DNA of 64,000 bases from Pandoraea faecigallinarum (lineage in GTDB: Bacteria; Pseudomonadota; Gammaproteobacteria; Burkholderiales; Burkholderiaceae), in contig NZ_CP011807.3 of assembly GCF_001029105.3 (NCBI RefSeq), positions 992,001 to 1,056,000 of the forward strand, given 5' to 3'. Positions 1 through 64,000 of this stretch are shown piece by piece; positions within the stretch are counted from its first letter, which is position 1, and every line of letters begins with the position of its first letter. The position numbers were made by a program, and so were the translations under genes. The notes under the pieces are model-generated. The model saw only the letters and a program-made list of their open reading frames with translations, was not told the DNA's origin and did not search any database.

Positions 1-76
1 GTTCAGCCGTCGTTTGACAGCCCCGGGTCTCGCGCAGGATGTCGATGATTTGTTCATCCGTGTAGCGCTTTTTCAT
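1..76 (-). CDS. IS3-type transposase OrfA, N-terminal fragment at window edge
   Basis: Reading leftwards from the ATG at 74-76, the minus strand encodes a start like MKKRYTDEQIIDILRE, the typical beginning of an IS3-family OrfA helix-turn-helix protein. Only about 25 codons lie in the window, so whether the element is complete cannot be seen. After ILRE the sequence departs from the usual AEAG pattern of this family, which may mean decay. Confidence 0.6.
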   Translation of the reverse strand, partial: MKKRYTDEQIIDILRETRGCQTTAE

Positions 77-167
77 ATCGTGTTCCTCGCGGATTTTTGG
101 TCACGAGACTTTGACCTGCGAACAGAATCGAGATTTCCTCGTCCGGTTCCGGGTGCATCTCAAATCC

Positions 168-195
168 AAAAAAAAGCCCGCATATCCATGCGGGC
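168..195 (-). terminator. Hairpin followed by a T run on the minus strand
   Basis: An 8-bp perfect stem, GCCCGCAT pairing with ATGCGGGC, spans 176-195 with a 4-base loop. Eight A on the plus strand (168-175) give a U tract for minus-strand transcripts. No intact minus-strand gene ends next to it, so it may be left over from a lost gene. Confidence 0.55.
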
Positions 196-390
196 CCTAA
201 AAACGCTTCGTCGTTGAGAGCGTTTCATGATCAATCTCTGCATTATTTCATTATCGTACTAGCTCGTCCAATCCCTGCTTTCGCGGTTCCGTGGTTTATG
301 TGGAGGTCATTCGAGCGTGCGTTCATGACCGAGCAGCTTTCGACGACGCTTCAGACCATCGGCCACATTTCCGGTTGATTCCAAAAATAT

Positions 391-404
391 CGCGAAATTT
401 CGCG
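391..404. promoter_or_regulatory. Perfect 14-bp palindrome upstream of the HTH gene
   Basis: CGCGAAATTTCGCG is a perfect inverted repeat ending 53 bases before the TTG start of the DNA-binding protein at 458. A dimeric repressor site for autoregulation is plausible by position. The remaining bases between 196 and 457 hold no recognised gene. Confidence 0.4.
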
Positions 405-457
405 TTCAATTTTAGGCATATCGTGGTCGGGCAGCTAAGTCTCAGGAGAAATCTGAA

Positions 458-1012
458 TTGCGTAAACGTGTTTGGACTGAAGCCCGCCTTGCGACGCTCA
501 AGGAGCGTTGGGAAGCCGGAATGTCTGCAACCGACCTCGCCAAACTCTATCCGGAGCACACATGGCGTGCGTTGGAGACGCAGGCGATGAAAGCTGGGGC
601 CATACGCCCCAAACGAACGTCCTTACTTCGGAACCAGATGTTGCGCCACCTCGGGAGCGTCGAGGGCGCGACCATTGTCGAGATCGCCACAAGCGTTGCA
701 GCCTCGACGGACCGGGTCCGTTCGATCATGGCCTCACTGCACCGCGACGAGACCGTGCATATCGCCGGGTATCACCGCGCGGCAGCAATTTATTGTCTCG
801 GGCGCGGGGAAGATATTTCCCGCAAGGCGTGGTCCCAAAAAAACAAAAAGAACGGACTGAGTTCGGTTAAGCGTTCCGAATCGCATATCCGTCGCGTAGT
901 GCATACGGACGGCTTAGTGAAGGTGCTTACGATCGAGCCGAATGGAGACGCCGACAGACCGTCGCGCGACCCTCTGATTTCTGCCTTGTTTGGCAAGCAA
1001 GTTCCGCGCTGA
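458..1012 (+). CDS. Putative DNA-binding protein with two helix-turn-helix-like segments
   Basis: This 184-residue basic protein starts with TTG at 458, chosen because AGGAG lies at 444-448 with nine bases of spacing. The first 45 residues (VWTEARLATLKERW then MSATDLAKLYP) resemble a short Myb/GcrA-like or homeodomain-like helix-turn-helix. Residues 55-115 (LLRNQMLRHLGS, ATIVEIATSVAASTDRVRSIMASL) resemble a winged helix that ends in a YxxGxGE-like strand. The tail is basic and low in complexity. No named family is recognised. A perfect palindrome sits just upstream. The function is probably regulatory, but this is inference from the fold-like pattern. Confidence 0.6.
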   Translation: MRKRVWTEARLATLKERWEAGMSATDLAKLYPEHTWRALETQAMKAGAIRPKRTSLLRNQMLRHLGSVEGATIVEIATSVAASTDRVRSIMASLHRDETVHIAGYHRAAAIYCLGRGEDISRKAWSQKNKKNGLSSVKRSESHIRRVVHTDGLVKVLTIEPNGDADRPSRDPLISALFGKQVPR

Positions 1013-1016
1013 TTTT

Positions 1017-1032
1017 TTGGGGGTTCGCCCAT
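1017..1032. promoter_or_regulatory. Copy 1 of the shared 16-bp near-palindrome
   Basis: TTGGGGGTTCGCCCAT matches the right half and much of the left half of ATGGGCGCTCGCCCAT found at 5042. It lies 57 bases before the first possible start of the hydrolase gene at 1089. It is the most degenerate of four copies; the others are at 4826, 5042 and 20721. Confidence 0.4.
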
Positions 1033-1088
1033 TTTTAGGCGGGTTTCCATGTAGGAAACTGGATTGAATATGGTTTGGGCGCCCTCCT

Positions 1089-1928
1089 ATGTGCGGGCGG
1101 CCGATGCAGTCTCAATTCGTTTCTCATGGATCTGAAATGTCAATGCCCGGTGTACTCATGATTCACGGTCTAGGAGGTACGATTTCCGATTTCGGTCCGC
1201 TTCGCTCGTGCCTGGAAGCGGAGGGGTTTTGCGTGGAGACGGTGACTCTCCCAGGCCATGGAGGAAGTCCGGAAGATCTTCTGGGGATAAGCGTCGCGGA
1301 CTGGACGGATGCCGTGCGTCTTTCGTACCTGGCGATGAAGCAGCGGCACGACGTAGTTCATATCGTCGGCATGTGTATGGGCGCACTCCTCGCCGTCGAA
1401 GTGGTAAAAAGCGAAGGCCACCTATCCGGCGGCCTTGTTATGCTGGCTCCGCCGATGTTCGTCGACGGTTGGTCCTTGCCCTGGTACAAGGTGGTGAGGC
1501 ATCTTGCCTATCTCATACCCTCGCTAGCCCGTCGCATCAAGGTTCGCGAGTCCGCGCCGTACGGAGTCAAGAACGAGAAAATTCGATCGATCGTGCGTGC
1601 GAGACTTAAGCGAGGAGATGCCTTTCACTATAGCTGGATTCCGCTCAAGAGCTTGCGGGAGTTCGACTCACTCCGCGTAAGAGCGCGCAGAAATCTGCAC
1701 CAAGTGCGATGTAGCACGCTAGTTGTCCATGCGCGTTACGATGAACTGACGAGTCCCCGCTCCGCGGCGCTGCTTATGCGCAAGATCGGCCGGGGGCAGC
1801 AAGCATGCGACGTTCGTGTTGTACAGCTGGAAAACAGCTATCACATGATCTGCGTCGATAACGACCGGGATCACGTTGTCAACAGCGTCATCGAGTTCCT
1901 TTCGTCAATGTCGTCGGCCAGCAGTTGA
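1089..1928 (+). CDS. Alpha/beta-hydrolase (carboxylesterase/thioesterase-like) with Cys nucleophile
   Basis: This is a single-domain alpha/beta-hydrolase of about 280 residues. The oxyanion-hole motif HGLGGT follows the first strand (VLMIHGLGGT). The nucleophile elbow reads GMCMG, so Cys stands where most members have Ser. The acid is probably the Asp in ARYDELTSP and the base the His in NSYHMICVD near the C-terminus. It resembles carboxylesterase Est30 and monoacylglycerol-lipase-like proteins; Cys nucleophiles are known in dienelactone hydrolases. The start is uncertain: 1089, 1104 and 1137 are all in frame and none has a strong ribosome-binding site. Its 3' end overlaps the convergent acvB-like gene by 24 bases. 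The substrate is unknown; neighbouring lipid genes suggest an ester or lipid. Confidence 0.75.
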   Translation: MCGRPMQSQFVSHGSEMSMPGVLMIHGLGGTISDFGPLRSCLEAEGFCVETVTLPGHGGSPEDLLGISVADWTDAVRLSYLAMKQRHDVVHIVGMCMGALLAVEVVKSEGHLSGGLVMLAPPMFVDGWSLPWYKVVRHLAYLIPSLARRIKVRESAPYGVKNEKIRSIVRARLKRGDAFHYSWIPLKSLREFDSLRVRARRNLHQVRCSTLVVHARYDELTSPRSAALLMRKIGRGQQACDVRVVQLENSYHMICVDNDRDHVVNSVIEFLSSMSSASS

Positions 1929-3167
1929 GCGGCGATGAAACGACAGGATCTTTTGCTCGATCGCCCGATAGTTCCCGTCGAAGTGATGACCACCATCGGT
2001 CCTTACCACTTCTGCGAGCGTGTCGAGCAAAGATGGACACAGGGATTGTGATTCTTCCGCCCCATAGAAGCACTGAACGTTCTTGGTAGGCAACGTCGCT
2101 ATTTGTTCACGGACATTTTTTGCGAGCGCTTCCTGATGCAATCCGAGCCAGCCGGAGACTCGAATCTGAAAGTCGGCCGAAGGCTCCGGTGCCAGGAGAA
2201 CGAGTTGATCTACTTTAGCCTTCAGGCGATCCGGGAGGCGATTGTATGCGAATGGAAGCACATTCGCCCCGAACGAATAACCGATCAATGTTATTTTCGG
2301 CGTGTGCCACATGTTCGCGTAGTGATCCAGCACTTGTTTGAGCGCCCCCGCAGTCTGGTCGGGAGTCTTCTCAGTCCAGAAATACCGAAGGCTATCCCAA
2401 CCGACCACTGAAACGCCATCGCTTCTCAGGTGCTCGGAGATTTCTTTGTCGAGATCGCGCCATCCGCCATCGCCGGACATGACGACCGCGAGCCTACCCG
2501 ATGCCCCTGACGCCGGTAGCTCGATGAGCGGCAGTGTCGAGAAATTAGGCTGCGTAGCCTCATCAGCTCGCTCTGACGCGCGGCGGCGGATGGTGTCAAC
2601 GAACGCGCGGGTGTCGTCTGGTGGTAACCGGTCCACGAATTCCCGCCGTTCGAGGTTGACACCCGGGGCGGGGGCGTCGCATAGCGCAATAGGCAGTTGC
2701 GGCTCTGAACCTGTCGACGACACGACGGCGCCCTTGACCGTGTTCGCTGCAGCCTGATCGCGAATCACCTGAGCGATGCGTCCGCCGATGCCGAAGCCCG
2801 CGACGACGGGTGTGTGATAGATCGGTGTTGATAGGTCTCTTTGAAGTTGTTGGCTGACGAACTCGGCATCTCCGGGAAGATACTGGCAGTCGGCTTTTTC
2901 CTTGGACAAGTTTGCGAGATAGCGACGGCTATCGATGCCAACCGTCAGGATTCCGCGATCCGCCAGTTCCCTCGCGATGGCCCGATCTCGCTCGGTCCAA
3001 CCTTCGGCCGATGAAAACAGCAGAGTGACTCCTGCAACGGGGCCATCGACCGACGCGATACGCAGTTTTCCAAATCGCCCTCCGTCGATCTTGCTGGCTG
3101 CGGGCATGAGGGACAGGCCGACGGCCAGCAGGCCGGCAGCGACGGGAAACCAGTATCTGAACTTCAT
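1905..3167 (-). CDS. acvB: AcvB/VirJ-family periplasmic protein (likely aminoacyl-phospholipid hydrolase)
   Basis: The protein has 420 residues and an N-terminal signal segment (KFRYWFPVAAGLLAVGLSLMPAA). The C-terminal half is the VirJ domain, an alpha/beta-hydrolase fold with VVMSGDGGWRDLDKEI, the nucleophile elbow GYSFGAN and LLAPEPSADF. The N-terminal half is a degenerate copy of the same fold, as in full-length AcvB of Agrobacterium; VirJ itself is the short form. Agrobacterium AcvB is known to hydrolyse lysyl-phosphatidylglycerol. The start ATG overlaps the stop of the upstream synthase gene by four bases (3164-3167), so the two are translationally coupled. This matches the lpiA-acvB operon of Rhizobiales. 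Tuning of lysyl-PG level at the membrane is the likely role. Confidence 0.85.
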   Translation of the reverse strand: MKFRYWFPVAAGLLAVGLSLMPAASKIDGGRFGKLRIASVDGPVAGVTLLFSSAEGWTERDRAIARELADRGILTVGIDSRRYLANLSKEKADCQYLPGDAEFVSQQLQRDLSTPIYHTPVVAGFGIGGRIAQVIRDQAAANTVKGAVVSSTGSEPQLPIALCDAPAPGVNLERREFVDRLPPDDTRAFVDTIRRRASERADEATQPNFSTLPLIELPASGASGRLAVVMSGDGGWRDLDKEISEHLRSDGVSVVGWDSLRYFWTEKTPDQTAGALKQVLDHYANMWHTPKITLIGYSFGANVLPFAYNRLPDRLKAKVDQLVLLAPEPSADFQIRVSGWLGLHQEALAKNVREQIATLPTKNVQCFYGAEESQSLCPSLLDTLAEVVRTDGGHHFDGNYRAIEQKILSFHRRSTAGRRH

Positions 3168-4753
3168 GATCGTTTACCTGCGGTGAGGCCTGGAAGTGCA
3201 GCAAGTGCCTTGTATAGCCCGAGACGCCCGCTTGCCGCGAGATAGCGAGGCGTCCAGCGCGGCGAGAACTTTTCTTTAAACGAACGCAAGCCACGGAAGT
3301 TGTACGCACTGCCGCCATGGCGTGAAATGACGTATCCAATGCGGTTGCATGACGTCGATATCGACGATCGTTTGATCCCTGAGAACGGGGCGACGCCGAG
3401 GCTGAAGCGAGAGAATCCCGCAGCTTTCAGTTCGAGTGACAGATGAGTAAAGAGGTATTCCATCGTGCAGGCCGGCGCACTCGGGATGACACGCATGACC
3501 CCGGTCGTTGCCTCGCTGCCGTCGCTCGATGTCATGTATGTTGCGAAAGCCAGGGTGTCGCTCCCTCTACTTACGACAATCGCCGAGTGCCTTTTCACGA
3601 AGCTCTCGTCAAACGCCGCTATAGAAAAGCACCTCTCGGACGCCTTTCTGTGGTGCAGCCAGGCATTTGACGCTGCCCGCAATGACGGTAGAGCGCTCGA
3701 TATCTCGCCGGGCGACACCAACCGATAGGTCAACCCTTCTCGTTCCCCTCTCTTCAATGCATATCTGAGATGGGCTCTGCGGGCACCGCTGACAGAGAAC
3801 GTGTCCAGATCGAGCCACGCTTCCTCTCCGACTTTCATGAGTGCCAAACCCGCGTCTACATACATCTGGATCGACTCGGGGCGTACCTGATAGAACGCAG
3901 CGGTACCTGAATGCTCTTTCGCCAGTTCGATAAAGGCGTCAAGCAACGCGGGCCATTCATTGCGCGGGCCGACAGGGTCGTAAAGTGCCACCCAGGTCCT
4001 TCCGTACTTGGCATACGCGAGAAACGACGATCTCGACGCGGAGAATAGGAGACTCTTGTCGCCCATGAGCATGAGCCCGGCGTCGCTACGCGGAAATCGA
4101 TGGGCGATCAGCTGCGCGTCACGAATATCGTCCGCGCTTGGCGTGAGACCTCTGCCCGATGCTGGTCGAAGAAGACGCCACGCAGAGAATGTGAGGAGCA
4201 GCAATATGCTCGCCGACCGGGTGTCGGGTGCTTGTAAGCTCACCTGTGCCCGGGATACGTGCGTCAGAAGAAGCAGCCCGAACGGTGCAGATGTCGCAAG
4301 CGTGGCGAACGAGCGAAAAGCGAATCGCCTTGTGAGCGATCGGTGCGAGCGACGGAGCACAATCGTCAGGACAACCACTGCCGACGTCGATAGGCCTGGC
4401 GCGAGTAGGAGTGCCCACAGCGGAGCTCCGGCTTGGATAGCGGAGAACGAGGCGCATCCCGCGAGCGTCGCGCCCCAGTGGGACAGATCTCTTGCGCCGA
4501 GGGTAAGCAAGAAGACGAACGTGGTAAGAGGTGCAACCGCTAGCCACACCAAATCGCCATTAATCAGAATGTCCATCAGACCTTCGACGGCGGGCGACGA
4601 TGCTAGCGCATCGGAGATGACGGCAATTGCGGCGATCGCGCCGCACACAGGAGTCCCAATACGCGCGAGGACGTACCCGCTTGGTAGAGACAACCGCGAA
4701 AAAGAATATGACTTCGACTGCGATCTCAGTAGGTATTGAATAAACCAAGGCAT
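3164..4753 (-). CDS. lpiA: LpiA/MprF-type phosphatidylglycerol lysyltransferase, short form
   Basis: The C-terminal 330 residues are a DUF2156 (GNAT-like) aminoacyltransferase domain, with GDKSLLFSASRSSFLAYAKYG, the WVALYDPVGP motif, YALKRGEREG and FRGLRSFKEKFSPRW. Such enzymes move lysine from Lys-tRNA to phosphatidylglycerol and lower the net negative surface charge. The N-terminal part has only about four to five membrane segments, so the protein (529 residues from this start) is much shorter than the usual 840-870 and seems to lack most of the flippase domain. I chose ATG 4753 (MPWFIQYLL); the open frame extends to 5008 but that part looks non-coding and contains a candidate operator. No clear ribosome-binding site is seen. 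It is coupled to acvB downstream. Confidence 0.8.
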   Translation of the reverse strand: MPWFIQYLLRSQSKSYSFSRLSLPSGYVLARIGTPVCGAIAAIAVISDALASSPAVEGLMDILINGDLVWLAVAPLTTFVFLLTLGARDLSHWGATLAGCASFSAIQAGAPLWALLLAPGLSTSAVVVLTIVLRRSHRSLTRRFAFRSFATLATSAPFGLLLLTHVSRAQVSLQAPDTRSASILLLLTFSAWRLLRPASGRGLTPSADDIRDAQLIAHRFPRSDAGLMLMGDKSLLFSASRSSFLAYAKYGRTWVALYDPVGPRNEWPALLDAFIELAKEHSGTAAFYQVRPESIQMYVDAGLALMKVGEEAWLDLDTFSVSGARRAHLRYALKRGEREGLTYRLVSPGEISSALPSLRAASNAWLHHRKASERCFSIAAFDESFVKRHSAIVVSRGSDTLAFATYMTSSDGSEATTGVMRVIPSAPACTMEYLFTHLSLELKAAGFSRFSLGVAPFSGIKRSSISTSCNRIGYVISRHGGSAYNFRGLRSFKEKFSPRWTPRYLAASGRLGLYKALAALPGLTAGKRS

Positions 4754-4825
4754 GTTTCGTTTTCGGCTTGTCGCCGTTTTTGAAAACCTGATTCGCAGTT
4801 TGTTGCCGGAGGCGTGCCCTTGGGT

Positions 4826-4841
4826 ATGGGGGCTCGCCCAT
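4826..4841. promoter_or_regulatory. Copy 2 of the shared 16-bp near-palindrome (upstream of lpiA)
   Basis: ATGGGGGCTCGCCCAT differs from the 5042 copy by one base. Its near edge is 73 bases upstream of the chosen lpiA start, the distance expected of an operator or activator site. Confidence 0.5.
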
Positions 4842-5041
4842 ATTGCCGCCGGGGTCCATGCGTTCGGGGTCCAGCCTTTCCGGGGCCAGTCTGATAAGCG
4901 AGGTAGGTTTTTTAAAATTTTTTGAAAATTTTGCGGAATATTTTTCTGGGGTTGCCACTTATTGTTGTAGTGCGTAGCCACGTATTTCATAGTCTCTGAA
5001 GGGGGCATGTGATTCTGGTGGTGAGCTAACGAGGTGTTTTT

Positions 5042-5057
5042 ATGGGCGCTCGCCCAT
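5042..5057. promoter_or_regulatory. Copy 3 of the shared 16-bp near-palindrome (upstream of araC)
   Basis: ATGGGCGCTCGCCCAT is palindromic except for its two central positions. It lies in the lpiA/araC intergenic region, 229 bases before the AraC start, and could serve either promoter. Confidence 0.5.
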
Positions 5058-5285
5058 TCTTGATCGTGTTGGCCTGGGGCATCATCCGCCTCGCTGGTTC
5101 GCGAGTGGTGGCTGGCGGAATGGGCGAGGCAAAGGGAAGTGGATGGCGCTCGATGTCGATTCCGGTCACATGCAAATAGGCGAGAAAGCTAGAGCAAGCT
5201 TGGCCGCGAAAGCGCAGCGATTCTCAGGGCTGCCAATAGAACAAGAGGCGCGGTCTTATCAAAAAAATCGGGGTAAGGGGTTTAT

Positions 5286-6641
5286 GTGCAAGTGCAGACG
5301 AGAAATCAAAGAGTTCAGGCACATCGATTTCGCAGTGGTGATCCTTCTGTGGTTTCGGCGCACATCGAAAAGATGTATGCGCGTAATCAGTTCGTTGTGC
5401 ATGATGTCGAAAGTCGCAGTCCGACCAGTGTTGTCGGGTTTGATCTGGGCGGTGTTGGAGTCCATCTGTTCGATTGTCGCGTGCCATTCACGTTTTGCGC
5501 GTCAGGTGCAAGGACGAGGCATCTCCTGGTGTCAGGGGAAAGCGGCGCGCTCGCATACTCGGCACGTCGCCGAGCGCGGATTTGCTCGGCCGGAGATGTC
5601 ATGTCGCTGCCGTTGTTCGGTGATTTTTCGTGTATAGGCGGCGGAGGAGCTTCCGGCGTTGCGGTAACGATCAGCGCCGAGCGTGTCGATAGCTTCGTTG
5701 CTCGCTGGATAGGCGGTCATCTCGTCGAGTCGGTCAGTTTCGCATTCGAGCCGCTAGCGCGGGACGTTGCCGTGCAATGGAATCTGGCAACCAACTGTTT
5801 GCTGAAGATGATGAGACTGAAGCAGTTGCCGGAGCTCGCGGTGAAGTCGTTGATCGAGCACATAATTCGACTGCTTGTCACCGGGCACAGAAACAACTAC
5901 ACGCACCTGCTCGATCGTCCTCAGCATATCGAGGCGCAGGCGCGCGCCGCAATCGCGCTAATCCAGTCAGATCCGTTGGGCTGGCGAACGCTCTCGGCCG
6001 TGGCGCTGAAGCTCGGTTGTGCGACTGCGGCACTTGACAAGGGGATTCGACGCCTGGCGGGAAAGGGCTTCTCCGAACTTCACTACGAGGCGCGCCTGGA
6101 TGGTGTTCATCAGGCGTTGGCCAACGGTGAGGGGAAGGGGTTTGTGGGGACGTTGCGAGCCTTTGGATTTTCCATCTCCGAGCGGTTTGTGCTCGCGTAT
6201 AGCCGCCGATTCGGAGAGCCGCCCAGTTCGACTTATCGAAATAACCCTAACGCAGAGGGCGTTGCGACGCTCGTTGAGCGGCGCGAAGGCGGATTCAGCG
6301 AAGAGGTAATCAACAGGTTCATCGACGAGTCGATCAAAAAACCGATTTCGCTTGCGGATCTGGCGCGACTTGTCGGTATGAGCGAGCACGCGACGATCGC
6401 TGCATTCAAGTCCCAGTTTTCGAGGACACCAATTCAATACGTCATAGAGCGAAAACTGGACCGCGCTGGCGATATGTTGAGACGCGGGTCTGAAAGCATT
6501 CTCGCGATTGCGTTGGAGTGTGGCTTTGGAACACAAAGCTACTTGACGTCGAAGATGAAGCGGCACTGGGGTGTTACGCCCGGTCAGGTTCGTGCGGCAT
6601 CGAGGCAAAGCGATAGGGGAGGGGCGGTCGCTCTTCGGTAA
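5286..6641 (+). CDS. AraC-family regulator with two AraC-type DNA-binding domains
   Basis: The protein has 451 residues and a GTG start at 5286, supported by AAGGGG five bases upstream. Residues 1-205 look like an AraC-type sensor (cupin-like strands such as RHLLVSGESGALAYSA, then a helical linker). Residues 212-317 form a first, diverged double helix-turn-helix (LSAVALKLGCATAALDKGIRRLAGKGFSELHYEARL, ending in RAFGFSISERFVLAYSRRFG with P). Residues 340-436 form a second, canonical one (SLADLARLVGMSEHATIAAFK, ALECGFGTQSYLTSKMKRHWGVTPGQVR). Most family members have one such module of about 100 residues. It sits between lpiA-acvB and the pilus operon, so it probably controls one or both. Ligand and sites are unknown. 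Confidence 0.8.
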   Translation: MQVQTRNQRVQAHRFRSGDPSVVSAHIEKMYARNQFVVHDVESRSPTSVVGFDLGGVGVHLFDCRVPFTFCASGARTRHLLVSGESGALAYSARRRARICSAGDVMSLPLFGDFSCIGGGGASGVAVTISAERVDSFVARWIGGHLVESVSFAFEPLARDVAVQWNLATNCLLKMMRLKQLPELAVKSLIEHIIRLLVTGHRNNYTHLLDRPQHIEAQARAAIALIQSDPLGWRTLSAVALKLGCATAALDKGIRRLAGKGFSELHYEARLDGVHQALANGEGKGFVGTLRAFGFSISERFVLAYSRRFGEPPSSTYRNNPNAEGVATLVERREGGFSEEVINRFIDESIKKPISLADLARLVGMSEHATIAAFKSQFSRTPIQYVIERKLDRAGDMLRRGSESILAIALECGFGTQSYLTSKMKRHWGVTPGQVRAASRQSDRGGAVALR

Positions 6642-6801
6642 TTGGGCTGAGTCGGTGTCGGTGGTTTGTCGATTTATTTGAAGAATTTGCCGACAGATGT
6701 TCTGCGCTCTTGTTGTTATATTTGTTGCGGTGGGAAGTCGATAGAAATTCTTTGGTGTCCGAAGAATATTTTCGTTATTTATATGCTCAGGGATGATGAA
6801 T

Positions 6802-7371
6802 ATGGTGAGTCAGACGAGTAGTGTCGAGAATTTTCCCGTGAAGATCGGCGGTGGGGTTTTGAAAGATCAATCCGGCTTTACGCTGATTGAGGCGCTGGTG
6901 GTCATGGTGGTCGGTGTGGCGGTCTTGGCCGGCGCCGCTGCGGGGATTGGTCGGCTATTTGCGGCAAGTAACGTCTCCACCGAGGCGCAAAATATTACGC
7001 TAATTGCCGCAAATATCCAAAGCATGAAAGACGGACCTCAGGGCTACAAGGCCCTTAGCATGGCGACAGCGAAGGCGTTCAATGTTATTCCCGGGAATAT
7101 GACGGTTTCTGGCGACGACAAGTCGCCGGTCGTCACAAATGTCTGGAATGGCACGGTCACGTTCGCGCCGGTCTCAGGTGACAAGTCTTTCGATATCACA
7201 TATGAGGGGGTCCCGGCTGAAGCGTGCAACCAACTTGCCTTGAAGCTTAAAGGCGGCGGCTGGGAAGCCATGCAGGCCGGAAGTGCTTCTATCAAGGCAG
7301 AATCGAGTTTAGCTGATATCGATAAGGCATGTAAGGCGGCGGGCGGCAAGATGGTCTTTCGGTCGCGCTAA
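6802..7371 (+). CDS. pilS: Type IVb major prepilin PilS
   Basis: A long 25-residue leader ends in QSG, followed by the class III signal FTLIEALVVMVVGVAVLAG with Phe at +1 and Glu at +5, the hallmark of a type IV prepilin. A leader of this length marks it as type IVb, like R64 PilS, TcpA and BfpA. The C-terminal region has two Cys (EACNQ and DKACKAAGG) placed to form the usual disulphide-bounded D-region. ATG codons occur at 6793, 6796 and 6802; AGGG at 6789-6792 favours 6802. The gene stands first in the pilus operon, directly before its own processing peptidase, as suits a highly expressed subunit. Confidence 0.88.
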   Translation: MVSQTSSVENFPVKIGGGVLKDQSGFTLIEALVVMVVGVAVLAGAAAGIGRLFAASNVSTEAQNITLIAANIQSMKDGPQGYKALSMATAKAFNVIPGNMTVSGDDKSPVVTNVWNGTVTFAPVSGDKSFDITYEGVPAEACNQLALKLKGGGWEAMQAGSASIKAESSLADIDKACKAAGGKMVFRSR

Positions 7372-7448
7372 GTGAGTCTTGGTTCGTAGCTCGATCTTTT
7401 GGCCGCGGAGATGAATGGCATGAATGTTATATAAACCAAACATTTCGA

Positions 7449-8258
7449 ATGACTAATGAATTGACTGCCGGGTTGATTGGGCTGGTTGTTGGGAGTTTCG
7501 TCAATGTGGTCGTTTTTCGCCTTCCCGATCTGTTGCGTGTCGAGGTTCAAAGTGTTTGGGCGGTGCTCAAGGGGCTTTCTTTTCCGGGGTCCTCGTGCCC
7601 GTGTTGTGCGAAGCGACTGGTGTGGTGGGAGAACGTGCCTGTAGTGAGTTACGTGATCCTCCACGGGAAGTGTAGGACCTGTGGGTATGCAATCCCGATC
7701 CGGTATGTCGGGATCGAGCTTCTGGTGTGCCTTGAGTACCTAGCGTTGGCGATTATTGGGCAGTGGAGCGTCTTTCCGATCTTTCTGATCACGACGCTCA
7801 CGATCCTGGCCTTCCTCGATCTCGAACATCGCCTGCTGCCGGATTTATTGACGCTTCCGTTGCTCGCTGTTGGGATTCTGGGGGCTGCGTTAAGTGAGAG
7901 CCGGTCGATAGCCGGTGCTTGCGCGGCCGCCGCACTGGCATTCGGGTATTTCTTTCTTGTTTGCTTTGCAAGCAAGCGGATTGCCGGCCGCGACGCGCTT
8001 GGCGGGGGTGACGCAAAGCTTGCCGCCGCGCTTGGCGCCTGGTTTGGAGTAGCTGGTGTCGGAATGATCGTGTTTCTGTCGGGAATCATATCGTTGGTCA
8101 TTGCGTTAGCGCGCAGAGCCGATGGCAAAGAAGGCGTCGGCGAGAAATTTCCGTTTGGGACGGCGCTTTGTGCTGTTGCTGTAGGCGAATTCTTCCTTTC
8201 TGCGTCGTTGCGTGATGTTGGATCGTTGTGGCCTGCGTTGACGGGAAGCGTGTTTTGA
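7449..8258 (+). CDS. pilU: Prepilin peptidase/N-methyltransferase (A24), PilU/PilD-like
   Basis: The protein is a 269-residue polytopic membrane enzyme. The N-terminal region carries the tetracysteine site of the methyltransferase-type cytoplasmic domain (CPCC at 50-53 and CRTC further on). The two catalytic aspartates are in FLDLEHRLLPD and in GGGDAKLAAALG, the peptidase motif. The GSFVNVVVFRLP motif follows the first membrane segment. It cleaves the PilS and PilV leaders at Gly-Phe and may methylate the new N-terminus. A dedicated peptidase inside the cluster is the R64/TCP pattern and makes the system independent of the core PilD. Confidence 0.88.
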   Translation: MTNELTAGLIGLVVGSFVNVVVFRLPDLLRVEVQSVWAVLKGLSFPGSSCPCCAKRLVWWENVPVVSYVILHGKCRTCGYAIPIRYVGIELLVCLEYLALAIIGQWSVFPIFLITTLTILAFLDLEHRLLPDLLTLPLLAVGILGAALSESRSIAGACAAAALAFGYFFLVCFASKRIAGRDALGGGDAKLAAALGAWFGVAGVGMIVFLSGIISLVIALARRADGKEGVGEKFPFGTALCAVAVGEFFLSASLRDVGSLWPALTGSVF

Positions 8259-8325
8259 TCCTCTGCGATGTTGTTCACACGCGCGCGGACGTTGGGGTTT
8301 CGCTGCAGCTTTAGAGGATGCCGGC

Positions 8326-8883
8326 ATGTATGCATTGGCAATTGCGATGCTGATAATTCAGGTCATCTCGTTCGAGGTTTACCAGGTTTGGTATTTCCAA
8401 TACACCTCGGAATTTTCGAGGAAAGAAGGGCTCAACGATCTGGCCTCGTTTGCCGGGGCAATCCGCGCCGTCTCGGACGAGCTTTGCACAAAGGTCGAGC
8501 GGCGTAGCCCAGGAGGGTACGAAGTGACGCGGAGCAACGTCGATAAAGGACTGACGAAGACATCGCAGCTTTGGGTGGAGCATGCGGGATGGTGCGATTC
8601 GAACGACAAGAGCGCATGCCTTTGGGGGGCAATCGTCAAAGGAAACACGCTTTGGACCTATCGCCTACCTCGCTACAAATCACCGGACAAGCAGTACGCT
8701 GAACTGATCAATCGCGGTCGGCGTGAAGCTTTCTTTGTGTCATGGTTGTCGGAAAAAGGATTCGGCGTCGGCGTTTGGCCTCTCCCCCAATCCTCGATGC
8801 CCGATTTTTGGCGCGATGTGCCGGAGCAACGCATACCTAATGGTTCGATTGTGCGCTACGAAACGATATGTGTAGAAAAATAA
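8326..8883 (+). CDS. pilM: PilM-like pilus biogenesis protein
   Basis: The protein has 185 residues with a single N-terminal hydrophobic anchor (YALAIAMLIIQVISF) and a presumably periplasmic domain with Cys residues (ELCTKVERR, WCDSNDKSACLW). Size, anchor and position just before the TcpQ-type gene fit PilM of R64-type type IVb clusters, but the match is by context more than by motifs. AGAGGA at 8313-8318 supports the ATG at 8326. Its stop overlaps the next start (TAATG), indicating coupling. Confidence 0.55.
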   Translation: MYALAIAMLIIQVISFEVYQVWYFQYTSEFSRKEGLNDLASFAGAIRAVSDELCTKVERRSPGGYEVTRSNVDKGLTKTSQLWVEHAGWCDSNDKSACLWGAIVKGNTLWTYRLPRYKSPDKQYAELINRGRREAFFVSWLSEKGFGVGVWPLPQSSMPDFWRDVPEQRIPNGSIVRYETICVEK

Positions 8884-9518
8884 TGAACCGCGTTGCGACG
8901 CTTTTCGTGTTCGGTTACTGCGTTGTGCCGTTGTCGTCTGGTGCGCAGGGCCGGGTGGCCAATGGTCCCGTCATCTCGTCTCCCTTGATGAGCGCCGCGT
9001 CTTCGTGGGGTGAGCAAAAGGTCGAACGTGTTGGCACTGGGCAGATTCCTCCTGCTCAGGACGTTGTGTCCACCGCGCGCGAGGCGTTGCCTAGCGAGGG
9101 GAATGCGGATGTTTCTGTATCCCACATCACAATGTCGTCGTCTGATGCGCCCGTTCCAATGGAACGTGGGGGCATGGTTCGTGAAAACGAAGCGCTAAAC
9201 GGAAGAATGACCGGCGATACACCTGCTCATTCGCTGTCCTCCGCCGAAGTGGCGACTTCGAAGTGGGAAGTCCTGCAAGGCGCGTCGTTGCAAGACGGCT
9301 TGAAACGCTGGGCCGATGCCATGGGTTACGAGCTTGTGTGGGACGCACCTTACGATTTTCCGATTCGCGCCAGTCTGGTGTTCGACGGCGATTTCGTCGC
9401 AGCAGTAACGAAGCTCTTCGACGCGTATCGGGACGCGGGACGACCTTTGCAGGTCGATATATATAAGGAGCAACGTCTGGTGCGTGTGTTCCCTCAGGAC
9501 GATGTGGCCTATGAATAA
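8883..9518 (+). CDS. pilL: PilL/TcpQ-type secretin partner protein
   Basis: The protein begins with a signal peptide (MNRVATLFVFGYCVVPLSSGA). A low-complexity linker of about 100 residues follows. The C-terminal 75 residues, starting at KWEVLQGASLQDGLKRWA and ending with YKEQRLVRVFPQD, match the TcpQ domain, which supports stability or localisation of the secretin in TCP and R64 systems. ATG 8883 is chosen because it overlaps the preceding stop. R64 PilL is longer, with a lipoprotein N-terminus, so this is a shortened or cholera-like form. It overlaps pilN by eight bases. Confidence 0.75.
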   Translation: MNRVATLFVFGYCVVPLSSGAQGRVANGPVISSPLMSAASSWGEQKVERVGTGQIPPAQDVVSTAREALPSEGNADVSVSHITMSSSDAPVPMERGGMVRENEALNGRMTGDTPAHSLSSAEVATSKWEVLQGASLQDGLKRWADAMGYELVWDAPYDFPIRASLVFDGDFVAAVTKLFDAYRDAGRPLQVDIYKEQRLVRVFPQDDVAYE

Positions 9519-11169
9519 GACCTTACAGATCGCGATGGCGGTGGTCCTCACGCTTGGCGCGAGCGCGTGCTCGTTCAGACGAGGCGTCGAGACCCGGAGC
9601 GAAGAAGTACTTCGCGCGGCCACCGCGAATGTGGACACGCTGCGCAACGCGTCGCTGCCTAGCGCGGTGACCGTGCACGACAAGGGTTTTTGGGTGTCGA
9701 CCCGCGAGGTGCCATTGAAGCGCGGCACTGTCGACGTTTCCTGCAACATCACGCTTATGCAGACTTCGCCGATTTCGCTCTTCGAACTCGGCTCCCGGAT
9801 CGAAAGCATTTGCGGAATTCCGGTCGACGTCGACGTGAGTCAACCTGTTAAACAAGCCAACGGCAGCCAGTCGGACCGTGAATCGGGCCGTGAAGCTCAG
9901 TCGCTGCCAACGCTCTTGAGTCGTCCAGACGCGCAGCGAGCCATGGGAGCGTCTGTGCCCATGCTCGCGGAGCTCAAGTGGTCGGGGGCACTATCCGGGT
10001 TGCTGGGCCAGGTAACGTCGCAGACTGGCACGCACTGGGAAGCCACCGGGGGGAGAATTCGGATATTCAAGTTCGCCACCAAGGTTTTCAGGATATACGC
10101 GTTACCTGGTACCGAGGCATTGTCCACGTCCATGGGAACCGCAGGCTCGCTTACCAGTGGTAGCGCGTCGTCCGGCGGAGGTGGTGGCATGTCAGGTGGT
10201 GGCATGTCGGGCGGGGCATCCGGAGGGAGCATGGGCGGTGGCACGGTAGGCACGTCGACGCAGAACGTTCAGATATCGGTGAAGCAGTCGATCATGAGCG
10301 ACGTTGAGAAGGCCGTCACCGGCATGCTCTCGCGCGATGGATCGATGGTGCTGTCGCCGTCGACCGCCTCAGTCGCTGTCACGGACACACCTGCAGTGCT
10401 TGCCCGCGTTCGTGATTACGTCGAGCAGCAAAACCGAATTCTCACGACACAAGTTGTTCTGAACGTCAAGATTCTGAGCGTGACGTTTGACCGAGCCGAT
10501 CAGTATGCGATCGATTGGAACAAGCTGGCTTACGCCTCGTCTCGCTTTGGACTGTCATTGGCGTCGCAAGCGGCGCTGGAACAAAACACCAAGGCACGGC
10601 ATGGCGAGGTCCAAATTCTTCGAGGTCCATTCAAGGATACCAAGCTCTTGGTAGACGCCCTCTCGACGCAAGGAAAGGTTTCCGTGGTGACGCAGCCTTC
10701 GGTCACAACTTTGAACCTCCAAGCCGTACCTATGCAGGTTGCGACGCAGACGGCTTACGCTGCGGCGGTGACAAACACGGTGACACCGCAGGTGGGGACC
10801 AGCACTGGCATCACCCCAGGAACCGTGACGACCGGTTTCAACATGCTGCTGCTACCTTACGCCATGCCGGATGGGCGGGTGCTGCTCAAGTACGACATCG
10901 GCATCAGCAACCTTAAACATATTGACAAGTTCGGTGATGCAGCCAGGGGACAGGTGCAGTTACCCACCGTCGACCAGTGGGCTTTCAGCCAGAAGGTTCG
11001 ACTTCGTTCAGGCGAAACGCTTGTCCTCTCTGGATACGATCAGGATCAGAACAGTACCGATGACAGTGGAACATTCGTTCCACAGAACATCTTGATGGGC
11101 GGCTCCAATGCGGCACAGCGCCGGCACACAGTCATTGTCATCTTGATCAATCCTGTAGTCATATCGTAG
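9511..11169 (+). CDS. pilN: Outer-membrane secretin lipoprotein PilN
   Basis: The protein has 552 residues. The N-terminus MNKTLQIAMAVVLTLGASAC is a lipobox, so it is a lipoprotein as in BfpB and R64 PilN. N-domains follow, then a Gly/Ser/Met-rich insert (codons around 10160-10250), a region with VEKAVTGMLSRDGSMVLSP, and a C-terminal secretin domain (VSVVTQPSVTTLNLQAVPMQ, LLPYAMPDGRVLLKYDI, VRLRSGETLVLSGYDQDQ). It forms the gated channel through which the pilus crosses the outer membrane. ATG 9511 lies inside the pilL 3' end, so translation is coupled. The frame is also open from 9484, but that start would bury the lipobox. Confidence 0.9.
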   Translation: MNKTLQIAMAVVLTLGASACSFRRGVETRSEEVLRAATANVDTLRNASLPSAVTVHDKGFWVSTREVPLKRGTVDVSCNITLMQTSPISLFELGSRIESICGIPVDVDVSQPVKQANGSQSDRESGREAQSLPTLLSRPDAQRAMGASVPMLAELKWSGALSGLLGQVTSQTGTHWEATGGRIRIFKFATKVFRIYALPGTEALSTSMGTAGSLTSGSASSGGGGGMSGGGMSGGASGGSMGGGTVGTSTQNVQISVKQSIMSDVEKAVTGMLSRDGSMVLSPSTASVAVTDTPAVLARVRDYVEQQNRILTTQVVLNVKILSVTFDRADQYAIDWNKLAYASSRFGLSLASQAALEQNTKARHGEVQILRGPFKDTKLLVDALSTQGKVSVVTQPSVTTLNLQAVPMQVATQTAYAAAVTNTVTPQVGTSTGITPGTVTTGFNMLLLPYAMPDGRVLLKYDIGISNLKHIDKFGDAARGQVQLPTVDQWAFSQKVRLRSGETLVLSGYDQDQNSTDDSGTFVPQNILMGGSNAAQRRHTVIVILINPVVIS

Positions 11170-11179
11170 TGAGAAGCCA

Positions 11180-12472
11180 ATGTCGCTGAACGCGCCGATG
11201 CACATCCGCATTCTGGGCAATGACGTGGTAGCGGGATTGCTTTGGCAGCCACCACAGCGTCAGTACAACGCCGGACAGATCCGTGCAGCAGCCAAGGAAC
11301 TTCACTGTTCCGGGTATGTGCAATTGAAGCTCGGGAACAAGCAGCTTCAATTTGCACTTGCCCAAAGAGGAGGATCGTCATCCGGGCAGTATTCGCTAGC
11401 CGCGATGCTGTCGCAACGGGTGCCGCACGCCAATTGGGCTGGTGTTTTCGAGCTTCCAGGCGGGAAGTACACGTTCGTGTGCGTGCTTGGTGGCGCAATC
11501 ATGCCGGGGACCGATCTCGTCGGCGATCTCGATGACATCCGTCTGCGATTTACAGAGACACTCGACCTGATCGCCGGGGCGAACAAGACGCTCGGCATAG
11601 TCTACGCGCCTGAGGCGTTGGGTGCGGGTGAATGGACGAATGAGCGACTCGAGAACCTGATCACGAAGTCTACCTTCGTTCGATCCGTGAAGGTTAGGGC
11701 GCTGCCCGGCAACGTGAGCCGAAGGGGAATCCTGATGGCGTTGGGAGCCGCTTCGACCGTTGCAGTGGTTGCCGGGGGTGGTATCTGGTGGCGAGGAAAG
11801 CGTCGCGATCGACAAATGGGGGATATCAAGCCCGCGCCGCGGATCGTCGAAGTTCCTCCGCCCAAATCCTGGACGCTGAGTCCCGACGCCCGCACATTGT
11901 CGCAGTACTGGATCGACACGCTCGACAATATTCCCTACTCAGTGGCCGGATGGACGATTTCACGAGTGCATCTCGCCGCGTCGGAGCTGCTTTGCGAATA
12001 CACACGCGGTATCGACGGCTTTCCTGAGGATGAGTTCCTGGAGGGATTTAGAAGGCAGGGTGGCTTTCAAGTCGACGTGGATTCGGACGGTAAGGCAGTG
12101 GTCAGGCGTGCGCTGTCCATTCCCAAACACTTGCCTCGCGCAGTTGCGACAGTGCTGACCTCGAAGGAACTCTTGTCGAAGTGGGCGTCGCGGTTTCAAC
12201 GCTTCGGTGTTGTTCCCCCGAAGCTGGAAAGTGTCCCTCCCAAAGTTCCGGAGGAAGGGCCGGCAGGCGGTAACGAGCGCGTGCGTTTGCGTTGGGCGAC
12301 GCCAGATTGGCAGGTATTCGGTTGGTCATTCCAAACCCGCATATCACCGAACATTCTTTTCAGTGATTTTGGGATTCCAGGGATCGAACTGGTGTCGTTG
12401 GACGTGACGGGTTTCTCCGATAGTGGAATGGATTGGAAGTTGGAGGGAATGGTTTATGCAACAGCAGCTTAA
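11180..12472 (+). CDS. pilO: Pilus assembly protein PilO (PilO2 family)
   Basis: The protein has 430 residues. An N-terminal cytoplasmic domain of about 175 residues precedes one membrane segment (RRGILMALGAASTVAVVAGGGIWW) and a periplasmic domain rich in aromatic residues. This bitopic layout with a large cytoplasmic part fits PilO2 of R64-type clusters, functionally like BfpC/TcpD-type inner-membrane assembly proteins that link the ATPase to the platform. It starts ten bases after pilN, and its end overlaps pilP by 17 bases. Confidence 0.75.
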   Translation: MSLNAPMHIRILGNDVVAGLLWQPPQRQYNAGQIRAAAKELHCSGYVQLKLGNKQLQFALAQRGGSSSGQYSLAAMLSQRVPHANWAGVFELPGGKYTFVCVLGGAIMPGTDLVGDLDDIRLRFTETLDLIAGANKTLGIVYAPEALGAGEWTNERLENLITKSTFVRSVKVRALPGNVSRRGILMALGAASTVAVVAGGGIWWRGKRRDRQMGDIKPAPRIVEVPPPKSWTLSPDARTLSQYWIDTLDNIPYSVAGWTISRVHLAASELLCEYTRGIDGFPEDEFLEGFRRQGGFQVDVDSDGKAVVRRALSIPKHLPRAVATVLTSKELLSKWASRFQRFGVVPPKLESVPPKVPEEGPAGGNERVRLRWATPDWQVFGWSFQTRISPNILFSDFGIPGIELVSLDVTGFSDSGMDWKLEGMVYATAA

Positions 12473-12980
12473 TGTCGTTTTTCTCGCCAGTGCGATTCTG
12501 GCTGCTACTACCTGTCACGCAGACGAACAGGCGCTTCCGGGGGACAACGGGAAGGCCGGCGTGGAGCGGACGAATGCGTCGGGATTTGTCGACCGCCTCG
12601 GACGACTGCAGACGGAGGTGGTGTTGCTCAAGGCAGAGGCCGCGCGGGCTCAGGCGCAGCTCAGCCTGGAACAGGCGCGGGCACCGCTTGACGCTAACAG
12701 GCGCCAGGGGGTGGCCGCGATCACCAGCATTTACGGTCGTGATCAGAATCTTTATGCAGTGGCCCAGTTTAAGGATGGCCGCACGCAAACAGTGAGAGCT
12801 GGCGACCACCTGTCGAACGGATACGTTGTGAAACGGGTGTCGATTTCGTCCGTGACGCTCGTGAGGAAAGGCGACGAGATTCATATCGACCTCGCCCCTG
12901 TACGTCCGCCGAGCCTCGTGTATGGCAATGCGGGGGGCGCGCTGGATACGCCTCCGCTCCCGGATCGCATGTATCGATGA
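12456..12980 (+). CDS. pilP: Type IVb pilus periplasmic protein PilP
   Basis: The protein has 174 residues with a signal peptide (MQQQLNVVFLASAILAATTCHA). A short coiled coil follows (residues around 45-80, EVVLLKAEAARAQAQLSLEQA), then a compact beta domain (ITSIYGRDQNLYAVAQF, GDHLSNGYVVKRVSISSVTL) typical of PilP/GspC-like proteins that connect platform and secretin. ATG 12456 has GGAGGG at 12442-12447 and lies inside the end of pilO. The stop overlaps the pilQ start by four bases. Confidence 0.78.
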   Translation: MQQQLNVVFLASAILAATTCHADEQALPGDNGKAGVERTNASGFVDRLGRLQTEVVLLKAEAARAQAQLSLEQARAPLDANRRQGVAAITSIYGRDQNLYAVAQFKDGRTQTVRAGDHLSNGYVVKRVSISSVTLVRKGDEIHIDLAPVRPPSLVYGNAGGALDTPPLPDRMYR

Positions 12981-14518
12981 GCAAGATGACCTACGAGGAC
13001 ATTCTCGAACTGGTCCGGTCCGGGGCGCAAGTTCTGTCCGACAGCGCGGATGCGCTCGGCGTTGACGTCGAAAATCGTTCGCTGATGTGTTGCATTAAAG
13101 TGCAGGCCAAGGTGGCCGTCCTTGTGGTGTCAGCATCGCACGTGCTTGAGCCGCATGTGCTTTCCTACCAGGAGACACTCCGACGAAGAGGGTATACGTT
13201 CTCTCGCATCCAATGTTCGATGCAGGAAATACAGGAGTTGTACCGCGTTTCCCGGCGCGATCTCGACGCGGAGGCGGGCAACGAGACGGAGTGGCAATCC
13301 CGAGTCGTCCGGCTAATCGAGAAAGGGGCGGGATTGCGAGCCTCTGACGTGCACATTACGGTGCGGCGTGACCATTGTGACGTGAGGTGCCGCATCAACG
13401 GGGAACTTGTTCTACTGGAGCAACTGCGTCCTGCCGACGGGCTTCGTGTGTGCGCGACCATCTACCAGAGCATGTGCGACGTTGCCGAGCCGACATTCAA
13501 GCCGCATCAAGCGCAGCGCGCACGCATGAAGGAGGAGTTCCTCTCGGAATGCGGGCTGAATGGTGCACGCGTCAATACCCGGCCATTGGTACGTGGAATG
13601 CTCATGGTCATCCGTTTGTTGTACGCCGACAGCGGAAGATCCAGCAAGTCGCTTGGCGATCTTGGGTACTTTCCCGAGCAGCAGGCGATGCTCAAAAGCA
13701 TGACGCGTCTACGTTCCGGCATTGTCCTGTTCTCGGGAGCAACAGGGAGCGGGAAAAGTACGACATTGAAGGTCGTTCTCGAAGAGAGCATTAAAGCGCG
13801 TCCGACGGACCACATTCTCACACTCGAAGATCCTCCCGAATATGAAATCGGCGGAGCTAACCAGTCTCCCGTGATGGGCGACCGTGGCGACGCCAAGGAC
13901 GAGGAACATGTTTGGGCCATGGCAATTTCCGATGCGATGCGTCTGGATCCGGATGTGATCATGATCGGGGAAGTTCGCGATGCCATTACCGCCAAGATGG
14001 CAATTAGAGCCGCCATGACAGGGCACTTCGTGTGGACAACGATTCACGCCAACGACGCGCTTGCCACGCTGTCCCGGCTGGAGGACGAAGGCACGCCGAA
14101 GACACTTCTTACCGATCACAAGCTGATCGTCGGCCTTGTTAATCAGTCGCTGGTTCAGGTCCTCTGCGACCAATGCAAGATCCCCCTGATTGGGAACGAA
14201 CATTGCCTTGATGCAGAAACGCTAGAGCGCGTCCGCAGATTCTGCGTCGAGCGGGGTGTGTTCTTGCAGGGGCCCGGCTGTGGCGGCTGCGATCACACCG
14301 GTGTAGCGGGGCGGACAGTCGTTGCTGAGATCATAAGGACCTCTGCTGGCCTGATGCAGGCGTTCGGATCGGGGCATCACTATCAGGCCCTGCAGTACTG
14401 GTTGGAGCAAATGGATGGCATGAGCAAAATGCGCTCGTTAATACGCAAGATCGACGCGGGACACGTCGATCCGCGCGCCGGCGAGCGCGTTCTAGGCCCT
14501 CTTGCTGACGACTGCTAA
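12977..14518 (+). CDS. pilQ: Pilus assembly ATPase PilQ (GspE/PilB superfamily)
   Basis: The protein has 513 residues. Walker A is GATGSGKS (254-261), Walker B-like DPDVIMIGEVRD (324-335) and a His box GHFVWTTIHAND follows. A zinc-type CxxC pair occurs at CDQC and again at GPGCGGC, as in extension motors of the GspE class. The N-terminal domain has an ASDVHIT motif common to this family. It hydrolyses ATP at the inner face of the cytoplasmic membrane to drive pilin polymerisation, working on PilR. It is coupled to pilP upstream and overlaps the pilR open frame. Confidence 0.9.
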   Translation: MSKMTYEDILELVRSGAQVLSDSADALGVDVENRSLMCCIKVQAKVAVLVVSASHVLEPHVLSYQETLRRRGYTFSRIQCSMQEIQELYRVSRRDLDAEAGNETEWQSRVVRLIEKGAGLRASDVHITVRRDHCDVRCRINGELVLLEQLRPADGLRVCATIYQSMCDVAEPTFKPHQAQRARMKEEFLSECGLNGARVNTRPLVRGMLMVIRLLYADSGRSSKSLGDLGYFPEQQAMLKSMTRLRSGIVLFSGATGSGKSTTLKVVLEESIKARPTDHILTLEDPPEYEIGGANQSPVMGDRGDAKDEEHVWAMAISDAMRLDPDVIMIGEVRDAITAKMAIRAAMTGHFVWTTIHANDALATLSRLEDEGTPKTLLTDHKLIVGLVNQSLVQVLCDQCKIPLIGNEHCLDAETLERVRRFCVERGVFLQGPGCGGCDHTGVAGRTVVAEIIRTSAGLMQAFGSGHHYQALQYWLEQMDGMSKMRSLIRKIDAGHVDPRAGERVLGPLADDC

Positions 14519-14528
14519 TCGCGAGCTT

Positions 14529-15617
14529 ATGAATACTAACAGCCTGATCGCATCGTTGAATCTATGGTTCGCCAAGACCCAGTTTGGCACGAGTTCTCGC
14601 ATTGAATTTTACGAGACGCTTGCCCTGATGCTGGAGAATCGCGTGCTCGTCGCAGAGGCACTATCGGAGATGTGCGCGGTTGCGAGTCGCAACGGAAAGA
14701 ACATGAATCAGCCAATGGCGATCATCATGAATGACTGCCTGGAGTCGATCAATCAGGGTGCTTCCCTCGCAGATGCCCTCGGTCCGTGGGTCGATTCGAA
14801 CGAAGTTGGGGTTTTGGCCGCAGGCGAGCGCTCGGGCGATCTGTCGCGCGCTGTCTATGACGTCATCGCCCTGCTTAAGGCGCAGCAGCGAATCATGGCG
14901 GCTGTGGTGGGCGCTTCGATGTATCCCCTGGTGCTGCTGGCCATGCTGGCGATGCTTTTGCATATTGTCGCGACCAGCCTTGTGCCGAAACTGTCGTCGG
15001 TATCGAAGCCGGAGACGTGGGAGGGGCCGGCATATCTACTGTATTTGATCTCGAATTTCGTCAACTCATACGGTACTACCGTGGTGGTGTCGCTTGTCAT
15101 GATCGTGGTCTTAATTTGGATATCGTTGCCGAGACTGGGTGGCGGTATTCGAGTTGCGCTCGATGGAGTACCTCCCTGGTCCATTTACAGGGACATTCAC
15201 GGTGCGATTTTCATGCTTAACGTCTCGCTTCTGATCGGTTCGGGGCTGATGTTGCAGCAAGCGCTTGAACTGCTAAGGGATCGTGCTGCTTCGTCGTGGC
15301 TGCGCGTTCGAATCGAAGCAACGCTGGAGCGTATCGCGGCCGGTCGTGATCTGGGCCAAGCCTTGGAAGATTCCAATCTTAACTTCCCGAGCGCACGCGC
15401 TATTTCCTATCTGAAACTATTTTCGAAGCGTTCCGGTTTCGACGCCTCGATGTCGAACTTCGCCAAGAAGTGGCTGGACAAGACGATTGACGGCGTTCAA
15501 GGGGCCTCGAAGATTTTCTTGTTAGCCACAATTATCTTGATGGGTGGAATGTTGACGCTGGTGGTCGGAGCGGTTTCCAGTATAGAAAGCGCAATCGAGC
15601 AATCGACCGTTCAGTAA
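14529..15617 (+). CDS. pilR: Inner-membrane platform protein PilR (GspF/PilC family)
   Basis: The protein has 362 residues with two T2SSF repeats. The first has EFYETLALMLENRVLVAEAL and ALGPWVDSNEVGVLAAGERSGDL; the second has FMLNVSLLIGSGLMLQQALELL. Three to four membrane segments lie around MYPLVLLAMLAMLLHIV, GTTVVVSLVMIVVLIWI and the C-terminal IFLLATIILMGGMLTLVVG. It anchors the PilQ hexamer and the minor pilins. ATG 14529 is preferred over the TTG-type start at 14502 because the latter overlaps pilQ with no homology. Confidence 0.87.
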   Translation: MNTNSLIASLNLWFAKTQFGTSSRIEFYETLALMLENRVLVAEALSEMCAVASRNGKNMNQPMAIIMNDCLESINQGASLADALGPWVDSNEVGVLAAGERSGDLSRAVYDVIALLKAQQRIMAAVVGASMYPLVLLAMLAMLLHIVATSLVPKLSSVSKPETWEGPAYLLYLISNFVNSYGTTVVVSLVMIVVLIWISLPRLGGGIRVALDGVPPWSIYRDIHGAIFMLNVSLLIGSGLMLQQALELLRDRAASSWLRVRIEATLERIAAGRDLGQALEDSNLNFPSARAISYLKLFSKRSGFDASMSNFAKKWLDKTIDGVQGASKIFLLATIILMGGMLTLVVGAVSSIESAIEQSTVQ

Positions 15618-15637
15618 TTTCCAATTTGCACCGACTT

Positions 15638-16732
15638 ATGAAAAATCCGGTACACGGCACGCCGCGCGGCGATAGCGTCGCACTTGGTGGGCTTTCGGAA
15701 AGCGGGAGGGCTCTAGTTTCCCGGCTCCTGAGTAACCCACAGGTGATGGAGGTCATGCGTAACGCAGATGGAACGGTGTGGGTTGAATCGGCCGATAAGG
15801 GCATGCATCTCACCAACGAGTCGATTTCAGAGCAGGATGCTATTGGAATATTGCGTGCGAGCATGAATCCTTCGACTTCGGGCCGCGAGATTCCGGACAC
15901 CCGGAATCTCATCGAAGGGGTTTTGGGCGAACAGCGCGCCCGTGTCGTTGGTCTTCTTCCGCCGATTTCGACCAGCCCCGTTTTTGCGATCCGGAAGCAT
16001 GCTCGCGCGATGTTCTCGTTGGACGACTATCGAGATATGGGAATCATAGATTCCCTCCGAAGTAATTTTGTTGCCGATCGCAATACCGATGAGTTGGCAG
16101 AAATGAGTTTCGAACATCCCGTTGACGCCATCAAGTATTTGGTTCGTGAGCGAAAGAATATTCTTATTGTGGGGCCTGCCGGCAGCGGAAAGACAACATT
16201 GGCAAACACTCTGCTCAACGAAATTGCAGAGCAGACCCCAGGCAATCGCCTCATTATCCTCGAAGACGCTGCCGAACTTCAGACGCGAATACCTAATAAA
16301 GTTGCACTGACGACTTCGCTCGATATTGATATGCGAGCGCTGCTTCGCATTACGATGAGATTGCGCCCGGACCGAATCATCATCGGAGAGATACGTGGTT
16401 GGGAAGCCTACACGCTACTGAAGGGATGGACATCGGGCCATCCCGGCGGCGTCGCGACGCTGCACGCAAGTGATTCTCAGGAAGCGTTGTCCAAACTATC
16501 CCACTACATCTTCGAAGAACCCGCAGCACAGTGTTTTACATCCGAATCCATAGGCTGGATGATTTCTCAGGCCGTTGATGTTGTGATGGTGATCGGAAAG
16601 TCAAACAACTCGGCGGGGCGACGCGTCAAAGAGATATGCGAAGTCAGAAACTACATGAATGGCAGGTTCAACTTCAACATTTTGCGATATCAGCCCAATA
16701 CCGGTGCCTACGCGTTCAAGAGTCATATGTGA
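15638..16732 (+). CDS. VirB11/TrbB-type secretion ATPase in the pilus operon
   Basis: The protein has 364 residues. Walker A is GPAGSGKT (179-186). The acidic box is RLIILEDAAELQ, Walker B is RPDRIIIGEIRG (243-254) and the His box is GHPGGVATLHA. The GHPGG-type His box and the ELQ motif are typical of VirB11/TrbB conjugation ATPases, not of the GspE motor encoded just upstream. It has no zinc tetracysteine motif. The N-terminal domain (about 1-160) fits the VirB11 N-domain. Position between pilR and pilT suggests a second motor of this pilus, perhaps for retraction or hand-over, but that is inference. ATG 15638 is chosen; a TTG at 15626 is in frame. Confidence 0.85.
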   Translation: MKNPVHGTPRGDSVALGGLSESGRALVSRLLSNPQVMEVMRNADGTVWVESADKGMHLTNESISEQDAIGILRASMNPSTSGREIPDTRNLIEGVLGEQRARVVGLLPPISTSPVFAIRKHARAMFSLDDYRDMGIIDSLRSNFVADRNTDELAEMSFEHPVDAIKYLVRERKNILIVGPAGSGKTTLANTLLNEIAEQTPGNRLIILEDAAELQTRIPNKVALTTSLDIDMRALLRITMRLRPDRIIIGEIRGWEAYTLLKGWTSGHPGGVATLHASDSQEALSKLSHYIFEEPAAQCFTSESIGWMISQAVDVVMVIGKSNNSAGRRVKEICEVRNYMNGRFNFNILRYQPNTGAYAFKSHM

Positions 16733-16779
16733 AGCGACGCATGAACGGTTGACCTTGGGACGCCGGTCGTCTGATCAAG

Positions 16780-17325
16780 ATGGACATGAATGTGCTTCTT
16801 TCTCACGCAAGAGCTCTTCTCGCTGCCTCGTTGCTTTGGTTGGTTGCGCCTCAGGCGGTACTTGGGCAGAACAGTGCGAAGGCAAGCGAGCCCGCAGAGC
16901 CCTTCAAAGGTGCTCCGGATCCCGATGAGCGATTCAGATGCTCCGTGATTGCCGCATATGAGTTTGCGCTTCCTGTGGACGTAATGCTGGCAGTTGCAGA
17001 GCAGGAGGGAGGTGCCATAGGCCAATGGAAGAAAAATAGGAACGGTACCTATGACATTGGCGTGATGCAGTTCAACACCCAATACCTGAAAGAGCTGTCG
17101 AGATTCGGCGTCTCGGCCGCAGATGTTTCCGGGCCTGGCTGCTATCCGTATCGATTGGCCGCATGGAGAATTCGCCGCCATATTTCTCTCGATGACGGAG
17201 ATGTGTGGGAGCGGATTGCGAACTATCACTCCCGGACCCCGGCACTAAATATGAAGTACAGGGTGGCGATCATGTCACGGAGCGCCAAGTGGGCGCAGAG
17301 ATTGATCGGGATGGGAATATTTTGA
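16780..17325 (+). CDS. pilT: PilT-type lytic transglycosylase
   Basis: The protein has 181 residues with a signal peptide (ARALLAASLLWLVAPQAVLG). The SLT catalytic glutamate is in VAEQEGG and the GVMQFN motif follows, matching the ELNIG/GLMQ pattern of goose-lysozyme-like transglycosylases such as R64 PilT, BfpH and VirB1. The conserved region ends with RIANYHSRTPALNMKYR. It locally opens peptidoglycan for the pilus machine. This PilT is not the retraction ATPase of type IVa pili that shares the name. Confidence 0.85.
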   Translation: MDMNVLLSHARALLAASLLWLVAPQAVLGQNSAKASEPAEPFKGAPDPDERFRCSVIAAYEFALPVDVMLAVAEQEGGAIGQWKKNRNGTYDIGVMQFNTQYLKELSRFGVSAADVSGPGCYPYRLAAWRIRRHISLDDGDVWERIANYHSRTPALNMKYRVAIMSRSAKWAQRLIGMGIF

Positions 17326-17357
17326 ACGAACTGGCGAGAGCCAGGCGTGCGGGGGTT

Positions 17358-17937
17358 ATGGACAAACTGAAGAAGAGAGTCGATATTCGCGCAGGGCTAT
17401 TGGGCATCTATATCTGCGTGGTCGTTGCGCCACTTTACTGGCGTCGCCTTCCCTTTCGTTCCGATTTGTGTGGCAATCTGCCGGGCATTATTGCCGGTGT
17501 CGTTCTCTTCACCTCCGCTGTCATCGCCGTGCTGATGGCCCCCCGCTTGGCTCGTCGAGATCCGTCGCTAAAGTCGGTCATGATTGCCGTTGTTGCGGCG
17601 TTCGTTTTTTTTGGAGGGGCAATCGCCGATTTTGCATCGGTTCTCGACAGCTTCATGCCGAGTCGTCCATCTTTGCAAAATGGTCAAAAGCACTGCCACT
17701 TCAGATGGCGGTCTGCATCTTCGTGGCGACCTGGTGTTTGAGTCAAAGAGCGCTCTGGCAATCACGCACGCATTTTGCAGAAGTCGAGAAATATAACGAA
17801 AATGACTTTCGCAAGCATCGCGTAAATTCCCCCGGAGGCGTCGGAAAATGCCCCGGTAGAGTTTTACCGGCCAGGCGAACGCGATGGCCGCGTTGCTTAA
17901 AGAACTCCAGTCGGAAACAGGAGTGTGGAACGGATGA
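17358..17937 (+). pseudogene. Frameshifted small integral membrane protein gene
   Basis: Translation from ATG 17358 gives a polytopic N-terminus (GLLGIYICVVVAPLYW, IIAGVVLFTSAVIAVLMAP, VMIAVVAAFVFFGGAI), but after about 17690 this frame turns Cys/His/Trp-rich and stops at 17741. Another frame then carries a credible membrane segment (LPLQMAVCIFVATWCLSQRA) and an acidic-aromatic stretch (THFAEVEKYNENDF). A third frame ends with AALLKELQSETGVWNG, its TGA overlapping the ATG of the next gene. The pieces fit one protein of about 190 residues split by two single-base-type shifts. The family is not recognised. Sequencing error in A-rich runs is an alternative. Confidence 0.5.
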
Positions 17938-18659
17938 AGTTCAATGATTTTCGCGGATGGCGTCTTTGCAGATGTGCCGTCGTTGCTGGGCTGTTCGCTT
18001 GGGGCAACGCGGCAGACGCGGGGCAAAACGAGGTCGATCTTTCGGCGGCTGCCTCGAGGCGAGAGGCGCTGGCATCCGCTCAAGGTTCGAATTCCGCTGC
18101 TTCCGGCACGATTCAGGAACTCGGTTCACTTATCCGAAACAAGAAAGTGACAGAGCTCCGCACGGCCTATAACGGGCGCCATGGTGCGAGTCTGCTGCTC
18201 GACCCGGGTGACATGACCTACTACGTTACGCTGTTCACAGGCGAGCATTTCTGGCGGGCCGCTAAATTAAGCGACGAGAGAGCTGCCGAGAATTTGTATG
18301 AAGAATTTGTGCGCAGAACGCGGGCACTCGCCGAGATTGAAATTCGCAGACTCACGCTCGAAGCCGAGAAAGCCGTAGTGGAACATGAGTTGGGCGACGC
18401 CGAGGCGCGTTTGCTCGCAGCACGGAACGACCTGGCGATTCAGCGTCAACAGGAGCTGCGCCTGGATGCGGACCAACAAGCCGAGAGAAATCAGGTTTCC
18501 GCGCTCAAGAAAGAATATACCGCTGCGCGTCACCATTTGAGGGAACTAGAGGCGCGGATTCTGGCGGTGGAAGCGGCGCAGCATGGTACTAAATCAGGGG
18601 CGATCGACTGCGTTGACAGATCAGCAGAAAGTGGGGCAGTTGTCGGTTGCACGCGGTAG
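17934..18659 (+). CDS. Secreted DUF2968-family protein
   Basis: The protein has 241 residues. ATG 17934 is chosen from AGGAG at 17919-17923 and from the overlap with the preceding gene end. A signal peptide (CRCAVVAGLFAWGNAADA) is followed by the DUF2968 core (KKVTELRTAYNGRHGASLLL, YYVTLFTGEHFWRAAK). A coiled coil of about 90 residues comes next (EIRRLTLEAEKAVVEHELGD onward). DUF2968 proteins are found in Burkholderia and relatives with no established function. Here it follows the pilus operon in the same direction, but a role in the pilus is not shown. The C-terminal end (CVDRSAESGAVVGCTR) is unlike the family and may be altered. Confidence 0.75.
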   Translation: MKFNDFRGWRLCRCAVVAGLFAWGNAADAGQNEVDLSAAASRREALASAQGSNSAASGTIQELGSLIRNKKVTELRTAYNGRHGASLLLDPGDMTYYVTLFTGEHFWRAAKLSDERAAENLYEEFVRRTRALAEIEIRRLTLEAEKAVVEHELGDAEARLLAARNDLAIQRQQELRLDADQQAERNQVSALKKEYTAARHHLRELEARILAVEAAQHGTKSGAIDCVDRSAESGAVVGCTR

Positions 18660-18714
18660 TGCTCGGTGAGTTGTGATTGCGCCTTCCCGGTTTGAGTCCC
18701 CGCCCTATTTTCCT

Positions 18715-18968
18715 TGATCCGCTTGGGTTTTCTGTGCCAAATCCGGAGCGAGTTTTTCGGCGTATGATCCGCTTGGGTTTTCTGTGCCAAATCCGGAGCG
18801 AGTTTTTCGGCGTATTGATCCGCTTGGGTTTTCTGTGCCAAATCCGGAGCGAGTTTTTCGGCGTATTGATCCGCTTGGGTTTTCTGTGCCAAATCCGGAG
18901 CGAGTTTTTCGGCGTATTGATCCGCTTGGGTTTTCTGTGCCAAATCCGGAGCGAGTTTTTCGGCGTAT
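18715..18968. repeat. Five tandem copies of a 51-bp IS terminal segment
   Basis: Units begin with TGATCCGC at 18715, 18765, 18816, 18867 and 18918, giving periods of 50, 51, 51 and 51 bases. They are otherwise essentially identical. Each unit ends in AGTTTTTCGGCGTAT. The last unit coincides with the left end of the IS3-type element next to it, and both the tip and the inner AGTTTTTCGGC motif recur inverted at that element's right end. The array is therefore best read as multiplied copies of the IS end. Confidence 0.8.
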
Positions 18969-18972
18969 CGGG

Positions 18973-19815
18973 TCAAGTCGGCCCGGGTAAAAACACCAAT
19001 TGTCGGGCGAATTCGGCCGGCGCCAGCTCTTTGAGAGCTGAGTGAGGCCGACTCTCGTTGTAGTCCCCGCGCCATGCCTCGATAGTCGCTTTCGCTTCGC
19101 CCAGCGTCTGGAACCAATGCAAGTTCAAACACTCATCACGGAATGATCCGTTAAATGTCTCAATGTGGCAATTGTCCGTGGGCTTTCCTGGGCGACTGAA
19201 ATCGATTTTCGACTTGTTGTGATATGCCCACATGTCAAGCAATCGCCCGGAAAACTCACTGCCGTTGTCTACGAAAATATGCCGAGGAGCACCGCGTCTG
19301 GCCGCGATACGATTGAGCGCCGACACCACATGTTCTCCCCTCAACCGTTGACCAACTTCGATGGCCAGAGCTTCTTTCGTGAATACATCGACAATTGTCA
19401 GCGCGCGAAACTTCGAGCCATCTGCGAGTTGATCGGCGACGAAATCCATACTCCAGGCATCATTCGGTTTGCGCGGCATGATTTTCTGCACGCGCGTGAC
19501 GACCGTCTTGCGGCGCTTGGGAAGTTTCGATCGTAATTGCAATTGCTCTTCGCAATACAGCCGATATGCTTGATCCCTGCCCAACTGCCAGCCTTCACGC
19601 CGCAGCAGTACATGCACGCGCCGATAGCCATAGCGCACCCGCGTATAGGCAATTTCGCGCATGCGGGCACGAAGCTCGGCGCGAGGATCTTTCACGCTTT
19701 GGTAGTACTGCGTGCTGCGAGGTTGCTTCACCAAACGACAGGCCCGCCTCATTGTCAATCCATAGTGGCTTATCACGTAATCCACCACGTCTTTCCTCAG
19801 CGCGGGCCGGGCCAC
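18973..19815 (-). CDS. IS3-family transposase OrfB (rve integrase core)
   Basis: The 280-residue product has an HTH_21-like start (CRLVKQPRSTQYYQSVKD) and the DDE core. The first Asp is in WSMDFVADQL, the second in FVDNGSEF and the Glu in NGSFRDECLNLHWF. It overlaps OrfA by 19 bases. At the overlap the minus strand has AAAAAAG (19821-19815), a classic slippery site, so an OrfAB fusion by programmed -1 shift is likely. The reading frame looks intact. Confidence 0.9.
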   Translation of the reverse strand: MARPALRKDVVDYVISHYGLTMRRACRLVKQPRSTQYYQSVKDPRAELRARMREIAYTRVRYGYRRVHVLLRREGWQLGRDQAYRLYCEEQLQLRSKLPKRRKTVVTRVQKIMPRKPNDAWSMDFVADQLADGSKFRALTIVDVFTKEALAIEVGQRLRGEHVVSALNRIAARRGAPRHIFVDNGSEFSGRLLDMWAYHNKSKIDFSRPGKPTDNCHIETFNGSFRDECLNLHWFQTLGEAKATIEAWRGDYNESRPHSALKELAPAEFARQLVFLPGPT

Positions 19816-20075
19816 TTTTTTGAAGCAACATCCTGCAGAATGGCCTTGTCCAGGCTTAGCTCGGCCACTAGCTTCTTGAGCCGTGCGTTCTCGTCTTGCA
19901 ACTGTTTGAGCTCACGTACCTGATCTGACTGCATACCGGCGTATTGCTTCTTCCAGCGATAAAACGTCTGCTCCGAAATACCGACGTGACGGATGAGATC
20001 GGCCACCGGCATACCCAACTCGGCCTGCTTCAGTACCGCCACGATCTGCTCGACTGAAAAGCGCTTACGTTTCAT
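19797..20075 (-). CDS. IS3-family transposase OrfA
   Basis: The 92-residue helix-turn-helix protein (MKRKRFSVEQIVAVLKQAE, then LIRHVGISEQTFYRWKKQYAG) ends in a leucine-zipper segment (LKQLQDENARLKKLVAELSLDKAIL). It binds the IS ends and is fused to OrfB by frameshifting at the A6G run. Confidence 0.9.
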   Translation of the reverse strand: MKRKRFSVEQIVAVLKQAELGMPVADLIRHVGISEQTFYRWKKQYAGMQSDQVRELKQLQDENARLKKLVAELSLDKAILQDVASKKWPGPR

Positions 20076-20164
20076 AGCAAACTCCTCCTTTTTCCAAGGG
20101 GAAAGTTTGCCGAAAAACTAACGTCCTAGGTGGTCCAGTTTTCTCATTGCAGATCAGGCGGCCT

Positions 20165-20514
20165 TTAGACTTTTTTTCGCACCACCTCTTGCAGGATCTG
20201 CTTATCGAGCGTCAGGTCGGCGACGATACGCCGCAGGCGTGCGTTCTCGTCTTCGAGTTGCTTGAGCTTGCGCATCTCGCTAATGCCGAAATCGGCGTAC
20301 TTCTTCTTCCACGTGTAGAAGGTTGCCTCCGACACGCCAAGCTGCCGACAAACGTCGACCACCGGCGTGCCGCTCTCGGCCAGTCGCAGTGCAAAGGCGA
20401 TCTGCTCTTCGGAAAATCTCGAGCGTTTCATGGCGACTCCTCGCCCCGTTTGGGGCGCCGAGAAGCAACTTTACCTCTAGTTTTGACCTGTACCGATATT
20501 CCGGGGACACGTCA
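20165..20514 (-). mobile_element. Truncated second IS3-family element carrying only OrfA
   Basis: OrfA (20165-20431, 88 residues, MKRSRFSEEQIAFALRLAE to LQEVVRKKV) is intact. Its OrfB is missing: the neighbouring IS3 element begins nine bases further on. The stretch upstream of OrfA, up to a possible tip at 20514 (TGACGTGTCCCCGG on the minus strand), looks like the element's own right end. Its OrfA differs clearly from that of the neighbour, so the two are different IS types. Confidence 0.7.
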
Positions 20515-20797
20515 GTGGACTATTCGCGTGGTGACGCTATTGCAGCCGCTTACCCATGCGTCGACCGGCACGGCGCAGATTTGAGCAATGCGCAGCGTTT
20601 CCGGAGCCGGGGAATAGGCGTGTTCTGGATAGCGATGAGAAACCTGACAATTGGAGTCTAAGTTTCGCGGTAAAGCAACTTAGGATACGGACGAAGCCAT
20701 TGAGACCATCCTGCAATAAAATGGGCGATCACCCATTCGAAAAAGCTAACTACGCAAGCATTCTGCATGTCGTTCTCAACGATAGGTCTTTTCGATC
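20515..20797. other. Upstream region of the autotransporter gene
   Basis: No gene is supported here. The stretch becomes AT-richer near 20690-20790 and carries the shared near-palindrome at 20721-20736, so it probably holds the autotransporter promoter. Confidence 0.4.
20721..20736. promoter_or_regulatory. Copy 4 of the shared 16-bp near-palindrome (upstream of autotransporter)
   Basis: ATGGGCGATCACCCAT matches the 5042 copy at 14 of 16 positions. It ends 61 bases before the autotransporter ATG, a spacing close to that in front of lpiA (73). Confidence 0.5.
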
Positions 20798-23554
20798 ATG
20801 CAGAAAATCTCAAATCGCACCCAAAACGAATTCACTAGCACTTCGGTTGCGTTAGCGCAGGAAGTATTTCGCAAACACATATTCTGTATTGCAGCTGCAC
20901 TTGCATTCTCGACGATGGGCTCCGTTTCGTTTGCTGCCACCGGGACGAAAGACAACTCGTGGACGCCGATTGGCGTCGACGCAGCAAGAGCTGGAGAGAC
21001 CGATGTAGCAAAGGTGATTGCGGATGGTCACCGTCGCTCCGCAACCGCAATGCCGTCGCCGGCGGATCTCTTGAAAAAGCAGAATGAGGATATCCGGCAG
21101 GCAACAGTCAGGAATGAGCGGGCCGGCGTCGAGGCGCGGGCGAAGGAGCGCGAAGAGGCGGCAGCTGAACGTTTGCGCCAAACTGTCTACACCGGTAAGC
21201 GAAACGCTCAGGCTCTAAGAGCTGCGGTAAGTGTTCTTTCTCCTACGGATCAAGTGATCGCTCGTGCAGCAATTGACCGCGGTGAGATTAAGAATGCCGA
21301 GCAAATTCCTGAAACGCTATTGCGTGATAAGCGTGCTCTAGAAGTTCTTCTCAAGGCGCTTGTACTGTCTCCGATGGAGAAGCATTCTTCTCCTCAATCT
21401 CTGCCGGATGCCGATATGGAGAATCGAGGCGAGAACGGCGCACGCGCTATTGAAACCCTGATTCAGAAGCTACAACTTGCGAAGAACAAACAAGAACAAG
21501 CGGTTACGGATGGTCACCGGCGCTCTGCAACTGCAATGCCGTCGCCGGCAGATCTCTTGAAGCAGCAGAATGAGGATATCCGGCAGGCAACAGTCAGGAA
21601 CGAGCGGGCCGGCGTCGAGGCGCGGGCGAAGCAACGCGAAGAGGCGGCAGTTGAACGTTTGCGCCAAACTGTCTACACCGGTAAGCGAAACGCTCAGGCT
21701 CTAAGAGCGGCGGTAAGTGTTCTTTCTCCTGCGGATCAAGTGATCGCTCGTGCAGCAATTGACCGCGGTGAGATTAAGAATGCCGAGCAAATTCCTGAAA
21801 CGCTATTGCGCGATAAGCGTGCTCTAGAAGTTCTTCTCAAGGCGCTTGTACTGTCTCCGATGGAGAAGCATTCTTCTCCTCAATCTCTGCCGGATGCCGA
21901 TATGGAGAATCGAGGCGAGAACGGCGCACGCGCTATTGAAACCCTGATTCAGAAGCTACAAATTGCGAAGATCAAACAAGAACAAGCGGTTGCGGATGGT
22001 CACCGGCGCTCTGCAACCGCAATGCCGTCGCCGGCGGATCTCTTGAAGCAGCAGAATGAGGATATCCGGCAGGCAACAGTCAGGAACGAGCGGGCCGGCG
22101 TCGAGGCGCGGGCGAAGCAACGCGAAGAGGCGGCAGCCGAACGTTTGCGCCAAACTGTCTACACCGGTAAGCGAAACGCTCAGGCTCTAAGAGCGGCGGT
22201 AAGTGTTCTTTCTCCTGCGGATCAAGTGATCGCTCGTGCAGCAATTGACCGCGGCGAAATCAAGAACGCGGCCCAAATCCCGGGGTTTCTGCTAAAAGTC
22301 CGCGCAGAGGTCAAGGCGAGGGTTGAGTTGAACAACGCATTAGCCAAGTTGTCGAATGCTCATCAAGTACTTGTGCGTGAAGCGCTCGCCGCTGGGAAAA
22401 TTGATGTGTATCAGGCGATCGCGTCCGCTAACAAGTTAGCTTTGGCTGAGGCATTTGCTTCGTTACCCAAAGAGATTCAGGAAAAGCTTCTGACGCAGTA
22501 TGCTTCGGGGCAATTCACCGATGCGGCTCAGTTGAAGGCCCAGGCAACACTGGTGCAAACCCAACTGATCGATCAAGACCGTCGTGCCGCGCTTGTGCTG
22601 CCCCAGATGGGATTTGCTGCCGAGCAAAACGCCGCGCGTTTGCAGCAGGGGATGCGTGATCGTCTGGCCGGTGATAACGCCTTCATGCAGAACAGCGGCA
22701 CTCAGTCCGATATCACCTCCGGCCGAAGGAATGTCTGGGCACAAGCCTCCGGTGACCAAAGCAACGGCAATGGTAGCGCAGGTGCGCCGGGCTTCTCAAT
22801 GCGTGGCGCGGGGGTCAATGTGGGGGCGGACACCACTTTCGACAATAGCCGTGTCGGTATCGCACTTGGCTACGCCAACGCGACTATCGATGCGAGCGGC
22901 AAGCACGCCAAGTCAAAGGTCGACACGTTCGGCGTAGGCCTCTATGGCTCGCACAGCATCAACGACTGGTTTGCCAATGCCGGTGTTTCGTACTCGGCAC
23001 ACTCCATCAAGAGTGATCGAAATGCACTAGTAGGCGGCACCAGCTATGGCATGTCTGCCAAAACACACGGCGATACAGTGGGTGGCTTCGTAGAATTTGG
23101 CAAGAAGATTGAGACGTCGCTGGTCAATATCACACCAAGCGTGACGGCGCGGGTCAACAACACGTCGATCAAAGGTTTTACGGAAAGCGGTATTGGCTCA
23201 GCCACCGTAGACAAGAACGAATATCTCTCTGCCCGCGTCGGTTTCGGCGTGCGTCTCTGGAAAGACTTTGGCGACGCAAACCATCACATTACGCCGTCGC
23301 TTCGCATCGCTTATGAACGAGAAGTTGCCGACAGCGCACCGTCGATGAACGTCGTACTACACGGTATTAATGGCCTCCCTCCGACGCGCGCGAGCCTTTC
23401 AGGTTTGAAGCTTGGCCGTGACATCATCAGCGCACAGGCGGGCGTGACGATGCAACTGAGCAAACGACTGTCGGCAAACGCGGCAGTCAATACGAGCTGG
23501 AGGCAGCACGAAACCCAGGTCGGCGCCAGTGGCTCCATCGTGTATCACTGGTAA
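20798..23554 (+). CDS. Autotransporter (type Va) with long repeats in the passenger
   Basis: The protein has 918 residues. An extended signal peptide (about 45 residues, hydrophobic core HIFCIAAALAFSTMGSVSFA) starts it. Residues from about 75 hold 2.6 copies of a 162-residue repeat (starts at nucleotides 21021, 21507 and 21993, exact 486-bp period). The repeat is alanine-rich and charged, probably helical (EERARERL-type segments, VLSPADQVIARAAIDRGEIKNA). A linker of Gln/Ala-rich helices follows, then a C-terminal autotransporter beta-domain from about residue 650 (NVWAQASGDQ, VGIALGYANATIDASGKHAK, ending SIVYHW with terminal aromatic). It is probably a surface adhesin-like protein. Repeat number may vary between strains. 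Confidence 0.87.
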   Translation: MQKISNRTQNEFTSTSVALAQEVFRKHIFCIAAALAFSTMGSVSFAATGTKDNSWTPIGVDAARAGETDVAKVIADGHRRSATAMPSPADLLKKQNEDIRQATVRNERAGVEARAKEREEAAAERLRQTVYTGKRNAQALRAAVSVLSPTDQVIARAAIDRGEIKNAEQIPETLLRDKRALEVLLKALVLSPMEKHSSPQSLPDADMENRGENGARAIETLIQKLQLAKNKQEQAVTDGHRRSATAMPSPADLLKQQNEDIRQATVRNERAGVEARAKQREEAAVERLRQTVYTGKRNAQALRAAVSVLSPADQVIARAAIDRGEIKNAEQIPETLLRDKRALEVLLKALVLSPMEKHSSPQSLPDADMENRGENGARAIETLIQKLQIAKIKQEQAVADGHRRSATAMPSPADLLKQQNEDIRQATVRNERAGVEARAKQREEAAAERLRQTVYTGKRNAQALRAAVSVLSPADQVIARAAIDRGEIKNAAQIPGFLLKVRAEVKARVELNNALAKLSNAHQVLVREALAAGKIDVYQAIASANKLALAEAFASLPKEIQEKLLTQYASGQFTDAAQLKAQATLVQTQLIDQDRRAALVLPQMGFAAEQNAARLQQGMRDRLAGDNAFMQNSGTQSDITSGRRNVWAQASGDQSNGNGSAGAPGFSMRGAGVNVGADTTFDNSRVGIALGYANATIDASGKHAKSKVDTFGVGLYGSHSINDWFANAGVSYSAHSIKSDRNALVGGTSYGMSAKTHGDTVGGFVEFGKKIETSLVNITPSVTARVNNTSIKGFTESGIGSATVDKNEYLSARVGFGVRLWKDFGDANHHITPSLRIAYEREVADSAPSMNVVLHGINGLPPTRASLSGLKLGRDIISAQAGVTMQLSKRLSANAAVNTSWRQHETQVGASGSIVYHW

Positions 23555-23659
23555 GGCACGGAAGCTAAGCGGGACTGTCTACGGGCATGTTCCCCGCTCA
23601 TGAACCGGAAAAAGCTCTAACAATAGCCAACAAAAAGAACGTCGCTGAGAACGACCTTC

Positions 23660-23689
23660 GCCCGTTTGAGGACTCAAATGGGCTTTTTT
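23660..23689 (+). terminator. Rho-independent terminator after the autotransporter
   Basis: GCCCGTTTGAG pairs with CTCAAATGGGC (one G-T pair) and is followed by TTTTTT at 23684-23689. It lies 106 bases after the autotransporter stop. Confidence 0.8.
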
Positions 23690-23845
23690 GGCGTTAGGGG
23701 GCACCAAATCCCGCGAGCGACCTGTTCAGCCGCAGGCTTGCGGTTCCACGAAATCGATGGCTTATCGCGAAATGGGCATGACATATGTGTCGCTAAGATT
23801 ACCCGCCTTGGATCATGCGATTATCCCGTTCGCACATTCCCGCCT

Positions 23846-24487
23846 ATGTCCGGTATTTCTAATTCAGCTAAATCACGACCTAGCCCAGCGAGAAGGTCAA
23901 TCGGCCATCAGGGCGGTTTCACACTTATCGAGATGCTTGTGGCACTAACGGTAGCGATTTCGCTTCTCGCCGTCGCTGCAACGTTAATAAAGCGGGAAAG
24001 TACCGATATTGCGGCGACGAATACGGCTGAGCAGCTCCGAGTGCTCGGCGACGCGGCGTTGCTGGCGATAGGCGCGACAGGTGAATACCGGTATTCGACG
24101 GATATGTCTAAGTCTGCGGATGCCGCACCGATTGCAAAATTCCTTCCTCCGAATCTCGCGTCGTTGACGGTTAGCCCGTTTGACCACCCTTACTTTGTAT
24201 TTGTTAAGGGACAGGGGAGCGGTGAGGGGGTTCTTGCGTGCACCAGAGTGCCGTCCCTCGGCGTGGGGGCGAAGATTGCATCGTTATTGGGCGTCAATGG
24301 TCTATACGTTTCAGTTCGCCGTGATGGCACTTATGCGTTTTCCGGAGTCGCTGGCACCTTGGGACAGGAGTCGCCTTTTAGCATTCGATATCTGGGGATG
24401 GTCAGGTCCGAGCTCGACTTGGAGCCAGGGGGCCAGCCTAAGAACGTGTTTGCGATCTTCTGGTCATCCCTGATAATTCGAGGATGA
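23846..24487 (+). pseudogene. pilV: pilV 5' part: prepilin-like N-terminus of tip adhesin, cut by an IS
   Basis: The ATG at 23846 gives a 28-residue leader ending GHQGG and the class III signal FTLIEMLVALTVAISLLAVAA (Phe +1, Glu +5). An assembly-type pilin domain follows. The native sequence runs to EPGGQ at 24436; residues after this, to the stop at 24487, come from the inserted IS5-family element. The rest of the gene lies at 25304-26452. In R64, PilV is the minor pilin whose C-terminal part at the pilus tip recognises the recipient cell. No good ribosome-binding site is seen. A recombinase or shufflon is not present in the window. Confidence 0.82.
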
Positions 24488-25295
24488 CGAGAAAGAAATA
24501 CGCGAGTGACATAAGCCGAGAGAAGTTCTCGGAGATCGAGCCGCTGTTGCGCAGCGTGCGCCGGCGCACGAAGCCCACGACGGTGGACTTGTACGAGGTG
24601 TTTTGCGCGGTGCTGTATCTGTTGCGTACAGGTTGCCAATGGCGCTTCTTGCCCAGCGAGTTTCCCAAGTGGCAAACCGTCTACGCGTATTTCAGCAAAT
24701 GGAGTCAGCCTGACCAGCACGGCGTGAGCGTGCTGGAGCAGGCACTCAAAAAATCAGGTTGGCGCGGCGCGCACAAGACAGGGACGCAGCGCCAGCACGA
24801 CGTTCTTGATCGTGGACGCGCAGAGCGTGAAGAACACTGACACGGCAGCGCATAAGGGTTATGACGCGGGCAAGAAGGTGTCGGGCATCAAGCGTCATAT
24901 TGCCGTAGACACGCAGGGCTTGCCGCACGCCGTGGCGGTAACCACTGCCGAGGTGACCGATCGCAAAGGAGCGTTGCTGGCGTTCGAGCACGGCAAGCCT
25001 CGCTTGGGACAGGTGCAAAGTGTGCTGGTCGATGGCGGTTACGTGGGCGAACCCTTCGCGCAGGGCGTGCGCGAGATCTTGGGCGAGCGGGTCACGGTGC
25101 AGATCGCCAAACGCAGCGAACTGCATACTTTCAAGGTCCTGCCGCAGCGTTGGGTCGTCGAGCGCAGTTTCGCCTGGCTGGAGAAGAACCGGCGCTTATG
25201 GAAGAACTGTGAGCGTTTGCTCAACACCAGCTTGCAGTTTGTCCATCTCGCCTTTTTGGCACTGCTGCTCAGGAGATCGTAAACCGGCTCTAAGG
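24437..25295 (+). mobile_element. IS5-family insertion sequence inside pilV, with 8-bp target duplication
   Basis: The element is 859 bp. The ends are imperfect inverted repeats: the left begins CCTAAGAACGTGTTTGCG, and the right, on the minus strand, begins CCTTAGAGCCGGTTTACG. GGGGCCAG flanks both sides (24429-24436 and 25296-25303). The IS plus one duplicate is 867 bases, a multiple of three, so removing it restores the pilV frame. Confidence 0.85.
24484..25282 (+). CDS. IS5-family transposase in two overlapping frames
   Basis: The first frame (24484-24840) encodes the DUF4096-like N-terminus (SREKFSEIEPLLRSVRRRTK, YLLRTGCQWRFLPSEFPKW). The second (24806-25282) encodes the DDE core (first Asp in IVDAQSVKN, second in LVDGGYVGE, Glu in VVERSFAWLEKNRRL). 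A run CAAAAAAT near 24750 is a likely shift site. Two-frame transposases are usual for the IS427-like subgroup of IS5, so the split need not mean inactivity. Confidence 0.85.
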
Positions 25296-25303
25296 GGGGC
25301 CAG

Positions 25304-26452
25304 ACTGCGGGGCGTCCAAGCGCGGTTTGCTACGCGACGTCGACTACGCAAGCAGAAATGCACAAAGATAAAGATGCATGGTTGCATCGAGCCAGCGAGC
25401 CAGGTCATGAAGACTGGAACAGAATGAATGCCGATATTGACATGAATGGTCGTAATTTAACGCATGTGAGGCAGATGTCGATCAGTTTGGACGATGCGGC
25501 GGGAGGAGGGAAGAGTAGCGGGGCGACGCTCGGTGCTTGCACTTCAATGCCAGAATCGATCGACGCAATCCTCTTTGCGGGGAAGGGTATTTGCTTGACG
25601 CTGCCGAAAGACTCTTATCTTGCCGTCGGTGGCTTGAAATTGTTTGAAAAAGGATTTTTGGGCTTCTCGTCTCCGGGGACTATTAGTGTTGGCGGCAAAT
25701 GCTCGGCGCTAGGTCAAATGACGATGGGAGTCGGCAACAAAGTCCTGACATGCAGGAGATTCGACAACGGAACGGCGCTGAAGTGGGCTGATTCGAGTGG
25801 CAGCCCCCCAGTGAGGTTGGGGAATGCCATGACGAATGAATCTTTCATGTTCAATGGTGGGGTTGGGCCGAACCGTTTGGCTTTGGAGGATATTGAGACA
25901 TCGATTCTATTGCTAGGGAATACGTCCCCTGCTACAGGCTCTTCGCTTCCACTCCGCCCCGACATTCCTAACGAGGACCGAACGTTTCAGGTAGAGAAAA
26001 CCATTCCTGCGAACGGAGCTGCGCGCAACATTACTGTCGGCTTGAATCTTTATGCGTACGCTCAGTCTGATCACCCGGAGGAGCTTATTAATGTGTTGGA
26101 CGGTGCAGCAAAGCATCCCTCTGTTGGTAACGCTGTCCTGCTTTATGCGATTGAAAGTTCGCCGGGAAATGGACTTGTATATGAACGTGTGCTTAACTAC
26201 CAGCAATGCCACTTTCCTCTCGGTTTCGGAACGTGCCATATGACTGTTCGCATGTCCCCTGGCGGAAGCACAATAATCCGCGGAGTTTGGGGGGGCATAT
26301 CGAGTGCGAATGGTGATCTCTACCGCAGCGATTCTGAGCTGGTCGCGATCCGCCAAAAGACTCGCGCGAAGTTCTATTTCGCCATGGACGAGCCGTTCTG
26401 CAATCAGGAGGGGGTTGTGAGTGGGAGTTGTGAGTCAAATGTGCCACCCTGA
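25304..26452 (+). pseudogene. pilV: pilV 3' part: tip adhesin body and C-terminus
   Basis: In the frame of the 5' part this stretch reads TAGRPSAV and later MHKDKDAWLHRASEPGHEDWN, then DIDMNGRNLTHVRQ. The DxDMNxNxIxxV pattern is typical of PilV-type minor pilins. The remaining 330 residues (Gly/Ser-rich, several Cys in CTSMPE, KGICLT, GKCSALG, CHFPLGFGTC) form the adhesive C-terminal part. Joined to the 5' part the ancestral protein has about 579 residues. The stop TGA at 26450 coincides with the possible tip of the next IS, so the natural C-terminus may also have been replaced. An internal ATG at 25358 could start a fragment, but it would lack a secretion signal. Confidence 0.75.
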
Positions 26453-27877
26453 TTGGCAGTGAAGTGCCCTCGGAAACTGGACAGTTTAAAACTGGAGAGG
26501 GGCTGCCTCTTTGGGTTGTACTGACCACTTTTGGACGAACTCGCTTGGGGTCAGATGGCCGAGCGAGCTGTGGGGACGATGATGGTTGTAGTCGTGCTGC
26601 CAAGCCGTCATTTTTTCTCGGAGGTCGTATAGCGTGACGAATTCATGCACGTTAAGTGTATCAGCCGGTACTTGACCTGACGGACAATGTGCGAAGTGTT
26701 GCCGTCCGGTGTGGTGCTCGAGTTGTCCTATCCTGACGACCCTGGGCCGGTTTTGAACGGCGAGAAACAGTCTGCACGGAAAAGTGGTTAACGAACCCGA
26801 GCGCAGAACTATCGGACACTGTCGGTCAGGTCAAATCCAGTCTCTTTCACGTTAAGGAATTCATCACGCAATCGACCATTGAAAGACTCGATCAGTCCAT
26901 TATCGGTCGGCTTACCGGGGCGTGTGTAGTCGAGTTTCACCCCACGCCGGTATGCCCAGTCGTCTAGAGCGCGGGAGGTGAACTCTGTGCCGTTGTCACA
27001 AAACAGCGTGCGGGGCGCTCCGCGTTTGCTCCTCAGCTCATCCAGTGCACGCACGACATCTGAAGCGCTCAGTCGCTGGCCGATATCGATCGCTAGTGCT
27101 TCGCGCGTAAAGACGTCGGTGATGATCAGCGCGCGGAACCTCTGCCCGTTCGAAAGCTGGTCGGCGACAAAGTCCAAACTCCACGCCTGATTTGCCGCCG
27201 TCGACTTTGCACGTGCCGGGCGGCTCTTCTGTGCCCGTCGCTTGCGATTTGGTCTGTAGCGCAGCGACAGCCCTTCCTCACGATACAGACGGTACAGCCG
27301 ATTCATGCTGACCTGATAGCCCCCCGGAGCGGCAGCACACGTATCTTGCGATAACGATGGCGCACACGCGTCGCCGCGATTTCACACATGCGCTGCCGCA
27401 ATGCAGTCTGCGGGTCGCGGTGGCTGCGATACTGGTACACCGAGCGCGATATGGCCACCCGGCGGCAGGCACACCGTGCTGCTACTCCATAGGCGGCCTT
27501 TAGATAATCCACGCCGTGGTGCCTCGGCGAGGCTTCACCACTTTTCTCTCAATACGTCGATCAGCATTGCCTTGTCCAACGTCAGCGCCGTGCCCGCCTT
27601 CTTCAGTTGGGCGTTCTCGTCTTGAAGCTGCTTGAGCTGCCGCACCTGGCCCGTCTGCAAACCGGCATATACCTTCTTCCAGCGATAGAAGGTTTGCTCC
27701 GAAATGTCTATGTGACGAATCAGTTCGCTACCGGCAGGCCCGCTTCGGCCTGTTTCAACACCGCCACAATCTGCTCCACACTGAAGCGCTTGCGTTTCAT
27801 CGTACGGCCCCTTTCATACTGAAAAAGTCCGCCGAAAACTCGTTTACGTCATGGCACTGTCTACTGGGGGCCGCTCA
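26450..27877 (-). mobile_element. Decayed IS3-family element
   Basis: OrfA starts at 27800 (MKRKRFSVEQIVAVLKQAE) but loses frame near GLPVA and is otherwise readable to 27535. OrfB can be followed from DYLKAAYGVAARCACR (about 27510) through a frameshift near 27320 to NRLYRLYREEG, the DDE motifs (WSLDFVADQL, FCDNGTEF, NGRLRDEFLNVKE) and, after an insertion at 26657-26847, to the end (LYDLREKMTAWQHDYNHHRP) with its stop at 26486. The right tip TGAGCGGC (minus strand from 27877) sits 37 bases outside AGTTTTCGGC, the same geometry as the IS3 element at 18918. The left tip at 26450 is less sure. The element is inactive. Confidence 0.75.
26657..26847. mobile_element. MITE-like non-autonomous insert in IS3 OrfB, 9-bp duplication
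   Basis: CACGTTAAG occurs at 26648-26656 and again at 26848-26856, where the OrfB codons for LNV are duplicated. The 191 bases between have subterminal inverted repeats: TTGACCTGACGGACAATGTG on the left, and TTGACCTGACCGACAGTGTC read on the minus strand on the right. No transposase gene fits in it. This is the layout of a miniature inverted-repeat element. Confidence 0.7.
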
Positions 27878-28202
27878 CTCAGGTAAAGACCCGAAGTCAT
27901 GACCACCCACTCCCCATCGCACCCGCCGTCGCGTGGCTGCTGTCGCCACTGCGCGTGGATCGCTAACGTTGGCCGGCAGGCGTGACGACTCGGGCGGCGT
28001 ATACCCAACGGCGTAACGAAGGCGCTGATCGACCGGGACGCGACGGCGCCCCTATACCAGTGAAATGTCAGTGGAATGCATCGAATTGCGAACGCCAGAC
28101 TCCGCCTGAATATTCGAACTTTGTTGTCGTGGCACGCAAATCGCCGATAGCGGGGCATTTGCCAGCGAGATTGCTCGGCATACGGCGACATGCGCCAGCG
28201 CA
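27878..28202. other. Intergenic region with no recognised gene
   Basis: This 325-bp stretch lies between the decayed IS and the terminator of the lipoprotein gene. No start with ribosome-binding site or family motif is seen on either strand. Confidence 0.4.
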
Positions 28203-28231
28203 ACGCCCCGCGCATCGATGCGACGGGGCGT
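28203..28231 (-). terminator. GC-rich hairpin downstream of the lipoprotein gene
   Basis: ACGCCCCG pairs with CGGGGCGT around an inner palindrome CGCATCGATGCG. It starts 15 bases past the stop of the minus-strand gene. There is no clear T tract, so the strength is uncertain. Confidence 0.5.
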
Positions 28232-28245
28232 CGTTCTTCAAGGGC

Positions 28246-29718
28246 TTAGAGTTCCGGCGCTTTGGCCGGTTGCTGGTTGGGCGCCGTGGCCGCTGGCGTG
28301 CCCGTTTGCGCAGCTTGCGGCGGACGCGGCATGTCGAGCGTGTCGTCAACGTGCAGATGGCCGCCATCCTTGGCCGAAGCGAAACCGTTGGTAAAACGCA
28401 TCACGACATCGTCACCTTCGATACCCGCCGACTTCGGATTGCCGATGCCGAACGGCGGTGTTACCAGCGTCGAATTCGATTGCGTGCCTTGCCACACGAT
28501 GCGGTACTTCGGCACTGCACAGCGGCTGGCGTCCGCGCATTCGGCGGTGATGGCCGCGGTGCCATGCGGCATCTCGTAGACCGCAACCACTTCCAGGCGC
28601 TGCGGCGCGATCTGCGCCTGATACACGTCGGTGGAAATCGTCTGGTTGGTCGCACCCACCAGACGCAGTTTCTGCACGCCGTTCTCCACCATGCTCACCA
28701 CGCGCAGTCGGCGAGCGGCTTCCTCTGCCGGCAACCGACGTACCGAACCGCTCGCGGCCGGCGCGTCACCTGCCGAGGTAGCCGGGGCCACCTGAGCGGC
28801 AGAGGTCTGGGCTTCGGCGGTTGCCGCCGCCGCAGCCGCCGCGGCGGCATTGCGTGCGTTGATACGGTCGATGATGGCTTGCGACTCCTTGGCCGCCGCC
28901 TCGGCGCCGGCCATGGCGATGGCGGCGTCGAGGTCCGGCTGCGCGCCGGCGCCGATGCCGCGCTCGGCCGCGCCCGGCAGCAGGGCGTGCCTGGCGTCGA
29001 AGTCCATGGTGGCTTCCGGCAGGCCACGTGACTTTTCCGCGGTTTGCTTGGGCGCAGGGAAACTCGTCGGGTGGTTCTTGCTGGCCCGCGAGTTGTAGTA
29101 CAGGTCGACGTCGCCGTTGCGCGAGAAGTGGCAACTGAAGGTCGGGATGCCCGGGATCGGGCGACCCTCATAGGCCATGTGGACCTCGACGTCGGCGCCG
29201 AACGGCTGGTAATTCGAGAACAGCCGGACGTCGTCGTCGTTGCTCAGGACGTAGCTGTCGCCGAACTTCCTGTTAAGCGCGGCCATGCAGCGACCTACCC
29301 AATAGGCGCGTGTGGCAACGAGGCGTCGGCCAGTGCCGATATGCGATTCGTAGGCCACGATCTGCGGATTGTCGAATTTGACGGTCCAGTCGTCGCCACC
29401 GTCCTTCACGTAACCGCTGAACTTGACCATCGTGCCTGGAACCAGAGGCCCAGTGTCGAAACCGTCGGGAATCTTCACGCGAATGTGGTCGATGCTCGCG
29501 GCTTGCAGCACGAGATCACCGTCGTCGATCTTCTGGAAGGAGGCTTGCCAGATGACGGCCTTGCCCTTGCAGTTGTCGTTGACGCGCTGGCTACATCCGG
29601 CGGCTTCGAATTGTTCGAGGGACATCTGGGACTGAGTGACCGGTGGACGCTTGTCGGTACAGCCGGACAGTGCTGCGGCGAGCGCCGCGGCGGCAGTGAC
29701 ACAAAAAATCGACTTCAT
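28246..29718 (-). CDS. Putative lipoprotein of unknown function
   Basis: ATG 29718 gives MKSIFCVTAAAALAAALSGC, a clear lipobox, so the 490-residue product is probably a lipoprotein; the upstream extension to 29868 would bury it. The first 250 residues hold an OB-fold-like strand pattern (GKAVIWQASFQKIDDGDLVL, VPGTMVKFSGYVKDGG) and one HFSRNGDVDLYY segment. An Ala-rich helix and a Thr/Ala-rich linker follow, then a C-terminal beta domain (VVSMVENGVQKLRLVGATNQ, RLEVVAVYEMPHGTAAI). I do not recognise the family. It is transcribed alone, with a hairpin after it. Confidence 0.75.
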   Translation of the reverse strand: MKSIFCVTAAAALAAALSGCTDKRPPVTQSQMSLEQFEAAGCSQRVNDNCKGKAVIWQASFQKIDDGDLVLQAASIDHIRVKIPDGFDTGPLVPGTMVKFSGYVKDGGDDWTVKFDNPQIVAYESHIGTGRRLVATRAYWVGRCMAALNRKFGDSYVLSNDDDVRLFSNYQPFGADVEVHMAYEGRPIPGIPTFSCHFSRNGDVDLYYNSRASKNHPTSFPAPKQTAEKSRGLPEATMDFDARHALLPGAAERGIGAGAQPDLDAAIAMAGAEAAAKESQAIIDRINARNAAAAAAAAATAEAQTSAAQVAPATSAGDAPAASGSVRRLPAEEAARRLRVVSMVENGVQKLRLVGATNQTISTDVYQAQIAPQRLEVVAVYEMPHGTAAITAECADASRCAVPKYRIVWQGTQSNSTLVTPPFGIGNPKSAGIEGDDVVMRFTNGFASAKDGGHLHVDDTLDMPRPPQAAQTGTPAATAPNQQPAKAPEL

Positions 29719-30055
29719 CGTGAGAGGGGCGTTGTGTTCTATGTGATGGCGTGTGCGTATGCTCGGTCGTTGCACACCGGTCTCACAGACCCCGCATGCA
29801 AGGCTTAGCCGATGGATTAACGGCTTGCCTTGCGCGTTCTTTAACGCGCTGACGGCCTTTGACGGCAAGGGCGTCAGCGCGTCGTGTTGCGTGTTTCGTT
29901 ACGTGAATCAGAGTCCCGGGGGCGCGAGTCCGAACCATTCAAATCCGGCCAATGTCGTGTTGCAGGCAAACATCAGCCACCTCTTGAAACGAGCATTATC
30001 CGGTGGCAAGCCCGCGTCGCGCCGCAACGTTGACCTGAGCCGAATCCAGGCACGT

Positions 30056-31417
30056 TCACTTGACTTTCACGAGCGGGGGCGGATAGTACGTGCCGTTGGC
30101 TACGCCATCGACCGGACCGTAGTATCTGAATGTCAGCCTGTATTTCGCGCCACGGGGTGTCGGAAGCCAGTTGGCTGCGGGCGCGTCTGCCGGCTTTTCC
30201 GCCGCGAAATAGAGCGTCAGCGAACCGTCGGCGCCATAGGTAAGACCGGCAGCCTCATTGAGAAGATATTTCTTCTGCTCGTTCGGCAGCACCCGGAAAC
30301 GGGCACTGTCCACCGCGATCACCGACCAGAAATACGTGGCAAATCGTGACGGTAGCGCCCCCTTGGGAAAGGTCAGCGTGTATACATTGTCGCCATTCAA
30401 CTCATTCCCATTGGCGTCCTTCGACGAACGATAGTAAAGCACCTCCGGCTTGATATTGGCCCAGATGCCACCGCGGTTCACCAGTGTGCGCGTCAGGTAA
30501 TCGGTACTGTACTCGCCCACCACTGACGGTCTTGCCCACCCGTTGCGCAAACTGCCATGTCCAATGATGTCGCCGGCGCTGACCAATTCCTTGAATGCGC
30601 GCGAACGGATGACCCGGTCGATACGGGCACGCTCTGCCGGCATCTGTGCCGCGCCTGCGACCCGGCGTGCGAGCGCCTGAATTTCCCGAAAGCCGGGATT
30701 GCGATCGGTCTCGCTGTCCAGGGCGGAATTCGCCGAGTCAAATGCCTCGACGCCCGGGAACACCGTTTCGTCGAACATGAGCGTGCGTGGCACGTCAGGC
30801 GTGCGCACCGTTCCCGTGGAGGAAAGCGCGAACCGATGCTGGAGCGCGATCGCACCCTCCCAGTCGTTACCGAGGGCAACACGCGTGAGCATGCGCGCCT
30901 GCTTGACCGGTATGTCGATGCGTCGCGTGCCGTCGGGTAGACGGACATCGGCGTCGAAGTGGCAAAACGCGAAGTCGCCGGAAGATCTGCCCGGGTACAA
31001 CCGTTCGTTGATATTGGCGAGCGTTTCACCCCACCCGTCCAAAAGCTGCACGGTAAAGTATCTGCCCTCGATTTTCGGCACGGAGATGACCGCGCAATGG
31101 CTGTCGTCGACAGCAATCCACGCCTCCGAATAAGCGACGTCCAGGTTCGGGTTCGGCCAGTCCACCGCGCCAGGCGCCCGGTGCACCAGTTCATTCCAGT
31201 GAAAGCCGTTACGGAAATCCAGTTGCTCCTGTCGCGCGATCAGAAGACGCCCAAGCAGGTAGATGTAGGCCTGGCTGATTTGCTCGTCAGTGAGCGTGGT
31301 TGACGCCGGAGCCGCTCTCGAACTCTGCGCAGCCGTTGTCGTGGGACTCTGCGCAGCGGCATGCGGCACCGTACCGACGCATATGGCGAAAGCGAGAACA
31401 GCGTGGCGAACTTTCAT
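30056..31417 (-). CDS. DUF1254/DUF1214-domain secreted protein
   Basis: ATG 31417 has GGAG ten bases upstream and begins a signal peptide (VLAFAICVGTVPHAAAQ). The 453-residue protein then shows the DUF1254 region (FRNGFHWNELVHRAPGAVDW, PNLDVAYSEAWIAVDD, RYFTVQLLDGWGETLANI) and a C-terminal DUF1214 part (VYTLTFPKGALPSRFATYFW, GSLTLYFAAEKPADAPAANW). Such proteins are periplasmic or secreted and widespread in proteobacteria; no enzymatic role is settled. The adjacent gene on the same strand, 337 bases downstream, does not look co-transcribed. Confidence 0.85.
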   Translation of the reverse strand: MKVRHAVLAFAICVGTVPHAAAQSPTTTAAQSSRAAPASTTLTDEQISQAYIYLLGRLLIARQEQLDFRNGFHWNELVHRAPGAVDWPNPNLDVAYSEAWIAVDDSHCAVISVPKIEGRYFTVQLLDGWGETLANINERLYPGRSSGDFAFCHFDADVRLPDGTRRIDIPVKQARMLTRVALGNDWEGAIALQHRFALSSTGTVRTPDVPRTLMFDETVFPGVEAFDSANSALDSETDRNPGFREIQALARRVAGAAQMPAERARIDRVIRSRAFKELVSAGDIIGHGSLRNGWARPSVVGEYSTDYLTRTLVNRGGIWANIKPEVLYYRSSKDANGNELNGDNVYTLTFPKGALPSRFATYFWSVIAVDSARFRVLPNEQKKYLLNEAAGLTYGADGSLTLYFAAEKPADAPAANWLPTPRGAKYRLTFRYYGPVDGVANGTYYPPPLVKVK

Positions 31418-31585
31418 GACATCGCACTCCGGGTGAGGAAACCGTATTTGATCCTGGGGAAATGCAAGTGCAATTCTAACCAGTCTTCTTTCCGGCACAA
31501 GCGTGTCGCCACACAAAGTAATTTATATTATTCGAAGGAATGCGCTTTTCGTCATTTTGAATCCCGGCTGTCACTGTTCGCGTTA

Positions 31586-32050
31586 CTAGAACACGTACCT
31601 CGCTCCCGCGTTAAACAACCACCCGCGCATGCCGGCATTGCCCCGATCGTGGGACCACGAAACACGGCCATACAGTGACATCCGCGCTGTCATTGTTGCG
31701 TTGGCGCCGAGCGACAGGCGAATCGCGTCTCCCAACTTTCCACTTGTGAACGCGATCCCGCCCACGTTGACATTCGTTCCATCCGAAAACGCGTGCAGGT
31801 AATCGATTGCCGCATAGGGTGTTACCCGGCCGTTCGCAATGTCGAACGGCCGTACAAGCCTGACGCCAAGCCGGCCCAGCACCTGGTTGCCAAACGGCAA
31901 TACGTTGTCGGCATACCAGCCGGCGGTGCTCTGATAGGTCGCATATCCGGATACCCGGTAGGTGTTTCCGGCTGTCGCGCGATAGCCGTCGATCGCTTCG
32001 GGTTCGACATGAAGCCAACCCGCCGATCCCGTCAGGCCGAAGCGCCACAC
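31586..32050 (-). pseudogene. Autotransporter beta-domain remnant
   Basis: The 154-residue frame matches the last half of an autotransporter beta-barrel (GYRATAGNTYRVSGYATYQS, VTPYAAIDYLHAFSDG, MSLYGRVSWSHDRGNAGMRG), ending in the terminal RYVF. No passenger, signal peptide or start is left, so this is the 3' relic of a larger gene. Confidence 0.7.
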
Positions 32051-32560
32051 GCCTTCCTCGCTCCGGCGCTTGAAAAGGTTGCCCCTTCAGTACAAACGAA
32101 CACCGCACGACATGCGTTTCGGTGCGACATAAGGTTCCCGCTGCATGATGCGAATGCCACGGCATGTTCGCGAGAAGCAGGACGTAAGCAATATCAATTT
32201 CCGCATGGAAATCTCGTCTGCGCATTCGGGAATGATGAGGGTTTTAAATAGTGAGGCTTGGAATTAAATTAAAAAACGTTCGGCGTTTTTGATAAATACA
32301 ATAATTATCAATGGCGGATATATTAATAAATGGGTGTCGCGTGAGAGGGGTGTTTCATTGGGGGTGGTGCATGGCGCGATCTCTGTTTTTTCGGGGTGAT
32401 GGTAAATTCTCGTCATCATTTTCGGTAATTTAAATAACTCCAATAAACTGCCGGCCGAGAAGTTGTTGTATTTGTCATTTCTTAACGATTATATTTATCC
32501 GACCAACCATGCCCCGATCATTGAAGGATGCCCCTGAGGTTGGGACCTGGAGCGATGCTT
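32051..32560. other. AT-rich intergenic region with a bidirectional hairpin
   Basis: The stretch 32240-32500 is markedly AT-richer than its surroundings. It includes a hairpin, AAAAACG-TTCGG-CGTTTTT (32272-32290), which could end transcripts in either direction. No gene is supported. Promoter elements for the outer-membrane gene at 32561 probably lie here. Confidence 0.45.
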
Positions 32561-33595
32561 ATGAACGACCCTTATGAAGGCAAACGCCTGCACATGTGCG
32601 AGACAAGACCTCATGGCCGTTTTCGCCTGCATGGCTCGCAAGCGCTGGTCAGGGCGTCTATTGGCATTTTTGTTGCGGCAGGCGTTTTTCTGCTTCAGCC
32701 CGACGCGTCAGCGACTGAGGGGGCGTTGGGTCGCCCGGTTGCCGGCACGAGCGTATTGTCGAGCGCCGGGATTGTGCCGCCCGAACCCATGACGTTGTTC
32801 AGCCTTCAGCAGGTTTATCTGGACGGAAGCATCGGCGGGAATCGTCAGGTTCCGGTAGCGGGAACGACGTCATTGGGCATCGAGGCCAAGGTCGCCTTTA
32901 CCCTGGCGTCGGTATTGCGGGTTTGGGGAAGTCGCGGGGGCTGGAGCTTGGCGAGCGGCGTGACGCTTCCCTATGTCTGGACTGAAGCCAGAGCGACGTT
33001 TGCGGCCGGAGGACTGAATCGTGCCAACGGTGATCGCGCTTCCTCGCTGTTCGATATGTATTTCACACCGGTCCTCGCGGGATATCACTTTTCGCAAACC
33101 GACCATATCGCCCTGAGCTTCAATTTCTGGGCACCCACGGGGCACTACGACCCCAATGTACTGGCCAACGCGAGCCTCAATAACTGGACGTTTGTCCCGC
33201 AGATCGCCTATACGAAGCTCCTTCCCGAGCACGGACTGGAGTTCGACGCGGTGCTTGGATTGCAGTTCTACACGAGAAATACGGCAACCAACTATCAAAA
33301 TGCCCCGCTGATGACGCTCGATCTGATGGGGCTCAAGAAATTCGCAAACGGACTTGGCGTCGGGCTCGTGATGGGGACCGTTCAGCAACTGGGGCGCGAC
33401 AGCGGCCCGCTCGCCGACCGCCTGAACGGATTCATCGGCCGGGACTTCACGCTCGGTCCCATTCTCACGTTCGATACGAAGATTGGGGGCAAGCATCTGC
33501 TCTCGGCAAGTCTGAGATGGGTGCCAAGCATTGCGAGTACCAATCGATTGAAGAGCACCGGTACTGTCCAGGCGAGCGCGACGCTTTCGTTCTAG
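32561..33595 (+). CDS. Outer-membrane protein of the phenol-degradation MetA/SphA-like family
   Basis: The protein has 344 residues with an N-terminal signal-anchor-like segment (RASIGIFVAAGVFLLQPDASA). The body alternates aromatic and glycine residues, as in an outer-membrane beta-barrel (FTLASVLRVWGSRGGW, DHIALSFNFWAPTGHYDP, LEFDAVLGLQFYTRNTATNY), and it ends in Phe (ATLSF). This fits the Pfam MetA-pathway/SphA-like transporter group, often next to aromatic or lipid catabolism genes. Start 32561 is preferred over 32555 because GGAG at 32549-32552 then has eight bases of spacing. The following gene encodes a similar barrel 18 bases later, so the two may be an operon. Confidence 0.7.
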   Translation: MNDPYEGKRLHMCETRPHGRFRLHGSQALVRASIGIFVAAGVFLLQPDASATEGALGRPVAGTSVLSSAGIVPPEPMTLFSLQQVYLDGSIGGNRQVPVAGTTSLGIEAKVAFTLASVLRVWGSRGGWSLASGVTLPYVWTEARATFAAGGLNRANGDRASSLFDMYFTPVLAGYHFSQTDHIALSFNFWAPTGHYDPNVLANASLNNWTFVPQIAYTKLLPEHGLEFDAVLGLQFYTRNTATNYQNAPLMTLDLMGLKKFANGLGVGLVMGTVQQLGRDSGPLADRLNGFIGRDFTLGPILTFDTKIGGKHLLSASLRWVPSIASTNRLKSTGTVQASATLSF

Positions 33596-33613
33596 CGCCT
33601 CTGCCGTGGTTCC

Positions 33614-34513
33614 ATGGCGGTCGGGTGGACGGTGTCGTCCGAACTTGAGCGGAGGCAGGCGGTGGCGCGAATCGAGGGTTTTAGAGAAGGTGGTGGCGAA
33701 CGTAAACCGCACGCGGCGGTGAGGCGGCTGACGTCGGGTCTTTGCGCCGGAATATTACTGCTGGTTCTTTCGACGGGTGGAAATGCGGTCGCGCAGACGA
33801 GCGCCGATGATGCAAACAAAAGCAACAATCCGTTAAATCTCGCCGCGTCGTTCAATATCCAGAATTTTTACACGCCAAGCCTCTTCGGCACGGGAGGGCA
33901 CACCAACGATCTGCTGCTTCGTCCAACGATTCCTTTCGGGCCAAACGGTTTCGTTCCGGTGCCTCAAATATTTCGCGTCACCGTTCCGGTAAGCACTCGC
34001 CCTGACCCCAATGGCGGATATAACACCGGGCTGGGCGACGTCAACCTCTTCGACATATTTCTCGTTCACTCCGGGGAAACCGAGATTGGCATCGGTCCGC
34101 TCGTCACACTTCCCACGGCAACAGACCGGACGCTTGGCTCCGGAAAGTGGCAGGCCGGGCTGTCTGCCGTCGTCGTCAACGCAAACAAACAACGGCTCTT
34201 GGGCGCCCTCGTGCAATGGCAGCATTCCTTTGCCGGCCAAAGCGACCGGCCGACGGTTCAGTCGCTCACTACCCAGCCGTTTCTCATCTGGAACCTTCCC
34301 GAGGGCTGGTATCTGCGCTCCACCGCGACGTGGACGTTCGACCTTCAACACGGCAACTACTACATCCCTGTCGGATTCGGGGCGGGCAAGGCGTGGAAGA
34401 GCGGCACCACTATTCTTAATCTCTTCGTCGAACCACAGTATTCCGTCGCACACTCGGGCAGCGTGCCGAAGTGGCAGATTTTCGCGGGACTTAACATGAC
34501 GTTTGGGCGGTGA
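33614..34513 (+). CDS. Outer-membrane beta-barrel protein, transporter-like
   Basis: The protein has 299 residues. A signal peptide (SGLCAGILLLVLSTGGNAVAQ) begins about 40 residues in, so a later start is possible. The mature part has barrel-like strands (FRVTVPVSTRPDPNGGYNTG, FDIFLVHSGETEIGIGPLV, WYLRSTATWTFDLQHGNYYI) and ends IFAGLNMTFGR. It belongs to the neuromedin-U-named or SphA-like group of proteobacterial outer-membrane proteins. It lies directly behind another barrel gene on the same strand. The substrate is unknown. Confidence 0.65.
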   Translation: MAVGWTVSSELERRQAVARIEGFREGGGERKPHAAVRRLTSGLCAGILLLVLSTGGNAVAQTSADDANKSNNPLNLAASFNIQNFYTPSLFGTGGHTNDLLLRPTIPFGPNGFVPVPQIFRVTVPVSTRPDPNGGYNTGLGDVNLFDIFLVHSGETEIGIGPLVTLPTATDRTLGSGKWQAGLSAVVVNANKQRLLGALVQWQHSFAGQSDRPTVQSLTTQPFLIWNLPEGWYLRSTATWTFDLQHGNYYIPVGFGAGKAWKSGTTILNLFVEPQYSVAHSGSVPKWQIFAGLNMTFGR

Positions 34514-34877
34514 GGGGGGCGAACGAACCCGAGGCCAGCTTGCCTCCGGATCTCACGCCCGCATTGAGACGCCTTATCCGTCGCGCCTCGCAGCGAAGTC
34601 AGATATGGGGCGTGACGCACTCGCCGTGTCTGGCCACCGCGCTTGAAGAAGACCCCGCTTGCAACGTGATCCGGCTCGCCAAATCCTTTTCGGTGACGGC
34701 CATTCTCGGTTAGCGTCCGCTTGTGCGCCCCGCGTGGCGATGGGCGGACAACGGCAAGTGACGCGATGGGCCGATGCGAGGCGCTTCTCCGGAACCGTCA
34801 AGCCGCCGGCGCAATCGCAAAGTCGTCCGGGCATGCGCTGTCAGGATGCGGTCTCCCACCATTGACGGAGATCGAAG
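34514..34877. other. Intergenic region with no recognised gene
   Basis: About 360 bases with GC-rich open frames on both strands, none with a convincing start or motif. Confidence 0.4.
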
Positions 34878-35492
34878 ATGTCTTCTATGAGCGCAGCGAC
34901 GACGGGCACGGTGTCTGCGATGCGGGTGGCGCCGACCCCAAACCATCACCCTGATGCGAACCATCCCTACGAACACTTCCGGGCCGATCTCGCGACTGTC
35001 ATGCTGCGGCCCGTTGCGCAGCTCGCGCCGGCTTCCAGCGCCCGGGCGATACCGCTTCCTCGCAATTGCGCGTACCGGCAACTGCCGATTCTCTCGGTTA
35101 CGGGGCTGTTGTCCCGGGGGCTTCCGTCGCCGGCGACCGACTTCCTGTTCTTTCGGGAACCGTTGCAGCGCAGCCAGGCGTTGATCGGACAGTGGGGCGC
35201 CGCCGCAAAGGCGGGAAGCCAGTCCGAGGCGTGGTCGCAATTCGTGGGCGAGATCGGCGAACGGTTCTTCCCCGGCAGCCGGAGGCAGCGGATCATGGAC
35301 GCGCTGGTGTTGAGCCTCGATATTCTGCCGCCGCACGACAGGGCCGATGCGCTGGCGTGTCTGCTCGGGGACGGCATCGAGGGCCAGGCTGCCCTGGAGG
35401 AATTCTGGAAATACGTCGGTATGCATCGCATCCCGGAGCCGGACAGACCGCGCGTTGCCCAGTTGATCCGGCAGTACGGGATCGGCCAGTAA
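34878..35492 (+). CDS. Hypothetical protein
   Basis: The protein has 204 residues; the ATG at 34878 is preceded by GGAGATCGAAG. No signal peptide or membrane segment is seen. The C-terminal half is helical and rich in Arg/Leu (RRQRIMDALVLSLDILPPHD, WKYVGMHRIPEPDRPRVAQL). I do not recognise the family. It converges on the XapX gene with one base between the stops. Confidence 0.55.
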   Translation: MSSMSAATTGTVSAMRVAPTPNHHPDANHPYEHFRADLATVMLRPVAQLAPASSARAIPLPRNCAYRQLPILSVTGLLSRGLPSPATDFLFFREPLQRSQALIGQWGAAAKAGSQSEAWSQFVGEIGERFFPGSRRQRIMDALVLSLDILPPHDRADALACLLGDGIEGQAALEEFWKYVGMHRIPEPDRPRVAQLIRQYGIGQ

Positions 35493-35493
35493 C

Positions 35494-35775
35494 TCAGGCC
35501 TTCGGCGCTTCGGTTTTCTCCTCATCCGCGGCGGCTTTCGCCGCGGGCGCCGGCACCCCGGTAATCTTCGGTACGCATTCGCGATGAAACCACACCAGAT
35601 TGACCGGCTCCCCCGCCAGCAGGCGCTTGACCGGCGGCACGGCCTGTTCGCCAATCAGCATGCCGAGCAGACCGATGAGCGCGACGGCCGGCGGCGCCGG
35701 CGAGCGCACGCCCAGGCCGCCGTAGATGATGCCGACGAGCACGCCGACGGCCAGCGATACGAGATATAGCTTCAT
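35494..35775 (-). CDS. XapX-domain small membrane protein
   Basis: The protein has 93 residues. ATG 35775 has GGAG six bases upstream. The first 55 residues are the XapX motif: two membrane helices with LVSLAVGVLVGIIYGGLGVR, SPAPPAVALIGLLGMLIGEQ and the tail motif of small DUF1427 proteins. An Ala/Lys/Glu-rich cytoplasmic-type tail follows. XapX proteins often sit beside amidohydrolase or isochorismatase genes. Here it is 25 bases downstream of the amidohydrolase stop, so the two form an operon. Confidence 0.85.
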   Translation of the reverse strand: MKLYLVSLAVGVLVGIIYGGLGVRSPAPPAVALIGLLGMLIGEQAVPPVKRLLAGEPVNLVWFHRECVPKITGVPAPAAKAAADEEKTEAPKA

Positions 35776-35800
35776 GGAAGTCTCCGAACCGCCAGTGTGT

Positions 35801-37654
35801 TCAGAATGCCCAGCACGAACAGCCGAGCGCACCCCAGAAGCCGCTCTCGTCGGACGCCGGCACGTTCGACGACCACGCTTTCGCATGGGCATGACCATGC
35901 ACGCCGCACGACGTCGCGCACGCACAACTCACGCTCACGTTCAGCGCCTGCTGTCCACGTGGCCGGTACCCCACGCCATGACGCGCGGGCGACCAGTCCG
36001 GCATCGCGGGCGGGAGTTCCGGCGAATAGCCGCTGAAGTCACCGTCTGCGTACACCACCGTGCCGCCGAGCATCGTCAGTACCGAGGTGATGTCCTGAAT
36101 CTCGTCTTCCGGCACGCTGAAATAGTCCTCGGAGAGCACCGCCAGATCGGCGAGTTGCCCGACCTTGATCTGCCCCTTCTTGCCCGCTTCGGACGAGAAC
36201 CACGTATTCGCTTCCGTCCACAGGCGCAGCGCCTCGTCGCGATCGAGCAGGCTGCCCGGTGCGGCCATGCGCAGCCCGCCCACGGTCTTGCCGGTGACGA
36301 GCCAGTAAAGCGAGACCCACGGGTTGTACGACGCGACGCGTGTCGCATCGGTGCCAGCACCGACCTTCACGCCGCGCTCGAGCATGCGGCGCACCGGAGG
36401 CGTGGCTTCGGCCGCCTTCGCGCCGTAACGCGCCACGAAGTACTCGCCTTGATAGGCCATGCGGTGCTGCACGGCGATGCCGCCGCCCAGCGCTGCGATA
36501 CGGTCGATATTGCGCTCGCTGATGGTCTCCGCGTGGTCGAAGAACCAGTGCAGGCCGTCGAACGGGATGTCCTTCGCGACTTTTTCGTAGACATCGAGCG
36601 CGCGGGAGATGGTTTCGTCGTAGGTGGCATGCAGCCGCCACGGCCAGCGATGCTCCGCGAGCAGCCGCACGACCGGCTCCAGATCGCTTTCCATCGATGG
36701 CGGCATCTCGGGACGCTCGACGCGGAAGTCCTCGAAATCGGCCGCCGTGTACACCAGCATTTCGCCCGCGCCGTTGTGACGGTAGAGATCGTCCCCCTGA
36801 CCGGGACTGACCTGCTTCACCCATTGGCTGAAGTCGGCAAGCTCGGCCTTGGGCTTCTGCGTGAAGAGGTTGTACGCCAGACGCACCGTCAGCTGCCCCT
36901 CGCGGTGCAGTTCCTCGATGATGTTGTAATCCTCCGGGTAATTCTGGAAGCCGCCGCCCGCGTCGACCACACCCGTCACGCCGAGCCGGTTCACCTCGCG
37001 CATGAAGTGGCGCGTCGAGTTCTTCTGATATTCGGGCGGCAGCTTCGGGCCCTTTGCCAGGGTGGCGTAGAGAATCGTGGCATTCGGTTTGGCCAGCAAC
37101 AGGCCGGTCGGGTTTCCCGAGGCGTCGCGCACGATCTCGCCGCCCGGCGGGTTCGGCGTGTCTTTGGTATAGCCGACCGTGCGCAATGCCGCGCCGTTGA
37201 GGATCGCCCGATCGTACAGATGAAGAATGAAGACCGGCGTATCCGGGGCGATGGCGTTCAGTTCGTCGATGGTGGGCAGGCGCTTCTCCGCAAACTGATG
37301 CTCCGTGAAGCCGCCGACCACGCGCACCCATTGCGGCGCGGGCGTGCGATCGACCTGTGCCTTGAGCATGCGCATGGCGTCGGCCAGCGAGCGCACGCCG
37401 TCCCAGCGAAGCTCCATGTTGTAGTTCAGGCCGCCACGGATGATGTGCATGTGGCTGTCGATCAGCCCCGGAATGACGCGGCGGCCTTTCAGGTCAATGA
37501 CTCGCGTGTGCACGCCAGCCAAACGCATCACGTCGTCGCGCGTTCCGACCGCGCTGAACGCACCGCCGGTAAGGGCGACGGCGTCGGCCTGCGGATTGGC
37601 GCGGTCGAGCGTCGTGAACTTGCCGTTGACCAGAATGAGGTCGGGATTCGACAT
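35801..37654 (-). CDS. YtcJ-like metal-dependent amidohydrolase with Cys/His-rich tail
   Basis: The protein has 617 residues. ATG 37654 follows GGAG with a good spacing; the frame is open further but lacks homology. Amidohydrolase_3 features are the N-terminal beta-sandwich (LILVNGKFTTLD, RVIPGLIDSH), the metal HxH (DSHMH), a His in ATYDE and another in HWFFDHAETIS, the Asp in GAGTDATR and the C-terminal VGQLADLAVLSEDYF. The last 45 residues carry CACATSC, HGHAHA and LGCSC, a cluster fit to bind a metal. N-acyl or lactam-like substrates are possible for the family; the real one is unknown. It is divergent from a FixJ-like regulator that may control it. Confidence 0.88.
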   Translation of the reverse strand: MSNPDLILVNGKFTTLDRANPQADAVALTGGAFSAVGTRDDVMRLAGVHTRVIDLKGRRVIPGLIDSHMHIIRGGLNYNMELRWDGVRSLADAMRMLKAQVDRTPAPQWVRVVGGFTEHQFAEKRLPTIDELNAIAPDTPVFILHLYDRAILNGAALRTVGYTKDTPNPPGGEIVRDASGNPTGLLLAKPNATILYATLAKGPKLPPEYQKNSTRHFMREVNRLGVTGVVDAGGGFQNYPEDYNIIEELHREGQLTVRLAYNLFTQKPKAELADFSQWVKQVSPGQGDDLYRHNGAGEMLVYTAADFEDFRVERPEMPPSMESDLEPVVRLLAEHRWPWRLHATYDETISRALDVYEKVAKDIPFDGLHWFFDHAETISERNIDRIAALGGGIAVQHRMAYQGEYFVARYGAKAAEATPPVRRMLERGVKVGAGTDATRVASYNPWVSLYWLVTGKTVGGLRMAAPGSLLDRDEALRLWTEANTWFSSEAGKKGQIKVGQLADLAVLSEDYFSVPEDEIQDITSVLTMLGGTVVYADGDFSGYSPELPPAMPDWSPARHGVGYRPRGQQALNVSVSCACATSCGVHGHAHAKAWSSNVPASDESGFWGALGCSCWAF

Positions 37655-37929
37655 GGGAGACTCCGGAGGAAACAGGTGAGGGGCGAAATCAGCGACCATC
37701 GGCGGCCACCCGCGCTCAACGATAACGATCCATGAGCGTATGCCGTCTGCCAGCCACCCACTATCGTCTTTTCGTATTAGCGCCGGTGTCCCTTGCCAGT
37801 TCTGGCGGTGAACGTTCGATGGCGCGTGTGCCAGCGCAGATTTGTCCGCACGGCCGTGCCTTTTTGCGATGCTATGCGTCACACGACTGACGTATACTCA
37901 GGCTCACCGAATCCCTACATCGCTCTTGC

Positions 37930-38610
37930 ATGAATCCGCTTCCGGACAGCGACATCGCGACCGTCTACGTGGTCGATCACGACGCGGCCGAGAACGACAC
38001 GCTTTGCGCGCACCTGATCGATGCGGGATGGCGTGCACGCGCTTTTGTCTGCGCTGCATCGTTTCTCGCCGCCGCGCGCAGCACCGGGCCGGGTTGCCTG
38101 GTGCTGGACGCCGATCTCGGCACGCCGGGGGCGGGCCTCGCCCTACAGAGCACCCTCGCCGCCATGCAAGACCCGATTCCCGTCGTGCTCATTGCAGCGC
38201 GGGCCGATGTCACGGCCAGCGTGCGCGCCATGAAGGCCGGCGCGGTCGATTTCCTCACCAAGCCGTTGCCGGCCGGCGCACTGCTCGATGCTGTGGGCAC
38301 GGCGCTCGCGCAGGACCGTCGGCGGCTGGGGCGCGAACGGGCCAGCATCGACGTGATCGAGCGTGCCCAGCGCCTGTCCCAGCGTGAGCGCGAAGTCATG
38401 GCGCTCGTCGCTGCCGGCCGCATGAACAAGCACATTGCCGATGAACTCGGCATCAGCGAAGTGACCGTCAAGATCCATCGCGGCAATGCGATGCGCAAGA
38501 TGGAAGCGCGCTCGTTCGCGGATCTGGTCATCATGGCCCACAAACTCGGCATGACTTCGCCCGCGCTCTATCACGGCGGCATCGGACGCCATCGCCGCGA
38601 GACGGCATAA
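37930..38610 (+). CDS. FixJ/NarL-type response regulator
   Basis: The protein has 226 residues. The receiver domain (1-125) has the acidic pair in VDHDAAEND, the phosphoacceptor Asp in CLVLDADL and the Lys in FLTKPL. The C-terminal LuxR helix-turn-helix has LSQREREVMALVAAGRMNKH, IADELGISEVTVKIHRGNAM and KM. No sensor kinase lies nearby, so it may be an orphan or receive its signal elsewhere. It is divergent from the amidohydrolase-xapX operon, separated by 275 bases, which makes that operon a candidate target. Confidence 0.85.
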   Translation: MNPLPDSDIATVYVVDHDAAENDTLCAHLIDAGWRARAFVCAASFLAAARSTGPGCLVLDADLGTPGAGLALQSTLAAMQDPIPVVLIAARADVTASVRAMKAGAVDFLTKPLPAGALLDAVGTALAQDRRRLGRERASIDVIERAQRLSQREREVMALVAAGRMNKHIADELGISEVTVKIHRGNAMRKMEARSFADLVIMAHKLGMTSPALYHGGIGRHRRETA

Positions 38611-38686
38611 ATACCCGCCATCGTCGCCATCGTCGCCATAGCGGGCTTGCCGATGCGATACCGGTTGCGGGCGGCGAACCGTCGTT

Positions 38687-39064
38687 TCAGCGCCCCGGAC
38701 GCACAACCGGTACCGGTGGCGGCGGCGCTTCCGGACGCTGCGGTGTCGCGGCGTTGCCGAAGTTGTTTCCTATGTGCTGAGACGTGCCGCTCCAATTGAA
38801 CCGGCCGCCGATCTGGTTGCCGGGCCGGTTCGCAATGTCCTCCGATTCGAGTCCGGGTGCACGACCCGTCCCCGGTGCGGAGGCCGGCTGCAACCGGTTC
38901 GTCAGGCAGTCGTAGGGCGGTGAGCGCTGAGCGTTCACTTCGACGTCCACGCAACCGGCACGCGAAGCCGGTGGCGACGCCGCGCCACTCACGCGAGGCG
39001 AGTCCCCGGCGGCGGCTGCGAATTGCCATGCCGCACCGAGCAACAACCCTGCGGCGATCCTCAC
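38687..39064 (-). CDS. Small secreted hypothetical protein
   Basis: A GTG start at 39064 follows AGGAAG with six bases of spacing. A signal peptide (MRIAAGLLLGAAWQFAAAAG) precedes a Pro/Asn/Arg-rich 105-residue mature part with two Cys (GCVDVEVNAQRS, DCLTNRLQPAS) and a Pro-rich C-terminus. No family is recognised; the Cys pair and composition suggest a periplasmic or exported protein. Confidence 0.65.
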   Translation of the reverse strand: MRIAAGLLLGAAWQFAAAAGDSPRVSGAASPPASRAGCVDVEVNAQRSPPYDCLTNRLQPASAPGTGRAPGLESEDIANRPGNQIGGRFNWSGTSQHIGNNFGNAATPQRPEAPPPPVPVVRPGR

Positions 39065-39358
39065 GGCGCACTTCCTGCTGCGCTCGCCTCTTCGAAAAAC
39101 TTCGCTGCGCTCTCTCGCTATCGCACGTCTCCCTGTCGATATGGATCGTCATTAATTAGGACTCCGACCGAACAAGCATACGTCAGTCCATGTGTTTTTC
39201 GAGAAAGATGAATTTCTCGTGACAAACGCTAGTTGGCTGCGATCCCGAACGTCTAGGCATCCGTATTCGAGAGAAATGTCGACACGGATTGCGTGCGGCC
39301 AGGCGATTCCACAGGCGTAGCGGCAGGCGCGGGTAGTCGTCGGTAAGCCAGGCCACCG

Positions 39359-39883
39359 GGGGCACTGCATCGGGCGCTCGACGAGGCGCAGCAGCAACTG
39401 GCCGCCCACCGGCAGGCGCGTGAGCGTCTTGCGCAGGACGCCCGTGCGTCGCAATCGGAGGTGAAGACGATTGCCGATAAGGCCAACGCGCAGATCGCGC
39501 AGTATCGCAATGCGTACGACGAGCTGCTCAGGCCCGCACGTCAGGCCGACGCCCAGCGCAAACAACTCGCGCACGAGGTGGAAGTGCAACGCGCTGCGCT
39601 CAAGCTCGCGAGCGAGAAGAACGATCGGTTGTACGCCGTCGGCCAGGAAATGCTGACGGCTTACGAGACGATGGACGTGGCGACCGTCGTGGCGGCGCGT
39701 CAGCCGTTCGCCACGCAGGCCCGTGTGAAGTACGGGCAAATCGCGCAGCAGTACGGCGACAGGCTTTACGAGGGCAAGTTCGACGAGCAGCAGGCCATCG
39801 CGGCCGCTTCCGCAAAGCCGGAACCGGTTGCGGTGCCCGCGCCGGCAGACGCCACGGCATCGGCTCCGGCGGCAACGAAGTAA
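39359..39883 (+). pseudogene. 5'-truncated coiled-coil protein gene
   Basis: The frame carries a continuous coiled coil (ALDEAQQQLAAHRQARERLA onward) that reaches back to about 39359 with no ATG and a stop at 39344. The first start is GTG 39461, which would delete the first heptads. The C-terminal region (LYAVGQEMLTAYETMDVATV, VKYGQIAQQYGDRLYEGKFD) plus an Ala/Pro tail fits a family of secreted coiled-coil proteins in Burkholderiaceae. The missing signal peptide and start point to 5' truncation; a shortened gene translated from 39461 is the alternative. Confidence 0.55.
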
Positions 39884-39966
39884 CACCGTGCGACGGGGCA
39901 TGACGAGTGCATCCCCCGTCGCGGATTTTGCAAAAACGCAAGGACAGGACGTTGAGGACCACTGGC

Positions 39967-40602
39967 ATGAACGAAGAAAACACGATGCAACAAGGCAACC
40001 ACGACGCAGCGCAGGCCGCGCCGGCGACGTCGGATGAGTCGTCGCCCTCGGATGCCATCACTTTCTCATGACGTCCGCACAGGTGGCCGACGCCATTCGC
40101 GCCGCCGGGTGTGCCGTCTCCGTGCAACAGGACGATCTGGTCACGCGCCTGCACAGCGCGAGCCACGGTATCGGCTATCAGGTGCATTGGGGCAATCAGG
40201 CGGGGGCGGACCAGTATCTGGACCTCACGCTGAGCTGCCCGCTGCCCGCTGCCCGCTGCCCGCTGCCCGCTGCGCGTGCAGGGCGGCGAACTGCCGGAAG
40301 GGCTGATCAACGAACGGCATCGCTCGCGGCGCTTCGCGCGTGTGGCCGCGCATGGCGAGTTCCTCGTGCTGGAGATGGACGTTTTCGTGGCGGGCGGCGT
40401 GAGGCCCGAGTTCCTGCGCTTCTCGATGGGGCTGTGGGTCGAGATGATGGGGCAGTTCTTCCTGCATCTGCGAAACTTCACGCAGCAGGCCGCCGGGCAA
40501 TCCGCCGGCCACGCCGTGCAACGTGACGACACGCTCGCGCCGGGCAATAGGCTCGGCGCCGACGAGCCGGCGGACAAGCAGGCACCGATGACGCTCAACT
40601 GA
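39967..40602 (+). pseudogene. YbjN-like protein gene with two frame disruptions
   Basis: Three reading frames line up as one YbjN-like protein: an N-terminus (MNEENTMQQGNHDAAQAAP), then from ATG 40068 SAQVADAIRAAGCAVSVQQD and SASHGIGYQVHWGN, and after the repeat GGELPEGLINERHRSRRFAR with the C-terminus EMMGQFFLHLRNF. One change lies near 40065. The second is a GCTGCCC heptanucleotide tract (40234-40275) that adds 28 bases compared with a single unit. YbjN proteins resemble type III chaperones and are stress-related. Translation from 40068 would give only a truncated product. Confidence 0.6.
40234..40275. repeat. Heptanucleotide tract (GCTGCCC)5 plus GCTGCGC
   Basis: Five perfect 7-bp units run from 40234 to 40268, and a sixth, degenerate unit follows. 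Seven bases is not a multiple of three, so each slippage step changes the frame of the YbjN-like gene. Removing four units restores the frame. Confidence 0.85.
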
Positions 40603-41055
40603 AGAAGCGTCGTCGCACTGCGTCGGCCACTAGCGAAGATTCCGTGCCGACGATTGGCCGAATGCCGGTAATCGTTGCCCCCGAACTGGCCAGTTCGTTG
40701 CTCGGGCGGGCACGCTGGATGTCGGCGCGACCGAAATGATCGCGGGCCCGCCGTTGTATGGTGGCGGGAACCCGATCACCACAGCCACAGCCCGCCCGTG
40801 GTTCGAGCCCGTGGCGGCACAGTTCGTTTTAAGCGAAGCGGCAAGCAAACACGGAAGCTTCTTCCCCTCGTCAAAATAGTTTCACAAAGGACTTGCGCGA
40901 TGGGGCGAAGGTCATTAATATCTCGTCTCTCGCAACGACGGCGGCGCAGCGAAAGCGGCGGCGAGGTTGAGGCGACGGGCCGAAAAGCCCGGTGGTTGGC
41001 GGTTTTGGGGCTGGTGAGTTGCGAGAGCGACGAGCGATGAAGGCGAAAAAAACTG
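40603..41055. other. Region upstream of the rRNA operon
   Basis: About 450 bases without a supported gene. Open frames here are long only because of base composition. The last part leads into the rrn promoter and may contain upstream activating sequence. Confidence 0.4.
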
Positions 41056-41084
41056 TTGACGACGACGAGAAGCTGCGACATAAT
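41056..41084 (+). promoter_or_regulatory. rRNA operon promoter
   Basis: TTGACG (41056-41061), a 17-base spacer and CATAAT (41079-41084) form a near-consensus sigma-70 promoter. Transcription should start near 41091, about 270 bases before the 16S gene. An A-rich stretch precedes the -35. Confidence 0.75.
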
Positions 41085-41168
41085 CTCACTTCTCTGCTGC
41101 TGATGCAGCGACGCAGAAAACGAAGCGACGGCGCGGTAAGTTGGCGACGAAGCGAAGTTCGATGCGAT

Positions 41169-41180
41169 TGATCTTTAAAA
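41169..41180 (+). promoter_or_regulatory. boxA-like antitermination site in the rrn leader
   Basis: TGATCTTTAAAA resembles the boxA element (TGCTCTTTAACA) used by NusB/NusE antitermination. It lies in the leader between promoter and 16S. The spacer copy at 43338 is a closer match. Confidence 0.55.
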
Positions 41181-41359
41181 ATTGAACAACCGATAAGTGT
41201 GGGCACTCGATGAATGGTGCGTCTGCTTCGGCAGATAAGCTTTAAATTTATTGAGGCTCACATAGTAATAGGTAAGTTAAGAAATTAACTTGTCAGCATA
41301 CTTTGAGAGCGACCGGTTCTAGCGATGTATCGCGAAAGACCGAAAACAGTAACAGGTTT

Positions 41360-42895
<1,536 letters not shown>

Positions 42896-42956
42896 GAGCA
42901 TGCACTGGAAGTTGAGTGCTCACGCTTATCGGTTGTTGACTGCGTAGATCTAAGTC

Positions 42957-43033
42957 GGGTCTGTAGCTCAGGTGGTTAGAGCACCGTCTTGATAAGGCGG
43001 GGGTCGAAGGTTCAAGTCCTTCCAGACCCACCA
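42957..43033 (+). tRNA. tRNA-Ile (GAT anticodon)
   Basis: The 77-base cloverleaf has acceptor arm GGGTCTG pairing with CAGACCC and an encoded CCA. The anticodon loop CTTGATAAG carries GAT, and the T arm has TTCAAGT. It lies in the 16S-23S spacer as usual. Confidence 0.97.
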
Positions 43034-43144
43034 ACTCTTTCCACCGATGTCTGGTAGAAAGAAATCTGGCTGAGGCAAGGCACAAAAAGCCGCGGCATAC
43101 ACCGGTATGCAAGGTTTTTTGTAACGCCGCATCAGACTGATTTG

Positions 43145-43220
43145 GGGGGCATAGCTCAGCTGGGAGAGCACCTGCTTTGCAAGCAGGGGGTCGTCGGTTC
43201 GATCCCGTCTGCCTCCACCA
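43145..43220 (+). tRNA. tRNA-Ala (TGC anticodon)
   Basis: The 76-base cloverleaf has acceptor GGGGGCA pairing with TGCCTCC (one G-T pair) and an encoded CCA. The anticodon loop CTTTGCAAG carries TGC, and the T arm has TTCGATC. Confidence 0.97.
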
Positions 43221-43337
43221 ACACCTTGGATCTCACATCGATGTCAGTCAAAAGCGCTTTACGTCTGTAGTCAATCCCCCTGTGGTGAGTACGCGTTCTG
43301 TGAATGCTTTTGAATGACAGCAATGTCATGCAGTATT

Positions 43338-43349
43338 TGTTCTTTAACA
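43338..43349 (+). promoter_or_regulatory. boxA in the 16S-23S spacer
   Basis: TGTTCTTTAACA matches the bacterial boxA consensus at 11 of 12 bases and sits between tRNA-Ala and 23S, where a second antitermination site is usual. Confidence 0.75.
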
Positions 43350-43520
43350 ATTTGGAAGAAGAAGTAGTACAACGGAAGCGCGTTAGAGATGGCGCGTGGA
43401 AATTGTACGGGTTGTGATTGTATCAACCAGTATTTAAAGTGATCGAAAGATGACTTGGAATACGGCACAACGCGAATACTCAACCTATGAAGGATGTGTC
43501 GAGAGACGCACTCGTTATAG

Positions 43521-46400
<2,880 letters not shown>

Positions 46401-46523
46401 AACCAGTGTGTTTTTCCTGGTGTGAGTATCGATGTGCCGATACAACTCACAACCCACATGTGTTGTACTACGCTTCTTCCGAATTGGTTTTGTTGGCCCC
46501 AGGCCAGCAGAACATACAAGTTA

Positions 46524-46639
46524 TGCCTGATGACCATAGCGAGTTGGAACCACCCCTTCCCATCCCGAACAGGACCGTGAAACGACTCCACGCCGATGAT
46601 AGTGCGGATTCCCGTGTGAAAGTAGGTAATCGTCAGGCT
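46524..46639 (+). rRNA. rrf: 5S ribosomal RNA
   Basis: TGCCTGA at the start pairs with TCAGGCT at the end to form helix I. The inner region (GAACAGGACCGTGAAACGAC) matches the conserved 5S core. The length is about 116 bases. Confidence 0.93.
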
Positions 46640-46650
46640 CCCCTTAAAAA

Positions 46651-46681
46651 CCCCTTGCTACTCCCGTAGCAAGGGGTTTTT
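46651..46681 (+). terminator. Terminator of the rRNA operon
   Basis: CCCCTTGCTAC pairs with GTAGCAAGGGG over a 4-base loop and is followed by TTTTT. It lies 12 bases beyond 5S. Confidence 0.93.
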
Positions 46682-46801
46682 GCTTTGCGACATCCCTTCT
46701 TCTTACGTCATCGCTAGGCGCCTGTTGTTGGGGGGGCGTCATGAGGGGATTCTCAGCGAGTCCTGCGGGAGTGTGTGGCTGGGGCCAGTAAATGGCGCCG
46801 G

Positions 46802-47105
46802 GCGCTTGAAATGCCATTCTCTTTGCGAGGCTGGCGTGAGAGATTCGCTTTAGCCGAGCAAGCGATCATTTCTCCCGAGATCCAGTGTTTCGGAGGAGGT
46901 CATGGGTGCCCCGCGCTTAAGACGTCGTTGTATTCGCGAGGTCAGTGCGGGCAGTGCGCTTTGGTCGTGCAAGCGACTATTTCCAACGAGATCCAGTGTT
47001 TCCGAGGCAGTGAGTGATTTCGGAGGCAGTGAGTGATACCTCGCGCTTGAGATGTCGTTCTCTTTACGAGGCCTGCTCGGGACACTCGCTTTAGCCATAT
47101 GAGGG
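46802..47105. repeat. Three imperfect 111-130-bp units
   Basis: Units start with GCGCTTGAAATG (46802), GCGCTTAAGACG (46913) and GCGCTTGAGATG (47043). They share a middle (TTTAGCCGAGCAAGCGA-like) and the phrase GAGATCCAGTGTTTC in the first two. The copies differ at many bases, so the duplication is old. Confidence 0.7.
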
Positions 47106-47176
47106 AGGGGGAGAGGCGGGATGATGATCCCGTGCGAGCCGATGTTACCTTTACGCCGCTCATCGGTTCGGCCGCA

Positions 47177-47450
47177 GACCTGAACCACGACAGATTCGAA
47201 CCACGACAGACCTGAACCACGACAGACCTGCACCACGCCGGCCCCGAATCAAGCGAGATCGGGATTTCGCAAGATCGGAACCCCACCAGCGCCAAGACGA
47301 GTCAAACCCGAACCGCACGAAATCCAAATCTCGCAAGATCCGAACCGTACCGGCCTCCAGCCACGCCAGGCCCAAACCGCGCGAGATCCGAATCTTGCAA
47401 GGCCCGGGTCACATCGACCTGCACCATGCCAAACCCGAATCGCGCAAGAT
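47177..47450. repeat. Four 16-bp tandem units followed by longer degenerate units
   Basis: GACCTGAACCACGACA and variants stand head to tail at 47177, 47193, 47209 and 47225. Behind them, units built on CGAACCGCNCGAGATCCGAAT-like phrases recur about every 60-70 bases up to the transporter stop region. No coding sense is evident. Confidence 0.65.
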
Positions 47451-47518
47451 GGGAGTGACGTCAGCTCTTATCCGCATCGGCTCCAGCCTGCGCGCCGGAT
47501 TCCGGATCACAGCCTGCG

Positions 47519-49591
47519 TCATCGCGCCGCGGCCAATACGCGGCGGACGATCGCTGTGCAGATGCCGGCGAACACCAGCAAGGCCAGCCATTCGGATGTC
47601 GGAACGAAACTGCTGCCGACGATGGCCAGTGGTGCGTCGGAGCCGGTGAAACCCACGACCATCGCCATCGCCACGCCCACCAGACTCTCACCCACGATCA
47701 AACCCGACGCCAGCAACACCCCACGTCGTTCCGCGGCTTCGGCGAACGGAGCGTAGTCCTTGCCCCGTGCTTTCGCGCGCCTCTTCAACACTCGCTGTGC
47801 AACCCATCCCAGCACCGCGCCGATCACCAGCACGGAACCGATCGTCGGTGGCAGATAGATGCCGATACCGACCGCGATCACCGGTACGCGAGCCACGCCG
47901 CCACGCCTTGCCAGCACGGCGTCGATGCCAATCAACGCAAGACCCAGTACGGCGCCGATCCCAAGCATCGACCAATCGAGCTGGTGCGTGAAGATGCCCT
48001 TGGCAATCGCCGTCATCAGAATCGCCTGCGGTGCCGATAATGCCTGCGACGGATCGATGCCGGGACGCGGCAACGCATCCGTAAATCCGTAAGCGTTGTA
48101 AAGCAGGTTCAATACCGGCGGAATCACCGCCGCGCCCACAACACACCCCACAAGCAACGCAACCTGTTGACGCCACGGCGTCGCGCCCACCAACCACCCC
48201 GTCTTCAGGTCCTGAAGGTTATCGTTCGAGATCGTGGCAATTGCGATGACCGCGGCCGTCGTGAACAGCGCCAACGCAATCGCCAACTTGCTACCGCCGC
48301 TCGTATCGAGCAATCCGCTCGCCTGGCTGACGCTCAAAATCAGCAGCGAAACCAGGACGACCGCCACAATGCCGATGCCGGAGATCGGGCTCGCAGACGA
48401 CCCCACCAGCCCCGCCATATAACCACACGCGGCAGCCACCAGAAAACCGAAGACGACAGCGAATACCACGCTGCATACCACCAGCGTCGCGACTGCGCCG
48501 AACGAGAGTGGCGCGTCCGCCAGGAATACGCCGAACGTCACGACCCACACCGCAACGCACAGCAACGTGAGCCCGATCACCCAGTACGGCGACAGATCCT
48601 GCTCCGTGCGTCCCAGCGCATAGTTCGTATCTCCCTTGGCGCGCCCGCGCGCCTTGCCCAAGGCGGCAAACGACGTCTTCACGCCATCGACCATCGGTTT
48701 GGCCAGCGTAATCAACGTCCAGACGGCCGCGACACCGATCACGCCGGCGCCGATAAAGCGCACCTTGTGCTGCCACAGTCCATTGGCGAATGCAGCCATC
48801 GCCACGCCGTCGGGATTGGGCGTGACGGACGTCAGCACCGGCACCGCTATCCCCCAAGTCAACACGACGCCGAGCAGGATCGCCAGTCCCGACACGATGC
48901 CGATGAGATACCCGGCGCCGATCAATGCCAGCGAGAACCCGGTCGTCAGACGGAAAACCGCCGTGCCCGCCGGGACCCACGCCGTGATGCTTTCGCCGAG
49001 CACTTTCAGACCCGCCGTCGCGAACGCGAAGAGCGCCGACACAACGCCACCGAACGCAATCTCGCGCACACCGCTCGATTCGTTGCCGGAGGCCGCGGTC
49101 TTACCCGCCGAGGCCGTGCCTTCGTCGCCCTCGCTGCCGACACGCAGAATCTCCGCCGCCGCCACGCCCTCGGGATACGGCAATTCGCTGTCAACGACCA
49201 TCGCACGACGCAAGGGGATGGTAAACAGCACACCGAGAATGCCACCGGAAGCGCAGATCGCGAGCGTCAGGCCGAATGGAAAACCTTGCCAATGCCCGAT
49301 CATCAGCAACCCCGGTAACACGAAGATGATCGACGAGAGCGTGCCGGCCGCAGACGCTTGCGTCTGCACCATATTGTTCTCCAGGATGTTGCCGCCGCGC
49401 AGCGCGCGCAACACCGCCATGGAGATGACGGCCGCGGGAATCGAGGACGAAAACGTCAGGCCGACCTTGAGGCCGAGATAGACGTTGGAAGCGGTGAACA
49501 CCACGGTGATCAGCGCGCCGAGGATCATGCCGCGCACCGTTAGTTCGGGGAGCGAGACGGCGTCGGGAATTCGGGTCGGATGGGATGCCAT
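47519..49591 (-). CDS. OPT-family oligopeptide/metal-chelate transporter
   Basis: The protein has 690 residues and about 15-16 membrane segments. ATG 49591 gives MASHPTRIPDAVSLPELTVR, the start typical of this family; the upstream extension lacks sense. OPT hallmarks include the first segment with GALITVVFTASNVYLGLKVG and the motif GNILENNMVQTQASAAGTLS. A late GIGIYLPPTIGSVLVIGAVL segment is also diagnostic. It is a proton-driven importer of small peptides or metal complexes in the cytoplasmic membrane; the bacterial branch is poorly characterised. It stands alone. Confidence 0.88.
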   Translation of the reverse strand: MASHPTRIPDAVSLPELTVRGMILGALITVVFTASNVYLGLKVGLTFSSSIPAAVISMAVLRALRGGNILENNMVQTQASAAGTLSSIIFVLPGLLMIGHWQGFPFGLTLAICASGGILGVLFTIPLRRAMVVDSELPYPEGVAAAEILRVGSEGDEGTASAGKTAASGNESSGVREIAFGGVVSALFAFATAGLKVLGESITAWVPAGTAVFRLTTGFSLALIGAGYLIGIVSGLAILLGVVLTWGIAVPVLTSVTPNPDGVAMAAFANGLWQHKVRFIGAGVIGVAAVWTLITLAKPMVDGVKTSFAALGKARGRAKGDTNYALGRTEQDLSPYWVIGLTLLCVAVWVVTFGVFLADAPLSFGAVATLVVCSVVFAVVFGFLVAAACGYMAGLVGSSASPISGIGIVAVVLVSLLILSVSQASGLLDTSGGSKLAIALALFTTAAVIAIATISNDNLQDLKTGWLVGATPWRQQVALLVGCVVGAAVIPPVLNLLYNAYGFTDALPRPGIDPSQALSAPQAILMTAIAKGIFTHQLDWSMLGIGAVLGLALIGIDAVLARRGGVARVPVIAVGIGIYLPPTIGSVLVIGAVLGWVAQRVLKRRAKARGKDYAPFAEAAERRGVLLASGLIVGESLVGVAMAMVVGFTGSDAPLAIVGSSFVPTSEWLALLVFAGICTAIVRRVLAAAR

Positions 49592-49921
49592 GTACGAATA
49601 GGGGGATTTTTTCGCCCAATGGGAATGTGGCGCAGATTGTATGCGCCTGTGTGGTGCGCCGCCAGTCTTGACGGCCGCCCTAGAACGACCGTTCGAATCT
49701 GACCCCAAGGACCGACAACCTGTCGGTGTCCCCGCCTCACCGCCGTTATACGCCCAATGCCCACCAACTCCATCTGCATTTCAGATGGAATCCAACTTTT
49801 CTCAATAGATTTATTGATGGATGATGCGGGTTTTCCCTAAAGTGAAGCGAGTGCCCAAATGTCGTGCGTGAGCCGTTATCGCGAGCGGGACGACGGGTAC
49901 AGGAAGGAAAGGAGCTCTCCG
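49592..49921. other. Divergent promoter region between OPT and MFS genes
   Basis: About 330 bases with no supported gene. An AT-richer part near 49790-49850 could carry a promoter. Confidence 0.4.
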
Positions 49922-51426
49922 ATGTCCAGTCTGCACATCTCAACACATCCGGCCCCTCATACCCGTGGCGCACGCCGCTGGTTGGTGCTGGCCATCGTGT
50001 CCGTGGCGCTGCTGCTCATCGTGATCGACATGACGGTGCTCTACACGGCACTGCCTCGTCTGACCCACGATCTGGCGGCGACGGCCTCTGCCAAGCTGTG
50101 GATCGTCAACGCTTATGCCCTGGTGGTATCGGGCCTGTTGCTCGGCATGGGCACACTCGGCGACCGCCTCGGTCACAAGCAGCTCTTCCTCGCCGGTCTC
50201 GTCGTGTTCGGCGCGGCGTCGCTCGCGGCCGCCTTTGCGCCGAGCGCGAACGTGCTGATCGCTGCGCGAGGTTTTCTCGGCGTGGGGGCCGCCATGATGA
50301 TGCCGGCGACGCTCTCGCTGATTCGCCTCACGTTCGCCGACCCGCACGAGCAGGCGCTCGCCATCGGCATCTGGGCATCGGTCGCATCGGGCGGCGCGGC
50401 GTTCGGTCAGGCGCGTTGCTCGAACACTTCTGGTGGGGATCCGTCTTCCTCATCAACGTGCCGATCGTGCTGATTGCCTTGCCCATCGCCTGGTGGTTGA
50501 TTCCGAACAGCGGCGCAACGTCGAAGCAACCGTGGGACTGGCTAGGTTCGTTGCTGTTCATGATCGGGCTGATCGGTGTGACGTACGCGATCAAAAGCGC
50601 GGGCAAGATGTCGCCCGACTGGCCGGCAGTTGGCGTTGCCGTCATCGTCGGTGCACTCTTTCTGTGGGCGTTCGCCAAACGTCAGCAGCGCAGCGCACAT
50701 CCGTTGCTCGACTTCTCGTTGTTCCGGAATCCGGTGTTCGCCGGTGCAGTTGCTGCCGCGCTCATGGCCGCCGCTGCGCTGATCGGCATGCAACTGGTGT
50801 TCAGTCAGCGTCTGCAACTGGTGATGGGCTACTCGCCGCTCGAAGCCGGGCTGGCCGGTATGCCGTTATCGCTCGCGGCTTTCGTCGCCGGCCCGATCGC
50901 CGGACGGATGCTGCCGCGCATGGGAAGCACGCGCCTGCTGTCGATTGCGCTGACGATGTCGGCTGCCGGCATGGCGGGTTATCTGTTCCTTCGCGATGCG
51001 CACTTCGTTCTGTGGGCGCTTGCGCTGGCGGTCCTTGGCCTCGGCGTCGGGGCCACGATGACGGCGGCATCGAGCACCATCATGCAGAGCGCCCCGCCGG
51101 AGCGCGCAGGCATGGCGGCGTCGGTCGAGGAAGTGTCGTACGAACTCGGCGGCGCGCTGGGGGTGACGTTCATGGGCAGCCTGCTGACGTTCGTCTACGG
51201 CCGCGCCATGGATACCCCCCAGATCGCCACGCTGCCGGACACCGTACGCGACAGTCTCGACGAAGCGCAAATCGTTGCCGAACGTTTGTCACCGGAGGTG
51301 GCGGATGCGCTCACCGCGCTCTCCAACGCGGCTTTCAATCACGGCTTCGACGCCGTGATCGGCGCGGGGGCGCTCTTGCTTCTTGCGACGGCCATCTGGG
51401 GACGCTGGCACGCGCGCAAGCGTTGA
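49922..51426 (+). pseudogene. DHA2-type MFS exporter gene with a small internal deletion
   Basis: ATG 49922 follows GGAGCTCTCCG and starts a 14-segment EmrB/QacA-like exporter (WLVLAIVSVALLLIVIDMTV, GLLLGMGTLGDRLGHKQLFL). The frame is lost near 50405-50412 after GGAAFG, and the neighbouring frame continues perfectly from ALLEHFWWGSVFLIN to the end. The normal GPxLGGALL motif is missing about 10 bases, which explains the shift. All other segments are intact, so the loss is recent, or a sequencing error. As read, it would give only the first five to six segments. Confidence 0.8.
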
Positions 51427-51792
51427 TTCGCATCAAGGAACGCCGGCACGCCCGCAAGCGTCCATTCGCGCTCGCGGGCATCGCGACCTCCTGGCCTCAG
51501 CCTCACCGGACGTGCATTCACGCGCATCCGCGCCCGTCAAACCCACGCCGCCCCAACATCGACGCCATGGCGTGCAGCGCAAGCGGATAGCCGACTGGAC
51601 GAAGCGCCCATGGCACGGCTCGGTCCGGCGTTGCTCGCCGCCGCATCGGAGTCGGCGGCAGCGAGTCAGGCATCGCCGTTGTTCGACCGGATTCGATAGA
51701 CCGTACGCCGTGTCGTGCCGGTGCTGCGCGATGCCGCGCACCGGTCGGCGCTACGGCTTCGATGCCGGCCATCACGCTGCCTGTCACAGCGC
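51427..51792. other. Intergenic region with no recognised gene
   Basis: About 365 bases between convergent genes, with GC-rich frames on both strands. No motif, start or terminator is convincing. Confidence 0.4.
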
Positions 51793-53019
51793 TCAGCGCA
51801 GCGAGCATGACAGCCAGTGCGCAATGCGAACCCCGTCGAGCCGCGAGCCTTCCGGCGTGTCGCTGCCGAGCATCGTCACGATGACAGGGCGTTGCTTGTG
51901 CACCATCACCCGCATCACCATGTTGTGGCCGGATTCGTTGATGAAGCCTGTCTTCTGAACACTCGCGTGTACCTTGCCGTAACGCACGAGCCGGTTCGAA
52001 TTGACATACTGCAACTGCCCCTTGCCCGTGTGCATCAGTTGCTGGTGATCCACGGAGTAGCGGCGAATGAGCGGATAGCGGTTCGACGCGCGCACCAGCC
52101 GGGCCAGTTCACGCGCGGTCGACACGTTGCGCGGCGAAAGTCCCGTGGCGTTCTCGAAGCGCGTGTTCGGCATATTGAGCAGGCGCGCCTTGGCGTTCAT
52201 TGCGGAAATGAACGCCGGGCGTCCGCCGGGATAGTCGCGGCTCATCGCGGCGGCGGCACGGTTCTCCGAGGCCATCAGCGAGATGTGCAGCATTTGCGCG
52301 CGCGAGAGAGTCGAGCCGACGGCCAGTCGCGAATGCGTGAATTTGAGGGTATCGAGATCCGCGTTGGTGACCGTGAGCCGCCCGCGCATGGCGGGGCCAC
52401 TATCGAGCCAGACCATCGCCGTCATCAACTTCGAGAGCGACGCGATGGGGCGCACCTGATCCGCATTGCGCGCGAATAGCGGCGTATGCGTCTTCTCGTC
52501 CACGATGTAGACGGCCTTCGAGAACAGACGTTTTCGCGATGCCGGTGTAAAACCGCAGCGCGCGAGCAGTCGCGGTTTCGTGTCGGTACTGACCTGATGC
52601 GACGCCGCTACGGCAGCACCTCCCGCCGCAGCCGCCCCTTTCGGCGCGACCTTGCGTGCGCTCACCGTCGGCGCGCGTCTGGCCAACGGTTTCGCCGTCG
52701 ATTTCGCCACTGATTTCGCCACCGATTTTGCCCCCCTGGCATGACGCGGCGGTGCGGCCTTCTTCGCCGTACGTCCCGTTCGTGTCTTCGCCGAATGACC
52801 CGCTGCGCGCTTGCGCGTGGTGCTTGCGACTGCCTTGCGCTGCGGCGCCCCGGCTTTCCTTGCGACCGGTTTTTTCTTCTTGATGGCGTCGTGGCGACGC
52901 TTGCCCGTACTCGCGTGAGGCGCACTGGCGGCCAGCGCGTCGCTCACCGGCAAGCCCGCCATCAGCAGCATGACGCCGAACATTACCAGTCGGGCGAATG
53001 CGATCGCGCGCGGCGACAT
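51793..53019 (-). CDS. pbpG: D-alanyl-D-alanine endopeptidase (PBP7/PbpG family) with basic linker
   Basis: The protein has 408 residues from the start chosen here. A signal peptide (LVMFGVMLLMAGLPVSDALA) leads into about 110 residues of Lys/Ala/Arg-rich sequence (KKKKPVARKAG, SVAKSVAKSTAKPLA). The S11 peptidase domain follows: SxxK in PIASLSKLMTAMV, SxN in MASENRAAA and KTG in SVQKTGFINESG. It should cut D,D-crosslinks in peptidoglycan in the periplasm. The basic linker could bind anionic cell-wall polymers. The start is unsure: 53019, 53073 and GTG 53124 are in frame and none has a strong ribosome-binding site. Confidence 0.85.
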   Translation of the reverse strand: MSPRAIAFARLVMFGVMLLMAGLPVSDALAASAPHASTGKRRHDAIKKKKPVARKAGAPQRKAVASTTRKRAAGHSAKTRTGRTAKKAAPPRHARGAKSVAKSVAKSTAKPLARRAPTVSARKVAPKGAAAAGGAAVAASHQVSTDTKPRLLARCGFTPASRKRLFSKAVYIVDEKTHTPLFARNADQVRPIASLSKLMTAMVWLDSGPAMRGRLTVTNADLDTLKFTHSRLAVGSTLSRAQMLHISLMASENRAAAAMSRDYPGGRPAFISAMNAKARLLNMPNTRFENATGLSPRNVSTARELARLVRASNRYPLIRRYSVDHQQLMHTGKGQLQYVNSNRLVRYGKVHASVQKTGFINESGHNMVMRVMVHKQRPVIVTMLGSDTPEGSRLDGVRIAHWLSCSLR

Positions 53020-53434
53020 GCGGTAAAGGCGGGGCAGGGACGGGCTGAGCGGCGGGCACCACAGGACAGACATCTTCGCGCGAATCCGTAGAAGGAGATG
53101 ACGAGGAACGCTCGGCGTCTGCACAAAACAAGCCGCGCCGCGCAGCGCAAATCGCTACACGGCACGCAAACGCCATACGCGGGGAAACCTGTTGGACGAT
53201 GTGAGGCCGAGGAGTTCCGGATTTTCCCGGGCGCGTATTACAAAAATTTACAAGTACAAAAAGTCTCAAGCACAAAAAGTTACCAGCAGATCGTTCGGTC
53301 TGCGAATGCTCTGCGTGGCGTTGCAGATTAGCTTTGCGCATTTGGTTATTGGACGGTACAGCTCGCCGCTACCTAGACTGTGCGTTCGCCTGATTCGTCG
53401 TCACCCATACCAACATTCAAAGGGGGAATTCTCC

Positions 53435-54256
53435 ATGCAACGCCGCCAATGGTTTCGTTTGCCCGGCAGTCTCTTGCTCGCATTTGCCATCGGCTCGCTT
53501 GGCACGATGAGCGCTCAAGCGGCGGACAAGCCGCTCAAGGTCGGCGTGCGCGGGGGCGTCGACGAGGAGATATGGGAAGTGGTCGCGAAGGTCGCGAAAT
53601 CGCGCGGCCTGAACGTCGAGCCGATCGTGGTGAGCGGCACCGCCAGCCCCAACGAAGCGCTCAACAACGGCGATCTCGATGCGAACTCGTTTCAGCACAT
53701 CCCGTTCCTGCGCGACCAGATCAAGCAGCGCGGCTACAAGCTCGTGTCCGTGGGCGACACGCTGATTTCGCCCATTGCGTTCTATTCGAAGAAGTACAAG
53801 TCGCTCGAATCGCTGCCCGAGGGCGCGAAGATCGGCCTGCCGAACGATCCGAGCAACCAGACGCGTGCGCTTGTGATTCTGCGAGATCATGGCCTGATCA
53901 AATTGCGCGACGGCTTCGATCCGTACACCGGCACGGCCACACTGTCCGACGTGACGGCGAACCCGCGCAAGCTCCAGTTCGTGGAGAGCGCCTCCGTCGT
54001 GCTGGCGCGCTCGCTGCCGGACGTCGACGCGTCGGCCATCGTCAACAGCTTCGCCTATCAGGCAGGGCTGATCGCCACGCGCGACGGTATCGCTGTGGAA
54101 AAGCGCGAGAACAATCCGTACGTGAACATCATCGCCGTTCGCGAGAAGGACCGGAACGCGCCGTGGGTCGCGCCGCTGGTGCGGGCGTATCAGTCGGAGG
54201 AAGTGCGCAGGTTCATCGAGACGAAGTATCAGGGCTCGGTGGTCCCGGCGTTCTGA
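53435..54256 (+). CDS. metQ: Methionine ABC transporter substrate-binding protein MetQ/NlpA
   Basis: The protein has 273 residues. GGGGGA nine bases before ATG 53435 supports this start. The signal peptide (LPGSLLLAFAIGSLGTMSAQA) has no lipobox Cys, so it is a soluble periplasmic form, not an NlpA lipoprotein. Family motifs are the start VGVRGGVDEEIWEVVAKVAK, NEALNNGDLDANSFQHIPFL and FVESASVVLARSLPDVDASA. It binds methionine or a related amino acid for import by MetNI. It is first in a metQ-metN-metI operon; no SAM riboswitch is seen upstream. Confidence 0.88.
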   Translation: MQRRQWFRLPGSLLLAFAIGSLGTMSAQAADKPLKVGVRGGVDEEIWEVVAKVAKSRGLNVEPIVVSGTASPNEALNNGDLDANSFQHIPFLRDQIKQRGYKLVSVGDTLISPIAFYSKKYKSLESLPEGAKIGLPNDPSNQTRALVILRDHGLIKLRDGFDPYTGTATLSDVTANPRKLQFVESASVVLARSLPDVDASAIVNSFAYQAGLIATRDGIAVEKRENNPYVNIIAVREKDRNAPWVAPLVRAYQSEEVRRFIETKYQGSVVPAF

Positions 54257-54310
54257 TGCGGCCCGCCGATCCACCTTCGATGCATCTGTGCGACTCTTGA
54301 GGACACCTCG

Positions 54311-55174
54311 ATGACGACAAGACACACTGCCACGGCACCCGTTACCCGTCTGCCCACGGCGGCGGCACGCGAGGTTGCCCACATCACGTTCGACGGACTC
54401 GGCAAGCGATACCCGGGGGCGTCGAGTGCGGCGCTGCAAGACATCTCTTTCGCGGTGCAACGCGGCGAGAGTTTCGGCATTATCGGACGCAGCGGAGCGG
54501 GCAAATCGACGCTGCTGCGTACGATCAATGCGCTGGAGTTGCCGAGCGCGGGACACATCAAGGTGGATGGCGTCGACGTCGCCTCGCTCGACGAAAATGC
54601 GCTGGTTGGCCTGCGCCGTCGCGTGGGCATGATCTTCCAGCACTTCAATCTGTTGTCCGCGAAGACGGTGTTCGAGAACGTTGCGCTGCCGCTGCGCGTT
54701 GCCGGCGTGCCGAAGCCGGAGATCGCACCGCGCGTGAACGAACTGCTCTCGCTGGTGGGCCTCACGGGCAAGGCCGGCGCTTATCCCGCCATGCTCTCCG
54801 GCGGTCAGAAGCAACGCGTGGGCATCGCGCGCGCCCTCGTGCATCGCCCTGAAATCCTGTTGTGCGACGAAGCGACGTCCGCCCTCGATCCCGAGACGAC
54901 CGACGCCATCCTTGCGTTGCTAAGCGACGTTCAGCGCGAATTCGGCCTGACGGTCGTGCTTATTACGCATGACATGGGCGTGATTCATCAGGCTTGCGAC
55001 CGCGTACTGGTGCTCGATCAGGGGCGCATCGCCGAACTCGGGCCGGTCGACGAAGTCTTCGCCAATCCGCTGGCCGAGGCGACGCGTGCGTTGCTGCGTC
55101 CGCTGCAACACGCATGGCAGGGCCGTCCCGTGCAAGGCACGACGCGCCTGCACCACCACGCCCACGCCGTTTGA
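54311..55174 (+). CDS. metN: Methionine ABC transporter ATPase MetN, lacking the C-terminal NIL domain
   Basis: The protein has 287 residues. Walker A is GRSGAGKS, the signature is [15 protein letters not shown], Walker B is [12 protein letters not shown] and the H-loop is LITHDMG. A 30-residue N-terminal extension precedes the nucleotide-binding domain. E. coli MetN has 343 residues with a C-terminal NIL/ACT-like domain that inhibits transport when methionine is bound; here the protein ends soon after the ATPase with a His-rich tail (HHHAHAV). Transport may thus escape that feedback. Confidence 0.88.
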
Positions 55175-55190
55175 CGTTTCAGGAACGCTC

Positions 55191-55835
55191 ATGCTCGATA
55201 AATATCTGCGCGCGTTCGGCGAGACCTTGCTGATGGTCACGAGCGCGTGCGCCATCGTGTTTGCGGTGGGCCTGTTGCTCGCCGTCGTCCTCGTCATTAC
55301 CGCGCCCGGCGGGCTCGCCCCGCGTCCGCGCTTCAACCGCGCGTTGTCGGTGGCCGTGAACCTGTTTCGCGCGGTGCCGTTCATCATTCTGCTGGTGGCA
55401 TTGCTGCCGGTCACACGCTGGATTGTCGGAACGACGATGGGGACGTGGGCTGCCGTGGTGCCGCTCGCGGTCCATCTGATTCCGTTCTTCGCGCGCGTGA
55501 CTCAGGTCGGCCTGCGCGAGATCGATCCAGGGCTGATCGAAGCGGCGCGCGCGATGGGATGCCGGCGCTGGCATATCGTGCGACACGTGCTGCTGCCCGA
55601 AGCCCTGCCGGCGATTCTCGGCGGCGCTACGGTGACGGTGATCGCGATGGTGGGGGCATCGGCCATGGCGGGTGCCGTGGGGGCGGGCGGCCTTGGCGAT
55701 CTTGCCATTCGCTACGGTTACGAGCGCTACGAGACGAGCGTCATGTTCAACGTGATCGTCATTCTCGTGGCATTGGTCACGCTGGTGCAGTTCGCCGGGG
55801 AGCGGCTGGCGCGGCGCGTGGACCATCGCCGCTGA
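55191..55835 (+). CDS. metI: Methionine ABC transporter permease MetI
   Basis: The protein has 214 residues with five membrane segments. The EAA motif is EAARAMGCRRWHIVRHVLLPEA, the site where the ATPase couples. FRAVPFIILLVALLPVTRWI and GASAMAGAVGAGGLGDLAIRYGY are typical of MetI. ATG 55191 follows AGGAACGCTC, 16 bases after metN. It forms the membrane channel with MetN. Confidence 0.92.
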   Translation: MLDKYLRAFGETLLMVTSACAIVFAVGLLLAVVLVITAPGGLAPRPRFNRALSVAVNLFRAVPFIILLVALLPVTRWIVGTTMGTWAAVVPLAVHLIPFFARVTQVGLREIDPGLIEAARAMGCRRWHIVRHVLLPEALPAILGGATVTVIAMVGASAMAGAVGAGGLGDLAIRYGYERYETSVMFNVIVILVALVTLVQFAGERLARRVDHRR

Positions 55836-55883
55836 GACTCGGGGCGCGCATGAGCGCAGCCTGCACGACGCCCGAAAGCGGAC

Positions 55884-55906
55884 AGGGCCGCACAATGTGC
55901 GGCCCT
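55884..55906. terminator. Hairpin between convergent metI and ggt
   Basis: AGGGCCGCAC pairs with GTGCGGCCCT over a 3-base loop. No T tract follows, but position between converging genes suits a shared terminator. Confidence 0.6.
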
Positions 55907-55973
55907 GCGTCATGCGCTGCCGGTGTCCGGATGTCTTCGGGACCGGGTCAGGCACGAGGCATCACGCGAGGCA

Positions 55974-57701
55974 TCAATACCCGAGCGCGAGACCCGTGTT
56001 GCGACGCGGATCGTTGGCGCCATAGAAGCGGTTCTTGCCGATCGGCTTGCCACCGAGCGACGGGGCGCCGACGAGAATCGCAGCGATGTGGTTGGCCGGT
56101 TGCGGGCCCGCGAACTTCTGGCCCCAGCTCTCCAGGATCTTCTGCGTGTCGGGGCTGAGCGCGAACGGCTCGATGTTGGTCGCCTCCGGCATCCACTGCT
56201 GGTGGAAGCGCGGCGCATCGACGGCTTCTTGCAGATTCATGCCGTAGTCGATCACGTTGAGCATCGTGAGCAGCGTAGCGGTAATGATGCGGCTGCCCCC
56301 CGGCGTACCCACGACCATGACCGGCTTGCCGTCCTTCGTGACGATGGTCGGGCTCATCGACGAGAGCGGACGACGGCCCGGGCCAATGGCGTTCGCCTCG
56401 CCCTGGATCAGGCCGTACATGTTCGGCACGCCCACCTTGGCGGTGAAGTCGTCCATTTCGTCGTTGAGCAGCACGCCGGTGCCGTTGGCCATGACCTTCG
56501 CGCCGAACCAGTCGTTGAGCGTATAGGTAACGGACACGGCATTGCCGTCCTTGTCGATGATGGAGTAGTGCGTGGTGTTGCTGCCTTCATGCGGCGGCAC
56601 GCCCGGCTTGATTTCCTGCGAGATGCCCGCCTTTTGCGGCTGAATCGCCGCGCGAATCTTCGCGGCGTAGTTCTTGTCGAGCAATTGTGCGATCGGGTTC
56701 TTCACGAAATCCGGGTCGCCCAGATAGCTGTTGCGGTCGACGTACGCGTGACGCATCGCTTCGATCGTGTAATGCACACCCTGCGCCGAGTGATAACCCA
56801 GATCCTTCATCGGGTAACCCTCGAGAATGTTCATGATCTCGCAGATCACCACGCCACCCGAACTCGGCGGCGGAGCCGACACCACGTGATAGCCGCGATA
56901 GTCGCACTCGACCGGGGCCAGTTCGCGCGTTTTGTACTGGTCGAGGTCGGCCTGCGTGATGATCCCGCCGCCGGCCTTCACCGACGCCACGAGCTTGTCG
57001 GCGACCTCACCCTTGTAGAACCCGTCGGTGCCTTTGGCGCTGATCAGCTTGAGCGTGCGCGCGAGGTCTTTCTGCACGAGGCGCTCGCCGGGCTGGAACG
57101 GCTTGCCCTTGTTCAGAAAGATGGCGCCCGAGTTGGCGTGGTCCTTCTCGAAGTCCCTGGTCGAAGTCCACAGCATGTCGACGTCGCCCTGATCGAGCAC
57201 GAAACCCTTCTCGGCGAGCGTGATCGCCGGCGCAAGCAGTTGCTGACGCGTCTTCGTGCCGTACTTCTCGCGAGCGTATTCCATGCCCGACACGCTGCCC
57301 GGCACGCCGACCGCCAGATAGCCGGTGGTCGAGGCGCCCTTGATGACGTTGCCGTCCTTGTCCAGATACATGTTGGCCGTCGCCGCGAGGGGGGCCTTTT
57401 CACGGAAGTCGAGGAAGGTCTTGCGGCCGTCGGCCAGCTGAATCGTCATGAAGCCGCCGCCGCCGATATTGCCCGCTGCCGGGTACACCACGGCGAGCGC
57501 GTAACCCACGGCGACGGCCGCGTCCACGGCGTTGCCGCCCGCCTTGAGCACATCGACGCCGACTTTCGACGCGAGATGCTGGGCCGTGACGACCATGCCG
57601 TTTTCGGCGCCGACCGGCGCCTGCGATGCCGCATGAACGTTCAATAGCGCGCAGCTCAGGGCCGAGGCCAGGAGCGCTTTGGTGAAGGTTGGGTTTTTCA
57701 T
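55974..57701 (-). CDS. ggt: Gamma-glutamyltransferase
   Basis: The protein has 575 residues with a signal peptide (TKALLASALSCALLNVHA). The large-subunit motif NAVDAAVAVGYALAVVYPAA and the GGGGFM motif come first. The autoprocessing site is GSNTTHYSIID, where the second Thr becomes the nucleophile. The small subunit has NDEMDDF and GRRPLSSMSPTIV with GTPGGSRI. In the periplasm it transfers or hydrolyses gamma-glutamyl groups of glutathione. It stands alone and converges on the met operon. Confidence 0.93.
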   Translation of the reverse strand: MKNPTFTKALLASALSCALLNVHAASQAPVGAENGMVVTAQHLASKVGVDVLKAGGNAVDAAVAVGYALAVVYPAAGNIGGGGFMTIQLADGRKTFLDFREKAPLAATANMYLDKDGNVIKGASTTGYLAVGVPGSVSGMEYAREKYGTKTRQQLLAPAITLAEKGFVLDQGDVDMLWTSTRDFEKDHANSGAIFLNKGKPFQPGERLVQKDLARTLKLISAKGTDGFYKGEVADKLVASVKAGGGIITQADLDQYKTRELAPVECDYRGYHVVSAPPPSSGGVVICEIMNILEGYPMKDLGYHSAQGVHYTIEAMRHAYVDRNSYLGDPDFVKNPIAQLLDKNYAAKIRAAIQPQKAGISQEIKPGVPPHEGSNTTHYSIIDKDGNAVSVTYTLNDWFGAKVMANGTGVLLNDEMDDFTAKVGVPNMYGLIQGEANAIGPGRRPLSSMSPTIVTKDGKPVMVVGTPGGSRIITATLLTMLNVIDYGMNLQEAVDAPRFHQQWMPEATNIEPFALSPDTQKILESWGQKFAGPQPANHIAAILVGAPSLGGKPIGKNRFYGANDPRRNTGLALGY

Positions 57702-58218
57702 CGTCTTTCTGTGGTTCTTGTCGTGAGCGAGATAAAAGGGAGAACTTCCACTGCGCGAAACTTCAACTGCGCATTCGACGGACGCCCGACAGGCAACTCA
57801 CCCTCGTTGCGTGCCTGAGCGAGTGGCACGCTGGCGGGGTGACGTCTCCGCTGCCCGAATGTCGCACTTTGGGAAATATCCGTCGACCATCGAACGGTAA
57901 CGCATAACGGGTAATTGGGGAAAGATGTGCCAAAAGTCCGGAGGACGGGCCGCAACGTGCGGCCGGGTGGCGCTGGACAGTTGCGCGAAAGGCGTGTGCG
58001 CCTTGCACGGCGTGCGCTGAACGCGATATGGGGTCAGATGCCGGGCGCGATTTTTCCGTCGAAATGGAGGAGAACGCGAAGCGAAACGTCGAAAAAGTTC
58101 GGAATCGACCCGGCGATGTTGCGTTATCACTACGTTGCTGCGCGCGTAGTGCCGCAGCGGGGCGGCGCTACGCTGCGGCCGCCGCCGCGAAGCGTCCCGG
58201 ATGATTGCCGCCCGGTCG
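57702..58218. other. Intergenic region with no recognised gene
   Basis: About 517 bases between ggt and the M24 peptidase gene, both on the minus strand. Open frames are composition-driven. It must hold the ggt promoter; the end of the peptidase transcript may form GC-rich hairpins near 58150. Confidence 0.45.
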
Positions 58219-58887
58219 TCAGACCAGCAGGTCTTCGTAAAACGCGCCGAAGGCACGCGTGGGGTGTGCGATCTGAATCTCAAGGATCCACAGCCCGCCA
58301 TTCGGCGTATCCGCAAGATCGCCGAGCTTTCCGCCCTTGTAGATCGCATGCGGGAAATCGCTCACGCGGTGCCCCTTGATGTCCAGATTGAGCACCCAGC
58401 CCAGCGCTTCGGCCTGCGCCTTCGCAAATTCGTACAACGCCTGACCGGTCACCTTTTCCGTGCGCCAGTGAGTGTGGACGATGTCGAACAGGCGCTTCGC
58501 ATCGTCGGCACAGCGTTGCATCTCGGGATCGGTTCCGGTAGTGCGCGTGAAACCGCAATCGCCTTCATGTGCGCCGAACACCACACCGATGTCGATGAAA
58601 TAGATGTCGTCGTCGCCCAGCACCGGGTCGTTTTCGCTGCGCTCGCTGAAGGTGCGCAACGTGTTTTCGCCGAAGCGAATCAGCACCGGGTGCCAGATGC
58701 GGTCCATGCCGAGCGTGCCGAGCAGCGCCTTGCTCGCAGCAATGGCTTCGGATTCGCGCATGCCCGGCTTGATGATCGCGGCAATCTTCCCGGTCGCGTC
58801 CCACGTGAGGGCCTGCGCCCGCTTCATGGCTTCGGCGCTGAACTTCGCACCGACGGCCTCTCGCCGCGCCAGATCCATCGACTCCAT
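58219..58887 (-). CDS. M24-family (pita-bread fold) peptidase
   Basis: The protein has 222 residues. The metal-site pattern of M24 enzymes is seen: Asp in FIDIGVVFGAHEGD, His in LDIKGHRVSDFPHA and Glu in WILEIQIAHP. It lacks the N-terminal domain of X-Pro aminopeptidases and is shorter than methionine aminopeptidase (about 264), so it is a small single-domain member. The substrate is unknown. The start at 58887 has only a weak upstream purine run. It is divergent from a MocR regulator, which may control it. Confidence 0.8.
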   Translation of the reverse strand: MESMDLARREAVGAKFSAEAMKRAQALTWDATGKIAAIIKPGMRESEAIAASKALLGTLGMDRIWHPVLIRFGENTLRTFSERSENDPVLGDDDIYFIDIGVVFGAHEGDCGFTRTTGTDPEMQRCADDAKRLFDIVHTHWRTEKVTGQALYEFAKAQAEALGWVLNLDIKGHRVSDFPHAIYKGGKLGDLADTPNGGLWILEIQIAHPTRAFGAFYEDLLV

Positions 58888-59098
58888 CGAATTTCTCCAC
58901 TGATGTTGATTGGGGGGAACGGCCCTGCGCGTTGCAGTCCGCGCAACAGACGTCGCGGCGTCAAGGATAAAGCCTGACCTGTATAATTCGAAGCGCCATT
59001 TATCGCGTCATGCGTTGGGCCACTTTGACGCCGCCATGCTGCTGTGCGGGGACGCCGCAACAGAGGCGGACCTTCTACCTCTTCGATCCCGTCGCCTC

Positions 59099-60553
59099 AT
59101 GCGCCGACGTCACCTCAGCCAAGCCCTGGAACTGCCGCTCTCGGAGCGCCATGAGAAGGAGACGCGTCAGACGTGGGTCTACCGCTGCGTGCGCGAGCGG
59201 ATCGTGGCGGGGGAGTTGCGCCGTGGCGACCGTCTGCCGTCGACGCGCACCCTGGCCGAGCGATGGGGCGTTTCGCGCGGCATCGTCGAGCGGGCGTTCG
59301 AACAACTCACGCTGGAAGGCTATGTGGCGAGCCGCGTGGGGGCGGGCACGGAAGTCGTGGCCGATCTGCCGGGCGCTGGTGCGTCGTTGATGCCTGCCAG
59401 CCACGCCGTCGCGTTGGCCGCGCCGCTGCCGGAAAACGCGGCATCGCTCGCCGCGAAGACGGGGCGCTCACCCGACGCCACCCTGTTTTCGCTTCCCGTG
59501 TGGCGCAAGCACATGAATCGCGCGCTGCGCACGGTCACGTCCGGGATGCTCGCCGACACCGATCCGCGCGGCTATCTGCCGTTGCGCGAGAGCATTGCCC
59601 GGTACGTGCGCATGACGCGCGGCATCGCATGCGAGGCGGCCGAGATCGTGGTCACGACGGGGATCCGCCACGCCATCGATCTGGTGACCGAAGTGCTCGC
59701 GGACGCGTCCACGGCGTTCTATCTCGAAGATCCCGGCTACAAGAATCTGTCGACGCTCGTGCGCGCGCCGTCGCACCGCTGCGTGAGCGTGCCGGTCGAC
59801 GACGAAGGGTTCGTCGTGGGGGCCGCCGATCGCCTGGGCGCCGGGCGGCGGGGCATTGCCTACGTCACCCCGGCGCACCAGGCGCCGCTGGGGACCACGA
59901 TGTCCATCAACCGCCGGATGCAACTGCTGGAATGGGCAGCCGCGCGCGACGTGTGGATCGTGGAAGACGATTACGACAGCGAGTTCAGCTACGGCAGCGC
60001 GCCATTGCCCGCACTCAAGGCCATCGACACGCAAGCACGCGTGATCCATTGCAGCAGCTTCAACAAGTCGCTTTTTCCGTCGTTGCGCATCGGCTATCTG
60101 CTGGCCCCGCCGACGTTGCTCGCGCGCATTGCGGCGCAGCGCTGCGCATCGGGACGCGCAAATAGCCTCATCGAACAGATGGCGCTGGCGAGCTACATCG
60201 ATGCCGGAGACTTTGCGCGTCATCTGCGGGCGTCGCGCAGCGTCTACCTGCGACGCCGCAATCTGCTGCTCGAAGCGCTGCGTGAGCGGCTGCCGGCACC
60301 CTGCCGCGTGAGCGGCGAACACGCGGGTTTCCACTTCGTGCTCTGGCTGCCGTCACGAACGGACGAGGCGGCGCTCGTCGCGACGTTGCGCGAGCGCGGC
60401 GTATTCGTGGAGGGGCTTGCGGAGTTCAGGCGTGAGTCCGCGCGGGCGCAGCCCCCGGCGCTGGTGCTGGGCTACGCCGCGCTTGACGACACGCGGCTGC
60501 CGGAGATCGCGACGCGAATCGCTGCCGCCGTCGCCGGCAATGCGGCAGGCTGA
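59099..60553 (+). CDS. MocR/PdxR-type GntR-aminotransferase regulator
   Basis: The protein has 484 residues. The N-terminal GntR winged helix (VYRCVRERIVAGELRRGDRL, STRTLAERWGVSRGIVERAF) is joined to a fold-type I aminotransferase domain with PLP-binding pattern (TTGIRHAID, YVTPAHQAPLG, EDDYDSEFSY) and the Lys in SSFNKSLFPSLRIGYL. Such proteins sense PLP or an amine and often regulate a neighbouring gene. The divergent M24 peptidase gene, 211 bases away, is the obvious candidate. The frame is open from 58910 but the ATG at 59099 fits the family. Confidence 0.85.
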   Translation: MRRRHLSQALELPLSERHEKETRQTWVYRCVRERIVAGELRRGDRLPSTRTLAERWGVSRGIVERAFEQLTLEGYVASRVGAGTEVVADLPGAGASLMPASHAVALAAPLPENAASLAAKTGRSPDATLFSLPVWRKHMNRALRTVTSGMLADTDPRGYLPLRESIARYVRMTRGIACEAAEIVVTTGIRHAIDLVTEVLADASTAFYLEDPGYKNLSTLVRAPSHRCVSVPVDDEGFVVGAADRLGAGRRGIAYVTPAHQAPLGTTMSINRRMQLLEWAAARDVWIVEDDYDSEFSYGSAPLPALKAIDTQARVIHCSSFNKSLFPSLRIGYLLAPPTLLARIAAQRCASGRANSLIEQMALASYIDAGDFARHLRASRSVYLRRRNLLLEALRERLPAPCRVSGEHAGFHFVLWLPSRTDEAALVATLRERGVFVEGLAEFRRESARAQPPALVLGYAALDDTRLPEIATRIAAAVAGNAAG

Positions 60554-60583
60554 CTTTGCGCCGTCAGCCGGGGTGCGGGGAGG

Positions 60584-61438
60584 TCAGTCCGGGCGCTTGC
60601 GCATCTCCAACCGGATGACGAACCCCCCGGCGACGGCCGACATGATCGCCAGCGCGTACCACGTCAGCAGATAACTCATGTGGTTGTTCGGGAACTGCAC
60701 GACGGTCAGTCCGCCCACCGGGTAGTCGCGATCCTGCGATTGCGCCTTGCCGGTCAGCGCTTCGGCATCGCCCGGGATGGCATTTGCGCCCGCATTCGCG
60801 CCGGGCCTGGCATCGGCATCGACGAAATACGGGGCGACGTCGGCCCCGGCGAGCCCACGCGCCGCCGCAATGGCGAGCACGTCGCGCGAATACCAGAGGT
60901 TCTCCGATGGCACGTTCTTGCGCAGGAAGCCGCCGGCCGGCTCCGGCATGCGCAGCAGCCCCGTCACGGTGACTTCGCCCGCCGGCGCGGCCGGTACCGA
61001 TTCTCTCCAGCCCGGCGGCACGAAGCCACGATTGATCAGCACTTCGCTGCCGTCGGCCGTGCGCAGGGGCGTAAGCACCCAATAGCCGCCGCCCAGATCG
61101 GTGACGGCTTGCACGAGCGTGTCCTTGTCGAACCGGTACGTGCCGGTGAGCGAAACGTGACGGTATTCGTCGGTTTCCGCATTGACGGCAGGCCACTGCG
61201 CGCGCGCCGGTGCGGGCGACGGCGGTGCATGAATGCGCGAATTGACGCGCTCGATCAGGTCCAGCTTCCACGCGCGGCGATGCCATTGCCACGTGCCCAG
61301 GGAAGCGAACACGCTCACGAGCACCAGCGTAATGACGCCGAGGACGACCAGCCGGAGGGGGGAGGGACGGGAAGGGGCGCCACAAGCGCGCGGGGGACGC
61401 CGAGCGTCCCCCGAGGGATGAAGTCGATCGCTGCTCAA
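60584..61438 (-). CDS. surf1: SURF1-family cytochrome oxidase assembly protein
   Basis: The protein has 284 residues with two membrane helices, near residue 30 (LVVLGVITLVLVSVFASLGTWQ) and at the end (LLTWYALAIMSAVAGGFVIR). SURF1 motifs are GTWQWHRRAWK after the first helix, the LINRGFVPPG motif and YPVGGLTVVQFPNNHMSYLL. It helps insert heme into haem-copper oxidases. It lies 13 bases after cyoD in the cyo operon, so it probably serves this quinol oxidase. A frame with CDS-like length on the opposite strand is a shadow. Confidence 0.9.
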   Translation of the reverse strand: MSSDRLHPSGDARRPPRACGAPSRPSPLRLVVLGVITLVLVSVFASLGTWQWHRRAWKLDLIERVNSRIHAPPSPAPARAQWPAVNAETDEYRHVSLTGTYRFDKDTLVQAVTDLGGGYWVLTPLRTADGSEVLINRGFVPPGWRESVPAAPAGEVTVTGLLRMPEPAGGFLRKNVPSENLWYSRDVLAIAAARGLAGADVAPYFVDADARPGANAGANAIPGDAEALTGKAQSQDRDYPVGGLTVVQFPNNHMSYLLTWYALAIMSAVAGGFVIRLEMRKRPD

Positions 61439-61451
61439 GGGGAAATGCCGT

Positions 61452-61850
61452 TCAAGGGAGGTTTTTCGTATCCTGCATCATACCCGGCATCATGTTCTGG
61501 TTCAGGTGATACATCACCCACAGCGAGCCCGAGAGCGTAATCACGACCAGCACGATCGTGAAGATCAGCGAGAGCATGTTCCAGCCGCCTTCGGACTTCG
61601 CGTTCATGTGCAGGAAGTAGATCATGTGCACCACGATCTGCACTGCCGCGAGGAACAGGATCATGATGGCGGTCGTGCTCGACTTGTCGAAGACACCGCC
61701 CATCACGAACCAGAAGGGAATCGCGGTGAGGATTACCGACAGGATGAACCCCGTCGCATAGCCGCGCAGCGTACTGTGCGGTCCTTCGTTGCCGTGATCG
61801 TGGTCGTGGTCGTGATCGTGGGCGTCATGCAGGGTCGTGTCCTGGCTCAC
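61452..61850 (-). CDS. cyoD: Cytochrome bo3 ubiquinol oxidase subunit IV (CyoD)
   Basis: The protein has 132 residues. The GTG start at 61850 overlaps the cyoC stop by four bases (GTGA). A His/Asp-rich N-terminus ([19 protein letters not shown]) precedes three membrane helices ([51 protein letters not shown]), the CyoD pattern. It stabilises the oxidase. The His tract could bind metal and is longer than in E. coli, where it is absent. Confidence 0.9.
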
Positions 61851-62527
61851 GGCAGCACCCCCATCAGATAGACGAACGTGAAGACGCCGATCCACACGAC
61901 GTCCAGAAAGTGCCAGAACATCGACAGGCACATCAGGCGGCGGCGGTTCGGCGCGTTCAGCCCGTGCTTGTTGATCTGTACCAGCAGCGTAACCAGCCAG
62001 ATGATGCCGAACGTGACGTGCAGCCCGTGCGTGCCGACCAGCGTGAAGAACGACGACAGGAAGGCACTGCGCCACGGGCCGGCGCCTTCGTGAATCAGGT
62101 TGGCGAACTCGTACAGTTCCAGCGAGAGGAATGCCGCACCGAGAACGCCCGTCACGACGAGCCAGCCCGTCACGGCGCTCTGGCGGCGCCGTTGCATCTC
62201 CAGCATCGCAAACCCATACGTGATCGAGGAGAGCAGCAGGAACGTGGTGTTCACCGCGACGAGCGGCAGTTCGAACAATTCCGCGCCGGTCGGCCCGCCC
62301 GCGTAATTGCGTCCGAGCACGCCGTATGCCGCGAACAGGCAGGCGAAGACGAGACAGTCGCTCATCAGATAAATCCAGAAGCCGAGCAACGTGCCACCCG
62401 GCGGGTGGTAGTCGCTCGTCATCATGAATTGCAATTCGCCCTCGCGCGGCGGCGCGCAGGCCGGGGCGTGGGCGCCGCCGCCGAGCGGGGCGCCGCCAGC
62501 CGGGAAGGTTGCGGTCGTATCAGACAT
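61847..62527 (-). CDS. cyoC: Cytochrome bo3 ubiquinol oxidase subunit III (CyoC)
   Basis: The protein has 226 residues and five helices. ATG 62527 overlaps the cyoB stop by eight bases. Motifs include [42 protein letters not shown] and [21 protein letters not shown]. It sits next to the catalytic subunit and helps assembly. The Gly/Ala-rich N-terminus is 20-30 residues longer than usual. Confidence 0.93.
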
Positions 62528-64000
62528 GCTGGGCGAGCAGTCGCGTGCGCGCTGCCTCCGTGTGTTCGACCTGATCGGCCGGGATGTAGTAGTCGCGGTG
62601 ATAGTTGAACGTGTGCCCGATGGCCACGGCAAGCAGCGCAACGAACGCCACGATCACCACCAGCCACATGTGCCAGATGAGCCCGAAGCCGCACACCGTT
62701 GCGAGCCCGGCGAGGACGATGCCCGCCCCGGTATTCTTTGGCATGTGAATCGGGATGAAACCGTCCATCGGCCGCTTGAAGCCATGCTGCTTCATCTGCC
62801 ACCAGGCATCGTTGTCATGGACGAGCGGCGTGAACGCGAAGTTGTAGACCGGCGGCGGCGAGGACGTCGACCATTCCAGCGTACGGCCGCCCCACGGGTC
62901 GCCGGTGTCGTCGCGCAATTGCTCGCGGCGCATGAAGCTCACCACCAACTGGATGATGAAGCAGCCGATGCCGATCGCGATGAGCAACGCGCCTACGGCG
63001 GCGACCTGGAACCAGATCTGCAAGGACATGTCGTCGAAGTGGCTCACACGGCGCGTCACACCCATCAGGCCAAGCAGGTAAAGCGGCATGAACGCGACGT
63101 AAAAGCCGATGAACCAGAACCAGAACGAGCACTTGCCCCAGAACGGATCGAGCTTGTAACCGAAGGTCTTCGGGAACCAGTACGTAATGGCCGCCATGAT
63201 CCCGAAGATCACGCCGCCGATGATGACGTTGTGGAAGTGGGCGATGAGAAACAGACCGTTGTGCAGCGAGAAGTCCGCGGGCGGCACGGCGAGCAGCACG
63301 CCGGTCATGCCGCCGATCACGAACGTGACCATGAAGCCGACCGTCCAGAGCATCGGCACTTCGAAGTGGATCCGCCCGCGATACATCGTGAACAGCCAGT
63401 TGAACATTTTCGCCCCGGTCGGTATCGAGATGATCATCGTCGTGATACCGAAGAACGAGTTCACGCTGGCGCCCGAGCCCATCGTGAAGAAGTGGTGCAG
63501 CCACACGAGATACGACAGCACCGTGATCACGACCGTGGCGTACACCATCGAGGCATAACCGAACAGCCGCTTGCCGGAGAACGTGGCGACGACTTCCGAG
63601 AACACGCCGAACACCGGCAGCACGAGAATATAGACCTCCGGGTGGCCCCAGATCCAGATCAGGTTCACGTACATCATGGCGTTGCCGCCGAGATCGTTCG
63701 TGAAGAAGTTGGTGCCGGCGTAGCGGTCGAGCGCAAGCAGTGCGAGCACGGCGGTGAGCACCGGGAAGGCGGCGACGATCAGCACATTGGTGCACAGCGA
63801 CGTCCACGTGAACACCGGCATGCGCATCATCGTCATGCCCGGTGCGCGCATCTTCACGATGGTCACAAGCAGGTTGATGCCCGAGAGCAGCGTGCCGACC
63901 CCGGCGATCTGCAACGCCCATATGTAGTAATCGACGCCCACGTCGGGGCTTTGCAGCACGCCGGACAATGGTGGATAGGCCAGCCAGCCGGTACGGGCGA
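62520..64000 (-). CDS. cyoB: Cytochrome bo3 ubiquinol oxidase subunit I (CyoB), partial
   Basis: The frame is open to the right edge, so the N-terminus (about 170 residues in E. coli-like CyoB) lies outside the window. Catalytic features seen are [14 protein letters not shown] (CuB His and its cross-linked Tyr), WLHHFFTMG (two CuB His) and [12 protein letters not shown] (haem ligands). The proton-pathway region and 11-12 helices are in place. It is the proton-pumping subunit of the quinol oxidase that reduces oxygen. Together with cyoC, cyoD and surf1 it forms one minus-strand operon. Confidence 0.95.

What the first reader, a model, noticed from the sequence alone, without database searches (positions are those of the whole stretch)
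1017..20736. A 16-bp near-palindrome repeated in front of lpiA, araC, a hydrolase and the autotransporter
Seen directly: ATGGGCGCTCGCCCAT (5042), ATGGGGGCTCGCCCAT (4826), ATGGGCGATCACCCAT (20721) and TTGGGGGTTCGCCCAT (1017). All four lie in intergenic DNA. Three end 57-73 bases before a gene start. I found none elsewhere in the window by eye. The inference is a shared operator, perhaps of the double-HTH AraC protein at 5286 or of an unlinked dimeric regulator. It would tie lysyl-PG metabolism and a surface adhesin into one regulon beside the pilus operon.
Basis: partly seen in the sequence, partly recalled or inferred. Interest (0 to 1): 0.75.

Follow-up and report, generated by a model that had tools for sequence, protein, structure and literature searches.

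The report
Operators of an RcsB-like surface-gene regulator
Four copies of a 16-letter palindrome in a Pandoraea gene island look like docking sites for a two-component response regulator encoded just outside the window; relatives of that regulator have the same site in front of fimbria and type VI secretion genes, so one sensor may switch surface and envelope genes together.

Summary
In detail: four sites at the stated places, outside the called genes, and TGGGNGNTCNCCCA occurs nowhere else in the 5.73 Mb genome. 'Shared operator' is well supported; ownership by the AraC protein is not. The best candidate owner lies 3.6 kb before the window (C1:987757-988401): an RcsB-like NarL-family response regulator (RR) followed by a hybrid histidine kinase. 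In 12 loci of RRs 52-56% identical to it, TGGGN6CCCA is intergenic 12 times (7 of 12 loci), against 0 in 35 other loci and 0 for three permuted patterns. There it stands mostly 102-111 bp before fimbrial-subunit and T6SS tssB genes; two of three named plasmids agree. Loci of AraC, lpiA and HTH184 relatives lack it. In three promoter groups (fimA, tssB, the window's four) the best-scoring mean -10-like hexamer starts 38 bases after the operator start (lpiA 39), only in the gene-facing direction for the window's four: an activator site near -43. Geometry equals the 14-bp RcsAB box with another half-site, and these RRs carry Asn where RcsB has base-contacting Ser184. Binding is untested; 5 of 12 RR loci lack the site.

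The parts
1017..1032 (+). operator 1 TTGGGGGTTCGCCCAT, before the alpha/beta hydrolase
   Evidence: gene-facing -10-like hexamer at +38
1055..1060 (+). GAAACT, putative -10 of the hydrolase promoter at +38 from operator start (a better-scoring TATGGT lies at +52)
1044..1058 (.). TTTCCATGTAGGAAA, BvgA/RcsB-like inverted heptads overlapping that -10; role unknown
   Evidence: only 0-mismatch place in the window
1089..1928 (+). alpha/beta hydrolase; start may be 1137
   Evidence: Pfam PF12697; homologs
1905..3167 (-). acvB/virJ-like lysyl-PG hydrolase
   Evidence: Pfam PF06057 VirJ; relatives annotated AcvB/VirJ beside mprF in Mycetohabitans
3164..4753 (-). lpiA-like lysyl-PG synthase (ORF open to 5008)
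   Evidence: Pfam PF09924
4797..4802 (-). CAAACT, putative -10 of the lpiA promoter at +39 from operator start
4826..4841 (-). operator 2 (ATGGGCGAGCCCCCAT read toward lpiA)
5042..5057 (+). operator 3 ATGGGCGCTCGCCCAT, before araC
5080..5085 (+). CATCAT, putative -10 of the araC promoter at +38
   Evidence: the same hexamer stands at +38 in 5 of 8 fimA promoters of relatives
5286..6641 (+). AraC-family protein, two HTH_18 stretches; probable target and secondary regulator of the downstream type IVb pilus genes
   Evidence: alignment A1
6793..17325 (+). type IVb pilus genes (PilS pilin, prepilin peptidase, PilN secretin, PilQ-type ATPase); no operator of their own found
20721..20736 (+). operator 4 ATGGGCGATCACCCAT, before the autotransporter
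20759..20764 (+). CATTCT, putative -10 of the autotransporter promoter at +38 (a better-scoring GAAAAT lies at +82)
20798..23554 (+). autotransporter with repeated passenger units
   Evidence: Pfam PF03797

Best explanation
The palindrome is the operator, WTGGG-N6-CCCAT, of a linked RcsB-like NarL-family response regulator (C1:987757-988401) paired with a hybrid histidine kinase (C1:988409-991768), both just upstream of the window. Shown by computation: the motif is confined to this island, co-occurs with this RR subfamily in other genera, stands at a fixed distance from fimbrial and T6SS start codons there, and stands at a fixed spacing from a -10-like hexamer in the gene-facing direction. 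Inferred: the activated RR binds as a dimer over the -35 region (operator centred near -43) and recruits RNA polymerase, switching on the hydrolase, lpiA-acvB, araC and the autotransporter; AraC may then drive the type IVb pilus genes.
For: (1) TGGGNGNTCNCCCA: 4 places in 5.73 Mb, all within 20 kb. (2) RR is RcsB-like (5vxn, E 1.4e-31) and linked: kinase ends 232 bp before the window, 1.25 kb before operator 1. (3) In 12 loci of RRs 52-56% identical: 12 intergenic TGGGN6CCCA in 29 kb of intergenic DNA; three permuted patterns 0 intergenic; 35 other loci 0 in 53 kb; 6 loci of RRs <=40% identical 0. The two loci that gave the lead (L241, L242) set aside, 10 loci keep 9 such hits in 5 loci. (4) Ten genes behind the sites were tested: 6 fimbrial subunits, 4 T6SS VipA/TssB; 12 of 13 spacings to the start codon are 102-111 bp. 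(5) Named records: Paraburkholderia sprentiae plasmid, sites about 107 and 109 bp before the fimbrial gene and tssB; Xanthomonas sacchari plasmid, sites before the RR and between kinase and EAL gene. (6) Genome-wide TTGGGN6CCCAT in the 12 RR genomes: 74 matches against 34 for the reversed pattern; 22 of 74 within 35 kb of the RR, 0.76 expected if evenly spread. (7) Mean -10 score peaks at exactly +38 in fimA (8 promoters), tssB (8) and the window's four; gene-facing scores 2.6, 3.4, 3.3, 2.3 against -4.4, -5.5, -7.1, -8.8 in the other direction; 1 of 82 null placements reaches 2.0; 1 of 5000 shuffles for the four (the +38/39 choice was made, though fimA and tssB give it independently). (8) All 15 RRs >=44% identical have K-T-[IV]-S-N-Q-K: Asn at the place of RcsB Ser184; the six distant ones have H, T or A.
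Against: No binding or expression data. 5 of 12 close-RR loci (L236, L244-L247) have no intergenic site within 20 kb; in two of those genomes (G366, G261) sites before tssB or fimA occur elsewhere, leaving three without one found. One of 2 loci of RRs at 45% has a site, the named B. savannae 45.8% RR locus has none within 20 kb. The RR and kinase promoter here carries no site. Seven further sites (kinase, EAL, RR and dispersed ones) lack the -10 at +38. For the hydrolase and the autotransporter the +38 hexamer is not the best in the stretch. The broader TTGGGN6CCCAT has 7 other places in the own genome; one is in a called ORF (L275), one is intergenic (L288), five were not examined. Spacing to the start codon in the window (56 or 104, 72, 228, 61) is not the 102-111 of relatives.
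Confidence: 0.82

Rival explanations
1. The AraC-family protein at 5286 is the owner of the operator.
For: One site lies 228 bp before its gene, another in the same divergent stretch; the protein has two HTH_18 stretches.
Against: AraC relatives (best 47% in the 10 of 398 family genomes with a match at E<=1e-30) have no intergenic TGGGN6CCCA in their 12 loci (within the 35). AraC-family sites are as a rule asymmetric (recalled). 80-88% orthologs exist but their DNA could not be fetched.
Confidence: 0.07
2. The 184-aa two-HTH protein at 458-1012, whose stop codon lies 4 bases before operator 1, is the owner.
For: Adjacent; its family was found only in this genus: 4 of 398 family genomes, own included.
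Against: Four relatives' loci (L210-L213) hold no such site near the gene (one PWM hit of 13.1 at the edge of L213). A different 14-bp palindrome, CGCGAAATTTCGCG (391-404), lies before its own gene.
Confidence: 0.04
3. The element acts as RNA: a hairpin, terminator or the start of short leader peptides (ATG/TTG-GGN-GNT-CNC-CCA reads M-G-x-[RH]-P).
For: Sites 4826 and 5042 both read MGARP; GAGG stands 7 bases before the second (sequence).
Against: Positions 6 and 11 vary without pairing (G-G, C-A); three of four codon third positions never vary while second positions do; sites are not among the terminator-like hits; the motif precedes unrelated genes in relatives at a fixed distance and -10 spacing.
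Confidence: 0.03
4. Chance recurrence noticed because the window was read closely.
For: Whole-window shuffle tests and the 1- and 2-mismatch counts are unremarkable.
Against: Confinement of the exact pattern to 20 kb of the genome, and the independent recurrence beside the RR in other genera.
Confidence: 0.03

Closest known systems
RcsAB box / RcsB of enterobacteria
   Same: RcsB-like RR. The consensus TaAGaatatTCcta (PMC4325325, figure-legend passage) is TRRG-N6-CYYA over 14 bp; ours is TGGG-N6-CCCA over 14 bp. The structural half-site TTAGGAA (PMC5829831, passages) shares T, T, G, G with TTGGGCG.
   Different: Central bases are C/G-rich instead of A/T-rich; Asn replaces Ser184, one of two base-contacting residues named in PMC5829831; the regulon is surface and envelope genes; no RcsA partner was looked for.
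PvrSR/RcsCB control of CupD fimbriae on the PAPI-1 island of P. aeruginosa PA14 (PMC3842833, passages)
   Same: Island-borne RcsB-like RR with hybrid kinase(s) activating surface appendage genes through a promoter site; an EAL protein is part of that system, and an EAL gene stands 3.7 kb before the RR here.
   Different: Its site is RcsAB-box-like (a GAA triplet is required); different targets. Sequence relationship of the two RRs was not compared here.
VirAG of the Burkholderia pseudomallei group (PMC6335564 and PMC3795662, passages)
   Same: Two-component system required for T6SS genes (virG and virA next to tssB) and for the autotransporter gene bimA, with an AraC-type regulator BprC in the cascade: a similar kind of target set.
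   Different: Whether VirG belongs to this RR subfamily, or has this operator, was not tested; the passages seen give no binding site (0 occurrences of 'palindrom', 'inverted repeat' and 'binding site' in PMC3795662).
CblRST of cable pili, Burkholderia cenocepacia
   Same: Two hybrid kinases and one RR controlling a pilus cluster (mentioned in PMC3842833).
   Different: Sequence and binding site not compared; known to me otherwise only by recall.

Membership tests
Operator of the RcsB-like RR subfamily (KT[IV]SNQK) | Recurs between genes beside this RR in other genera, more than permuted patterns | tested here: met
   12 against 0; two named plasmids; but 5 of 12 loci and B. savannae without
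Operator of the RcsB-like RR subfamily (KT[IV]SNQK) | Absent beside distant RRs with another recognition-helix residue | tested here: met
   0 in 6 loci (six chosen by me out of many)
Operator of the RcsB-like RR subfamily (KT[IV]SNQK) | Fixed place relative to the promoter | tested here: met
   -10-like hexamer at +38 in three groups; not met in 7 other sites
Operator of the RcsB-like RR subfamily (KT[IV]SNQK) | Direct binding by the phosphorylated RR | not testable with these tools
   needs protein and DNA at the bench
RcsAB box | 14-bp dyad TRRG-N6-CYYA | tested here: met
   sequence; PMC4325325 passage
RcsAB box | A/T-rich TAAGAAT / TTAGGAA-type half-site | tested here: not met
   sites are TTGGGC-type
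AraC-family operator | Conserved beside relatives of the AraC protein | tested here: not met
   12 AraC-relative loci within the 35: 0 intergenic
Intrinsic terminator | G+C-rich stem followed by a T run | tested here: not met
   none of the four sites among the hits
RcsB-type response regulator | REC + LuxR/GerE HTH with best structural-database match RcsB | tested here: met

The most novel reading that the evidence does not exclude
A subfamily of RcsB-like response regulators, spread over Burkholderiaceae and Xanthomonas and marked by Asn at the RcsB Ser184 position, reads a recoded RcsAB box, TTGGG-N6-CCCAT, at an invariant class-II position. It acts as a portable surface-remodelling switch: the same regulator-operator pair is wired to chaperone-usher fimbriae, T6SS and its own kinase in some lineages, and in this Pandoraea island to lysyl-phosphatidylglycerol turnover, an autotransporter and an AraC-type IVb pilus relay.
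Probability: 0.6. Interest if true: 0.7.

Novelty: new variant of a known kind. Interest (0 to 1): 0.6.

Why it matters
If true, one short operator predicts the regulon of an uncharacterised RcsB-like two-component family from sequence, links fimbriae and T6SS expression in Burkholderiaceae, and shows how an island regulator is rewired to membrane-lipid charge, adhesin and pilus genes. The recognition-helix change beside the changed half-site makes RcsB-family specificity directly testable. I saw no report of this operator in my ten paper searches, of which I saw listings only; sequence motifs are hard to find by such searches.

Tried and rejected
AraC as owner: no site beside relatives. HTH184 as owner: none beside relatives. 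Conservation at lpiA/acvB promoters: none. Hydrolase relatives: L147 and L148 belong to the 35 loci without an intergenic site. Plasmids and viral contigs with AraC: no match. Genome-contig scans with AraC (none) and a HTH184 ortholog (two spurious Bacteroidota matches). My first thought, that an RcsB-like RR could not see ATGGGCG and would prefer TTTCCATGTAGGAAA (1044-1058), was overturned. Leader-peptide and hairpin readings weighed and set aside. Close orthologs of the AraC (80-88%), HTH184 (84-97%) and RR (71-81%) are known as proteins only; I had no tool left to fetch their DNA, which would be the best test of site conservation.

Selection to note: the RR lead arose from a PWM scan of 87 loci, after which new flanks and named records were fetched; the six distant-RR control loci were chosen by me from a long list; -10 frequencies used are recalled approximations of the E. 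coli consensus.
Full report
What was checked. The four 16-bp palindromes are at 1017, 4826, 5042 and 20721. Against shuffled sequence the window is enriched at up to 3 mismatches (7 matches, mean 1.30, largest 5), and the intergenic DNA of the first 24 kb more clearly (0 of 200 shuffles); looser or wider tests are unremarkable. The stronger fact is genomic: TGGGNGNTCNCCCA has four places in 5.73 Mb, all four within 20 kb here; opening the centre to TGGGNGNNCNCCCA adds five places, all inside ORFs. Of 41 other near-match loci fetched, 39 look coding.

Shape of the motif. Conservation is confined to the 16 bp: flanks do not align. Within it the variable positions 1, 6, 8 and 11 include a dyad pair (6 and 11), and the bases at 6 and 11 do not pair in three of four sites, so the constraint looks like a dimer on DNA, not an RNA hairpin. 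A leader-peptide reading (MGxRP) exists but three of four codon third positions never vary.

Where it lies. The genus is Pandoraea (ortholog named Pandoraea sp. CB10b_02; a 71% RR ortholog in Pandoraea sp. SD6-2). Third-position GC of genes in the first 26.5 kb is mostly 0.53-0.69, against often 0.7-0.9 further on (two transposase ORFs are exceptions), as in an acquired island. Genes after the sites: an alpha/beta hydrolase; an lpiA-like lysyl-PG synthase with an AcvB/VirJ-like partner; an AraC protein with two HTH_18 stretches, followed by type IVb pilus genes (PilS, prepilin peptidase, PilN-type secretin, ATPase); an autotransporter. Upstream of the window (L052): a second AraC paralog, an EAL protein, a PBP, then an RR (C1:987757-988401) and a hybrid kinase (988409-991768).

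Who owns the operator. AraC relatives: 10 of 398 family genomes at E<=1e-30. Their 12 fetched loci belong to a set of 35 with no intergenic TGGGN6CCCA. HTH184 relatives' loci: none near the gene. Stretches upstream of 20 acvB relatives: none. In that same scan the best hits outside the own genome were in loci of RR relatives (L156 21.9, L155 16.9). I then fetched 20 RR loci of up to 20 kb: 12 with RRs 52-56% identical, 2 at 45-46%, 6 at 37-40% (identities). Intergenic TGGGN6CCCA: 12, 1 and 0 respectively; coding 4, 0, 0. Permuted patterns GGGTN6ACCC, CCCAN6TGGG and TCCCN6GGGA: 0 intergenic in the 12 loci (1, 1 and 2 coding); CCCAN6TGGG 1 intergenic in the six distant loci. The 35 other loci: 0 intergenic, 2 coding. 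Seven of 12 loci have an intergenic hit; without the two discovery loci, 5 of 10 loci with 9 hits. In this count one further site (L242 18312) is scored coding because of an 84-aa ORF call, and the window's own row reads 3 intergenic and 1 coding, the latter being 4826 inside the lpiA ORF extension.

What follows the site in relatives. Ten downstream genes tested: 6 fimbrial subunits (PF00419), 4 T6SS VipA/TssB (PF05591). In G089 the site is 44 bp before the kinase gene. Bases between operator and start codon: 104, 110, 108, 106, 109, 108, 102, 110, 111, 126, 106, 107, 109; the 126 becomes 111 with the ORF start. In the named Paraburkholderia sprentiae plasmid the order is RR, site, fimbrial operon, DotU, OmpA, site, tssB, tssC, hcp; in the Xanthomonas sacchari plasmid, site, RR, kinase, site, EAL. 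The Burkholderia savannae plasmid RR (45.8%) has none in 40 kb. Genome-wide in the 12 RR genomes TTGGGN6CCCAT has 74 matches, reversed pattern 34; 22 of 74 lie within 35 kb of the RR (14 within 10 kb), 0.76 (0.22) expected. G104, G145 and G261 have none within 35 kb; G366 and G261 have sites before tssB or fimA farther off. G116, G383 and G392 also carry recurrent dispersed TTGGGC[CT]GTCGCCCAT copies; of the two genes looked at behind them (L265, L267) the N-termini are alike and unidentified.

Promoter architecture. Scoring -10-likeness by exact offset from the first base of the operator, the mean peaks at +38 in 8 fimA promoters (3.09), 8 tssB promoters (4.18) and the window's four (0.88; 2.91 allowing +38 or +39, since lpiA has it at +39). 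Next-best offsets have mean scores below zero. In the window the hexamers are GAAACT, CAAACT, CATCAT and CATTCT, scoring 2.6, 3.4, 3.3 and 2.3 toward the gene and -4.4, -5.5, -7.1 and -8.8 the other way; 1 of 82 null placements reaches 2.0. For the hydrolase (TATGGT at +52) and the autotransporter (GAAAAT at +82) a better hexamer exists elsewhere. Seven other sites (kinase, EAL, RR, dispersed) do not show the +38 hexamer. With a start near +50 the operator would be centred near -43, the class II activator position (established knowledge of activators); the operator then stands in for a -35 element.

Specificity. RcsB contacts bases through Lys180 and Ser184 (PMC5829831, passages). The own RR and the 14 relatives at 44.6-56% all keep the Lys and have Asn at the Ser184 position; the six at 37-40% have His, Thr or Ala and no site. 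The dyad TGGG-N6-CCCA has the 14-bp geometry of the RcsAB box TaAGaatatTCcta (PMC4325325, figure-legend passage).

Mechanism, with status. Shown computationally: local confinement, co-occurrence with the RR subfamily, fixed promoter geometry. Inferred: phosphorelay from hybrid kinase to RR; dimer binding; activation rather than repression; AraC to pilus relay. Unknown: the signal. Weak points are listed under evidence against; no result here shows binding.

Comparison. It works like island-borne RcsB-type control of appendages (PvrSR/RcsCB and CupD in P. aeruginosa, PMC3842833, passages). It resembles in its targets VirAG of the B. pseudomallei group (T6SS and an autotransporter gene; PMC6335564, PMC3795662, passages), but kinship with VirG was not tested. 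It is not an RcsAB box by half-site sequence. I rate it a new variant of a known kind.

Noticed in passing
window 1044-1058: TTTCCATGTAGGAAA, a perfect inverted repeat of BvgA/RcsB-type half-sites (type recalled), overlaps the putative -10 of the hydrolase promoter; only 0-mismatch place in the window.
   Followed up: partly
window 5286-6641 and alignment A1: The AraC protein belongs to a family with two AraC-type HTH stretches in tandem; the own genome has a second copy (C1:981192-982289), G030 three, G017 two.
   Followed up: partly
window 458-1012 and 391-404: A 184-aa protein without Pfam or NCBIfam match, found in 4 of 398 family genomes, all of this genus, with a perfect palindrome CGCGAAATTTCGCG before its gene.
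   Followed up: partly
window about 18700-18970: Tandem repeat of a unit of about 51 bp holding GTGCCAAATCCGG, which recalls the shufflon recombination sites of R64 pilV (recalled); beside an IS3-type transposase at the end of the pilus genes.
   Followed up: no
window 5120-5128: Half-site ATGGGCGAG, 62 bases downstream of operator 3, in the leader of araC.
   Followed up: no
G116 (C1, C5, C11, C22), G383 (C11, C23, C43), G392 (C1, C3); L265, L267: Recurrent dispersed copies of TTGGGC[CT]GTCGCCCAT; two of them stand 80-81 bp before genes whose products begin like MS(L/R)S(I/L)FEMHSVELFCQRPLGACYVICDE. Perhaps T6SS-linked modules.
   Followed up: no
proteins P0002 and P0004: Orthologs of HTH184 (84%) and AraC (88%) are reported on contigs of 7,838 and 7,840 bases, possibly the same stretch in sister assemblies, which would mean that HTH184 to araC synteny exists elsewhere.
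   Followed up: no
L290 21426-26166; L052 10360-12096: An EAL-domain gene accompanies the RR and kinase in Xanthomonas sacchari, and one lies near them in this genome, suggesting a c-di-GMP branch as in PvrR.
   Followed up: no
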